Of a stretch of 43,181 nt of DNA, positions 1 through 43,181 are shown piece by piece. The DNA lies in assembly GCA_902779125.1 (NCBI GenBank), contig CACZAC010000031.1, positions 1 to 43,181 of the forward strand. The letters run 5' to 3'. Position 1 is the first letter of the stretch. Every line of letters begins with the position of its first letter. Under the pieces are notes generated by a model. The model did not search any database, had not been told where the DNA came from, and saw only the letters and a program-made list of their open reading frames with translations. A program made the translations under genes and the position numbers. The DNA is from an uncultured Bacteroidales bacterium (GTDB lineage: Bacteria > Bacteroidota > Bacteroidia > Bacteroidales > Muribaculaceae).

Positions 1-189
1 GCTGTCATCGATTACTTTTTTAATGTAATCGAACTGTTCAGTATCAATTGCGGGAAATAATTCCATTCCAGCAGGGAAGCACTTACGTTCCAAAATAGCT
101 TGCATAACCATTTGGCGTTCCTCTTTCAAGTCGGCAAAAGTGGAACTGACAAATATCTGATATCGCTTTCGTTTATCCATAAGCGGCAT
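1..189 (-). CDS. DUF4062 domain protein, N-terminal part only (runs off the window)
   Basis: Read from the sequence on the minus strand and truncated by the window edge, so only the first 60 to 63 residues are visible. They contain [16 protein letters not shown] and [11 protein letters not shown], which I recognise as the start of the DUF4062 domain, a TIR/Toll-like Rossmann domain that often begins large signalling or defence-type proteins with NTPase or repeat regions. Two in-frame ATGs exist, ending at 189 and at 180. The promoter just upstream (200-231) would place transcription start only a few bases before 189, so 180 is the more likely start. The remainder of the protein, and so its real role, lies outside the window. 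Confidence 0.8.
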
Positions 190-199
190 TTTTTTGTGG

Positions 200-231
200 C
201 AAAAGTAACGATAATGTGTCACACCAACAAA
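200..231 (-). promoter_or_regulatory. Bacteroides-type promoter of the DUF4062 gene
   Basis: On the minus strand a TTTG box (231-228) is separated by exactly 20 bp from TACTTTTG (207-200), matching the known Bacteroidota primary sigma consensus TTTG-N19-21-TANNTTTG. Transcription would start near 194-196, giving a very short leader. Confidence 0.75.
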
Positions 232-492
232 TAAATCCCCCAAAATAGGCTACCACTGGTGTCTAAGTCAAAGGAAAAGGCTGGCCTTTTTTGTTAATTT
301 GCACAGTTTGCGTGCAGTATAACGATTCAGTTTGATTATAGATACATTTTAGCATGATTTTTCCATGCATTAGCACGGATATTATTGTTGATTGCATGTT
401 AACAACACCATCTAAACTGACAACTAAGCTAAATTGTGGTTAAATTTGGTCAATTTCGGGGTTTTCTGGGGGTGCTTTTAAAAGAATATGAG
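232..492. other. Intergenic region between divergent genes, no gene seen
   Basis: No open frame of note. It holds a small terminator-like hairpin on the plus strand (AAAAGG, loop CTGG, CCTTTT then T residues, 275-292), and the 10-mer CACTGGTGTC at 254-263, which equals the outer end of the inverted repeats of the MITE at 39799-40063. It may be the decayed edge of a related element. Otherwise AT-rich sequence. Confidence 0.4.
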
Positions 493-500
493 TACCTTTG
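493..500 (+). promoter_or_regulatory. -7 box upstream of the DUF2723 gene
   Basis: TACCTTTG matches TANNTTTG. No TTTG sits 19-21 bp upstream, so only the -7 half is convincing. It lies about 66 bp before the ATG at 567, and the longest reading frame (TTG at 498) would begin inside this box, which argues for the ATG. Confidence 0.5.
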
Positions 501-566
501 CCGTTTAGTATCAAGAAAATCTCAAAAAACCAACAAAATAAAAACTATTTGACAAGAGAAAAGACG

Positions 567-3500
567 ATGAAGAAGTACAAGCTCATCAACAATGTGCTGG
601 GATGGCTCATCTTTGTGGTGGCAGCGGTGACCTATCTGCTGACCATCGAGCCTACCGCCAGCTTCTGGGACTGCCCAGAATTTATCGCCCAAGGTTTTAA
701 GACTGAAATTGGCCATCCGCCCGGCAACCCGATTTTTATTCTGGCTGCCAACTTCGCCAGCAAGTTTGCCGGCGGTAACGTGATGGCGGTTGCCAAGTGT
801 GTCAACGCGATGTCGGCCATCTTCAGTGCGCTGACCATCCTGTTGCTGTTCTGGTCCATCACCCACCTGGTGAAGAAACTGGTGGTGAAGGACGGCGAGG
901 AGGACAAGATGTCCCTGGCCCAGTACCTCGTGGTGATGGGTAGCGGCATCTGCGGCGCTCTGGCTTATACCTGGAGTGACACGTTCTGGTATAGTGCCGT
1001 TGAGGCCGAGGTGTATGCGTTCTCGTCATTCTGCACAGCGCTGGTATTCTGGCTGATTTTGAAGTGGGAAAACCGTGCTGACGAGCCTGACAGCGACCGA
1101 TGGATTGTGCTGATTGCCTATGTGTTCGGCGTGTCACTTGGCGTCCACCTGCTGAACCTGCTGTGCATCCCTGCCATCGCGCTGATTTTCTATTACCGCC
1201 AGTGTCGTGCCAAGGGCCAGAACTCGACGGCTAAGGGCTCCCTGATTACCCTGCTGATTTCGTTTGTCATCGTGGGCCTGATTCTGTACGGTCTGGAGCC
1301 TGGCTTCGTGGAGATGGGTCAGAAGTTTGACCTGTTCTTCGTCAACACGCTCGGCATGTCGTTCAACTCCGGCGTTCTGTTCTATGCCATTGTGCTGCTT
1401 GCCGTTCTGGCTTGGGCCTTGTGGGAGTTGTACAACAACAAGAGCGACCTGCGTATTAAGCTGTCTTTCGCCCTCGGTATCCTGTTGTCGGGTATGCTGT
1501 TCCTTGGCGACAGCCTGTTGATTCCCCTGGTGCTGTTCATCGGATTGTGTGTTTACCTGTTCCGCTATTGCAAGAAGGTTCCCGTTCGCGTGTTCACTAA
1601 CATCGTGTCGTGTGTAATGGTCATCTTTATCGGCTTCAGCTGCTATGCGCTGATTCTTATCCGCAGTTCGCAGAACACGCCTCTCGACGAGAACTCGCCT
1701 AACAATACCTTTGCGCTGGCCAAGTACCTGAGCCGTGAACAGTATGGCGAGACGCCGCTGCTCTATGGCCGCACGCTCTACAGCGACATCATGTACCAGC
1801 AGACGGCTCAAGGCACCATGCAGCCCGCTGTCAAGGAGGGTCCCATGCAGTATGCTCCCGAGGTAAAGACGAGCCCTGACCAGCCTGACCACTACAAGGA
1901 GTTGGGCTACAAGCAGACATACCGCTACAGCCCCGAGCAGAATATGCTCTTCCCGCGCATCCATGACGACAAGCACGAGCGCGAGTATGTCGAATGGCTT
2001 GGAATGCAAGGCACTCAGGTCCAGGCGACGACCCAACTTGATGCCAACGGTGACCCTGCCGGCACCGAGACCAAGATGAAGCCGACGATGATGGAGAACC
2101 TGCGCTTCTTTGTCGATTATCAGTTGAACTACATGTACTGGCGCTACTTCATGTGGAACTTTGCCGGTCGCCAGAATGATATTCAGGGCATGGGTGAGAT
2201 TACCCATGGCAACTGGATTTCGGGCTACTCGTTCATTGACAACCCGCGCTTGGGCGACCAGAGCCTGCTGCCCGATGATTTGGGCAAGGGCAACAAGGGC
2301 CACAATGTGTTCTACCTGTTGCCGTTGCTGATGGGTATCATCGGCCTGCTGTGGCAAGCTTACCGTGGCCGTCGTGGAATTGAGCAGTTCTGGGTGATAT
2401 TCTTCCTGTTCTTCATGACAGGTATCGCCATCGTGCTCTATCTGAACCAGACGCCGAGTCAGCCGCGTGAGCGTGACTATGCTTACGCCGGCTCGTTCTA
2501 TGCTTACAGTATCTGGATTGGTATGGGTGTTGCCGGACTGTGGAGCCTCGTGATGTGGGCCCTCAAGAAGAAAGGCAAAAAGCCCGCCAACGATGCTGAG
2601 AAAGCCGCTCTGGCCGAAGCCTCCAACCGTGGCGGTGCAGCAACTGCCGTTGCCGCCGTTGCTGCTGTCATCGGTCTGATTATCCCCTTGCAGATGGTAA
2701 GCCAGACGTGGGACGACCACGACCGCTCGGGACGCACCGCAGCCCGCGACTTCGGCCGCAACTACCTGTCCAGCGTTGCTCCCAACGGCATCATCTTCTG
2801 CAACGGTGACAATGATACCTTCCCCTTGTGGTACCTGCAGGAGGTCGAGGGTTACCGCACCGACGTGCGCGCCGTCAACCTGAGTTACCTGTCCACCGAC
2901 TGGTATATCAGCCAGATGCAGCGTGCCGCCTATGAGTCGGCTCCTGTTCCCATGCAGGCTGGCAAGGAGACCTTTGCCTATGACGACCGCCAGTTCTGCT
3001 ACTTCATGCAACCCGATGATACGCCTACCGAGGCGCTCAAGTCCCTGGCGTTCATCTATGGTCCCGAGAGCAAGAACAATCCCTACGGCATCACCGAGAT
3101 CCGTTATCCCAAGGTTTATATCCCCGTGAATGCCGACCAGGCCATCAAGGCCGGTGTCGTGCGCGAGGAGCAGCGTGACTTGGTTCAGGAGTCTATCAAT
3201 CTCGACCTGCAGCGTATGGGCAGCGGCATGACCGCAAGCCAGCTGATGTCGTTCGACATGATTGCCAGCAGCATCGCCCAGGGTTGGAACCGTCCCTGCT
3301 ATTTCGCTATGACGGTGCCCAATAGCTACTACCTGGGATTGGATCCCTACCTGCGCCTGACAGGTCTTGTCTATCAGGTGACCCCTATGATGGGAAGCAC
3401 TGACAGAGGTGACCTTTCGGTATCGACCGATGTGATGTATGACAACGTGGTGAACAAGTTCCTGTGGGGTGGTCTGGACAAGGCTAAGCCCGGAACTCTC

Positions 3501-4115
3501 TACCTTGACGAGACGGTGAGCCGCATGGTGACCACGCTGCGTAGCGCCCTGATTGACCTTGCTACGGCCCTGACCAATGAAGGTACTATGGCCAAGGAGG
3601 GCAATCTTGCCATACCCGCCGGCATGACCGCTGAGTCCTATTCTGCCGACCGCTACAAGAAAGCCTGCCACATCCTTGACCTGATGATGGAGAAGCTGCC
3701 CACCGCAGCCTGCCCGTTCACTGTGCAGATGGGTGAGCAGGTAGCAAACATCTACTACAACTTGAACAAGTTGACTGGTGATGAGAGCTGCCTGAAGAAG
3801 AGCAACACGCTGCTGGAGAGCGAAATCTTGCGCTACGGCAATTACCTGCGCTTCTACCAAACGCTCGATGCGTCACAGTATGAGCGCCTGAGCACCTATG
3901 ACAAGTTCATCGACCGTCAGTACATGCTTTATCTGCTCCAAGACTACTTCAAGCAGTGTGGCGAGGAGAAGTACAAGCAGATTATGGACAAATTGGCTGC
4001 CGCCGGTGTTAACATGCAGCGCCTGCAGTCATATCAGCAGTCCTATGACGAAGCCATGATGCAGCAGCAAGCTCAAGAGGAGCCTGCCGAGGCCATGGGT
4101 GGAGAAGAGGAATAA
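567..4115 (+). CDS. DUF2723 membrane glycosyltransferase (GT117-type)
   Basis: The product has 1182 residues when started at ATG 567. The frame stays open back to TTG 498, but that codon is inside the predicted -7 box. The N-terminal half has many hydrophobic segments, and near residue 33 the motif FWDCPEFI followed by GHPPGNP identifies the DUF2723 family. Family members are integral membrane proteins related to protein O-mannosyltransferases and are assigned to a GT-C type glycosyltransferase family in Bacteroidota. The soluble C-terminal third is probably periplasmic and ends in a Gln/Glu-rich tail. It probably moves a sugar from a lipid carrier onto an exported acceptor; the acceptor is not visible from the context. 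A polysaccharide deacetylase gene follows 34 bp downstream, which fits an envelope function. A 908-residue antisense frame over this gene is a shadow. Confidence 0.85.
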   Translation: MKKYKLINNVLGWLIFVVAAVTYLLTIEPTASFWDCPEFIAQGFKTEIGHPPGNPIFILAANFASKFAGGNVMAVAKCVNAMSAIFSALTILLLFWSITHLVKKLVVKDGEEDKMSLAQYLVVMGSGICGALAYTWSDTFWYSAVEAEVYAFSSFCTALVFWLILKWENRADEPDSDRWIVLIAYVFGVSLGVHLLNLLCIPAIALIFYYRQCRAKGQNSTAKGSLITLLISFVIVGLILYGLEPGFVEMGQKFDLFFVNTLGMSFNSGVLFYAIVLLAVLAWALWELYNNKSDLRIKLSFALGILLSGMLFLGDSLLIPLVLFIGLCVYLFRYCKKVPVRVFTNIVSCVMVIFIGFSCYALILIRSSQNTPLDENSPNNTFALAKYLSREQYGETPLLYGRTLYSDIMYQQTAQGTMQPAVKEGPMQYAPEVKTSPDQPDHYKELGYKQTYRYSPEQNMLFPRIHDDKHEREYVEWLGMQGTQVQATTQLDANGDPAGTETKMKPTMMENLRFFVDYQLNYMYWRYFMWNFAGRQNDIQGMGEITHGNWISGYSFIDNPRLGDQSLLPDDLGKGNKGHNVFYLLPLLMGIIGLLWQAYRGRRGIEQFWVIFFLFFMTGIAIVLYLNQTPSQPRERDYAYAGSFYAYSIWIGMGVAGLWSLVMWALKKKGKKPANDAEKAALAEASNRGGAATAVAAVAAVIGLIIPLQMVSQTWDDHDRSGRTAARDFGRNYLSSVAPNGIIFCNGDNDTFPLWYLQEVEGYRTDVRAVNLSYLSTDWYISQMQRAAYESAPVPMQAGKETFAYDDRQFCYFMQPDDTPTEALKSLAFIYGPESKNNPYGITEIRYPKVYIPVNADQAIKAGVVREEQRDLVQESINLDLQRMGSGMTASQLMSFDMIASSIAQGWNRPCYFAMTVPNSYYLGLDPYLRLTGLVYQVTPMMGSTDRGDLSVSTDVMYDNVVNKFLWGGLDKAKPGTLYLDETVSRMVTTLRSALIDLATALTNEGTMAKEGNLAIPAGMTAESYSADRYKKACHILDLMMEKLPTAACPFTVQMGEQVANIYYNLNKLTGDESCLKKSNTLLESEILRYGNYLRFYQTLDASQYERLSTYDKFIDRQYMLYLLQDYFKQCGEEKYKQIMDKLAAAGVNMQRLQSYQQSYDEAMMQQQAQEEPAEAMGGEEE

Positions 4116-4149
4116 AACGGGTTCAACTGTGTGATACAACTTCATTGCG

Positions 4150-4767
4150 GTGTTAGTTGAACGTCCACCTCTGTTGTACAGAATGTTATTTCCCGAGACC
4201 GTGTGGCGCATCCACAAGCGCGACCACACGGTCTATTTGACCTTTGACGACGGTCCTATCCCCGAGGTCACCCCGTGGGTGCTCGACACGCTCGACCGCT
4301 ATGGTATCAAGGCCACCTTCTTTATGGTGGGCGAGAACGTGGAGCGGCATCCCGAGCTGTTGGAAGAGGTGCGTCGCCGTGGGCACACCGTGGGCAACCA
4401 CACGATGAGCCACCTGCAGGGCGCTCATGTGGGCACCAAGCACTACCTGCACAACGTCTTCCGTGCCAACGAGCTGATAGGCAGCACACTGTTCCGTCCG
4501 CCGCACGGCCTGCTCCGTTGGGGACAGTCCAAGGTGTTGCGGTCTCGCTTTGCCATCATCATGTATGACCTGGTGACGCGTGACTACAGCCGCAAACTCA
4601 CCGGCGAGCAGGTGCTGGCCAACGTCAAGCGCTATGCCCGCAACGGCTCGATTATCGTCTTCCATGACTCGCTCAAGGCCGAGAAAAACATGAAATATGC
4701 CCTGCCACGCGCCATCGAGTGGCTGCAAAGTAAAGGCTATAAATTCGATGCCATACCCGAACTATGA
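4150..4767 (+). CDS. Polysaccharide deacetylase family protein (NodB domain)
   Basis: This 205-residue protein starts with GTG at 4150; no upstream start is better, and its first residues (LVERPPLLYR) look like those of family members. The NodB catalytic motifs are complete: TFDDGP with the metal/base aspartates at 33-34, NHTMSH with the metal histidines at 84 and 88, RPPHG, and VFHDS near the end. The family removes N- or O-acetyl groups from peptidoglycan, chitin-like or other surface polysaccharides in a metal-dependent way. There is no signal peptide, so it may act in the cytoplasm or be released by another route. It overlaps the downstream queG start by 20 bp, which suggests cotranscription. 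Confidence 0.85.
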   Translation: MLVERPPLLYRMLFPETVWRIHKRDHTVYLTFDDGPIPEVTPWVLDTLDRYGIKATFFMVGENVERHPELLEEVRRRGHTVGNHTMSHLQGAHVGTKHYLHNVFRANELIGSTLFRPPHGLLRWGQSKVLRSRFAIIMYDLVTRDYSRKLTGEQVLANVKRYARNGSIIVFHDSLKAEKNMKYALPRAIEWLQSKGYKFDAIPEL

Positions 4768-5683
4768 TATTGCATCACTGATTAAATCCCAGGCCGCAAG
4801 CCTGGGATTTGACGCATGTGGCTTTGCTGCCGTTGAGCCCGTCGATGACGAAGCGGTGGCACGCTACGACCGATGGTTAGAACAGGGGCACAACGGATGT
4901 ATGCAGTGGGCGGCAGGTCACCGCGACCTGCGTCGTGACCCCTCGATGCTGCTGGATGGAGCGCGCACGGTCATATCCCTTGCTCTGAACTACTATCCTG
5001 CCCGTTTCCAGCCGCCAGGGACGTTGCGGGTCGCTTACTATGCCTATGGGCGCGACTATCACGAGGTCTTGCGTGAGAAATTGACCGAATTGTCCCATTT
5101 CATCGAACAAATCACCCATTGTGCCACTCGCCCGTGTGTCGATTCGGCACCCATCCGCGAGCGTTATTGGGCACAGCGGGCAGGGCTCGGTTTCGTGGGT
5201 CGCAACAACTGTCTCATACTGCCTGGCAAGGGCTCGTTCTTTTTCTTGGGCGAAATCGTCACTACGGCTCAACTGGCTCCCGACAAGCCATGCACCGGGA
5301 CCTGTGGCGACTGTGGCAAGTGCGTCGCGGCATGCCCAGCGGGCGCCCTGAGTGAACAGGGAGCCGTCGATGCCTCGCGCTGCCTGTCCTGCCTGCTCAT
5401 CGAGAACCATGCCGATGAATTGGCCGCTTGGGTGGGCGAGGTGATTGGCGATAGGGTGGTGGGCTGTGACGAGTGCCAGTTGTGCTGCCCCCATAATTCC
5501 CATGCTGTGGCGACCACAGTCGAGGATTTCGCTCCTACCGAGGCGGTGATGACGCTCACCCGAGAGCGCATCGAGGCAATGACCGCAGGCGAATTCAAGC
5601 GCACCTTCGCCCACAGCGCCATTTCCCGTCTGCGCTACAAGACCTTGCGCCGCAATGCTGCCCTTATCACCGATGTGGATTGA
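4748..5683 (+). CDS. queG: Epoxyqueuosine reductase QueG
   Basis: A 311-residue cytoplasmic B12- and iron-sulfur-dependent enzyme that reduces epoxyqueuosine to queuosine in the wobble position of tRNAs with GUN anticodons. The start used is ATG 4748, inside the end of the deacetylase gene; the frame extends to 4697 but those extra residues do not resemble the family. It carries CVDSAPIRER with the likely catalytic aspartate, the cluster motif CGDCGKCVAACP, CLSCL, and a second set CDECQLCCP, giving two 4Fe-4S sites. Length and motif order are normal for QueG. The 20-bp overlap with the previous gene points to translational coupling, although the functions are unrelated. It is one of two B12 users in the window; the other is KamDE. 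Confidence 0.95.
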   Translation: MPYPNYDIASLIKSQAASLGFDACGFAAVEPVDDEAVARYDRWLEQGHNGCMQWAAGHRDLRRDPSMLLDGARTVISLALNYYPARFQPPGTLRVAYYAYGRDYHEVLREKLTELSHFIEQITHCATRPCVDSAPIRERYWAQRAGLGFVGRNNCLILPGKGSFFFLGEIVTTAQLAPDKPCTGTCGDCGKCVAACPAGALSEQGAVDASRCLSCLLIENHADELAAWVGEVIGDRVVGCDECQLCCPHNSHAVATTVEDFAPTEAVMTLTRERIEAMTAGEFKRTFAHSAISRLRYKTLRRNAALITDVD

Positions 5684-5730
5684 ATCGAGCCAAAAATCAG
5701 CAGATGGAATGTGTTTTTAGTTTTTTATTG

Positions 5731-5738
5731 TAAATTTG
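5731..5738 (+). promoter_or_regulatory. -7 box before the lipoprotein gene
   Basis: TAAATTTG fits TANNTTTG and lies 23 bp before the ATG at 5762. No good TTTG is seen at the expected distance upstream, so this is a partial match. Confidence 0.45.
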
Positions 5739-5761
5739 CAAGCAAGATAAAACATAAAATC

Positions 5762-6676
5762 ATGAATAATAAACTTTATTGGAGTGCATTATTGCTGTGC
5801 TTGCTGGGCACTTTCTTATCATGTAGAGGAGAAAAAGAGAATAAGGTAGCAGCCAACACTCAAGAGGCTACGACTGCTGATGCTTTTGAGCCAGATATGA
5901 GGTTTGCCTCGATTGACTCTTTGGTCGACTACATGATGGAAGAATTCTCGTCCAAAACGGTCGACGAGTTTGTCAACCGTTATAAGCAACAGGCTGTTGC
6001 CGTAAAATCCTACGGGCTTTTGAACCATAAGGGAGAGGACGCTGACCATTGGGACGAAGTCGTGTTCCGTGATTTGCAGGCGTTGGCCGACAGCCTGTCG
6101 GGTGGCAGCACGTTCGATATGGTGATGAGCTGTCGCATCGAGCGCGGTATGTCCCATTATCTCATTGCCAAGGACTATTGTGAAAAATACAGCAGAAATC
6201 CGCTCTATCAGGCCGAGATGCGCGACTGGCTTGCGCTGGAGGATGAGTTGGGAAGCTTTTATGTCAATTTGGCTTATCTGGCCAATTGGGGCGGCACGAT
6301 TGCCCATGTCACCTCTAGCGGCTCGCTCGCTTATATGGCCGAAGAGCGCCAGAAGGATTACTGCCAGCTCAAGAAGGACGGCCATTTTGCCAACAGTGAG
6401 TCATTGACTATAGCCGAAGCCCGCGCTGACTTCATCCAGGAACTCGCCGATGCCAAAAGCCTGGATAGTGCCATGGACGAGGAAATGTATGATGGCGAAG
6501 GCTACCGTGAGACGCTCAAGGAGATGTGTGAGCATGCCGATAGAGTGACTGTCCTGCTCGACAAGTGGCTTGCATCGCGTGCCCAATTGTGTAAGGCCGA
6601 AGGCGTCCCCGACAACCACACCGCTCACCTCATCGCTGTGCTGGGTACTCGCATCATGGAACTCATTGAGGGATAA
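5762..6676 (+). CDS. Predicted lipoprotein of unknown function
   Basis: A 304-residue protein starting at ATG 5762. The frame is open upstream to 5711, but the signal sequence begins here: a positively charged start, a hydrophobic stretch, and the lipobox LGTFLSC, so it should be cleaved and lipidated. The mature part is rich in acidic residues and predicted helices, with no motif I recognise. It is 31 bp upstream of cstA and in the same direction, so the two may share a transcript. No function can be assigned. Confidence 0.75.
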   Translation: MNNKLYWSALLLCLLGTFLSCRGEKENKVAANTQEATTADAFEPDMRFASIDSLVDYMMEEFSSKTVDEFVNRYKQQAVAVKSYGLLNHKGEDADHWDEVVFRDLQALADSLSGGSTFDMVMSCRIERGMSHYLIAKDYCEKYSRNPLYQAEMRDWLALEDELGSFYVNLAYLANWGGTIAHVTSSGSLAYMAEERQKDYCQLKKDGHFANSESLTIAEARADFIQELADAKSLDSAMDEEMYDGEGYRETLKEMCEHADRVTVLLDKWLASRAQLCKAEGVPDNHTAHLIAVLGTRIMELIEG

Positions 6677-6707
6677 AACAGAAAAACAACGACATTAAGA
6701 ATAGACT

Positions 6708-8246
6708 ATGATTTCATTTATTATCAGCCTTATTGCCCTTGTGCTGGGCTACTTCATTTACGGTGCCATCGTGGAGCGCGTGATGCGTCCCGATGACCGT
6801 CAGACCCCCGCTGTTCGTCTCGCTGACGGTGTGGACTTTGTGGCGCTGCCCACATGGAAGGTGTTCATGATTCAGTTCCTGAACATTGCGGGAACGGGCC
6901 CGATTTTCGGTGCCATTATGGGCATGAGGTTCGGCCCTGCGTCCTATCTGTGGATTGTGCTGGGCTGCATCTTTGCCGGAGCGGTGCACGACTTCATGAG
7001 TGGTATGTTGTCGCTTCGTCATGATGGAGCCAACCTGCCGACGCTCATCGGCAAGTACTTGGGTAACGGTACGCGCGTAGTGATGCTGGTGTTCACTGTG
7101 TTCCTGCTGATGATGGTAGGCGCTGTGTTCGTCTATAGCCCAGCGCTCATCCTCAAGGATATGTGGGGAGGTAATGACACTACCATCTGGTGGATTATAG
7201 CCATTTTTGCCTACTATGTGATTGCCACACTGCTGCCCATCGACAAAATCATCGGCAGGGTCTATCCGCTGTTTGCCATTGCATTGCTGGTGATGGCTGC
7301 AGGATTGCTCGTGGGACTGTTTGTGAAGATGCCTCACCTGCCCGAGTTGTGGAACATGGGTGACATGGCACAATGGACGGGCTCTCAGGTCGTGGACGGT
7401 AAGGACACCCTGGGTGTGGCTGGTTATCTGCAGAAGAATCCCTGGTTCCCGTGCCTGTTCATCACGATAGCCTGTGGTGCCATCAGCGGTTTCCATGCTA
7501 CGCAGAGCCCCTTGATGGCGCGTTGCCTGAAGAGCGAGCGTCTGGCCAGGCCGGTGTTCTACGGCGCCATGATTACCGAGGGTATTGTGGCACTCATCTG
7601 GGCCACTGTCTCGTCCTACTTCTTCTACTATGGCGGTTGGAAAGAGGTCGTTAGCCCCGAGGCCGTGAACGAATTTATGGCTCAGGTACATTTGCCCAAC
7701 GGCGAGAACTTGATTCAGTATTTTGATGCGCCCCAGCTGGTGAATTGGGTGTGCAGTAGCTGGCTAGGCATTTTTGGCGGCACGCTGGCTGTGCTGGGTG
7801 TGGTGGCAGCCCCCATCACGAGCGGTGATACAGCCTTCCGCAGCGCGCGCCTTATCATTGCCGAGGCACTGCATTTTGAGCAGAAGAGCATGGTGCGTCG
7901 CCTGATGATCAGTGTACCCCTGTTCGTTGCCTCGTTGCTGCTGCTTATCTGGCAAATGGAGAACCGTGATGGCTTCAATGTGCTGTGGCAATACTTCGGC
8001 TGGTCCAACCAGGCCTTGTCGGTGTTCACCCTGTGGATGATTACTGTCTATCTGGCCCGCAATCACAAGGCGTATATCATCACGCTGATTCCCGCCATCT
8101 TCATGACTGTGGTGTGCACTTCCTTCTTAATTGCATCACCCGAGGCATTAGGTCGCGGGGAACTCACTCCGTGGGTGGCGCTGGCGGTTATCGTCATTGC
8201 CGTCATCTGGTTTGCCTTGTGGCTCAAGAAGATGCACCAAAAGTAA
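6708..8246 (+). CDS. cstA: CstA-family carbon starvation transporter
   Basis: A 512-residue integral membrane protein with hydrophobic segments throughout. The N-terminal region VDFVALPTWKVFMIQF followed by NIAGTGPIFGAIMG is typical of the CstA family, whose studied members import peptides or pyruvate during carbon limitation. At 512 residues it belongs to the shorter forms; the E. coli protein is about 700. The C-terminal part still carries the late membrane segments (ITSGDTAFRSARL region and after). The start ATG 6708 directly precedes the first membrane helix. A large perfect hairpin follows the stop codon, so transcription may end there. Confidence 0.9.
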   Translation: MISFIISLIALVLGYFIYGAIVERVMRPDDRQTPAVRLADGVDFVALPTWKVFMIQFLNIAGTGPIFGAIMGMRFGPASYLWIVLGCIFAGAVHDFMSGMLSLRHDGANLPTLIGKYLGNGTRVVMLVFTVFLLMMVGAVFVYSPALILKDMWGGNDTTIWWIIAIFAYYVIATLLPIDKIIGRVYPLFAIALLVMAAGLLVGLFVKMPHLPELWNMGDMAQWTGSQVVDGKDTLGVAGYLQKNPWFPCLFITIACGAISGFHATQSPLMARCLKSERLARPVFYGAMITEGIVALIWATVSSYFFYYGGWKEVVSPEAVNEFMAQVHLPNGENLIQYFDAPQLVNWVCSSWLGIFGGTLAVLGVVAAPITSGDTAFRSARLIIAEALHFEQKSMVRRLMISVPLFVASLLLLIWQMENRDGFNVLWQYFGWSNQALSVFTLWMITVYLARNHKAYIITLIPAIFMTVVCTSFLIASPEALGRGELTPWVALAVIVIAVIWFALWLKKMHQK

Positions 8247-8271
8247 GGAATCATTTAGTTACGGTTTTAGG

Positions 8272-8307
8272 TAAGGTCATTTCCAGATATATCTGGGAAT
8301 GACCTTA
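8272..8307 (+). terminator. 36-bp palindrome after cstA, likely transcript end or RNA hairpin
   Basis: The two 18-nt halves (8272-8289 and 8290-8307) pair along their whole length with a single G-U pair, so essentially no loop is left in DNA. It begins 25 bp after the cstA stop. There is no strong T run after it, so classical intrinsic termination is uncertain; it could also stabilise the 3' end of the mRNA or bind a dimeric protein. Confidence 0.45.
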
Positions 8308-8421
8308 TTAGTATTCCTAGATGAATGTTGGCCATTTACTGGAAACCGTGAAAATTATCGAAAATACGTCAAAGTATATTAAAATTTGTAAATTTTTAAG
8401 GATAATGTGGTAGCATGGCAT

Positions 8422-8429
8422 TATCTTTG
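8422..8429 (+). promoter_or_regulatory. -7 box upstream of the 1019-residue protein gene
   Basis: TATCTTTG matches TANNTTTG and would give a leader of about 100 nt. The -33 position has only T-rich sequence, not a clear TTTG. Confidence 0.5.
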
Positions 8430-8531
8430 CTACATCAATCTTTTGCAATTCTCTAAAGATTTGCTGATTATGTTTGTATTCGTATTAGATATTTACTCTA
8501 CTTGCTAATGCTTGTTTAATAGTTTTAAAAG

Positions 8532-11500
8532 ATGAAGAAGCCTATTATTTTTTTGTTGTTTATTACTTTTATTATGAGTGCTCAGGCCCAGGAGCTTGGG
8601 ATTAAAATGACCCAATTTGATTGGGCGAACCCTGTATTTGATTTTTCCTATACTGAAGCCAGAACAGGAGAAACCAAAACCGTCAAGCTTACCGACGAGG
8701 CCAACACTACCGATCACATCATCGCCCTGCTGCGTGCCGTTTATATCAATGCTGATATTCCCGGCATACGCTATGCATACATGTGGCGTAACCCTGAAAC
8801 AGGTGAACTCTTGCTTAATCGCAAGATGAACTACCGTTACAATTATACTTCGCATAGTGACAGGAGTGAGTATCCTAATGGTGGCGGCGGTAACCCGAAT
8901 AATACCTGGGCGCGCAGTTTGGACAAGAATGCGGGCATTGTAGTGCCCGAAGAGACCACCCAGGATGGTATGACTGTCATGCTGGTCCAGTTAAAGGAGA
9001 GTTGGACTGAGCCTTGGGGCGCAAAATTCATCAATAATGCGCGCAAAACAATAGATACGGCCTATTCGTCGGTCAAGGTGGTCACTGCTTTCACTCGCGT
9101 CCATGATGTGAATAACCCCGGTTATCTGTTTGCCATCGATGGCGCAGCCACCAACAAGTTCTTCTTCATCTCCAAGGGTAAATCCAGGGGCTGCAGTGCC
9201 TCACCGTTGTATCGCTTGTATGAGCAGATCAGCCCGGTAAAGGGCGATGCGGGAACGACCACCAATGACTTCATATCCAAGATGAAGTCGGGTGAGGTCT
9301 ATTACTGCTTCCATGATTGCGTTGATGTGGCGACCTATTTCAACCAGAGGGATGAGAATAACCGCCCCATTGGTCACTGGTTCACGATTTCTAATGAAGG
9401 TGAGGCCTATAGCCTGAAGAACCTGTGCCTGTATGTACCTGACCGCCGTCTCGAGAACGAGCGCAAGAATATGGACCCTGTGCAGGATGAATTGAGCAGT
9501 TATGACGACCAGGGAAAATACTATACCAACTATGGTGTCAAGGACGGGAACTCGACACAGGATTCGATAATTCGTCCTAAGGTGTTCATGTACACTGCCG
9601 ACCTAAATGCTGAGGCTGTGCCTTCGGATGTGGAAGACCACTACCAGGTGAACTTGGACTGGATCACCTCCATTACCGACCAAAAAGTCGGAGCCCATGT
9701 CCCTGAGCATTACTATGTGTATATCGTGCAGGACGACGGCTCTTGGGTGAGGATTGATGATTTGCTGGGAGAGAATGAGCCAGTGGCAGAGCGCGAAGGT
9801 CACTATCTGGTTCCTCAGACCTACGAGACTCAGGTATTCCACTATGTTATCACCGCCCATCCCATCAACTATGACATGGATGGTAACATGATTATGGACG
9901 GCATGGACACGCTGAATGTCGATTGTGAGAAGCCGCTGGTGACCATCACAGCCGTGAGTCCAGTGCGCACCGTGGTCATTCCGCCGCTGGGCAAGCCGTT
10001 CTTCCAGAGGTTGCTGGAGTACCGCAGTTTCTATAATGTGAACACAGAGGAGAATTTTTATCGCAACAAGATTGCGATTAGCCCCGCCAATGAAGCGGCC
10101 TTTGAAGCCATCAAGCATTTCAAGGGCACCTATAGTGTGACCCGCACCGATCCTGATGGTCTGAAAGAAACCATCGCTCAGGTAAATTTAAGCCAGAAAA
10201 CTGGTGAAATAGGCTTCCATTATCAAGTGGACTATGTTGACGAGACGCAGAGAGACGTTGCTAATGTCCTGTTCGATAACGGCAATATCGTCACCGAAGG
10301 CGTCATCGCCAGCGCAACAGATAATATGGTTATCTATGACCGTTTCCGTGCTTCTACCGAAGAGAATGAGCAATATGACCATTACATCTACAACTTTGAG
10401 CAGATGGAATTGGAAGGTCATGGCGACGAAGCCTTCGAGACGGCCTGCAGTAACCCCTTGACTGTTCCCGTGTTCAAGACTACCAACGCAGTCGAGACCG
10501 AGGGCTACACCAGGGACGAGGTGCTTGCTGACCGTGAGCATACCCTGCAACCCAGGCCTACCAACATGATTACCTTTACCGCCGGCTACGACCCGACTGC
10601 CAACTTGGTAGAGTATGACGTGATGCGCGTGAACAGGGAGTACCATCCTGTGGATGAGTATAAGGTGGGTAAGGCCGAGAACTTCAACAACAGTGGCGAG
10701 TATCATGTCATCGGCATCGGTGCCGAAGGATACCTCAATTACTTGGAGCAGACAGTTAATATCGGTTACAATGATGAACCCCAGGCCATCACGTTCATCG
10801 ATAAGTATGGCTCTGTTGCTGAGCGTGTAAGCAGTTATGTCCCCACAATCACTACCCTCTTCGGCGGTGACCTGAACAAGATGAATACCTATGGCTGTAA
10901 CATCCTGGACATGTCTTATCCTCAGTTGAATCTGAGCATCTCGGCTGAGAAATCCAATAGTTTCAAGCAATTGGACGATGATGGCAACTTCTACCTCAGC
11001 AAGGGTTATACTGTCAACCTCAATCTCGTTCCGGTGCTTACCGAGGAAATGAATTATGCCTACTACTATCGTGTGTGGCGTGTGGTTGACGGCGAGGAGA
11101 CCGAGGTATTGCTCAACGAACTGGATGACTTTGGCGGTACTGGCACCAACACTCAGACTGGTGGCCCTGCTTACTGGCAAGCCATCTATAGCAGCATCCA
11201 GGAAACCTATCCTGGCGAGAATCCCATAGATGTGTGCGATATCATTGTAAAACCTTACACTCAGGAGGAAGACGATGACTTTGAGGTGACCTATATCGCA
11301 CGACTCTATGCCACCTATATTGAAGGCTACACGTCAGATATCATTGTTCCCGACCACAACCATCGTATTGCTGAGCACGGCGGTAAGGACTATGTCGTGG
11401 TTGAGCAGCGCGCAAGTGTGAACTTCAAGAACGTGCCCACCTATCTCGAGGAAATGTATGGCACCATGATTGATAATGTGACTTATTACAACCTGCAGGG

Positions 11501-11591
11501 TACATCTAGCGACAAGCCCTTCAAGGGCATGAACATCGTTGTGACCCGCTATGCCAACGGCAAGGTGGTCACCGAGAAGAAAATGATGTAA
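8532..11591 (+). CDS. Large secreted protein of unknown function
   Basis: A 1019-residue protein with a clear signal peptide (MKKPIIFLLFITFIMSAQAQ). The mature protein is aromatic- and beta-rich, with repeated YYVYI, YHVIGIG and YYRVWRV-like strands that suggest stacked beta-sandwich (Ig/Fn3-like) domains. There are no catalytic motifs that I recognise. The last 40 residues (starting around YYNLQG and ending in VVTEKKMM) resemble a C-terminal tail I have seen on many secreted Bacteroidales proteins: YNLQG, a short variable link, a KPFKG-like turn, then VVTRY. That suggests a shared surface or sorting tail rather than an enzyme active site. It has its own promoter box and is followed by a hairpin, so it is probably a single-gene transcript. 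Confidence 0.75.
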   Translation: MKKPIIFLLFITFIMSAQAQELGIKMTQFDWANPVFDFSYTEARTGETKTVKLTDEANTTDHIIALLRAVYINADIPGIRYAYMWRNPETGELLLNRKMNYRYNYTSHSDRSEYPNGGGGNPNNTWARSLDKNAGIVVPEETTQDGMTVMLVQLKESWTEPWGAKFINNARKTIDTAYSSVKVVTAFTRVHDVNNPGYLFAIDGAATNKFFFISKGKSRGCSASPLYRLYEQISPVKGDAGTTTNDFISKMKSGEVYYCFHDCVDVATYFNQRDENNRPIGHWFTISNEGEAYSLKNLCLYVPDRRLENERKNMDPVQDELSSYDDQGKYYTNYGVKDGNSTQDSIIRPKVFMYTADLNAEAVPSDVEDHYQVNLDWITSITDQKVGAHVPEHYYVYIVQDDGSWVRIDDLLGENEPVAEREGHYLVPQTYETQVFHYVITAHPINYDMDGNMIMDGMDTLNVDCEKPLVTITAVSPVRTVVIPPLGKPFFQRLLEYRSFYNVNTEENFYRNKIAISPANEAAFEAIKHFKGTYSVTRTDPDGLKETIAQVNLSQKTGEIGFHYQVDYVDETQRDVANVLFDNGNIVTEGVIASATDNMVIYDRFRASTEENEQYDHYIYNFEQMELEGHGDEAFETACSNPLTVPVFKTTNAVETEGYTRDEVLADREHTLQPRPTNMITFTAGYDPTANLVEYDVMRVNREYHPVDEYKVGKAENFNNSGEYHVIGIGAEGYLNYLEQTVNIGYNDEPQAITFIDKYGSVAERVSSYVPTITTLFGGDLNKMNTYGCNILDMSYPQLNLSISAEKSNSFKQLDDDGNFYLSKGYTVNLNLVPVLTEEMNYAYYYRVWRVVDGEETEVLLNELDDFGGTGTNTQTGGPAYWQAIYSSIQETYPGENPIDVCDIIVKPYTQEEDDDFEVTYIARLYATYIEGYTSDIIVPDHNHRIAEHGGKDYVVVEQRASVNFKNVPTYLEEMYGTMIDNVTYYNLQGTSSDKPFKGMNIVVTRYANGKVVTEKKMM

Positions 11592-11634
11592 ACTAAACCA
11601 AAAAGCCGCATGACAACATGCGACCGTGCAGTTT

Positions 11635-11668
11635 AGTGGGCAAGCCGATGAATTCCGGCTTGCCCACT
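11635..11668 (+). terminator. Hairpin after the 1019-residue protein gene
   Basis: A perfect 13-bp stem (AGTGGGCAAGCCG with its complement) encloses an 8-nt loop, 43 bp after the stop codon. A T run is lacking, but it is the only strong structure between this gene and the convergent tRNA gene. Confidence 0.5.
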
Positions 11669-11709
11669 TGCTGTAATGATAGCAGGGTGGGGTATAAAAC
11701 AAGAAACCC

Positions 11710-11731
11710 TCAACAACCATCGGGTTGTCAA
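11710..11731 (-). terminator. Weak terminator of tRNA-Leu(CAG)
   Basis: On the minus strand a 9-bp stem with a CGAT loop (two G-U pairs) is followed by GGGTTTCTTGTTTT, 11 bp after the tRNA 3' end. Modest stability but in the right place. Confidence 0.45.
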
Positions 11732-11741
11732 GGATTCCTGT

Positions 11742-11826
11742 TGGTGCCCAGGGCGGGACTCGAACCCGCACACCTCGCGGCACACGCACCTGAAACGTGC
11801 GCGTCTACCAATTCCGCCACCTGGGC
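11742..11826 (-). tRNA. tRNA-Leu (anticodon CAG)
   Basis: The minus strand folds as a class II tRNA of 85 nt. The acceptor stem GCCCAGG pairs with CCTGGGC, followed by an encoded ACCA. The D arm contains GGTAGACGC, the anticodon loop is TTCAGGT so the anticodon is CAG, there is a long variable arm, and the T arm has GGTTCGAGTCC. It reads the CUG codon. Confidence 0.97.
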
Positions 11827-11862
11827 TTGTGGTTTGCGCTATACGTTTTGCGTTTAGCGGTG

Positions 11863-11870
11863 CAAAGGTA
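11863..11870 (-). promoter_or_regulatory. -7 box of tRNA-Leu(CAG)
   Basis: TACCTTTG on the minus strand, 36 bp upstream of the tRNA 5' end. A weaker CTTG lies 18 bp further upstream. Position and sequence suit a tRNA promoter. Confidence 0.6.
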
Positions 11871-11992
11871 GTACTTTTTTTTAATATACAAGCATTTTGG
11901 CAGAAAAAATTGAAAAAAGTTTTGTTTAACCATGGATTTGGCCATGGATGTTGCGCCATCAGCCTTGCAGGTGCGCCGTTCCAAAAACCTTT

Positions 11993-14062
11993 CTAGCGTT
12001 GGCGGCGCCGATTTTTGGTGTCGTTGTACTTGTCGCCCGTGTAGGTGTTGACGCCGGTTGAGAATTCGTCTTCTTCCTCTTCCTCATCTTTGTTTTTCTC
12101 CTTCTTCTCGACCTTGTTCTTGACCTCTTCGGGCTTGTTGCGCTTGATTTCTTCAGGTTTCTGCAGGTCGAGTGCGGTCTGGTAGATGTTCCAGTTCTCG
12201 TCAATGTCCCAGTTGGCGCGCAGCCTCATTTTCTTGGGGTAGTAATACACTTCCTCGGGCTGCAGGTGGTTCAGGTAATTGCCCGTGTCCCACTTGCCGT
12301 TGCCGTTGTTGTCGATAATCAGCCTCAGATAATAGGTGCTAGGCGGTACATTGAGGAGTTCGAAAGCACCGTTGCGTACCGTTGCCGTGCGCACCACCTT
12401 CTCGCCAGAAGCCAGCAGTTCGACAAAGGCCTTGCCCGTGTAATTGACCTTGAAATAGACGTTGGCATACTCCTCAAGCCCCCTGACTTTCAACTCCTTT
12501 TTCAACGCATCATTGTGCAGGCCATAGACCGAGGTCACTGCTGCGCTGTCGATGGTCAGGCGGTAGGTGGAATCGGGCAGGGTAGAGAACGGAAGCCAAT
12601 AACGCATCGGGTTGCAGTCATCGACCTGTCGCAGTGCATTACTCTGGATGGGAATCCATAACGTGTCGCGCTTGATTTCCAAATGGATTTTGTTCTGGTC
12701 GATGCTGGCTATAGGTGCGTCAAACTTGAGGATGATGGAATCCCCCACGTCGATGGTGCCGTTCTTGGCAAGTTCCATGTTGAGTTTGGGGACCTCGTTG
12801 GGGTCAACGCGTTGCAGCTCCTTGATTTCTTCGAGTTCGTCCTCGCTGAGTCCTTTGTCCTGGGCAGCGGCTTTCTCTTGTTTTTCAAGCAGTTGCGTGA
12901 GTCGCTTGGCACGGCTCTCGCGTTCCTTGGCCTTCTTTTCCTCTTCCTTGATTTGGGAATTGGGTTTGCGGTAGCCGAAGTGTATGGTATCGGTCACTTG
13001 CTCGAGGTTGTCGGCGGTGTCGGTGCGCAGATAGGTCATGGCGACGGTGATGGTGTCGGCCTTGATCATTGCCGAGTCGGTAATCCAGTAAAACAGCGAG
13101 TCATTTTCCATGTTGCGCTGCAGACGGTACCAATCGGCGGCATGCTGGGCGGGATGCAGCACCTCCAGTTGTGGCGGCGTCTCATTGGGGGCACCGAAGA
13201 GCATGTACAGCTTGTTGTCGGCGGGACGGCTGGTCTGCCTTATGTAGTGGGAGCGGTAGCCCTCATTGAACATGCACAGCAACAGGTCGTTGGGCAGGTA
13301 GAGCGTGTGGGTGCCTGTCATCACGGTGTCCACGCGGTGGTCAAAGGTGAAGACGGTGTCCTGAGAGGTATATTCGCTGGTCGTGGGCACAATGATGTCG
13401 TCGAGGAAGGCGATGTCCTCGGTGCGTGCCATGCGGTAGTCGCCATCCACATCGCTAAGGGCAAACACGTGGTAGTTGCCGGGCTTCAAGTTGCGAATGG
13501 TGAACTTGCCGCGGTCATTGGTGCGGCTCACGCGTTCCAGCGGCACGTTGGTGAAGGCGGTGTCATCGAGGTTACTGTGCAACCCGACGATGACGTGTTG
13601 CATCGGCTCCAGGTCGCAAGCACGCAGCACAATGCCCGAAACGGCCAGTGTGTCGATTTCATCGCCTGTCGAGAAAGCAAAAGTGTAGCCGTCCAATTGG
13701 TTGCTCTCGTTGTTGTCCTCGATGGCATTGGAGAAGTCGATGACGTAGGTTGTGTTCTCTTCCAGTTCATCGCGGAACTCGATGGTCAACTTCTTGCCCA
13801 CCGTGCGGATTTGCGGTTGCGTCTTGGGTGCCGGTGAAATGATGACTTTCTTCTGCTGGTCCTTGAGGTTGATAATTTCGTCAAAGGTGATTTCCACCTT
13901 GTTGCCCTTGAAATTGACGGAATTGGCCATGGGCGACATTTTTACAACTTGCGGTGGCGTGTAGTCACGCGGCCCGCCCTCGGGCGACCCGATGCTGGCA
14001 CATGCCGCGAGCAACAGCCCCACTGCAACCGTAACAACCCAATATGTCCAACGATTCCTCAT
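11993..14062 (-). CDS. Lipoprotein with N-terminal bacterial Ig-like (SbsA-type) domain
   Basis: A 689-residue protein when started at ATG 14062. The frame runs five codons further to a TTG that lies inside the promoter box, so it was rejected. The lipobox LLLAAC is followed by IGSPEGGPRDYTPPQVV, then an Ig-like domain (residues about 35-145) that contains VEITFDEIINL and VIDFSNAIEDNN, the pattern of SbsA/Big_5 domains. A carboxypeptidase-regulatory-like beta-sandwich follows (NDRGKFTIRNLKPGNYHVFAL). The C-terminal half contains another such segment (PPSTYYLRLIIDNNGNGKWD) and a highly charged Glu/Lys tail. Such lipoproteins are common and conserved in Bacteroidales and probably sit in the outer membrane or periplasm; their precise role is not established. 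Confidence 0.85.
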   Translation of the reverse strand: MRNRWTYWVVTVAVGLLLAACASIGSPEGGPRDYTPPQVVKMSPMANSVNFKGNKVEITFDEIINLKDQQKKVIISPAPKTQPQIRTVGKKLTIEFRDELEENTTYVIDFSNAIEDNNESNQLDGYTFAFSTGDEIDTLAVSGIVLRACDLEPMQHVIVGLHSNLDDTAFTNVPLERVSRTNDRGKFTIRNLKPGNYHVFALSDVDGDYRMARTEDIAFLDDIIVPTTSEYTSQDTVFTFDHRVDTVMTGTHTLYLPNDLLLCMFNEGYRSHYIRQTSRPADNKLYMLFGAPNETPPQLEVLHPAQHAADWYRLQRNMENDSLFYWITDSAMIKADTITVAMTYLRTDTADNLEQVTDTIHFGYRKPNSQIKEEEKKAKERESRAKRLTQLLEKQEKAAAQDKGLSEDELEEIKELQRVDPNEVPKLNMELAKNGTIDVGDSIILKFDAPIASIDQNKIHLEIKRDTLWIPIQSNALRQVDDCNPMRYWLPFSTLPDSTYRLTIDSAAVTSVYGLHNDALKKELKVRGLEEYANVYFKVNYTGKAFVELLASGEKVVRTATVRNGAFELLNVPPSTYYLRLIIDNNGNGKWDTGNYLNHLQPEEVYYYPKKMRLRANWDIDENWNIYQTALDLQKPEEIKRNKPEEVKNKVEKKEKNKDEEEEEDEFSTGVNTYTGDKYNDTKNRRRQR

Positions 14063-14074
14063 TCTACTGAACTG

Positions 14075-14106
14075 CAAAGGTAGTCATTTTATCAAAATCT
14101 CACAAA
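14075..14106 (-). promoter_or_regulatory. Bacteroides-type promoter of the Ig-like lipoprotein gene
   Basis: Minus strand: TTTG (14106-14103), 20-bp spacer, TACCTTTG (14082-14075). A full consensus match. The ATG at 14062 is only about 10 nt from the expected transcription start. Confidence 0.8.
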
Positions 14107-14186
14107 TTGGGCTTAAAGCGGCTAAACTTGCGGTTCTTTAATGAGTTTAGCAGCCTAACGGCCGATACTGATGGTTATGGGTGGAT

Positions 14187-15014
14187 TTACTCGAGAGAGA
14201 AGGACTCGAGGTCGTTGGGGACGAGGATGGGGCCCTTGTAGTATTGGGCGGCCTCGGTGGAGTAGGTTGTGGCGCGGGTGTCGAGGTGGGTGTCCTCGGT
14301 GTGGTAGAGCACGAGGTGCTTCACACCCAGTTCCTGGGCGAGCATACCGGCATCAAGTGCCGTGCTGTGGCTTTTCTCGTAGGGATTGAACACGAAGCGG
14401 TCCTTGTAGAGACAGAAGGCCTCGCACATCAACCAGTCGCAGTTGCGGGCGTAGGGCTCGCTCTGCATGCTGTAAGGCTCATCGCCGAGGCACACCAGTC
14501 GCTGCCCGTCTGGCATTTTGGCCTCAAAACCGTATTGCTTGACCTTGGTCGATGCGATGTCAAAGAAGGTGACCCACATATCGTCAATCTCAATTTTCTC
14601 GCCGTCATGCACTTCGCGCAGGATGATGGTTTGTCCGATGGAATCGAAGATTTTGCGTGGAATCATCAGTTCGCCCATCGTGTAGAGTGCCTGTCGCACC
14701 ACGTCGTTGCAATAGATGGTGAAGGGTCCCTTGTGCTTTCCCTTGAAAATCATGGGTGATATCTTGCGCATCATCCAGATGGCGCCCAGGATATGGTCGG
14801 TGTGGCTGTGGGTGACAAACATGTGGCGGATGTTCTCAAAGGGGATTTTCGCCTTGATGAGCTGTTGCAGAATGCCGTTGCCACCACCGCCGTCAACGAG
14901 CATGCCGCCCTCGGGAGAGTGGAGGTAGAAGCAGGTGTTGTAGCAGTTGACGCACATGGCATTACCCGTGCCAAGCATGGTGACGCGTGATGTGTGGTTT
15001 GGGGATACACTCAT
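14187..15014 (-). CDS. MBL-fold metallo-hydrolase (RNase Z-like superfamily)
   Basis: A 275-residue protein with the metallo-beta-lactamase-fold metal motif THSHTDH near residues 68-74, preceded by the LVDGGGGNG strand-turn. Later metal-ligand segments include LGDEPYSM, CEAFCL and LYHTED. The order resembles RNase Z and arylsulfatase-type MBL enzymes, but no substrate can be named. Its ATG overlaps the stop of the upstream histidine kinase gene (ATGA type, 4 bp), so the two are translated together and may work in one process. Confidence 0.85.
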   Translation of the reverse strand: MSVSPNHTSRVTMLGTGNAMCVNCYNTCFYLHSPEGGMLVDGGGGNGILQQLIKAKIPFENIRHMFVTHSHTDHILGAIWMMRKISPMIFKGKHKGPFTIYCNDVVRQALYTMGELMIPRKIFDSIGQTIILREVHDGEKIEIDDMWVTFFDIASTKVKQYGFEAKMPDGQRLVCLGDEPYSMQSEPYARNCDWLMCEAFCLYKDRFVFNPYEKSHSTALDAGMLAQELGVKHLVLYHTEDTHLDTRATTYSTEAAQYYKGPILVPNDLESFSLE

Positions 15015-16249
15015 GATCGTGGTTTGACTATGGGGAGTTCGATGCCGAAGGTGGTACCTTTGCCCACTTCAGACTCCTTGATGTATATTTGTCCGTTGTG
15101 ATACTCCTCGATGATGCGTTTGACCAATGTCAGGCCGAGACCCCAGCCGCGTTTCTTGGTGGTGAATCCAGGGGTAAACACATTCTTGAAGTTCTTGCGC
15201 GCGATGCCCTTGCCCGTGTCCTTGACCAGGATGACAACATTGTTGGGGCTGTCCTCGACAGTGATATCCAGTTGTCCCTCGCCATCCATGGCATCGACCG
15301 CGTTCTTGGTAAGGTTCTCCATCACCCAGGCAAACAGCGTCTGGCTCAGCATCACGCCGTTGTTGGTCTGGTCATTGGTGTGGATATTGAGTTTCACGCG
15401 CTTGGGGATGCGTGCCCGCATATACTCCAGACTGCTCACTACAGCCTCGTTGATTGAGGTGAGTTCCTTGTCGGGCATGGAGCCGATTTTGGAGAAACGG
15501 TCGGCAATGGTGGATAGGCGTTTCACATCCTTATCCATATCGGTGACAATGCTCTTGTCCACACCCATCGACTCGAGCAGCTGTGTCCATGCCATGAGCG
15601 ATGAGATGGGCGTGCCCAACTGGTGGGCGGTTTCCTTCGAGAGTCCGACCCACACCTTGTTTTGCTCGGCTCGCTTGATGCTCATGAGGGCAAAATAGGC
15701 GATGGCAAAGAAGAGGATGAGCACTGCCAGCTGGATATAGGGGAAGTAGGAGAGCCTGCGCAACAGGGTGGAATCCTCGTAATAGAGGTATTGGATGGTT
15801 TCGTCGTCAATCTTGATTTCGATCTTGTTCTCGCTATTCTTGAGGTGGCGCAGTTTTTTGTTGAGGTAATCCCGGTTGGCGGGGGAGTCTTCGAGGGTGC
15901 CCTCGGGGTCAGGCAACTGGAAGTTGCGATGGTCCAGGATATTGTCCTTGTCATCGACCAGCAGCACGGGGATGTTGTGGTTGCCCTCGATAATGCCAAA
16001 CAGGAATTCCACATCGGTCGCCGAGTTCAACAGGTTGCCGTTCTCGTCTTCAGCGCTGCTGTTGCCCATCGTTGCCAACTCTTGGGTTGCATCGGCCCAG
16101 ATTTCCATGCGCTCACGCTCCTGTTCGGCGAGGTCTTTCACCAGGTTGTTGGAGATATAGAGGAACAGCGCTACCAGCACCAGCGAGATGGCAAGGAAAA
16201 CCACCTTCCAGATGCGTCGGGAGTCGTATATGTTGCTCAGGTTAGCCAT
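15011..16249 (-). CDS. Membrane sensor histidine kinase
   Basis: A 412-residue protein. Membrane helices lie at about residues 13-32 and 170-190 and flank a periplasmic sensor of about 135 residues. The phosphoacceptor region KETAHQLGTPISSL places the active histidine at 209. The N box (NLTKNAVDAMD), DTGKGI and GLGLTLVKRI boxes form a complete HATPase domain. No receiver domain or response regulator gene is adjacent, so it is an orphan kinase whose regulator lies elsewhere. Instead the next gene, overlapping by 4 bp, encodes an MBL-fold hydrolase. Confidence 0.92.
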   Translation of the reverse strand: MANLSNIYDSRRIWKVVFLAISLVLVALFLYISNNLVKDLAEQERERMEIWADATQELATMGNSSAEDENGNLLNSATDVEFLFGIIEGNHNIPVLLVDDKDNILDHRNFQLPDPEGTLEDSPANRDYLNKKLRHLKNSENKIEIKIDDETIQYLYYEDSTLLRRLSYFPYIQLAVLILFFAIAYFALMSIKRAEQNKVWVGLSKETAHQLGTPISSLMAWTQLLESMGVDKSIVTDMDKDVKRLSTIADRFSKIGSMPDKELTSINEAVVSSLEYMRARIPKRVKLNIHTNDQTNNGVMLSQTLFAWVMENLTKNAVDAMDGEGQLDITVEDSPNNVVILVKDTGKGIARKNFKNVFTPGFTTKKRGWGLGLTLVKRIIEEYHNGQIYIKESEVGKGTTFGIELPIVKPRS

Positions 16250-16280
16250 GCTGATATGGTCGATTGTCGTTAACGAAGGA

Positions 16281-16288
16281 CAAAGGTA
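16281..16288 (-). promoter_or_regulatory. -7 box of the histidine kinase/MBL operon
   Basis: TACCTTTG on the minus strand, 31 bp before the ATG at 16249. The -33 region lacks a clear TTTG. Confidence 0.55.
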
Positions 16289-16332
16289 TAAAAAAGTTTT
16301 CAGTTGTCGCTTGCCTGCTATCAGTTTTTCCC

Positions 16333-16365
16333 AACTCCTAATTCCTAACTCCTAACTTCTAACTC
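16333..16365. repeat. Heptamer array overlapping the end of the HAD gene
   Basis: On the plus strand the words AACTCCT, AATTCCT, AACTCCT, AACTTCT, AACTC repeat every 7 nt. On the minus strand this encodes the last five residues (LEVRS) and the TAG stop of the HAD phosphatase and then continues into the spacer. The same words form one arm of the hairpin at 18925-18996. Confidence 0.8.
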
Positions 16366-17211
16366 ATGTTCAATCCAGCGGGGCACGCTGTCGTCGGTGT
16401 TGGGACCAATGACTTCGCTGGCTACGGCCTTGACTTCGGGAAAGGCGTTGTCCACAGCGACACTGTAGTCGGCAGCCTGCATCATGGCGATGTCGTTGCG
16501 GTTATCGCCGAAGACCACAATGCGCTCGGCACCCACTTTGCGGCCCAAACTGCGGATGGCGGCAGCCTTGCTGGTGCCGGCAGTGTAAATCTCCAGGTAA
16601 CCATCGCTTGGGTCAAAGTTGTCGTGATAGACCATCACCGAGCAGGTGGGTACGGTGGTGCGCAGGTCTTCGGCAATGGCCTTGAGCACCGCATACTTGT
16701 TGAGCGAAAAGATGAGCAGCGCCTCGTCGTCGCTGTGGCGGTAGTCGCTGTCGTTGAGGAAGAACTTTTTCAATGACAGATGCTGGCGTTGGGTGACAAA
16801 TCGTTCCTCCTGGGGCGAGAGCGGGCCGTAATGATGGGTGTGCAGCAGGCTGCTGCCGTGACGGCGGTAGATGAACGGATGAGCCTGATGGCGGTCAAAC
16901 ACGTCGGCCACAGCATTGACCGTCAAATCATCGATGCCACGTGTTTGCTCATAGCGGCCCGTGACGGGATTCCACATTGCCGAGCCGCCGATGACGATAA
17001 ACGGCAACGTGGCGTGAACTTCCTGCATGAGCGGCACCACTGTCGCCGGCGTGCGCGCCGTGGCAACGGTAAACAGTCCTCCCAGTTCCCCGATGATGCG
17101 GTTGAGCGTGGCGACAGTCTTGCAGGATAGTTGCGAATCCTCGTTCAGTAACGTCCCGTCCAGGTCGCTCACATAGAGCGTCTTGACCTTGTTATCCTTA
17201 TCTCCAATCAC
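16345..17211 (-). CDS. HAD-superfamily phosphatase (Cof-type)
   Basis: A 288-residue protein. The HAD motif I SDLDGTLL is near the N-terminus, the motif II region VATARTP follows, and GTSKAAAIRSLG (motif III lysine) plus VFGDNRNDIAMM (motif IV) are near residues 220-250. The large cap between motifs II and III is typical of the Cof group, which dephosphorylates sugar phosphates, nucleotides or cofactors such as pyridoxal phosphate. The substrate is not predictable. The start is GTG 17211; no ATG is available before motif I. The last few residues (LEVRS) and the stop codon come from a heptamer repeat array, so the native C-terminus may have been replaced. Confidence 0.88.
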   Translation of the reverse strand: MIGDKDNKVKTLYVSDLDGTLLNEDSQLSCKTVATLNRIIGELGGLFTVATARTPATVVPLMQEVHATLPFIVIGGSAMWNPVTGRYEQTRGIDDLTVNAVADVFDRHQAHPFIYRRHGSSLLHTHHYGPLSPQEERFVTQRQHLSLKKFFLNDSDYRHSDDEALLIFSLNKYAVLKAIAEDLRTTVPTCSVMVYHDNFDPSDGYLEIYTAGTSKAAAIRSLGRKVGAERIVVFGDNRNDIAMMQAADYSVAVDNAFPEVKAVASEVIGPNTDDSVPRWIEHELEVRS

Positions 17212-17216
17212 GGCTG

Positions 17217-17224
17217 CAAAAGTA
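17217..17224 (-). promoter_or_regulatory. -7 box of the HAD gene
   Basis: TACTTTTG on the minus strand, ending 5 bp before the GTG start, which would make the mRNA leaderless or nearly so. No TTTG at the expected spacing. Confidence 0.45.
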
Positions 17225-17281
17225 CTTCTTTTTGCCCTAATAGCTATGCTGGCGTGTTTATTTTCTTTTTTCAGTCAGTTT

Positions 17282-17316
17282 TTTGATGGCGGTTTGGATG
17301 ATTATGATTACATTTG
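17282..17316 (+). promoter_or_regulatory. Promoter of the superoxide dismutase gene
   Basis: TACATTTG (17309-17316) is a perfect -7 match, with TTTG at 17282-17285. The spacer is 23 bp, slightly longer than usual. The leader would be about 30 nt to the ATG at 17353. Confidence 0.55.
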
Positions 17317-17352
17317 CCTTTCTCAACTATAGTAACTGTTTAACAAAGAGAT

Positions 17353-17967
17353 ATGACTATGAAACAGACGATGCCAGTAGATGGAAAATTTGAGTTGATG
17401 GCTTTGCCTTACGCGCCCGATGCGTTGGAACCTGTCATCAGCGCCGAGACGTTGGGTTTTCACCATGGTAAGCACTTGTTGACCTATGTCAACAATCTGA
17501 ATGCTGCGCTACCCGGCAGCGGGCTTGAAGGCAAATCTCTGGAAGATGTTGTGCTGCAGGCCACGGGCGGTGTGCTCAACAATGCAGGTCAGATACTGAA
17601 CCACAACCTGTATTTCTCACAGTTTATGGCTCCCAAGGCCGACAATGCGCCAAGTGGACGCCTGGCCGAGGCTATCAATGCCGAGTTCGGCTCGTTTGAG
17701 GACTTTAAGGAGATTTTTGCCAAGGCTGGTGCCACGCTGTTCGGTTCGGGTTGGGCATGGCTCTCGGCCGACGCCGAAGGTAACTTGAAAATCACTCAGG
17801 AGCCCAATGCTTCCAATCCTATCCGTAATGGCCTGCGTCCGTTGATGACGATGGACGTGTGGGAGCATGCCTACTACCTCGACTACCAGAACCGCCGTCC
17901 TGACCACTTGGCTGCCCTGTGGCAGATTATCAATTGGGACGTAGTGGCAGCCCGCTACGAGGAATGA
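17353..17967 (+). CDS. sodB: Iron-type (possibly cambialistic) superoxide dismutase
   Basis: A 204-residue cytoplasmic enzyme that converts superoxide to oxygen and peroxide. The metal ligands are all present: His37 (FHHGKH), His84 (LNHNLYF), Asp168 and His172 (DVWEHAYYLDY). Gln80, four residues before the second ligand, occupies the position used by iron SODs; manganese forms have Gly there. Bacteroides SODs of this type can use either metal. A second in-frame ATG at 17359 is possible. The stop overlaps the next start (ATGA), so an exported protein of unknown function is made from the same message. An oxygen-defence gene fits a strict anaerobe. Confidence 0.95.
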   Translation: MTMKQTMPVDGKFELMALPYAPDALEPVISAETLGFHHGKHLLTYVNNLNAALPGSGLEGKSLEDVVLQATGGVLNNAGQILNHNLYFSQFMAPKADNAPSGRLAEAINAEFGSFEDFKEIFAKAGATLFGSGWAWLSADAEGNLKITQEPNASNPIRNGLRPLMTMDVWEHAYYLDYQNRRPDHLAALWQIINWDVVAARYEE

Positions 17968-18950
17968 GACGGGTTGCACTGGCTCTATTGGCAGCGCTGT
18001 GTCTCACTGGTGCGGCATGGGCTGGCGATAAGGTCAACGAGGGCTGGCAGCGGGCGATGCTCGCCGCCATTGACTCGTTCCCTGAGCGAGGCGGCTACTA
18101 CACGGGCGGCAAGCCCAATGAACTGTTTCCCAAGACGACATGGCGAGGACTGCATGATGCCTACCAGATGACCGCCCATGACGAGCGCCCGCGCTTTGAC
18201 CCGCAGCAGGCGCAGCCGTCGTTTTGCTCCAGCGCCACCTATTCGGTGATTATTAAGGCGTTGCTCATCTGGGACACGAAGCACAAAATCAAGCGTGAGG
18301 CGTGGATTAATATGAAGCCCCGCGTGGGCATTGCCGATGAATTCAACCCCGAGGGTATTGGACAAGACGATGGGGTAGGCTTTTGGGGCCGTGCCAACGC
18401 CAATGGTCCCGGCTTGGGCGTCCTGGTGCACGAACTGGATGCTGGCTACAGTTTTACCGCCTATCGTGGCGCCAAGAGCGAGCGAAACCGTGAGACACCT
18501 GATGAGCGTTACCTTACCGATGCCGAGTGGTGCGCCCTCGACGTGTGGCAGCGCGCCGTGGCGGGTGACCTGATGAAAATCTTCTGGAACCGCAACGAGA
18601 GCCGTGGCAGCGACAGCGGTGCCATCATCGGCTGCAATGACGACCGTGATGCCGACCAGGAGGCTGGCCATAGCGTCATCTTTATGGGCTGTGAGGGCGA
18701 CTCGGTGACCTATTGGTCATCCAACGGCCCTGGCAAGCATCCCGAGCAGATGGGCTACAGCGTGGGTCGTTGCCACAAGAACGATATCCAGCGCGTAGTG
18801 TTTACCCGCATCACACGCCCCGAACGCTTCAACAACGCACGAAAAATGGCGCCCACCGACGTGAACGCCTATCTCAGTGACCTCAACGGCAAGCGCCACA
18901 GCACCACCGCCGAAATGCTACTTCAGTTAGGAATTAGAAGTGAGAAGTGA
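17964..18950 (+). CDS. Exported protein of unknown function, papain/NlpC-like Cys-His pattern
   Basis: A 328-residue protein starting at ATG 17964, which overlaps the SOD stop by 4 bp. It has a signal peptide (LALLAALCLTGAAWAG). The mature part contains a Ser-Phe-Cys-Ser-Ser segment (QPSFCSSATYSVI) at the start of a likely helix and AGHSVIFMG on a following strand. A Cys then His-strand order is what papain-fold NlpC/P60 or CHAP-type hydrolases show, so a cell-wall or amide hydrolase is possible, but this is inference and I do not recognise the family. The last residues (about LGIRSEK) and the stop are encoded by a heptamer repeat element, so the end of the gene has been remodelled. Confidence 0.65.
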   Translation: MRRVALALLAALCLTGAAWAGDKVNEGWQRAMLAAIDSFPERGGYYTGGKPNELFPKTTWRGLHDAYQMTAHDERPRFDPQQAQPSFCSSATYSVIIKALLIWDTKHKIKREAWINMKPRVGIADEFNPEGIGQDDGVGFWGRANANGPGLGVLVHELDAGYSFTAYRGAKSERNRETPDERYLTDAEWCALDVWQRAVAGDLMKIFWNRNESRGSDSGAIIGCNDDRDADQEAGHSVIFMGCEGDSVTYWSSNGPGKHPEQMGYSVGRCHKNDIQRVVFTRITRPERFNNARKMAPTDVNAYLSDLNGKRHSTTAEMLLQLGIRSEK

Positions 18951-18996
18951 GAAGTGAGAAGTGAGGATGCCAACTCCTAACTCCTAATTCCTAACT
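18925..18996. repeat. Heptamer hairpin element at the end of the exported-protein gene
   Basis: The left arm repeats GAAGTGA four times after TTAGGAATTA; the core is GGATGCC; the right arm repeats AACTCCT, AACTCCT, AATTCCT, AACT. The outer parts of the arms pair (AGTTAGGAATTAG). The left arm provides the last codons and the stop codon (18948-18950) of the preceding gene. Confidence 0.8.
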
Positions 18997-19002
18997 AAAT
19001 AA

Positions 19003-19788
19003 CTATTCATTGATGTGGACTTTGCCGCTGCCGGCGATGTCCTCATCGTGGGTACCGATTTTGCCGCGCAGGGTCACATCGCCCGAGCCTGCGATTTCGG
19101 TTTTCACATGGTCCACATTGATGTTGCTGAGGACGATGTCACCCGAGCCGGCAATTTCGTTCTTTACGTTCTTGCAGGTCAATCCTGCAATGTCGATATT
19201 GCCCGAGCCTGCGATTTCGTTCCTGACTTCATTGGCTTGGAGCATGCCGATGGTGATATTGCCCGAGCCTGCAATCTCGCATTTGACATCCTGTGCCGTC
19301 ATTTTGGCGAGTGTCACGCGTCCCGAACCCGCTACCTCGATATAAATGTCATTGACATTCAGTGCTTGAGGTGTCGTCACCATTCCCGAACCCGCGATTT
19401 CGATTCCTTTGACCATCGGACAGGTGACGAATATCTGCATTCCATTAAATATGTTGCCGTCCTCTTGCTTGCGTTGGTCGATGTAGAGGCTACCGTCCTT
19501 GACATAGATGGTAATCTTGCTGAGCTGCTCGGTTGTGCCCTCGACGCGCACCGTGTTGGAATCGCCTTGTTCTAGGATGACGTTGAAGGGGCCGGCAACG
19601 TCCACCTTGTCAAATGGAGACATGGCGGTTGCCTTGCCCACTTGGTGCACCTGAGTGGGCGTGTCGTTGGTGTGGCTGCCTAAGGACCAATCCTTGTCGC
19701 CGATTTTCACATGCATGCATGACGTCATCGTCATTGCTACCAGAGCCACGAGGCTCAACATCATCAATTTCTTCATTTCTGTTTTCAT
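19003..19788 (-). CDS. DUF2807 (GIN domain) lipoprotein
   Basis: A 261-residue protein (start at 19788, or ATG 19776) with signal sequence and lipobox MTMTSC. After FDKVDVAGPFNVILEQG, which is characteristic of the DUF2807/GIN head domain, there is a ladder of seven (E/D)(I/V)AGSG motifs spaced 19-21 residues apart, as expected for one rung each of a right-handed beta-helix. Family members are surface or periplasmic proteins of Bacteroidota, described only as putative adhesin heads. No ligand can be named. The rung regularity is also visible in the DNA as repeated GCCCGAGCC words. Confidence 0.9.
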   Translation of the reverse strand: MKTEMKKLMMLSLVALVAMTMTSCMHVKIGDKDWSLGSHTNDTPTQVHQVGKATAMSPFDKVDVAGPFNVILEQGDSNTVRVEGTTEQLSKITIYVKDGSLYIDQRKQEDGNIFNGMQIFVTCPMVKGIEIAGSGMVTTPQALNVNDIYIEVAGSGRVTLAKMTAQDVKCEIAGSGNITIGMLQANEVRNEIAGSGNIDIAGLTCKNVKNEIAGSGDIVLSNINVDHVKTEIAGSGDVTLRGKIGTHDEDIAGSGKVHINE

Positions 19789-19858
19789 TTTCCTCTTGTT
19801 TTAATGTTGTTCTTTACCCTATAGACGCACGAGCAGGTCAAAAAGTTTCAGAAATATC

Positions 19859-19890
19859 AAAAAAAATCACCCGTGAGGGTGATTTTTTTT
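19859..19890 (-). terminator. Intrinsic terminator of the dipeptidase gene
   Basis: An ATCACCC/GGGTGAT stem with a 4-nt loop is flanked on both sides by A/T runs, giving eight T residues after the stem on the minus strand. It begins at the stop codon of the dipeptidase gene and may also work in the other direction. Confidence 0.8.
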
Positions 19891-20656
19891 ATTCGGAGAG
19901 CTTGCGCACTGGGAAATTGAAGTAGGTACTGGGGAACGGCTCGTTCTTCAATGTGAAGTGCCACCACTCGTTGTCCAGGGGCTTGAAGCCGTGGCGCATC
20001 ATTGCTGAGCGCAGCACCATGCGGTTGTAGAACTGCTCGCTGGTGATGCCGCCCTCCACGGGTCGGTACTCGAGCGTCTCGGGGTCACCGCAGTAATCAG
20101 GATGGCTCTCGGATCCGAACCAGTCGAAGGTGCCGCCCATGTCCACATCCTTGCCCAGTTTCATATCAAAGAGGGTCAAATCGACCGTCGAGCCACGCGA
20201 GTGGCCGCTCTTAGTGGCGACATACTCCTCATCAAAGACTCGTTTCTTGGTCAAGTAGGGATAGAAGTAGGCTTTGGTAACGGTGTCATTCAAATTCTGC
20301 GCCCACCGCATGAAGTGATCCACGGCGCGCTGAGGACGGTAAGCGTCATAGATTTTCAGGCAATAGCCATGCTGCTTGAGGTCGTCGCTCACGGCACGCA
20401 GGCTGTCGGCGGCTTGGCGCGTCAACAATGCCACGGGCTGCTCATATCCGTCCATGCGCGCGCCCACAAAGTTGTAGGTGCCGTAATAGCGTATGTCCAG
20501 CATCGCGTCGGGCACGACATCGGTGATTGTGACAAACTGGCTCGAGTCCAACGTCGGGTCCAGCACCTGGGCTACATTCTGGGCACTCTTACAACCAGTT
20601 AACATGCCAATGGTCATCAACAGACCGGTGGCGAGAAATAGTCTATATCTTTTCAT
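19889..20656 (-). CDS. D-alanyl-D-alanine dipeptidase (VanX/DdpX family) lipoprotein
   Basis: A 255-residue protein with lipobox IGMLTGC near residue 22, so the mature enzyme is membrane-anchored outside the cytoplasm. The VanX-type motifs are complete: DIRYYGTYNFVG, the substrate-binding YDAYRPQRA, the zinc site SGHSRGSTVDLTL and EWWHF with the catalytic glutamate and last zinc ligand. The family cleaves D-Ala-D-Ala. No ligase or sensor genes of a glycopeptide-resistance cluster are nearby, so a role in wall-fragment recycling or nutrition is more likely than resistance. CAGGAG lies 3 bp before the ATG, an unusually good ribosome binding site for this genome. Confidence 0.92.
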   Translation of the reverse strand: MKRYRLFLATGLLMTIGMLTGCKSAQNVAQVLDPTLDSSQFVTITDVVPDAMLDIRYYGTYNFVGARMDGYEQPVALLTRQAADSLRAVSDDLKQHGYCLKIYDAYRPQRAVDHFMRWAQNLNDTVTKAYFYPYLTKKRVFDEEYVATKSGHSRGSTVDLTLFDMKLGKDVDMGGTFDWFGSESHPDYCGDPETLEYRPVEGGITSEQFYNRMVLRSAMMRHGFKPLDNEWWHFTLKNEPFPSTYFNFPVRKLSE

Positions 20657-20684
20657 AAACTCCTGTATTAATGCAATAACACCG

Positions 20685-20692
20685 CAAAATTA
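20685..20692 (-). promoter_or_regulatory. -7 box of the dipeptidase gene
   Basis: TAATTTTG on the minus strand, 28 bp before the ATG at 20656. No TTTG at the standard spacing. Confidence 0.5.
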
Positions 20693-20713
20693 AGGAATTA
20701 TGGCAAAATATTG

Positions 20714-20782
20714 AACATGAATTTCCATGAAATCCCACGAATGCCCAAAAATCTTATTTATTCATGACCATTTATGGACATT
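20714..20782. repeat. 10-nt-period imperfect hairpin array
   Basis: CATGAATTTC, CATGAAATCC, CACGAATGCC on the left and ATTCATGACC, ATTTATGGAC on the right repeat every 10 nt and are partly complementary. It occupies the gap between the dipeptidase promoter and the end of the lysine operon. Confidence 0.55.
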
Positions 20783-20783
20783 A

Positions 20784-20814
20784 TTGTATTTGTTGTACTT
20801 ATTGTTTTCCTATT
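20784..20814. repeat. 9-nt-period array, downstream copy flanking the lysine operon
   Basis: Words TTGTATTTG, TTGTACTTA, TTGTTTTCC repeat every 9 nt. A copy with 25 of 26 identical leading bases lies in the same orientation at 36188-36218, on the other side of the operon. Confidence 0.75.
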
Positions 20815-20815
20815 A

Positions 20816-20855
20816 GAGAAAAAGAGGGCGGGTGCCGTTGTGTGGCGCCCGCCCT
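20816..20855 (-). terminator. Terminator of the lysine fermentation operon
   Basis: On the minus strand a 12-bp stem AGGGCGGGCGCC (one G-U pair) with a 7-nt loop is followed by CTTTTTCTC, 24 bp after the etfA stop. Strong intrinsic terminator. Confidence 0.88.
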
Positions 20856-20878
20856 GATTTGTTGATGGGTGTTGTGGT

Positions 20879-21895
20879 TTACTTCTCGAGTCCCTTCTTG
20901 ATGCGCTCGGTCAACATGGGTACAATCTTGTGGAGGTCGCCAACGATGCCCAGGTCAGCCACGCTGAAGATGGGGGCGAACTTGTCCTTGTTGATGGCGA
21001 TGATGAAGTCGCTCTCTTCCATACCGGCGAGGTGCTGGATGGCACCACTGATACCGCAAGCCATGTAGAGGCCCGGACGGACGGTCTTACCTGTCTGACC
21101 GACCTGTACCTCGTGGGGCATCACGCCGTTATCGACCATAGCACGCGACGAAGCCACCTGTCCGCCGAGGACGTCGGCGAGGGCCTGCAGCTTGTCGAAA
21201 CCTTCCTTGTCATGGACGCCGCGGCCACCGCTGACGAGAATCTTTGCCTCGCTGATGTCGGCAACAGTCTTGTCGGCCTTGATGGTCTTGACGAGTTTTA
21301 CCTTGAACTTGCTGGCGTCGAACTTGGGAGCGAACTCGGTTACCACGCCCTGACGGCCTTCCTGGCGCTGCATCTTCTGCATCACACCGGGACGTACGGT
21401 TGACATCTGCGGACGGTTGTTGGGGCAGATGATGGTTGCCATCAGGTTGCCGCCGAATGCGGGACGCGTCATGCGGAATTCAGGCTCGTTGTCCTTATCG
21501 GGCTCGATGTCGAGCTTGGTGCAGTCGGCAGTCAGACCCGTCTTGAGGCGGGAAGCGATGCGGGGAGCCAGGTCGCGACCGATGGTGGTGGCACCATAGA
21601 GCACGATGCTGGGCTTGCGCTCCAGAATAATCTGGCCAACGGCCTGTGAGTACTGTTCACTGAGGAAGTCCTTCAACTCGGGGGCATCGACCACGATAAC
21701 CTCGTCGGCACCGAACTCGATGAGCATCTGTGCCTTGTCCTTGATACCCTCGCCCAGGAGCATGGCTACCACCTTCTCGCCGAGGGCGTCGGCCAAGTCG
21801 CGGGCCTTACCTAAAAGTTCGAGTGCAACGGGCTGGATGACTCCTTCGCGCTGCTCAGCAAAAACGAATACGTTTTTATAATCTTTCTTATCCAT
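20879..21895 (-). CDS. etfA: Electron transfer flavoprotein alpha subunit
   Basis: A 338-residue protein and the last gene of the operon. The C-terminal FAD domain shows the EtfA signature: SGGRGVHDKEGF, RAMVDNGVMPHEVQVGQTGKTV in two overlapping motifs, then YMACGISGAIQHLAGM and INKDKFAPIF. It forms a heterodimer with EtfB and exchanges electrons with the acyl-CoA dehydrogenase Bcd encoded upstream. In clostridia such Bcd/Etf complexes couple crotonyl-CoA reduction by NADH to ferredoxin reduction; the same coupling here is an inference from the gene arrangement. It is separated from etfB by a heptamer hairpin element. Confidence 0.96.
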   Translation of the reverse strand: MDKKDYKNVFVFAEQREGVIQPVALELLGKARDLADALGEKVVAMLLGEGIKDKAQMLIEFGADEVIVVDAPELKDFLSEQYSQAVGQIILERKPSIVLYGATTIGRDLAPRIASRLKTGLTADCTKLDIEPDKDNEPEFRMTRPAFGGNLMATIICPNNRPQMSTVRPGVMQKMQRQEGRQGVVTEFAPKFDASKFKVKLVKTIKADKTVADISEAKILVSGGRGVHDKEGFDKLQALADVLGGQVASSRAMVDNGVMPHEVQVGQTGKTVRPGLYMACGISGAIQHLAGMEESDFIIAINKDKFAPIFSVADLGIVGDLHKIVPMLTERIKKGLEK

Positions 21896-21902
21896 AATAT
21901 TC

Positions 21903-21997
21903 AGTTTTCTTTAGTTTCTAGTCCCTGGTTTCTAGTCCCTAGTCAGCATCCGCCAGTAGCTGACAACTAACAACTAAGGACTAGGGACTAGAAACTA
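21903..21997. repeat. Heptamer hairpin element between etfB and etfA
   Basis: The left arm is made of TAGTCCC, TGGTTTC, TAGTCCC, TAGT words (7-nt period); the core is GCATCCGCC; the right arm has AACTAAC, AACTAAG, GACTAGG, GACTAGA words. The outer AGTTTCTAGTCCCTAGT-type sequence pairs with its complement. It fills the gap from 3 bp after the etfB stop to 8 bp before the etfA start. Confidence 0.85.
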
Positions 21998-22000
21998 CTT

Positions 22001-22783
22001 TTAGATAATGTGTTTAACTTTGAGTTGGTTAACAATCAGTTCGACAGCCTCCTCGGGGGTCACCTCGTGAACCTCGCCAGGAGCCTTCATGGCCTTGGGG
22101 AACGACTTGAACACCTTGGTGGGCGAGCCGGCGAGACCGAGCTTGCCTTCCTCGACGTCAATCTTGTCGGCACTCCAAACCTCGACTTCCTTGTCGTAGG
22201 CTTCCATGATGCCGCTGACGCTCATGTAGCGAGCCTCGAAAGCCGAAGCCAGCACGGTCAACAGGCACTTGCCCTCGACCTCGAGCACCTGGATGCCGTC
22301 CTCGTTCTCCTTGTCGACCTGCAGGTTGCCATTGGGCAGCAACTTGGCGTCGGCGACGTAGGTGATCTGGGGCAGGTCGAGATGCTCAGCGAGCTCGGGA
22401 CCCACTTGGGCGGTATCACCATCGATAGCCTGACGGCCGGCGATGATGAGGTCATAGTCCAGTACACGGCACAGGCCGGAGAGGGCATAGGAAGTTGCCA
22501 GTGTGTCGGCACCGGCGAACTTGCGGTCACTGAGCAGGATGGCGCGGTCGGCACCCATAGCGAGGGCCTCACGCAGCATCACGTCGGCTTGTGGCGGTCC
22601 CATCGAGATGACGGTGACATTGGCACCAAACTGGTCCTTGAGCCTCAGAGCGAGTTCAAGGCCGCCCTTGTCATCGGGGTTCATGATGCTGGGAACGCCT
22701 TCACGAATCAAAGTACCCTTCACGGGGTCAATCTTGACAACAGTGGTATCGGGAACTTGTTTTACACAAACTATAATGTTCAT
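22001..22783 (-). CDS. etfB: Electron transfer flavoprotein beta subunit
   Basis: A 260-residue protein starting MNIIVCVKQVPDT, the usual EtfB beginning, with NPDDKGGLELALRLKD, AMGADRAILLSD and the conserved IAGRQAIDGDTAQVGPELAE segment that contacts the nucleotide. The GADRAILLSD/FAGADTLATS arrangement resembles clostridial Etfs that work with butyryl-CoA dehydrogenase. It lies between bcd and etfA, each neighbour being separated by a heptamer hairpin element. Confidence 0.96.
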   Translation of the reverse strand: MNIIVCVKQVPDTTVVKIDPVKGTLIREGVPSIMNPDDKGGLELALRLKDQFGANVTVISMGPPQADVMLREALAMGADRAILLSDRKFAGADTLATSYALSGLCRVLDYDLIIAGRQAIDGDTAQVGPELAEHLDLPQITYVADAKLLPNGNLQVDKENEDGIQVLEVEGKCLLTVLASAFEARYMSVSGIMEAYDKEVEVWSADKIDVEEGKLGLAGSPTKVFKSFPKAMKAPGEVHEVTPEEAVELIVNQLKVKHII

Positions 22784-22788
22784 AATTG

Positions 22789-22870
22789 AGTTTTCAGTTT
22801 TTAGTTTTCAGTTTTCAGTTCAGTGCCGGCGAATGCTGCTGACAACTGACAACTGGCTACTGACAACTAG
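22789..22870. repeat. Heptamer hairpin element between bcd and etfB
   Basis: The left arm repeats AGTTTTC/AGTTTTT/AGTTTTC/AGTTTTC every 7 nt; the core is GCCGGCGAATGCTGC; the right arm has TGACAAC, TGACAAC, TGGCTAC, TGACAAC words. It fits between the bcd stop (22873) and the etfB start (22783) with only 2 and 5 bp left. Confidence 0.85.
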
Positions 22871-22872
22871 AT

Positions 22873-24012
22873 TTATTTAAACAATTGACCAGCGATAACC
22901 ATGCGCTGTACCTCGGATGTACCCTCGTAGATTTCGGTAATCTTGGCATCACGCATCATGCGCTCAACAGGATATTCACGTGTGTAACCATAGCCACCGT
23001 GGAACTGTACGGCCTTGGTCGTCACTTCCATTGCGGTCTCGGCGGCAAAGAGCTTAGCCATAGCGGCATCGGCGCTGTAGGGCAGGTGCATGTCCTTCTT
23101 CCAGGCAGCACTGCGCACGAGCAGACGGGCAGCCTCGACCTTGGTCTTGAGGTCTGCCATCTGGAACTGGGTGTTTTGGAACTTGGCAATCGAGCGGCCG
23201 AACTGCTTGCGCTCCTTGGTGTACTTCACGGTCTCGTCCATGGCGCCCTGAGCAATACCGAGGGCCTGTGAGGCGATACCGATGCGGCCACCGTCGAGGG
23301 TCATCATGGCAATCTTGAAGCCCTTGCCGAGCTGGCCGAGGAGGTTCTCCTTGGGCACGATGCAGTTTTCAAAAATCAGCTCACAGGTAGCGCTGCCGCG
23401 GATACCCATCTTCAACTCCTTCTTACCGATGGAGAAGCCGGGCATATCCCTCTCGACGATGAAAGCCGAGATACCCTTGGTGCCCTGTGACTTGTCGGTC
23501 ATGGCCATCACGATGAACACGTGGGCGTTAGAAGCGTTGGTGATGAAAATCTTGGAGCCGTTGAGCACCCAGTGGTCACCAGCATCGACAGCGGTGGTCT
23601 GCTGCATGGCGGCATCGGTACCGGCGTTGGGCTCGGTGAGACCGAAAGCGCCAATCCATTCACCCGAAGCGAGCTTGGGCAGGTATTTCATCTTCTGCTC
23701 CTCGGTGCCGTGCTCCAGAATGGGAGCCATGCACAGCGAGGTGTGTGCCGAAAGGACAACACCCGTCGTGGCGCACACGCGGGAGAGTTCCTCAACAGCC
23801 ATGATATACATCTGTACGGTACCACCGGCACCGCCATACTGCTTGGGAATAGGAATACCCATCATGCCGAGTTTGCCCATCTTCTGGACCGTCTCAAGCG
23901 GGAAGCGTTCCTGCTCATCGATTTCGGCGGCAAGGGGCTTCACCTCGTTCTCTGCAAAGGAGCGAACCATCTGCAGGAACAGTTGTTCTGTCTTAGAATA
24001 GCTAAAATCCAT
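22873..24012 (-). CDS. bcd: Acyl-CoA (butyryl-CoA) dehydrogenase
   Basis: A 379-residue FAD enzyme. Visible family motifs are GAFGLTEPNAGTDA, the QFHGGYGYTREYPVERMMRD signature and EIYEGTSEVQ with the catalytic glutamate at about 363, the position used by short-chain acyl-CoA dehydrogenases. In this operon it should reduce crotonyl-CoA to butyryl-CoA with EtfAB. Length and motifs are normal. It is flanked on both sides by heptamer hairpin elements. Confidence 0.95.
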   Translation of the reverse strand: MDFSYSKTEQLFLQMVRSFAENEVKPLAAEIDEQERFPLETVQKMGKLGMMGIPIPKQYGGAGGTVQMYIMAVEELSRVCATTGVVLSAHTSLCMAPILEHGTEEQKMKYLPKLASGEWIGAFGLTEPNAGTDAAMQQTTAVDAGDHWVLNGSKIFITNASNAHVFIVMAMTDKSQGTKGISAFIVERDMPGFSIGKKELKMGIRGSATCELIFENCIVPKENLLGQLGKGFKIAMMTLDGGRIGIASQALGIAQGAMDETVKYTKERKQFGRSIAKFQNTQFQMADLKTKVEAARLLVRSAAWKKDMHLPYSADAAMAKLFAAETAMEVTTKAVQFHGGYGYTREYPVERMMRDAKITEIYEGTSEVQRMVIAGQLFK

Positions 24013-24023
24013 ATTCTCTTTTT

Positions 24024-24098
24024 AGTTTTCAGTTTTCAGTTGTCAGTTTTCAGTCGATGCGGATGCCGCTGACAACTGAAAACTGACAACTGACGACT
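24024..24098. repeat. Heptamer hairpin element between hbd and bcd
   Basis: The left arm is AGTTTTC, AGTTTTC, AGTTGTC, AGTTTTC, AGT; the core is GCGGATGCCGC; the right arm is TGACAAC, TGAAAAC, TGACAAC, TGACGAC. Arms are almost fully complementary. It fills the stop-to-start gap (24012 to 24105) with 6 to 11 bp to spare on each side. Confidence 0.88.
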
Positions 24099-24104
24099 TG
24101 TTGA

Positions 24105-24941
24105 TTAATACTTGTAGAAGCCTTCACCGGTCTTGCGGCCGAGGAGACCAGCGCGAACCATCTTGCGCAGCAGCGGGTGAGGACGGTACTTGGGATCGCC
24201 AAACTCGTTGTAGAGCACCTCCATGATGGCGAGGTTCACATCGTTACCGATGAGGTCGGCGAGTGCGAGGGGTCCCATGGGATGGTTGGCACCCAGCATC
24301 ATGCACTTGTCGATGTCCTCGGCGCTGGCAATGCCGTCGGCGAGGATACCTACTGCCTCGTTAATCATCGGGATGAGAATGCGGTTAACGACAAAACCGG
24401 GAGCCTCGTTAACGGGCACGGGGGTCTTGCCGATTTCGGTCGTCAGGTCAACGATGCACTTGGCGGTCTCCTCGCTGGTGAGCTGGCCCTTGATGACCTC
24501 GACGAGCGCCATGCGGTCGGCGGGGTTGAAGAAGTGGCAGCCAATGAACTGAGCGGGACGGCTGGTGCAAGCGGCAATCTCGGTAATCGAGAGCGACGAT
24601 GAGTTGGTGGCGAAGATGGTCTCGGGCTTGCAGATTTTGTCAAGCTCCATGAAGACGTCCTTCTTCAACTGCATGTTCTCGACAGCAGCCTCGATAACGA
24701 GGTCGGCATCAGCGAAGTCGGCATAATCGGTCGTCGTGGTGATGTTTGCCAGGATGGCCTTCATGGCATCCTCGGTGATTTTACCCTTCTCGACGAGTTT
24801 GTTGTAACCCTTGGAGATTGAAGCCATGGCTTTGTCCAGGCTCTCCTGGGTGCGGCTCTTCATGACCACGGGCATCTTGGCGGCAAAAGCCTTGACAATA
24901 CCCTTAGCCATCGTACCTGTTCCAATAACACAAATTTTCAT
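24105..24941 (-). CDS. hbd: 3-hydroxybutyryl-CoA dehydrogenase
   Basis: A 278-residue NAD(P)-dependent enzyme. The N-terminal dinucleotide motif reads [10 protein letters not shown] where most relatives have GAGTMGxGI, a small departure. [13 protein letters not shown], the catalytic histidine in [16 protein letters not shown], and [19 protein letters not shown] are all present. It interconverts acetoacetyl-CoA and 3-hydroxybutyryl-CoA. Its presence with crt gives the cell a reductive route from acetoacetyl-CoA, the product of the CoA transferase step, to crotonyl-CoA. Confidence 0.95.
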
Positions 24942-24982
24942 AATCTGATTTTTATTGATTGTTAATGATTTAATGTTAATTC

Positions 24983-25759
24983 TTATTTACCGGTAAATGC
25001 GGCCTTACGCTTGTTGAGGAAGGCATCCATACCCTCCTTCTGGTCGCTGGTGGCGAAGCACTTGCCGAAGAGCTTGTTCTCCAGACCGATGGCACCGTCG
25101 GCGTCAAGGTCATAGCCCTCGTTAATGCTCTGCTTGGCGAGGCTGATGGCCACGGGAGCATTCTTGAGCATCATCTGGGCCATTTCCATGGCCTTGTCCA
25201 TCAGTTCCTCGGGCTCATAAACGGCGTTGACCAGTCCGATGCGCAATGCCTCGTCGGCACGGATTACCTTGCCCGTGTAAATCATCTCCTTGGCATAGCC
25301 CTGGCCGATGAGTTTAGGCAGGCGATAGGTACCCGAGAAGCCCGGAATGATGCCCAGACCGACCTCAGGCTGGCCGAATTTAGCCTTGTTTGACGCGATG
25401 CGGATGTCGCAGGACATCGCCAGCTCGCAGCCTCCACCCAGTGCAAAGCCGTTAACAGCGGCGATGACGGGGATGGGCAGCGTCTCGATGCGGCGGAACA
25501 CCTGCGCACCCAGACGACCGAACTCGAAGCCCTGAGGCTCGTCGAGGTGCGCCATCTCGCTGATGTCGGCACCGGCGACAAACGACTTCTCGCCGTCGCC
25601 CGTGATGATGAGCACGCGGGTGGTAGCGTCGAGAGAGCCGATGAAGTCGTCAATCTCCTTCAAGATGGTGGAATTGAGCGCATTCAGCGACTTGGGCGCC
25701 GAGATTTTCATCACGGTGACGCCCTCGTTGCGCTCAACCTTCAAGAAATTATATTCCAT
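24983..25759 (-). CDS. crt: Enoyl-CoA hydratase (crotonase)
   Basis: A 258-residue protein starting at ATG 25759; the frame runs to a TTG at 25771, which is less likely. The crotonase motifs are present: [11 protein letters not shown] for the oxyanion hole, [11 protein letters not shown] and [14 protein letters not shown] with the two catalytic glutamates. It hydrates or dehydrates between crotonyl-CoA and 3-hydroxybutyryl-CoA. The gene starts 16 bp after the atoA stop and is 41 bp upstream of hbd. Confidence 0.94.
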
Positions 25760-25775
25760 GACAGGAGGCAAGGAA

Positions 25776-26435
25776 TTAAACGTCCATGGGCTTCAGGTCC
25801 GGCGAGATGATGAGCTTGGCCTCGGTAGCGGCCTGTACGTCCTCGACGGTGAACTCGGGATGCAACTCACGCAGCACGATGCCCTCGGGGGTGATGTCCA
25901 TGACACCCATCTCGGTGATAATCATGTTGACCTGACCGGCAGCGGTGAGGGGCAGGGTGCACTCCTTCAAAATCTTGGGGTTGCCCTTCTGGGTGTGCTC
26001 CATGGTGAGGATTACACGCTTGGCACCTACAACGAGGTCCATGGCGCCGCCCATACCGGGAGCCATCTTGCCGGGGATAATCCAGTTGGCGAGGTTACCT
26101 TTCTCATCGACTTGCAGCGCGCCCAGGAACGACACGTTCACATGGCCGCCACGGATGATGGCGAACGAGGTAGCCGAGTCAAAGGTGCAAGCACCGGGAT
26201 TCAACGTGATGGCACCGCCACCGGCGTTGATGAGGTTCTTGTCCTCCTTGCCTTCCTCGGGCGTGGGGCCCATGCCCATAGCACCGTTCTCGGTCTGCAG
26301 GGTTACAGAAACGCCTTCGGGCAGGTAGTTAGGGATTAAGGTGGGGATACCGATACCCAGATTCACAACATCGCCGTCATGCAGTTCCTTGGCAGCACGT
26401 TTTGCGATGACTTCTCTCATTTGATATTTATCCAT
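25776..26435 (-). CDS. atoA: CoA-transferase subunit B (butyryl-CoA:acetoacetate type)
   Basis: A 219-residue protein with [13 protein letters not shown] and [10 protein letters not shown]; Glu49 in ENG is the residue that carries CoA as a thioester in class I CoA transferases. With subunit A it should exchange CoA between butyryl-CoA and acetoacetate, giving butyrate and acetoacetyl-CoA. Its partner atoD is unusually far away, at the other end of the lysine genes about 8.9 kb upstream in the same operon. The specificity for butyryl-CoA is inferred from the operon, not from a motif. Confidence 0.92.
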
Positions 26436-26517
26436 AATGAAAACAGTTATTTGAGATTAATTATATGTTTTTTAAAAAGTTTATTTCATTCTGTTTCCTC
26501 AAGATTATCGACTAGCC

Positions 26518-26568
26518 AATCACTAATCTCTAATCACTAATCCTCAAGCTGCGGCAAGCCGCTACTTG
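26518..26568. repeat. Heptamer array with GC hairpin between kamE and atoA
   Basis: AATCACT, AATCTCT, AATCACT, AATCCTC words repeat every 7 nt and are followed by CAAG-CTGCGG-CAAG-CCGCTA-CTTG, a small GC hairpin reminiscent of the core of the other elements. Here only one word arm is evident, so it looks like a half element. Confidence 0.65.
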
Positions 26569-26570
26569 AT

Positions 26571-27359
26571 TTATTTCATGCCTCTCTTGACCATCTCTTG
26601 CACGACGAACGATGCCACGTCGTCAGCATAGGTGTTCATGCCGAAGCCGGCGTCAAAGCCGAGCTCCTTGGCGAGCTCGTGGGTGACGCGGGCGCCGCCA
26701 CAGCAGCAGATCATCTTGTCGCGCAGGCCCTCAGCCTCCATCAGCTCGATGAACTCGGTCATATTCTTGATGTGGACGTCCTTTTGGGTCACCGTCTGCG
26801 AGACGAGCAGGGCGTCGGCATGGAGCTCGATGCCCTTGGCGATGAACTCGTCGTTAGGCACCTGTGAGCCCAGATTGTAAGCCTCAATCATCTCGTAGCG
26901 CTCCAGTCCGTAGTGTCCGGCATAGCCCTTCATGTTCATGATGGCGTCGATACCCACGGTGTGGGCGTCGGTACCGGTCGAAGCACCCACGATGACAATC
27001 TTGCGGCCGATGTTCTCCTTGATGTACTCATCGGTCTCATACATGTCCATCGTGTTGCTCTCCACCTTGGGGACGTAGATGGTGCTGTAGTCCACGGTGT
27101 GGGTGCAGCTGCCGTAGCAGTTGAAGAAGGTGAAGCCCGGGGTCAGCTCCTTGTAGAAGACAACGCTGGGATTCTCCAGACCCATCTTGCGGAGTAATTG
27201 CTTGGCGGCCTCTACCGCCTCGGCGCCACAGGGTACGGGGAGGGTAAAGCTGAGCTGCACCTTACCGTCGTTCATCGTGTCGCCGTATGGTTTAATCTTG
27301 GTGAAGTCTAAGGTTTTGTCAAAATCCTTAGCTTCCATGCTATATAATCCTTCGCTCAT
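26571..27359 (-). CDS. kamE: Lysine 5,6-aminomutase beta subunit (B12- and PLP-binding)
   Basis: A 262-residue protein. The B12-binding motif DAHTVG (Asp131, His133, Gly136) holds the cobalt ligand histidine, and Lys144 in MNMKGY is the lysine that binds pyridoxal phosphate in known KamE proteins. SQTVTQKD and the Gly-rich MICCCGGARVTHEL segment complete the Rossmann B12 domain. With KamD it moves the terminal amino group of beta-lysine from carbon 6 to carbon 5, giving 3,5-diaminohexanoate. It starts 34 bp after kamD. Confidence 0.96.
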   Translation of the reverse strand: MSEGLYSMEAKDFDKTLDFTKIKPYGDTMNDGKVQLSFTLPVPCGAEAVEAAKQLLRKMGLENPSVVFYKELTPGFTFFNCYGSCTHTVDYSTIYVPKVESNTMDMYETDEYIKENIGRKIVIVGASTGTDAHTVGIDAIMNMKGYAGHYGLERYEMIEAYNLGSQVPNDEFIAKGIELHADALLVSQTVTQKDVHIKNMTEFIELMEAEGLRDKMICCCGGARVTHELAKELGFDAGFGMNTYADDVASFVVQEMVKRGMK

Positions 27360-27393
27360 AGTCTTATCGTAACCTTATAGTGATGTGTTGTTA

Positions 27394-28950
27394 TTATCTC
27401 TTGCCTTTCATCAGTTCCACAAACGGGTTGTAGTAGTTCTCACCCTTCATGGTGACGCCAGCGAGGCCCTTACCGCCGTTCTTGGGACGCTTCACGTCGC
27501 CGAAGATACCCTTCTCGAGGGCGGTGAACAGACCTTCCTTAGTGATTTCCTCAAGCAACTTGATGGTGTTGCCCAGGACTTCCTTAGCACGGTTGCGGCA
27601 GATGCCACCCTCAACAAACTCCATCTCCTCGCCGATGCTCTTCATGTTGTTGAAGATATACTTGGCATTCTCGATTGAGAGGTAACGGTCGCTCATGAAC
27701 GGGGTGTGGATGGCCTCGGTGGGCATACCCAGCAACTGGATGCCCTGGTGGGTCCAGATGCCAATCATGTTGAACAGGGCGTCCTGAATGTGGCCACGGA
27801 AGATGTTTCCCGTCATGAACTTCGTCGGCGGCATGTACTTGAGCGTGGCTTTGGGGAAGATTTCGCGTGTCATCTGTGCCTGAGCCAGCTCCAGCAGGAA
27901 GCCGTTCTCGAGCATCGGGTCCATCTCAAAGGCGTGTCCCAGACCCATCTGCTCCTCGGGCAGACCGGCCATGAGTGCCAGCTGTTCGTTGATGAGGTCC
28001 GAAGCCAGCACCGTGTGTGCTGCCTCGACAGCGTCGGCGGTGGTCAGGTAGTTGTCCTCACCCGTGTTGATGATGACACCGGCAAAGCCGTTGATGATGC
28101 GGCTCATGTACTGGTCGATGAGCGTGCGCTGCATGTTGATGTCGCGGAAGAGGATGCCGTAGAGGGCATCGTTCAGCATCACGTCCAGTCCCTCGAAGGC
28201 ACCCATGATGGCGATTTCGGGCATACACAGACCTGAGCAGTAGTTACACAGGCGGATGTAACGGCCCTGCTCCTCGCCGACCTCATCGAGCGCCTTACGC
28301 ATGATGCGGAAGTTCTCCTGGGTGGCGAAGGTGCCGCCGAAGCCCTCGGTCGTTGCGCCATAGGGCACATAGTCCAGCAGACTCTGGCCCGTGGTGCGGA
28401 TTACAGCGATGACATCGGCACCCTGGCGGGCACCGGCCTGAGCCTGTACCACGTCCTCGTAGATGTTACCTGTAGCTACGATGATGTAGAGGTAGGGCTT
28501 GGGACCCTCGCCGATGGTCTCAAGATAGTGCTCGCGACGTGCTCGGCGATTGCGAATGCGGGTCATGCTCTCGTCGATGACGGGCTGCAAGGCATCGGCA
28601 ATCTGCTTGGGGTCGCGGGTGACGACCTTGGTGATATCCAGTTCGTCCTTGGCAACCTTCTCGGCAATCTGCTGGGGGTTCAATCCAGTCTGAATCATGG
28701 CATTGGCAATGAAGAACAAGGCTCCCTCGTTCAACACGCCCTTGTCTTTCAGGGCTTCTACCACCACATTGGGCAGGGGCACGTCATTGTCGTCAACACC
28801 GTCGATGCCCATCAAGCGGCACAGTGTGCGCTCGACGGCAACAGTCGTGTATTGCTCCACAAAGGACTGCACGTCCTCGGCGATGCCTTTGGCAAGACCT
28901 CTGGCATACTCAACTTTTTCAAAATCTAATCCTAACTTGCTCTTTTGCAT
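27394..28950 (-). CDS. kamD: Lysine 5,6-aminomutase alpha subunit
   Basis: A 518-residue protein starting at ATG 28950 (MQKSKLGLDFEKVEYAR, the usual KamD beginning); the frame continues upstream to 28989 inside kamC. The body forms the TIM barrel of the adenosylcobalamin-dependent aminomutase, with GEGPKPYLYIIVATGNI, RTTGQSLLDYVPYGATTEG and YCSGLCMPEIA segments typical of the family. It pairs with KamE. The start overlaps the end of kamC by 19 bp, so the two are probably translationally coupled, which keeps the aminomutase stoichiometric with its accessory proteins. Confidence 0.96.
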   Translation of the reverse strand: MQKSKLGLDFEKVEYARGLAKGIAEDVQSFVEQYTTVAVERTLCRLMGIDGVDDNDVPLPNVVVEALKDKGVLNEGALFFIANAMIQTGLNPQQIAEKVAKDELDITKVVTRDPKQIADALQPVIDESMTRIRNRRARREHYLETIGEGPKPYLYIIVATGNIYEDVVQAQAGARQGADVIAVIRTTGQSLLDYVPYGATTEGFGGTFATQENFRIMRKALDEVGEEQGRYIRLCNYCSGLCMPEIAIMGAFEGLDVMLNDALYGILFRDINMQRTLIDQYMSRIINGFAGVIINTGEDNYLTTADAVEAAHTVLASDLINEQLALMAGLPEEQMGLGHAFEMDPMLENGFLLELAQAQMTREIFPKATLKYMPPTKFMTGNIFRGHIQDALFNMIGIWTHQGIQLLGMPTEAIHTPFMSDRYLSIENAKYIFNNMKSIGEEMEFVEGGICRNRAKEVLGNTIKLLEEITKEGLFTALEKGIFGDVKRPKNGGKGLAGVTMKGENYYNPFVELMKGKR

Positions 28951-30290
28951 AGTGAGTCCTCCAGCAGAGTTCTCGCAGTAGTTATCCACTCATTGTCGAT
29001 GCCCAGGCTCTGGGCGATGTTGAGGGCCTCGTGGGGCACCTCGCCGTCCTGTACCTCGACCAGCTGATAGTCCATTGTGCCGTTTTCGAAGCCTTTTACC
29101 CTGAGGCAGCGGGCATCTCCCGGCTCGATATCGTAGTGCGTTGTCATGACCAGGTTCATGTCCCTGCCTGCCAGCACCTGGAGCAAGGCCGTCACCAGGG
29201 CGGCGCCCTCGGTGGGGTTGGTGGTGCGAGCGGGCTCGTCAATCAACGCCAGCAGTTTCTTGTTCTCGCGCGATGCCTTGATAACGGCATCGATGTTCTT
29301 CATCTCGGCGGCAAACGACGACAGGCCTTTCTCGACCGACTGTTCGTCACCGATGCAGAAGTGTATCTCGTCTTTCACGGCAATTTGTGCAGAAGCAGCG
29401 GGGATGCCGAACCCGAATTGGAAGAGCAGTTGACACAAGGTCAACGTCTTCAGCACGACGGTCTTGCCGCCCATGTTGGCACCCGTGATGAGGGTGGGGT
29501 GCCCACCGAAGGCGATGTCCACGGGCTGGAATTCACGGCCGCGTGTAGCTAGCGCCTCTTTGACCTGGGGGTGGAACATGGCCTTGTAGGCTGTTGTTCC
29601 GTCTTGAGACAGGACGGGGAAGGTCAACCCCATCTGTTTCATCTGTATGGCCTTGGCCAGGTTCACGTCAATCTGTGCCAGAGCCTCTTGTGCCTGTTCG
29701 ATGGCGGTTGCAAAGGGATGCAACTGCCGGCTCAGGTCTTTGCGTACACCATCCTCAAGCACGCTGGCCTGCAGCAAGAGGTCGTCCTGCTGTTCGGGGT
29801 GCTGGCGCATGTAGGCGCGCAGGTCCTTGAGTTGTGCACAATAGGAATCATATATATAAAAGGTGGCGATTTTCATTCCGTCGGGGTCGAGGATGCTGAT
29901 TACCTCGCCGAGGTCTGGAATCTCCACCACGTCGACCATGCCGTGTTGTGCGAGCAGTTTGGCAACATCGGATGCCAGAATGGCCAGGTGCTTGACCTCA
30001 AACAACTCGATATCATCGAGCACCGCACCGTTGTGCAGGTTCTTGATGGTAGTGCGGATGTCCTTCAGGTCGCACAGTTTGTGGTTCAGGGTATTGATGA
30101 ACAGTGGTTCAACCCGCTTGACAAAGTCAGCAAAACGCTGCAGGACGCCATAGGATGCCTTAATATCGTCCACATCGGTCATCATGGACGAGTCGAGGAG
30201 CCAACGGCGTGCAAAGCCCGACTGCAGTTCCAGCTGGTCGAGCATGTAGCGGATGCCGCAAGGCGATTCTATGACATTCCTCAGTTTCAC
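28932..30290 (-). CDS. kamC: MutS-like ATPase of the lysine pathway
   Basis: A 452-residue protein with a MutS-type core and ATPase but no mismatch-recognition domain. Walker A is GANMGGKT (residues 270-277), Walker B LLALIDEPARTTNP, and the His-containing MTTHYD follows. This MutS-related protein occurs in lysine fermentation clusters of other anaerobes beside kamB, where it is named KamC; the pair is thought to maintain or reactivate the B12 aminomutase, but the mechanism is not settled as far as I know. It starts 2 bp after the kamB stop and overlaps kamD by 19 bp. Confidence 0.9.
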   Translation of the reverse strand: MKLRNVIESPCGIRYMLDQLELQSGFARRWLLDSSMMTDVDDIKASYGVLQRFADFVKRVEPLFINTLNHKLCDLKDIRTTIKNLHNGAVLDDIELFEVKHLAILASDVAKLLAQHGMVDVVEIPDLGEVISILDPDGMKIATFYIYDSYCAQLKDLRAYMRQHPEQQDDLLLQASVLEDGVRKDLSRQLHPFATAIEQAQEALAQIDVNLAKAIQMKQMGLTFPVLSQDGTTAYKAMFHPQVKEALATRGREFQPVDIAFGGHPTLITGANMGGKTVVLKTLTLCQLLFQFGFGIPAASAQIAVKDEIHFCIGDEQSVEKGLSSFAAEMKNIDAVIKASRENKKLLALIDEPARTTNPTEGAALVTALLQVLAGRDMNLVMTTHYDIEPGDARCLRVKGFENGTMDYQLVEVQDGEVPHEALNIAQSLGIDNEWITTARTLLEDSLCKRAS

Positions 30291-30292
30291 TG

Positions 30293-31306
30293 TTATTGTT
30301 TGTTTTTTATCAGGTCATACACGGGAAGCCCGATGGCTTCGCTGAGTTTGGCGCACAGGGTGTCCGAGTCAAGGACATAGCCGCTGGGCGACGTGGGGTT
30401 GACGGTGACGGCGATGAGTTTGCTCTTTTGCAGCACCCTGATGCGTCCACCCTTCTTGATGAACAGCCTGAACTGCTGCGGAGTGACGAAAATCTTGGTG
30501 AAATCCCTCACCACCAGTTCCACCTGCTTGAGGCTCTTGTTTTTCCTCACCTTCTCGAGGAAGCCGTCAACCAGTGCTCCTGCCACATACAGCGTCTCAC
30601 AGCCGTCCATTCCCTGGAAGTGTATATCCTTGGACAAGGAGGTCATCGTGTCCAAAGAGTGCAGTTCGCCGTCCTTGTCAATGAACCACAGCCCCTTATC
30701 GAGCGGCATGAGCCGCTGGAGATTGCGCTCATTGGTCAAGTCCAGGTTGACGAGGTCCACCACATGAGCGGTCTTGCTGACTAGTGTACTCATACTGGCC
30801 GAATAGGCGGCCCCGGTAGCCAGAATCATCGACTGGCTCACGGCAGGCGATGCCGAACTCATGCGTGACAGGGCGCCGTCGATAATGACCAGGTCGATGC
30901 CGAAACGCTGCTTCATCTCGTTCATCCAGCGCCTGAGGCTGCTGGCCGACGAGGGACCCGACAGGAGGATTTTGCCTCCCGTGAGTGCTTTGGCGGTTAC
31001 TACCCGTCCCAATGAGGTGCTCTCGTCGCTCACATCGATGAGTTCCGAGACCAGCCGCCGCTGGCGATAATGGGCCTCGCTGGTGCCGAAGTACATCCCC
31101 TCGCGGAGGTGGATTTCGGGCTTTTGGGTACGTGTCACCTGGTCCACAGTCTCTCCATCAATGCCGATTGATGTGACGGCGATGCGCTTGGTCTGGACGG
31201 GCAATCGTTCAAGCACATACTTGAGGCACTCGGTCTTGCCTGTATTCTTCTCCAGTCCCACGATAGACAGGCTATCGTATCGCAATATGTCATTGATGAA
31301 GGGCAC
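30293..31306 (-). CDS. kamB: P-loop protein of the lysine pathway
   Basis: A 337-residue protein with GLEKNTGKT (residues 17-25), a P-loop, then TSIGIDGETVDQV. LVIIDGALSRMSSASP in the middle could be the Walker B region. The rest is alpha/beta with VELVVRDFTKIFVTP. The protein matches KamB of lysine fermentation clusters; it sits immediately before kamC and kamD, which suggests a role in cofactor handling for the aminomutase. The start is GTG 31306; no ATG in frame lies before the P-loop. Upstream is a stable hairpin in the kamA-kamB gap. Confidence 0.88.
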   Translation of the reverse strand: MPFINDILRYDSLSIVGLEKNTGKTECLKYVLERLPVQTKRIAVTSIGIDGETVDQVTRTQKPEIHLREGMYFGTSEAHYRQRRLVSELIDVSDESTSLGRVVTAKALTGGKILLSGPSSASSLRRWMNEMKQRFGIDLVIIDGALSRMSSASPAVSQSMILATGAAYSASMSTLVSKTAHVVDLVNLDLTNERNLQRLMPLDKGLWFIDKDGELHSLDTMTSLSKDIHFQGMDGCETLYVAGALVDGFLEKVRKNKSLKQVELVVRDFTKIFVTPQQFRLFIKKGGRIRVLQKSKLIAVTVNPTSPSGYVLDSDTLCAKLSEAIGLPVYDLIKNKQ

Positions 31307-31335
31307 TCCCTGTTAAACGCAATGATTTCCGCTGG

Positions 31336-31372
31336 TGGCTGTGAAGGCGCCTTCAAGCGCCTTCACAGGCCA
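31336..31372. repeat. Inverted repeat in the kamA-kamB gap
   Basis: CTGTGAAGGCGC (31339-31350) and its exact complement (31357-31368) are separated by 6 nt, with extra TGG/CCA pairs outside. It lies between the kamA stop and the kamB GTG, so it would form a strong hairpin in the operon mRNA. No T run, hence not a typical terminator. Confidence 0.7.
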
Positions 31373-31388
31373 ACGGATGCAGTCTCAA

Positions 31389-32672
31389 TTACTTCTTGTC
31401 GCGGTTCTCGTTACGCTCGTGACGCTTCAGCGCCCTGGGCTCGATGTTCATGCGCTCACCCTCGAGCAGCGAGATAACACCGTCCACGGCCTTGTCGGCA
31501 GCCACCTGCTCCTTGGCACGGGCGGCCTGGCACTCGGGACAATTGCACTCGCTGTGGTAATCGGTGGGCTCGGTATAGGTGGTGATGACGCCCTCAAAGT
31601 TGCGCAATACCACCCTGCCGGGAGCCTGGGAGATGATGTACTGAGGCATAACGGGCGTCTTGCCGCCGCCACCGGGAGCGTCCACCACGAAGGTGGGCAC
31701 GCAGTAGCCGCTGGTGTGGCCGCGCAGGCCCTCGATAATCTCGATACCCTTGCTGACGGGGGTGCGGAAGTGCTCCAGACCCATCGACAGGTCACACTGA
31801 TAGATGTAGTAGGGACGTACACGAATCTTGACGATTTCATGCACGAGCTTCTTCATCACGTGGACGCAGTCGTTCACGCCGCGCAGCAGCACGCTCTGGT
31901 TGCCCAGGGGGATACCGGCGTTGGCGAGCATCTCGCAAGCACGGCTCGACTCGGGAGTCACCTCGTTGGGGTGGTTGAAGTGGGTATTGATCCAGATGGG
32001 ATGATACTTCTTCAACATGTCACACAACTCGGGCGTGATGCGCTGCGGGCAAACCACGGGGGTGCGGGTGCCCAGGCGGACGATTTCCACATGAGGAATC
32101 TTGCGGAGTTCCGAGATGATGTATTCCAGTCGCTTGTCGCTCACCATCAGGGCGTCGCCACCCGAGAGGAGGACGTCGCGCACGGTGGGGGTGTTGCGGA
32201 TATACTCAAGCGCCTTCTCGATGCGGTCCAGACCGCACTCGTTATCGGTTTGGCCGGCAAAACGGCGACGGGTGCAGTGACGGCAGTACATCGAGCACAT
32301 GTCGGTGATGAGCAGCAGCACGCGGTCGGGATAACGGTGGGTCAAGCCGGGCGTGGGAGAGTCCTCATCCTCATGCAGGGGGTCGAGCAGGTCGGCAGCG
32401 GCCTGATGGGTCTCGGCGCCTGTGGGGATGCACTGGCGACGGATGGGGTCATGCGGGTCATCGGGATTGATGAGGCTCAGATAGTAGGGCGTGATAGCCA
32501 TGCGCAGGGTCTTGAGGGTCTGCTTGACGCCCTCTTCCTCCTCAGCACTCAGGATCACATACTTCTTGAGTTCCTCAAGGGTCTCGATGCGGTTTTTCAC
32601 CTGCCATTTCCAGTCATTCCACTGCTCGTCGGTAACGTCAGGAAATAATTGTTTTCTTCTTGATTCTACCAT
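31389..32672 (-). CDS. kamA: Lysine 2,3-aminomutase
   Basis: A 427-residue radical-SAM, PLP-dependent enzyme that converts L-lysine to L-beta-lysine, the entry step of the pathway. The cluster motif CSMYCRHC gives Cys126, Cys130 and Cys133. The PLP lysine is in DAPGGGGKTPVMPQY. The Cys cluster HSECNCPECQAAR near the C-terminus is typical of the clostridial-type enzyme, where cysteines bind zinc between subunits. Length and motifs are normal. Confidence 0.97.
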   Translation of the reverse strand: MVESRRKQLFPDVTDEQWNDWKWQVKNRIETLEELKKYVILSAEEEEGVKQTLKTLRMAITPYYLSLINPDDPHDPIRRQCIPTGAETHQAAADLLDPLHEDEDSPTPGLTHRYPDRVLLLITDMCSMYCRHCTRRRFAGQTDNECGLDRIEKALEYIRNTPTVRDVLLSGGDALMVSDKRLEYIISELRKIPHVEIVRLGTRTPVVCPQRITPELCDMLKKYHPIWINTHFNHPNEVTPESSRACEMLANAGIPLGNQSVLLRGVNDCVHVMKKLVHEIVKIRVRPYYIYQCDLSMGLEHFRTPVSKGIEIIEGLRGHTSGYCVPTFVVDAPGGGGKTPVMPQYIISQAPGRVVLRNFEGVITTYTEPTDYHSECNCPECQAARAKEQVAADKAVDGVISLLEGERMNIEPRALKRHERNENRDKK

Positions 32673-32697
32673 AATGAATTATGATTGATTATGCTGG

Positions 32698-32724
32698 CTG
32701 GGGCACGACAGCGTCGCACCCCAG
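32698..32724. repeat. Inverted repeat in the kdd-kamA gap
   Basis: CTGGGG-CA-CGAC, loop AGC, GTCG-CA-CCCCAG: a hairpin of 10 pairs with one internal loop, located in the 69-bp gap between kdd and kamA. No word repeats are visible. Confidence 0.55.
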
Positions 32725-32741
32725 TGCATCAGATTTCGTGA

Positions 32742-33815
32742 TTAAGCGTACAGTTCCTCGAAGATCTTGCGCAGCTCGGGGCATTCGCGCAGCTCCTGCA
32801 AGGTGAAGTCGGCGTGGCCCTTGGTGTAGCCGTTACCGATAATCATGTTCACGTCAGCACCGATACCCTCGGCACCCAGGGCAGCCTTGGTGAAGCTGGT
32901 GGCCATCGAGAAGAAGTAAACGATACCGTCATCCTTGGTGCACAGCACAGCGGTCATCTCGCAATCAGGCACGTTCACGCAGTTGATGGTGGTGTCGGCC
33001 ATCTTACCGTCGGTCAGCTTGTAAACCAGCTCGTAAACCTCAACGGGAGTCATGCCGGCAACGCTCTCGACAACGTCACAGAAGCCGAGGTCCTTGATGC
33101 GCTGGGTCGATTTGGGGCTGTTGGCGAGGCCGATAACCTTACCGGTAACGCCTACGCGCTTCTTAGCCTCGTAGCAGCAGAGCATACCGCTCTTGCCACC
33201 GGCACCCAGGATAACAACATTCTGGCCATACTGGCACAGCTTGGCGGTCTGAGCGGGAGCACCAGCGACGTCGAGGGCGCTCAGAGCGAGCTTCTCGGGC
33301 ATGTCATCGGGAATCTTGGCATAGATACCGCTCTCGAACAGGATAGCCTTACCCTTGATGTCCACCTGGTCAACATCGGCGCGGATTTCGAGAATCTCGT
33401 CGATGCGCAGCGGGGTCAGTGACAGCGAAACGAGGGTAGCGATGCGGTCGCCTTCCTTCAGGTCGATTTTGCCCTTGAGGGCATCACCGATCTTCTCTAC
33501 CTTACCCAGGAGCATACCGCCCGAACCGGTGCGACGGTTGCGGTGCTTGCCCTGCAACTCGACGTTCAGGAGCATCTCCTTCTTGATTTCCTCCATCACC
33601 TCGGCCTCGTTGTTGGGGTCCTTGGCCTGCTGCTTAGCATAGTTGTGGATGTCGGTGAACGAAGCGGAGTCGATATTCAGGGTCTGTACATCGATAAGGA
33701 TCTCGTTGTCATAGATCTCGTCCATGTTGTTGTCCAACTTGTTGGCGGGCTGGGGAAGAATGCCCTTGGGCTCGATTACTCGGTGCGTACCGAATCTGTT
33801 TCCGTGTTTCTGCAT
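32742..33815 (-). CDS. kdd: L-erythro-3,5-diaminohexanoate dehydrogenase
   Basis: A 357-residue protein that oxidatively deaminates 3,5-diaminohexanoate to 3-keto-5-aminohexanoate using NAD(P). The start NRFGTHRVIEPKGILPQPA and the region SASFTDIHN are characteristic of Kdd. The dinucleotide motif GAGGKSG lies at residues 204-210 in VVILGAGGKSGML. The gene lies between kce and kamA, its normal company in lysine clusters. It follows a 117-bp gap carrying word repeats. Confidence 0.95.
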   Translation of the reverse strand: MQKHGNRFGTHRVIEPKGILPQPANKLDNNMDEIYDNEILIDVQTLNIDSASFTDIHNYAKQQAKDPNNEAEVMEEIKKEMLLNVELQGKHRNRRTGSGGMLLGKVEKIGDALKGKIDLKEGDRIATLVSLSLTPLRIDEILEIRADVDQVDIKGKAILFESGIYAKIPDDMPEKLALSALDVAGAPAQTAKLCQYGQNVVILGAGGKSGMLCCYEAKKRVGVTGKVIGLANSPKSTQRIKDLGFCDVVESVAGMTPVEVYELVYKLTDGKMADTTINCVNVPDCEMTAVLCTKDDGIVYFFSMATSFTKAALGAEGIGADVNMIIGNGYTKGHADFTLQELRECPELRKIFEELYA

Positions 33816-33875
33816 TGTTTTAATTTGGTTTAAGTGTTAAACGATTATTGTTAATTTTTGGTTTCTTTGTTTTTT

Positions 33876-33933
33876 AAAGGGCCTTTAAGGTCTTTAAGGT
33901 CCCTAAAAGCTAATAGCTAACAGCTAAAAGCTT
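33876..33933. repeat. Word-repeat array between kce and kdd
   Basis: A 9-nt-period part (TTTAAGGTC, TTTAAGGTC, CCTAAAAG) is followed by a 7-nt-period part (AGCTAAT, AGCTAAC, AGCTAAA, AGCTTAG). The second part runs into the kce stop codon (TAA at 33934-33932 on the minus strand). Unlike its neighbours it has no clear GC core. Confidence 0.75.
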
Positions 33934-34765
33934 AGTTCCTCTTGGGCAAGCCCAGGATTTCGCGGGCCTCGTCGCTGGTGGCGATGGGGCGGCCCAGTTC
34001 CTTGGCGATGCGTACCACCTTCTCGACGAGTTCGCCGTTGCTCTTGGCGAGTACGCCCTTAGAGAGGTAGAGGTTGTCCTCAAAGCCCACACGCACGTTA
34101 CCGCCCATGGCGATAGCGGCAGCAGCCATCGGGAAGGCGTGACGGCCAACGCCGGTCACGGTCCATGTGGAGCCAGCGGGGATGCCGTTCACGAGCCAGC
34201 ACAGGTTAGCAACGGTAGCGGGGGTGCAACCGGGCACGCCCAGCACGAAGTTGAACTGCATGGGGGCTCCGGGCACTTCACCCTTGCGGGCCATGTTCAG
34301 GATGGTGTCGAGGTGACCCATCTCGAAGCACTCGTATTCGGGCTTGATGCCACGCTCAATCATGCGCTTGCCGAAGGCACGCATGGTGGGCATCGTGTTG
34401 TCAAAGATTTCGTCGCCGAAGTTGCAGGTACCGCAGTCGAGCGTTGCCATCTCGGGCAGCGGGGTCGTGTCGGTGGACTGCAGGCGCTCGTCGGGCGTCA
34501 TGCCCACTGCACCGCCAGTTGACGGGATGAGGATGACGTTGGGGCACACCTTGAGGATTGCCTCTTCACACTCCTGGAAGCGGGCGCGGTCCTGGGTGGG
34601 CGTGCCGTCGTCCCAGCGCACGTGCAGGTGGACGATAGCGGCACCGGCATCAACAGCCGACTTGGCTTCACGAACGATTTCTTCTACGGTATAGGGTACG
34701 TTGGGATTCTGCTCCTTGGTAACCTCGGCGCCGCAGATGGCGGCAGTGATAATCAGTTTATCCAT
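33932..34765 (-). CDS. kce: 3-keto-5-aminohexanoate cleavage enzyme
   Basis: A 277-residue zinc enzyme of the BKACE (DUF849) family. It condenses 3-keto-5-aminohexanoate with acetyl-CoA and releases 3-aminobutyryl-CoA and acetoacetate. Glu14, His46 and His48 (VHLHVRWDDG) and Glu229-Asp230 (VGFEDN) match the zinc and catalytic positions of Kce. The gene lies between kal and kdd. Its stop codon abuts a 7-nt-period array and its start is preceded by a heptamer hairpin element. Confidence 0.96.
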   Translation of the reverse strand: MDKLIITAAICGAEVTKEQNPNVPYTVEEIVREAKSAVDAGAAIVHLHVRWDDGTPTQDRARFQECEEAILKVCPNVILIPSTGGAVGMTPDERLQSTDTTPLPEMATLDCGTCNFGDEIFDNTMPTMRAFGKRMIERGIKPEYECFEMGHLDTILNMARKGEVPGAPMQFNFVLGVPGCTPATVANLCWLVNGIPAGSTWTVTGVGRHAFPMAAAAIAMGGNVRVGFEDNLYLSKGVLAKSNGELVEKVVRIAKELGRPIATSDEAREILGLPKRN

Positions 34766-34769
34766 TTTT

Positions 34770-34859
34770 AGTTTTTCGGTTTTCAGTTGGCAGTTTTCAG
34801 TTTTCAGTTGTGGCCTATTGCGTTAGCGCTGACAACTGAAAACTGAGAGCTGCAAAACT
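34770..34859. repeat. Heptamer hairpin element between kal and kce
   Basis: The left arm has AGTTTTT, GGTTTTC, AGTTGGC, AGTTTTC, AGTTTTC, AGTTGT words; the core GGCCTATTGCGTTAGCGC differs from the other copies; the right arm has TGACAAC, TGAAAAC, TGAGAGC and TGCAAAAC. It fills the kal-kce gap with 3 to 4 bp left on each side. Confidence 0.83.
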
Positions 34860-34862
34860 ATT

Positions 34863-35249
34863 TTATTTGCGTTGGCAATCTTTGGGAGTTACACAGGTGC
34901 CAGAGGCACGGCAAACCACAACGGGCTCCTCGAGGATGTCGGCAGCCGATGCACTGATGTCAGGACGGGCCTGAGCCACCTTGCGGGCCTCAAATACCAT
35001 GTGACGAGAGGTGTTGCCCTCGCGGTCAATCCAACCCTCGGCCTCGATAAAGTCACCGGCATAAACGGGTGCCAGGAACTCGATGTTGTCATAGGCGCAG
35101 AACAAGCCTTCATCGCCGTCGCGCATAATCAACAATTCTGTTGCTACATCACCAAACAGGTGTACCATGTGTGCTCCATCAACCAGGTTGCCGCCGTAGT
35201 GGGCATCCTTTGCGCTCATGCGCAGTCTGATCATTGTCTTGTATTCCAT
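34863..35249 (-). CDS. kal: 3-aminobutyryl-CoA ammonia-lyase
   Basis: A 128-residue protein of the hot-dog fold type. [19 protein letters not shown] at the N-terminus and [17 protein letters not shown] are the hallmarks of Kal. It eliminates ammonia from 3-aminobutyryl-CoA to give crotonyl-CoA, joining lysine breakdown to butyrate formation. Both borders of the gene are heptamer hairpin elements. Confidence 0.93.
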
Positions 35250-35258
35250 GTGTTTTTG

Positions 35259-35336
35259 AGTTTTCAGTTGTCAGTTTTCAGTTGTCAGTTGATTGCGGAT
35301 GCCGCTGAAAACTGACAACTGAAAAACTGTAAAACT
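35259..35336. repeat. Heptamer hairpin element between atoD and kal
   Basis: Left arm AGTTTTC, AGTTGTC, AGTTTTC, AGTTGTC, AGTTG; core GCGGATGCCGC; right arm TGAAAAC, TGACAAC, TGAAAAAC. Arms are highly complementary. It ends 2 bp from the atoD stop and begins 10 bp from the kal start. Close sister of the element at 24024-24098, 11 kb away. Confidence 0.88.
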
Positions 35337-35338
35337 AT

Positions 35339-35989
35339 TTATTTTTCAACATAGATGCCGTCAACATAGATACCCGAAGCATGAACGTGCTCGGGAGCGA
35401 TTTCGCCCACGGGAACCAGCTTCTCGGCCTCAACGACTACATAGTCGGCAGCGGTGGCCATCAGCGGGTTGAAGTTGTTGGTGGTGCCCAGGAATACCAT
35501 GTTACCAAACTCGTCAACGATGTTGGCGCGCAGGAAGGCGATGTCGGCACGCAGGGGCTTCTCCAGCAAGAACTCCTTGCCGTCAACCTTGATGATTTCC
35601 TTGCCGTCGGCCATGATGGTGCCCAGACCAGTGGGGGTCAGCACGCCGCCCAGACCTGCACCTGCCGCACGGATGCGCTCTGCCAGGGTGCCCTGGGGAA
35701 CGTATTCCACGATGAGCGTGCCCTCGTTCTTCTGCAACGCGGTCTGCTTGTTGGTACCCGTGTGGGATACGATAGCCTTCTTAACCTGGTGATTGCTCAC
35801 CAGCTTGCCGTGAGCCACCTCGTCATAGGCGGTGTCGTTAGCAATGATAGTGAGGTCCTTAACACCCTTTTCAACAATGGCGTCAATGATTTGGGTGGCA
35901 CTGCCGTTACCCAAGAAACCGCCAAACATAATAGTCATGCCGTCCTGTACTTTTTCAACGGCTTGTTCCAATGTGATTTGTTTGTTCAT
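35339..35989 (-). CDS. atoD: CoA-transferase subunit A (butyryl-CoA:acetoacetate type), first gene of the operon
   Basis: A 216-residue protein with MFGGFLGNGSATQIIDAI, the glycine-rich N-terminal loop of class I CoA-transferase alpha subunits, and later AGAGLGGVLTPTGLGT and YVVVEAEKLVPVG. It should pair with the product of atoA (25776-26435). It is the first gene after the promoter box, with a leader of about 40 nt, so expression of the whole 15-gene operon begins here. Confidence 0.92.
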   Translation of the reverse strand: MNKQITLEQAVEKVQDGMTIMFGGFLGNGSATQIIDAIVEKGVKDLTIIANDTAYDEVAHGKLVSNHQVKKAIVSHTGTNKQTALQKNEGTLIVEYVPQGTLAERIRAAGAGLGGVLTPTGLGTIMADGKEIIKVDGKEFLLEKPLRADIAFLRANIVDEFGNMVFLGTTNNFNPLMATAADYVVVEAEKLVPVGEIAPEHVHASGIYVDGIYVEK

Positions 35990-36035
35990 AATGCTTATGT
36001 TTTGGAATGTATTGGTTTATGTCATAATAGGCTGC

Positions 36036-36043
36036 AAATATAG
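36036..36043 (-). promoter_or_regulatory. -7 box of the lysine fermentation operon
   Basis: TATATTTG on the minus strand, 46 bp upstream of atoD. The -33 region lacks a clear TTTG, which may mean that an activator is needed. The leader is too short for a riboswitch. Confidence 0.6.
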
Positions 36044-36151
36044 AAAAAAAACGGCAATGTTATGCCCCTTTCAGCGCTTTTTTTTAATGATGTATATATA
36101 ACCACAACGATAACAGCACTTTGCCTAGTTGGCATTCGCACTGATAGAAGG

Positions 36152-36213
36152 AAGACAATAAGTACAATAATTACAATGGCATCCGCTTTGTATTTGTTGT
36201 ATTTATTGTTTTC
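36152..36213. repeat. 9-nt-period hairpin element upstream of the lysine operon
   Basis: Left arm ACAATAAGT, ACAATAATT, ACAAT; core GGCATCCGC; right arm TTTGTATTTG, TTGTATTTA, TTGTTTT. Same architecture and core as the heptamer elements but with a 9-nt period. The right arm is nearly identical to the array at 20784-20814. Confidence 0.8.
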
Positions 36214-36222
36214 TATTTTAAA

Positions 36223-36250
36223 TCTTCGCGTCTTCGCGCCTTAGCGTGAG
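36223..36250. repeat. Octamer array TCTTCGCG
   Basis: TCTTCGCG, TCTTCGCG, CCTTAGCG, TGAG repeat every 8 nt in the gap after the NhaC gene. Similar CGCGAAG-type words are widespread in Bacteroidota and other bacterial intergenic regions, from general knowledge. Confidence 0.65.
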
Positions 36251-36292
36251 TTCAGGAGTACGGATTTCATTTAAGGGCCGAAGATAACAATT

Positions 36293-37741
36293 CTAGGCAG
36301 TAGGTGGGGTGGAGCGGCGGATTTTCCAGCCGAGTGCGGCGATGAGAATCGTCATCAGCGGGCTGAGGATGTTGAAGAAGCAGTAGGGCAGGTAGGTGAG
36401 GGTGGGGACGCCGAGCACTGTGGCCTGTGTCAAGCCACAGGTGTTCCACGGCACCAGCACCGAGGTGACGGTTGCCGCGTCCTCGCAGGTTCGGCTCAAG
36501 AGCCTGGGCTCGTAGCCTTCAGTCTTATAGACGTTGCGGAATATGTCGGCCGTGAGCACAATGCTGATGAACTGGTCGCCTGTCGTCAGGTTGAGGAACA
36601 CTCCCGTGCCCACAGTCGAGGTGACAAGGCTCGTTCTTGTCTTGACAAAGCGGAGAATCGCAGTGGTGATGCTCTCTATCATGCCGCTGGTCACCATCGC
36701 TGAGCCATAGCACATGGCGCAGATGATGAGCCAGATGGTGTTGAGCATTCCTTGCATTCCTCCGGTTGAAACGAGTTCGTTGAGGGAGTCAAAGCCCGTT
36801 TGGATAGCTGTCGAGCCATAGTAGGTGATGGCGAGTCCTTTGGCGAGTGCTGCATGCAGGCTCAACGAGGCATCGTCAGCAATCTGAGTCAGGATGTGGG
36901 GCTGGAAAATGAGGGCGGTGATGCCGGCGAGAATTGATGAGGCAAACAACACGATGAGCGACGGCACCTTCTTGGCGATGAGGATGCCCGTGACCAGTGG
37001 CACGAGCAGCGTCCATGGCGTGATGTGGAAGGTCGAAGCGAGTCCATGGGTATATTGCTCCACCTGCAGGACACCGTCGTTGCCGTGCCCCAGTCCTGCC
37101 GCAAAGAAGATAATCAGGGTAATGAGAATCGATGGTGTGGTGGTGATGACCATGTAGCGGATGTGCTCAAAGATGTCCACTCCCACCGACGATGACGCCA
37201 GGATGGTGGTGTCGCTCAGGGGGGACATCTTGTCGCCGAAGTAGGCACCCGAGATGATGGCGCCCGCCGTCCATGCCTCGCTCACGCCCAAGGCGTGCCC
37301 GATGCCCAACAATGCCACGCCGATGGTGGCGACCGTTGTCCACGAACTGCCCGAGAGCAGCGACACCAGTGCGCAGATGACACAAGCGCTCACCAGGAAG
37401 AATTGCGGGGAAAGAATCTGTACGCCATAGTAGATGAGCGTGGGCACCACGCCGCTAATCATCCACGAGCCGGATAACATGCCCACCGTCATGAGGATGA
37501 GCAGGGTTACCGAAATGTCGCCGATGGTCTTGCACATCTGCCGCTCAAACGCCTTCCACGGCACATGGTAAAATGCCATCGAAATCGTCACGCACACCGC
37601 CGAACCCAGCAGCAAGGCAATCTGGCTGCCACCGCTCAACGAATCACTGCCAAAGAGCGTGATGACAACAACCAGTAAGCCTATCAGTACCACGACGGGT
37701 ATCGCGGCAACCAGTGGATGCGGGATTTTGCGCTCGGTCAT
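36293..37741 (-). CDS. nhaC: NhaC-family Na+/H+ antiporter
   Basis: A 482-residue membrane protein with about a dozen hydrophobic segments. SGSSWTTVATIGVALLG and ISGAYFGDKMSPLSDTT are the typical NhaC/NhaC-like segments around the transport site. Family members exchange protons for sodium, and some related transporters carry organic ions. It lies directly upstream of the lysine operon in the same direction, but has its own -7 box and is separated from the operon by repeat elements and a promoter. It may handle the sodium or pH load of amino-acid fermentation; a lysine transport role cannot be excluded or shown from the sequence. Confidence 0.9.
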   Translation of the reverse strand: MTERKIPHPLVAAIPVVVLIGLLVVVITLFGSDSLSGGSQIALLLGSAVCVTISMAFYHVPWKAFERQMCKTIGDISVTLLILMTVGMLSGSWMISGVVPTLIYYGVQILSPQFFLVSACVICALVSLLSGSSWTTVATIGVALLGIGHALGVSEAWTAGAIISGAYFGDKMSPLSDTTILASSSVGVDIFEHIRYMVITTTPSILITLIIFFAAGLGHGNDGVLQVEQYTHGLASTFHITPWTLLVPLVTGILIAKKVPSLIVLFASSILAGITALIFQPHILTQIADDASLSLHAALAKGLAITYYGSTAIQTGFDSLNELVSTGGMQGMLNTIWLIICAMCYGSAMVTSGMIESITTAILRFVKTRTSLVTSTVGTGVFLNLTTGDQFISIVLTADIFRNVYKTEGYEPRLLSRTCEDAATVTSVLVPWNTCGLTQATVLGVPTLTYLPYCFFNILSPLMTILIAALGWKIRRSTPPTA

Positions 37742-37776
37742 AGCGGGTCAACGGTTGAAGGTTGTAAATGAAATTG

Positions 37777-37784
37777 CAAACCTA
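37777..37784 (-). promoter_or_regulatory. -7 box of nhaC
   Basis: TAGGTTTG on the minus strand, 35 bp before the ATG at 37741. No consensus -33 box. Confidence 0.5.
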
Positions 37785-37816
37785 CTCAAAATAATTGAGA
37801 TATCAGTCACAATGCT

Positions 37817-37877
37817 CAAAAAAACCGCCCTATAGCCCGCATCTCGGTGCAGCACAAACTGCTCTGCACCGAGATGC
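37817..37877 (-). terminator. Hairpin and T run after the 5'-nucleotidase gene
   Basis: A perfect 14-bp stem (GCATCTCGGTGCAG and complement, 37839-37852 with 37864-37877) with an 11-nt loop lies 15 bp after the stop on the minus strand. TTTTTTT follows 13 bp later, so termination is likely though the T run is displaced. Confidence 0.6.
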
Positions 37878-37892
37878 GAAAAAGTGGTGAAA

Positions 37893-39320
37893 TTACCATT
37901 TTTCGGTAAAACTGGAGCGGCCTTGATAGTCGACCGTTCCCTTCTTTTCGAGCCATTGTATGATGAGGTCACTTGTGGTCACGGCGCCGCGTTCGCCCTC
38001 GTCCTCGCGGGGGGAGTCGGCTGTCGATGCCACATAGTTGTTGGTCACCACACGGTATTTCTTTTTCATGTCGAGTTTCTTGCCGTTGGCGTCAAAAAGC
38101 TCCAGCTTTTTGATAGATGACTTGGTGGAGTCGGTGTAGGTCACCACGGCAGAGCATCCGCTGGTGACGGGGAAGCGGTTGCGGTCAATCTTGTGGCAGG
38201 CGATGAGCAGTTCTTTAAACTCTTTGCCGGTCAGAGTCATGACCACAGGACTGTTCAAGAACGGGTCTAGGTTGATGATGTCCTTGACCGTAATGGGACC
38301 TGCTGGGAAGAAATCATAGCGCACACCGCCATAGTTCTCGAGGGCGATGTCGCAGTTGCACTCTTCCTTCCAGGCATCGCACATCATCACGCCCAGGGCG
38401 TCATAACTGTTAATGTCGCTATGCATCTGGGCAATCACGCGTTCCATTTCGGGGCTGCTCTTGAAATGCGTGAGCAGCGCATCGGCAGCCTCGCTGCGGC
38501 TTGTGAACTTGTCCAAAAAGATGTTTTCGGCCTTCTTGCTCACCACTTTGCCGCCTTCGACTTCCAGGGTCGTGAGCGTGACGCGGGGCATCTGATAACC
38601 GTTCTGGGTAATCAGTACGCCATCGTGCACTTCGCCGCCTTCGAGCTGGGTGTGGGTATGGCCGCTGACGATGAGGTCGTAGTACGGAAATTGCTTGGCC
38701 AACTCAATGTCCACATCATAGCCCACATGGGTGAGCAACACGTTGACATCGCATTGCGCCGTGAGCCATTTATACTGCGGAATGACTTCTTCGGGCTGCT
38801 GGAATGTTAGTCCTTTTACATTGTTTGGACTCGTGTCAGGGATGCCCAGAGTGCCCACTTGCGTAATGCCTAGCACGCCCACCTTGAGCCCCTTGACATC
38901 AAACACCATGTAGGGACGTACTCTGACTCCGCTCTCGGGCAGGCAAGTGATGTTGGCGGCAAGATGCGGAAAATTTGTCAATGATATTACCTTGGCAAGA
39001 CCTTGTACACCCGCGTCGTATTCATGGTTGCCCAGGGCCGACGCGTCAAAGCCGATGAGGTTCATCAGCGAAATCATGGGATAGGTGGATGGCTCGTACA
39101 GGTCGTTGTAAGGATTACCCGTGCGATTGTCACCTGCCGACAAGACCAACAAAAACGGATCAATCGCCCGAATGCTATCGACGATAGCAGCCAACTGAGG
39201 CATCTTCTCAATCGCCGAATGCATGTCGTTGGTTGACAGAATCCTCACGGTCTCACCATGGGCTACGCCGCAAATCGAGACCGACACTAAAAACGCGATG
39301 GACAGAAATAACTTTTTCAT
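37893..39320 (-). CDS. Exported 5'-nucleotidase / metallophosphatase
   Basis: A 475-residue protein with a signal peptide (LFLSIAFLVSVSICGVAHG). The calcineurin-like phosphatase motifs are STNDMHS (Asp32, His34), SAGDNRTG (Asp64), ALGNHEYD (Asn98, His99) and VSGHTHTQ. A C-terminal 5'-nucleotidase domain follows from about residue 300 (YGGVRYDFFPAGPITVKDI, TGKEFKELL). It should hydrolyse nucleotides or related phosphate esters in the periplasm. It starts 4 bp after a 66-residue beta-grasp-like gene, so the pair is one operon. Confidence 0.92.
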   Translation of the reverse strand: MKKLFLSIAFLVSVSICGVAHGETVRILSTNDMHSAIEKMPQLAAIVDSIRAIDPFLLVLSAGDNRTGNPYNDLYEPSTYPMISLMNLIGFDASALGNHEYDAGVQGLAKVISLTNFPHLAANITCLPESGVRVRPYMVFDVKGLKVGVLGITQVGTLGIPDTSPNNVKGLTFQQPEEVIPQYKWLTAQCDVNVLLTHVGYDVDIELAKQFPYYDLIVSGHTHTQLEGGEVHDGVLITQNGYQMPRVTLTTLEVEGGKVVSKKAENIFLDKFTSRSEAADALLTHFKSSPEMERVIAQMHSDINSYDALGVMMCDAWKEECNCDIALENYGGVRYDFFPAGPITVKDIINLDPFLNSPVVMTLTGKEFKELLIACHKIDRNRFPVTSGCSAVVTYTDSTKSSIKKLELFDANGKKLDMKKKYRVVTNNYVASTADSPREDEGERGAVTTSDLIIQWLEKKGTVDYQGRSSFTEKW

Positions 39321-39324
39321 GATG

Positions 39325-39525
39325 TCAGGGGTTTATTACTTTTATAATCTGATTATCACTCAAGGGGGCTTCAAAGCCAATTTTGTGTCCCCATTGGTCT
39401 GTAACTTGTAGCGATGATACTTTGCTGATGTCCAGCTTGTTGCGGACAGCCCAACGCAAAACCGCATCACCGGCTGTAGCACCACTGAAAATTCTAATGC
39501 TGGAATTATTTACTATAACAGTCAT
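39325..39525 (-). CDS. Small beta-grasp-like protein (ThiS/MoaD-like shape)
   Basis: A 66-residue protein starting at ATG 39525 (the frame begins 3 codons earlier at a TTG). MTVIVNNSSIRIFSGATAGD, then DAVLRWAVR, then VTDQWGHKIGF and PLSDNQIIKVINP read as strand-strand-helix-strand-strand, the pattern of ubiquitin-like beta-grasp proteins. The C-terminus is INP, not the GG needed for sulfur carriage, so it is probably not an active sulfur carrier. It ends 4 bp before the 5'-nucleotidase start. No signal peptide. Function unknown; I infer the fold only from the pattern. Confidence 0.6.
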   Translation of the reverse strand: MTVIVNNSSIRIFSGATAGDAVLRWAVRNKLDISKVSSLQVTDQWGHKIGFEAPLSDNQIIKVINP

Positions 39526-39552
39526 AAGTAACAATATGGGTTAGGAATGTCT

Positions 39553-39621
39553 TTATAAAAATTCAGTAATGTCCTCAGTGATATCGATGACGGTCAAAAT
39601 TGTCGCCGCCATTGTTGTCAT
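39553..39621 (-). CDS. Possible 22-residue leader peptide ORF
   Basis: ATG at 39621 opens a frame of 22 codons (MTTMAATILTVIDITEDIT, then EFL) ending in TAA, between the promoter box and the beta-grasp-like gene. The start lies almost on the predicted transcription start. It could be a small protein, a regulatory leader or chance; only position supports it. Confidence 0.2.
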   Translation of the reverse strand: MTTMAATILTVIDITEDITEFL

Positions 39622-39625
39622 GGCG

Positions 39626-39660
39626 CAAAGTTAATCAAAAATCAACGCAAATCCACCAAA
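39626..39660 (-). promoter_or_regulatory. Promoter of the beta-grasp/5'-nucleotidase pair
   Basis: TAACTTTG (39633-39626) is a perfect -7 match on the minus strand, with TTTG at 39660-39657, giving a 23-bp spacer as in the SOD promoter. Leader of about 95 nt. Confidence 0.5.
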
Positions 39661-39798
39661 ATACCGAATCTTTTTGTGTCTTCCTCGTCGCAACATGAAT
39701 AACTATAAATGAAATAGGTATGGTTTCTCTTTAGATGACATCATCTTTAGGAGTGCAACGATATTAGCCGCCCTGAGGATGGGAAAATAAAGAAAGAT

Positions 39799-40063
39799 CA
39801 TTGGTGTCCCGTTAAAAATCGACAAGACCGATGTAAGTTGTTTATAATCAGTTTATAATAAAAGTCTTTCAAACGCACGGATTTGATATTACTATGCCAT
39901 GAATAACAATTTGATTCTGTTTCTTTTTAATGCTAATTGCGCTAATTATACAAATCTCACAAATAGATTAAAATACTAGCATGAAATTAGTGAAATTCGC
40001 ATTAGCCCCGCAGGGTTTAGAGGCACATCTTTATCATTTCCTGATTTTAACGGGACACCAGTG
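39799..40063. mobile_element. 265-bp MITE with 9-bp target duplication
   Basis: The ends form an inverted repeat: CATTGGTGTCCCGTTAAAA on the left and CACTGGTGTCCCGTTAAAA on the right strand, 18 of 19 identical. Immediately outside, AAGAAAGAT occurs exactly on both sides (39790-39798 and 40064-40072), as expected for a 9-bp target-site duplication. The interior is AT-rich with no reading frame, so it is non-autonomous and must have been moved by a transposase encoded elsewhere. Nine-bp duplications are found among IS4-type elements, among others; the family assignment is inference. It accounts for most of the gene-free stretch 39622-40154; the rest holds the promoter at 39626-39660 and nothing else I can identify. 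Confidence 0.85.
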
Positions 40064-40154
40064 AAGAAAGATTGAAAAAGTTTCTGTGCATCAGCACAGC
40101 CTCAATGGAAGCAGCGTTGTGTTACAAGTTCAACTACTGTATCAAAAACACTCT

Positions 40155-41150
40155 TTAGCGTTTTTGCTGCCGTCTAGCCTTGCGCGTGGCGATGCGGTTG
40201 ATGAGGTAGCCCGTGAGCAGAATCAGGACTCCGAAGAAGACATAGAAGCTAGGCATAAAGATTTTGGCCGGCAATGTATATTCTGCTAAATGTATATCGC
40301 GGGTAAGTCCCAAATAAAACGCCAAATGCGCTAGCAATAATGCGACACAATACACAAAGCCAAAAACGAATAACAGGCGCCACACGGTGCCCCACAAGCC
40401 ATAGCCGAACAACTGCCTGTAACCGATGATATAGTAAAGCGTCACGACGACGAATATGATCGAAAGGACTGTGAACTGCTTGAAAATGAACCAGCACGGC
40501 ATCATCAGCAGGAAGAGAGACACCATCAGGGTGGCAAAAAGGACCTGGATAAAGAACCCCTCGGGCAACGTGTGCCGCGAGTGGCGCGGTGAGTAGCGGA
40601 AAAGACCCAGGTAGGGAAGATGGTAGCAAAGGACAATATCAGCATGGACCAGCTGAAATGCGTTTCATACCATTCATAAAACGGCTTTGATACATTTACC
40701 ATGTCATTTCCCTCATCCACAGTAAAGCCAAGTTCACGGAAATCAAAACCATATCCGAGTCCCTTAAACTCCGGTAACAACCAATGGAAGATGATTGCAT
40801 AGGCCACCGCGAGAATGAACAGCATCTTCACGGGCGGAAAACTCACTTGGCGCTTGCCGCTGATGTAGTCACCGATGAAGTACCAGTGCGAAACAGCAAC
40901 TGCCACACGCTATACAGGACAGAGCGCGAACGCGACCCCAAGCCCCACATGTCCATCACGCTCTGGTGCACGCTGTGCCACCCGATGCGCCCCATGCTTG
41001 ACCGTTGCGAGCAGGTAGGCAATAGTAGCCCGTGAAGGTGAACCCGCAGTTGTTGCAGCGGTGCTCCTCCTCGCTTTGGACATATCGCATCGGCTCATGT
41101 TGCCAACGCTTGAAACGCTCGTATTGCTCTTTTAAAGATTGCCAATTCAT
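40155..41150 (-). pseudogene. DUF3667-type membrane protein gene broken by three 1-nt deletions
   Basis: Three reading frames join into one protein: a zinc ribbon start (MNWQSLKEQYERFKRW, then HRCNNCGFTFTGYYC, the next frame continuing with PTCSQR), followed by WGLGSRS, YSVWQLLF, IGDYISGKRQVSFPPVK, then several membrane helices to the end. This order matches the DUF3667 family of Bacteroidota (CxxC zinc ribbon plus membrane segments, function unknown). The frame is lost at about 41018-41020 (GGC), 40883-40884 (CC) and 40614-40616 (GGG); in each case one extra base in a short G/C run restores the protein. Either the gene is decayed or the assembly has homopolymer errors here. Confidence 0.8.
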
Positions 41151-41186
41151 TTATCATAGAAACGGAATCCATAATCGATTCCACTG

Positions 41187-41194
41187 CAAAATTA
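41187..41194 (-). promoter_or_regulatory. -7 box of the DUF3667-type gene
   Basis: TAATTTTG on the minus strand, 36 bp before the ATG at 41150. No consensus -33. Confidence 0.45.
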
Positions 41195-41342
41195 TAGAAA
41201 AATCCTCACCCACCCATCACCATCCCTCAAAAACTGAACCCCAACCACTTGTTCCCCCTAAAAACAATGCCCAACACTACTGATAATGGTCCGATGGCTT
41301 TTCTCGCTTCAATTACAATGCAAGATCTTTTGGATACGTGAA

Positions 41343-41381
41343 AAGAAAAAATCCCTCGCACCCAGGCTGAGCACGAGGGAT
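41343..41381 (-). terminator. Terminator of the leucine-rich repeat protein gene
   Basis: On the minus strand ATCCCTCG and CGAGGGAT form the base of a hairpin followed by TTTTTTCTTTT, 24 bp after the stop codon. Strong intrinsic terminator. Confidence 0.88.
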
Positions 41382-41404
41382 AAAACTTGACTTTGTTTGA
41401 TAGC

Positions 41405-42715
41405 TTAATTCCAGGTACCAGACAACAGGTAGTCAATAAGGGCGGTGACGTCGGCAATGTTGACCTCCTGGTCCTGGGAGACATCGGCATTATCCACATT
41501 GATATAGGATGAATCCTGACTGAGGAGGTAGTCGATTAGGGCGGTGACGTCAGCAATGTTGACCTCATTGTCGCCGTTCACGTCACCACGCAGGCTGGAG
41601 CTGTCTTTAGCCGTGAAATACCCCGGGTTGTTCGGGCCGCCGTCGATATGGGCATAGGTCGCATCGATACAGTTGGCATCGTAGGTTGTACCCTGCCCAC
41701 CCACTAGGTTGTTGCAGTTCAAAAACATCGTATTAGACACTGTAACAGCCGTTGTGCTCCAGCCGATACCGACATAGATTGTTGTTAACGCGCTGCAGGA
41801 TTCGAACATGCCAGACGTGTTAGTCACGTTCGAGGTGTTGAAGTTGCTCAAGTCGAGGCTTGTCAAACGACTGCATTGAGAGAATAAGCTCTGCATGTTG
41901 GTCACGTTCGAGGTGTTGAAGCTGCCCAAGTCAAGACCCGTCAAATTTGAGCATTTTACAAACATGCTCTTCATGTTGGTTACGTTCGAGGTGTTGAAGC
42001 TGCTCAAGTCGAGGCTCTTCAAATGACTGCAATTTTGGAACATGGCACCAATGTCTGTCACGTTCCGTGTGTCGAAGTGGCTCACATCAATACTTGTCAA
42101 TAACCTGCAGTCATGGAACATATCAGCCATGTTGGTCACGTTCGAGGTGTTGAAGTTGCTCACGTCAAGGTTCTTCAAATTTTCGCAATAAATAAACATG
42201 TTCTTCATGGAAGTCACGTTGTCGGTGACGAACCCGCTCACGTCAAGGGTCGTTATGCCTTTGCATTGCCAGAACATGTTCGCCATGCTGGTCACATTCT
42301 CGGTATTGAAGTGACTCACGTCAAGGCTTGTCAATTTAGAGCAGAGCCTGAACATGTTGGTCATGTCTTCCACATTGGAGGTGTTGAGGTATTTGATATC
42401 AGAGATGGACTGGAGGTTTTCCATCCCATAAAACCAACCAAATGTTGATGTTGGAAGGGCATCGGCAAACGACGGGTTGAATACTACCCGCGTCACCGAT
42501 GACATTGTCCCGTCCAAATACCAGCCAGGATTGACAGATCCTGTATTCAGGTCATAACTTGTGCCTCCTCGAGTAGCTCTCAAGTCGTCGTAGTAGAACG
42601 TCAGTCTCGTGTAGTCCGGTCTGTACACTGCATAAGCCTCCTGGCCAAAGGTGCTCACCGAACACAGCAAGCACACTGTCACAACAAATAATCGATAAAT
42701 GTATTTCTTTTCCAT
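41405..42715 (-). CDS. BspA-type leucine-rich repeat surface protein with C-terminal dockerin repeats
   Basis: A 436-residue protein with a signal peptide (residues 1-24, ending SVSTFGQ). Residues about 110-320 hold eight DUF285 repeats of 26 residues with consensus MxxMFxxCSxLTSLDLSxF plus NTSNVTN, the BspA-type leucine-rich repeat. The last 60 residues carry two calcium-binding dockerin-like motifs (DVNGDNEVNIADVTALIDYL and a second ending ADVTALIDYLL). BspA-type proteins bind host proteins or other bacteria; the dockerin could bind a cohesin, though such tails are common in Bacteroidales without known cellulosomes. It has a full-consensus promoter and its own terminator, so it is a single-gene unit. 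Confidence 0.93.
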   Translation of the reverse strand: MEKKYIYRLFVVTVCLLCSVSTFGQEAYAVYRPDYTRLTFYYDDLRATRGGTSYDLNTGSVNPGWYLDGTMSSVTRVVFNPSFADALPTSTFGWFYGMENLQSISDIKYLNTSNVEDMTNMFRLCSKLTSLDVSHFNTENVTSMANMFWQCKGITTLDVSGFVTDNVTSMKNMFIYCENLKNLDVSNFNTSNVTNMADMFHDCRLLTSIDVSHFDTRNVTDIGAMFQNCSHLKSLDLSSFNTSNVTNMKSMFVKCSNLTGLDLGSFNTSNVTNMQSLFSQCSRLTSLDLSNFNTSNVTNTSGMFESCSALTTIYVGIGWSTTAVTVSNTMFLNCNNLVGGQGTTYDANCIDATYAHIDGGPNNPGYFTAKDSSSLRGDVNGDNEVNIADVTALIDYLLSQDSSYINVDNADVSQDQEVNIADVTALIDYLLSGTWN

Positions 42716-42748
42716 AATCCAATAATTTTATGTTATCCTAGTTTCTGG

Positions 42749-42780
42749 CAAAGATAATAAATGATTTAAAAATAATCAAA
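42749..42780 (-). promoter_or_regulatory. Bacteroides-type promoter of the leucine-rich repeat gene
   Basis: Minus strand: TTTG (42780-42777), 20-bp spacer, TATCTTTG (42756-42749). Full consensus; leader of about 30 nt before ATG 42715. Confidence 0.82.
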
Positions 42781-43021
42781 ATTTCAGTATAAAAATTATG
42801 GTTTATGATTAATGAACACAACAGTATTTGTCAAGAACCCACAAGGAAACCACCACTACCACTGACTTGCCAACAAGAATATGTCAATATTGATGGTTAA
42901 TTGAATCTTTAATATTCGTCTATATAACTGCCCAATATTTCAGTCTTTTTGATGAAAATCCGTATCTACAAAATAGAACAAATAGATGAAACTAAAAGCA
43001 AAATTATCCAGCAAAATTCCA
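42781..43021. other. AT-rich intergenic stretch, nothing identified
   Basis: Between the promoter of the leucine-rich repeat gene and the terminator of tRNA-Leu(CAA). No reading frame, word array or hairpin of note was found here. Confidence 0.4.
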
Positions 43022-43068
43022 ACTGGAAAAAGAAAAAGGTGCTGAAACTCATTGAGTTTCAGTACCTT
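43022..43068 (-). terminator. Terminator of tRNA-Leu(CAA)
   Basis: On the minus strand AAGGTACTGAAACTC, loop AAT, and its complement (one mismatch) form a 15-bp stem followed by TTTTTCTTTTT. It begins 16 bp after the tRNA 3' end. Confidence 0.85.
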
Positions 43069-43083
43069 ACGCTTTGTTTTCTG

Positions 43084-43167
43084 TACCCAGAGCCGGGGTC
43101 GAACCGGCACGGGTGTTACCCCATTGGTGTTTGAGACCAACGCGTCTACCGATTCCGCCATCTGGGC
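43084..43167 (-). tRNA. tRNA-Leu (anticodon CAA)
   Basis: The minus strand folds as a class II tRNA. The acceptor GCCCAGA pairs with TCTGGGT (first pair G-U), the D arm has CGGTAGACGC, the anticodon arm is TTGGT-CTCAAAC-ACCAA giving anticodon CAA (UUG codon), there is a long variable arm and the T arm has GGTTCGACCCC. The 3' CCA is not encoded, unlike the CAG tRNA in this window. Confidence 0.96.
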
Positions 43168-43181
43168 GTCGAAGCGGGTGC

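Follow-up and report, generated by a model that had tools for sequence, protein, structure and literature searches.

Tandemly repeated heptamers have been described in several groups of bacteria, and in the case of the GGGAATC arrays of Xanthomonas these mostly hold 4 units, have the nearest 5' ORF at a mean distance of 28 nt and form 70 inverted pairs in Xcc (PMC4692102; here and below, published sources are cited from excerpts). Heptamers also occur in an intervening sequence (IVS) of 23S rRNA, that of Coxiella, where two to three of them, depending on the strain, stand in tandem upstream of the ORF, with RNase III cleavage at the first of them (PMC4990558). In the excerpts available, the published accounts of the STRR, TAACTGA and GGGAATC heptamers tie the arrays to no gene, unlike the link to the 23S rRNA intervening-sequence protein (IVP) reported below; in our literature survey, with subscription journals and preprints outside its scope, no general heptamer-IVP link was found, the one case being that of heptamers next to a single 23S IVS gene.

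The window analysed here is the whole 43,181-nt stretch of contig CACZAC010000031.1 from an uncultured Bacteroidales bacterium (Muribaculaceae). A self-match scan at lag 7 (at least 18/21) yielded nine strict 7-nt array regions (Table 1), against a mean of 0.0 in Markov shuffles of the window (10 shuffles per lag); the same scan gave no regions at lags 4-6, 8-13 or 15, and five at the harmonic lag 14. A 400-kb sample of the genome contained 24 lag-7 arrays versus 0 in one Markov shuffle, with 0 at lag 8, 3 at lag 9 and 2 at lag 12. The array at 26518 lies under the lag-7 cut-off, yet TRF reports it as AATCACT (3.6 copies, 88%). The initial annotation had described arrays of a fixed step whose words differ between copies, which is borne out, and the 7-nt periodicity far exceeds that of shuffled DNA; several distinct word families exist within the one genome.

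Table 1. Word arrays, hairpins and insertions, in window positions.
Feature	Positions	Strand	Lag-7 region	Hairpin	Basis or remark	Genes flanked by the word
Single-arm 7-nt array, word AACTCCT (= AGTTAGG family)	16329..16365	.	16329-16365		lag-7 region	own-genome IVP gene L132 (word family)
7-nt hairpin, arms AGTTAGG/AAGTGAG and AACTCCT	18922..18999	.	18927-18969	18922-18999	lag-7, inverted arms	cf. IVPs L218, L220 (mixed AGTTAGG/AGTGAGG arrays)
9-nt array TTATTGTAC/TTGTATTTG	20781..20805	.			absent from the site list of the initial annotation	
Inserted 7-nt hairpin AGTCCCT/AGTTTCT, etfA-etfB gap	21897..21997	.	21963-21991	21912-21997	arms 21912-21943, 21966-21997	IVPs L140, L144, L148, L166
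7-nt hairpin AGTTTTC/AGTTGTC, between etfB and acyl-CoA dehydrogenase gene	22785..22871	.	22786-22821	22785-22871 (weaker)	lag-7, fold	
7-nt hairpin AGTTTTC/AGTTGTC, core GCGGATGCCGC at 24059-24069	24018..24098	.	24018-24055, 24069-24098	24019-24098	lag-7, fold (-41.5 kcal/mol, z -9.0)	IVPs L150, L153
Insertion with GATTAGT (AATCACT) 7-nt array at 26518-26545	26492..26570	.				
Insertion, 9-nt array TTTAAGGTC at 33883-33901 beside 7-nt array AGCTANT at 33903-33932	33865..33931	.	33903-33932			own-genome 4helix_suffix gene (L135/L301; 9-nt word similar)
7-nt hairpin AGTTTTC	34753..34859	.	34784-34811	34780-34856	lag-7, inverted arms, fold	
7-nt hairpin AGTTTTC/AGTTGTC, core GCGGATGCCGC	35254..35336	.	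35254-35292	35261-35325	lag-7, inverted arms, fold	
9-nt hairpin ACAATAAGT / TTGTATTTA around GGCATCCGC (36178-36186)	36155..36209	.				no cognate IVP found
8-nt single-arm array TCTTCGCG	36223..36247	.				no cognate IVP found

The same annotation had, for most copies, placed an array and its complement on either side of a small core; many of the copies are hairpins, others are not. The six 7-nt hairpins of the window have stable stems in the predicted RNA folds (z-scores -9.0, -7.4, -6.4, -3.1, -6.0 and -3.1), while a mirrored 7-nt hairpin is absent at 16329 and 36223, with one arm each, and at 26518, with one heptamer arm. An exact GCGGATGCC-type core occurs at 24024 and 35259, the form GGCATCCGC at 36178, and no more than approximate versions elsewhere; genome-wide, AGTTKTCAGTTKTCAGTT occurs 72 + 69 times with at most one mismatch, and its reversed control 0 times.

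Orthologous gaps in relatives show gain and loss of these arrays as well as turnover of their words, beyond point mutation, as had been anticipated. In 13 of 18 relatives (L055, L056, L059-L069) the etfA-etfB gap, into which a hairpin is inserted in the window, measures only 14-16 nt; positions 21897..21997 are what the window has in excess of the short gap in L055 and L056. The gap that separates etfB from the acyl-CoA dehydrogenase gene measures 18-21 nt in 12 of the 18 (L055, L056, L060-L069) and is also short in L057. Of the two further insertions in Table 1, the one at 33865 is missing in L052 and L059, and the one at 26492 in L052, L053, L054, L057 and L059; the latter is bordered in the window on both sides by a 9-11 nt flank (one mismatch) that is single copy in the relatives without it. 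At one orthologous site the word has changed in both arms together. In one relative, moreover, a like pair of arrays in the orthologous gap stands on the two sides of a gene that encodes a "four helix bundle"/23S rRNA intervening-sequence protein (IVP, PF05635).

IVP genes are associated with word arrays. All three above-cutoff IVP genes found in the own genome by PF05635 search lie inside mirrored 7-nt arrays. In a non-random set of 93 genus loci (3 own-genome, 30 best matches and 60 hand-picked from listed places), a 7/8-nt array is present on at least one side in 86 and the period is the same on both sides in 65, whereas control ORFs of the own genome have 7-nt arrays on both sides in 4/289 cases and on at least one side in 53/289. 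The mirror score IR20 reaches 17/20 or more in 85 of the 93, against a null maximum of 16 in 100 random pairs. With duplicates removed (82 loci), arrays occur in 108/164 windows adjoining the IVP genes and in 11/492 windows 600-1335 nt off. The pattern is weaker phylum-wide, where a 7/8-nt array borders 19/30 loci on one side or both, the period is equal on the two sides in 3/30, and the mirror score is at least 17 in 16/30. The association extends across phyla: similar heptamer arrays are found on cyanobacterial plasmids, and their period is equal to the left and right of the IVP family gene in 11 of the 15 loci that were taken from 34 plasmid records, so that the earlier view of cyanobacterial heptamers as unmirrored does not hold for most of these loci.

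The gene lies between the two arrays in most genus loci, and the arrays occupy the gaps within operons, close to stop and start codons. The window copies, like most of the genus loci, adjoin protein-coding ORFs rather than lying in 23S rRNA; an exception is the Azospirillum IVS L270, which Rfam places within LSU rRNA and which has an above-cutoff 7-nt array on its right and a mirror score of 18. Full elements combine an internal PF05635 gene with terminal inverted repeats; the window hairpins have the terminal inverted repeats and no IVP gene inside, since the space between their arms is too small for one, and the own-genome search gave no PF05635 match on the window's contig (C31). We consider it probable that the window hairpins are gene-less, MITE-like copies, in effect miniatures, of a selfish element that encodes an IVP.

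This position within operons would suit host operators that govern translation or mRNA stability between operon genes and are read by an IVP-type host regulator. Such a regulator would resemble TRAP, a ring protein that reads repeated words. A translational role has been proposed for the TAACTGA repeats (MacGregor 2015, PMC4679880). Yet we judge this reading unlikely: in most loci a gene sits between the arrays, their presence at orthologous operon gaps varies among close relatives, the element-free gaps being very short, and one genome holds several word families.

Word and protein covary, and word length follows the protein subfamily. Within loci, the left word agrees with the reverse complement of the right one at 6.0/7 positions, versus 4.06/7 in random pairing, and word similarity increases with protein identity (Mantel r 0.29, 0/2000 permutations). 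At 28 of 31 loci of the "4helix_suffix" type the arrays have 9/10-nt words, whereas by the same measure standard IVP loci have 9/10-nt words in 1/93 and 7/8-nt words in 83/93 cases. The relationship is not one-to-one: AGTTNTC is common to the divergent IVP clades L150/153, L161/165 and L175, which rules out a strict rule of one word per protein. The idea that each word provides a stop codon in three frames was likewise given up: AGGGAAG and CACCTTC, for example, contain none.

The presence of an IVP gene also tracks copy number, a check that the initial annotation had proposed for an enzyme gene. Counted as overlapping pattern matches, not arrays, GATTAGN occurs 7-77 times in the 9 genomes with an at least 80% identical GATTAG-clade IVP and has a median of 0 across the remaining 92 (P 1.3e-7; with an unrelated word as control, P 0.25), although ten genomes with at least 7 matches are without such an IVP; as this word reads the same backwards, it has no independent reversed control. 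For TTTAGGY, P is 9e-6, with the carriers of this word, as of AGTTNTC, listed from the 93-locus sample and not from every IVP per genome. In ten genomes without PF05635 matches, no exact threefold AGTTNTC, GATTAGN or TTTAGGY was found; with one mismatch allowed, one of the PF05635-less genomes (G013) has 1 AGTTKTC match. A 9-nt word has 3, 2 and 6 matches in the PF05635-less G013, G061 and G100, where the 4helix_suffix query found nothing. The copy-number test for this 9-nt word, albeit significant, was set aside as partly circular, because in G007, G019, G021 and G054 the counted matches fall on the gene itself or next to it and the pattern matches both strands at once.

These data bear on the process by which arrays arise, for which hairpin-templated slippage had been put forward. 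Polymerase slippage with hairpin-templated correction, of which IVP genes merely exploit or enter the pre-existing products, would accommodate the variable array lengths (up to 130 nt) and the gene-less arrays that are common in the own genome, beside 53/289 control ORFs; heptamers dominate the tandem repeats of bacteria, and slippage has been proposed for them (Mrazek 2007, via PMC4679880). Slippage alone is not supported, however, since step length and word go with the PF05635/TIGR02436 protein located between the arms, the period with the subfamily (7/8 versus 9/10) and the word with the clade. With the three 7-nt words lacking exact matches in the ten PF05635-less genomes, and with minis and full elements that, by eye, appear alike in their inner ends for a few types (AGTTTTA and AGTCCCT only), we hold this origin to be quite improbable.

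In the selfish-element reading, a full element consists of a word array, an inner end, the four-helix-bundle gene (IVP; PF05635/TIGR02436), a second inner end and the complementary array, usually wedged from a stop codon to the next start codon. Ring subunits would read the array words, either as an RNA stem strand or as single-stranded DNA, and the array period would equal the spacing of neighbouring subunits on the nucleic acid, in which case an array with five anchors would be four steps and a few bases long. Miniature copies would spread through the action in trans of an IVP of the same word. Once transcribed, the arms would pair into a long stem, which RNase III could cut by analogy with the 23S rRNA IVSs, and such cutting would make insertions in operons tolerable. 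The lengths of 7-nt arrays peak at 30-33 nt (57/184 arrays, duplicates removed), i.e. at four words plus 2-5 nt or five anchors, which matches the five chains in each of the PDB relatives 2gsc (Xcc0516 of Xanthomonas campestris, an IVP) and 2rld, although the peak is broad, with many arrays longer, and is not visible in 9-10 nt arrays. We infer a five-subunit IVP ring that reads one array word per subunit.

As to how copies move, we know of no catalytic domain in PF05635. The 9-11 nt repeat around 26492-26570 looked like a convincing target-site duplication, but 82 full loci gave no consistent one (common substring 4.82 versus 4.82 permuted). A variant of the selfish-element reading, which we rate as rather doubtful, has IVP act as a relative of Avd together with a reverse transcriptase encoded elsewhere, the hairpin RNA being copied to DNA; DGR retrohoming does not proceed without Avd, of which the BPP-1 version has a homologue in Xcc0516 (2GSC) (PMC10053308), and the NCBIfam Avd model matches an IVP at E 2.6e-7, which is below the model cut-off. 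Mobilisation as REP/REPIN-type elements by a Y1 (RAYT) transposase has hardly any probability: the arrays are intergenic, palindromic and of high copy, and the own genome has two Y1_Tnp genes, but neither is heptamer-flanked, the inverted repeats beside them being of another kind and different for each gene, and the words are not one conserved palindrome. As far as the own genome goes, RAYT was thus rejected as the mover.

More tentatively, and with appreciably less confidence than for the window hairpins themselves, we suggest that there may be one widespread class of selfish elements with a protein-word code, in which a five-subunit four-helix-bundle ring, without a recognised transposase, reads, maintains and spreads arrays whose word (7, 8, 9 or 10 nt) is set by the protein sequence, and which might account for most of the unexplained heptamer repeats of bacteria (STRR, TAACTGA, GGGAATC) and for the 23S rRNA intervening sequences. 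Such an element could explain the heptamer repeats, very common and so far unaccounted for, which by their tie to one protein family gain a maker or user, while PF05635, a family named from 23S rRNA, gains a likely role; both could be tested in one binding assay. If subunit spacing sets word length, this would be a new mode of nucleic-acid reading, TRAP-like but on the hairpin arms of a selfish element. PF05635 has also been listed among cas-associated genes (PMC3936711).

Compared with known systems, the elements share with DGRs a protein family, since Avd belongs to a four-helix-bundle family homologous to IVP (PMC10053308); DGRs are defined by template and variable repeats and a reverse transcriptase. 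Like REPINs with their RAYTs and like MITEs, they include short non-autonomous hairpins with an autonomous relative, but no shared transposase was found in the own genome, nor a fixed sequence or a general target-site duplication. With the STRR, TAACTGA and GGGAATC heptamers (cyanobacteria, Beggiatoaceae and Xanthomonas) they have the 7-nt step and the intergenic place in common; the window arrays are tandem intergenic heptamers as STRRs are, alike in step and place. The 23S rRNA IVSs that encode S23p/IVP have the same protein family and terminal inverted repeats, and the Azospirillum IVS within LSU rRNA even has arms of 7-nt words. Unlike these IVSs, the elements described here lie between protein genes genome-wide, with many gene-less copies and many words, and have 9/10-nt versions that are tied to a protein subfamily.

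In the hbd-acd gap of one relative (L069; 468 nt) an AGACAGA-type array is followed by an ORF and then by a TCTGTCT-type array, and the encoded protein belongs to PF05635 (23S_rRNA_IVP, E 4e-36), i.e. the four-helix-bundle or 23S rRNA intervening-sequence proteins (IVP). The window's own genome, a draft assembly of 3.35 Mb in which the window is contig C31, holds five PF05635 matches: the three above the cut-off all lie within mirrored 7-nt arrays (AGTTTAG, AGTTAGG and AGTTAAT), and the two weak ones are longer proteins with 9-nt arrays. Within the genus the family is present in 91 of 101 genomes (above the family cut-off in 81), and 60 of the 93 loci analysed have 7-nt arrays on both sides, five have 8-nt arrays on both sides and one has periods of 12 and 6; a 7- or 8-nt array lies on at least one side in 86 and on neither side in six. 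Control ORFs, taken from the own genome only, lie between two 7-nt arrays in 4/289 cases and beside at least one in 53/289, the latter because gene-less copies are common. Arrays occur in 108 of 164 windows adjoining an IVP gene versus 11 of 492 distant windows, and the mirror score (matches out of 20) is at least 17 at 85 of the 93 genus loci, the null maximum being 16 (100 pairs). A Y1_Tnp (RAYT-like) gene elsewhere in the own genome (L331, contig C40) is flanked by palindromes of its own, GGGACAAAAGAACCGTCCCTTTGTCCC, unrelated to the heptamers.

The window itself contains nine stretches that match themselves at a shift of 7 nt, and none at other short shifts save the harmonic 14; shuffles gave zero. 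In a 400-kb sample of the own genome there were 24 such arrays versus 0 in one shuffle, and AGTTKTC (at most one mismatch) matched 141 times across the genome (reversed control: 0). Most window arrays occupy gaps between genes of one catabolic stretch, where nine of ten scanned proteins have a match (two ETF, acyl-CoA dehydrogenase, 3-hydroxyacyl-CoA dehydrogenase, enoyl-CoA hydratase, two CoA-transferase, an aminomutase subunit and BKACE).

The initial annotation had pointed to orthologous gaps as the place to look for array gain, loss and word turnover, and all of these are found among the close relatives, which are Bacteroidales metagenome assemblies, many of rumen origin. Of 18 relatives, 13 have an etfB-etfA gap of 14-16 nt (L055, L056, L059-L069), and L051-L054 and L058 have one of 85-129 nt; between acd and etfB the gap is short (18-21 nt) in 12 of the 18 (L055, L056, L060-L069) and long (91-176 nt) in L051-L054, L058 and L059. 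In the hbd-acd gap the word differs by species (see table). A long gap is not always a heptamer gap: in L053 the etfB-etfA gap is occupied not by heptamers but by an inverted repeat of triplet type (CAACAA/GTTGTT). The gap 5' of the aminomutase-subunit gene, 33 nt in the window, contains long direct repeats of TTCTTGAATACTATAA in L055.

Window features and words of the hbd-acd gap
Feature	Position in window	Found in	Remark
Heptamer copy	26492-26570		absent from several relatives
Heptamer copy	33865-33931		absent from several relatives
78-nt tandem repeat	41818-42335		about 4.7 copies; 156- and 234-nt multiples; overlaps a minus-strand ORF
hbd-acd word AGTTNTC		window, L059	
hbd-acd word AGTCCTT-type		L051, L052, L057	
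hbd-acd word AGTTTTA		L053, L054	
hbd-acd word AGTTTAG		L058	
hbd-acd word AGTTAGG		L067	

Where both sides carry a 7-nt array (87 genus, phylum and plasmid loci), the left word and the reverse-complemented right word share 6.0 of 7 positions, versus 4.06 under random pairing. When different loci are compared, word match rises with protein identity, from about 4.1-4.5 below 60% to 5.1 (60-70%), 5.6 (70-80%) and 6.7 (over 80%); the Mantel r is 0.29 (0 of 2000 permutations). Agreement between the arms of one element is thus better than between the words of elements with 70-80% identical proteins. At one orthologous site (flank identity 85-92% upstream and 76-87% downstream, IVP identity 67-76%) the word is AGTTTTA in L136, L142, L143, L155 and L157 and AGTTTTC in L150 and L153, the left array of L153 lying in the opposite sense. 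The word has changed jointly in both arms, which speaks for active upkeep of the arrays; alternatively, there may have been independent insertions at a favoured site. Copy number, expressed as overlapping pattern matches per genome, follows the IVP of the matching word clade; a gene tracking copy number is what the initial annotation had proposed to look for. Nine genomes with an at least 80% identical clade IVP have 38, 7, 23, 18, 24, 54, 77, 40 and 52 GATTAGN matches, versus zero in 60 of the 92 others (P 1.3e-7); counts of the control word AGTTNTC do not differ between these nine and the rest (P 0.25). Known carriers have 23, 76, 28, 233 and 56 matches for TTTAGGY (zero in 70 of 96 others; P 9e-6) and 50, 214, 50, 110 and 93 for AGTTNTC (P 1.2e-4). 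The element's own arms make up a small share (e.g. 4 of 38 GATTAGN in G078). As counter-evidence, ten genomes without a close IVP have at least seven GATTAGN matches. Exact AGTTNTC, GATTAGN and TTTAGGY are absent from the ten PF05635-less genomes, several of them incomplete assemblies (Fisher P 0.0012, 0.005 and 0.029); one of these, G013, has a single AGTTKTC match, with a mismatch, and G013, G061 and G100 have 2-6 matches of the 9-nt word.

Array period follows IVP subfamily, which explains the mixed steps of 7, 8, 9 and 10 nt recorded initially. The own-genome long protein matches TIGR04258 (4helix_suffix) plus TIGR02436, and has relatives in 46 of 61 genomes searched. At 31 such loci (30 among the matches listed, and L134) the period is 9 nt in 22, 10 nt in six, 7 nt in two and none in one, i.e. 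9 or 10 nt in 28/31; by the same measure standard IVP loci have 7 or 8 nt in 83/93 and 9 or 10 nt in 1/93.

The right inner end of full AGTTTTA-type elements reads CAGGC in 5/6 and CAGGCGA in 3/6, and these ends recur in the gene-less hairpins of L053 and L054. Full elements L148 and L166 carry the window core GCGGATGCC at their right inner end, L300 has it in the form GGCATCCGC at its left inner end, and L153 has it in a hairpin adjoining the gene; four more matches bear no relation to any array. Given these common ends, judged by eye in few types, the gene-less hairpins look like internal deletions of full elements. Lengths of 7-nt arrays peak at 30-33 nt (57/184), which equals four steps and a further 2-5 nt and gives an array of this length five copies of the anchor, often AG or GA. 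The 8-nt arrays cluster at 34-36 nt (8/21), and no clear peak is seen for periods of 9 and 10 nt. The two PDB relatives (2gsc and 2rld) have five chains each, and the title of the Xcc0516 paper, as cited in PMC10053308, names five four-helix bundles as the quaternary structure. IVP may thus form a ring with one array word per subunit. Six polar residues (Q39, R42, S46, N50, E53 and E76 in L202 numbering) are conserved in at least 99% of 153 proteins, in agreement with the RxxxSxxxNxxE motif part reported in PMC3936711. With duplicates removed, the stop of a codirectional ORF lies near the left array at 77/82 loci, preceding it by a median of 3 nt, and a start codon lies near the right array at 53/82, following it by a median of 8 nt; in that position an RNase III cut of the stem would do little harm.

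Among 198 Bacteroidota genomes sampled, 157 have PF05635. At 30 loci among the matches listed the arrays are more degenerate than in the genus: the period is the same on both sides in 3, an array of 7 or 8 nt stands on one side or both in 19, and the mirror score reaches 17 or more in 16. Mean best scores are 12.6, 11.1 and 12.1 at lags 7, 8 and 14, and 9.0-10.0 at the remaining lags. Plasmid matches (34 records) are in majority cyanobacterial; among the 15 loci analysed (14 cyanobacterial, one Azospirillum), ten have 7-nt and one 8-nt arrays on both sides, three are one-sided and L269 has none. The Azospirillum locus (L270) lies within LSU rRNA (Rfam RF02541), its right heptamer array above and its left below the cut-off (mirror score 18). 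Three IVP genes lie inside cas operons on plasmids of Picosynechococcus (L257, between cas10 and a cmr3-family gene, with an 8-nt array above the cut-off on one side), Pseudanabaena (L261) and Anabaena (L262), the latter two between cas6 and cas4 with 7-nt arrays on both sides. At L261 the arrays, AAAAGCT-type to the left and AAAAGCC-type to the right, are both very long. The arrays suggest that these three IVP genes are insertions rather than Cas functions. PMC3936711 lists 18 IVP genes in cas loci, and the inclusion of IVP among cas-associated functions may come from insertion of such elements.

Heptamers have been described in Beggiatoaceae, cyanobacteria and Bacteroidetes (PMC4679880) and in Xanthomonas and Nostoc, with inverted pairs in the former and few such pairs in the latter (PMC4692102), and a global survey terms them unexplained (PMC6344855); the available passages of these three papers make no tie between heptamers and IVP. 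In CPR bacteria, insertions in 16S and 23S rRNA are reported to carry IVP genes (PMC11270868). Within the available parts of this literature, heptamers beside one S23p gene are noted only for Coxiella, whose 23S IVS carries tandem heptamers ahead of that gene (PMC4990558).
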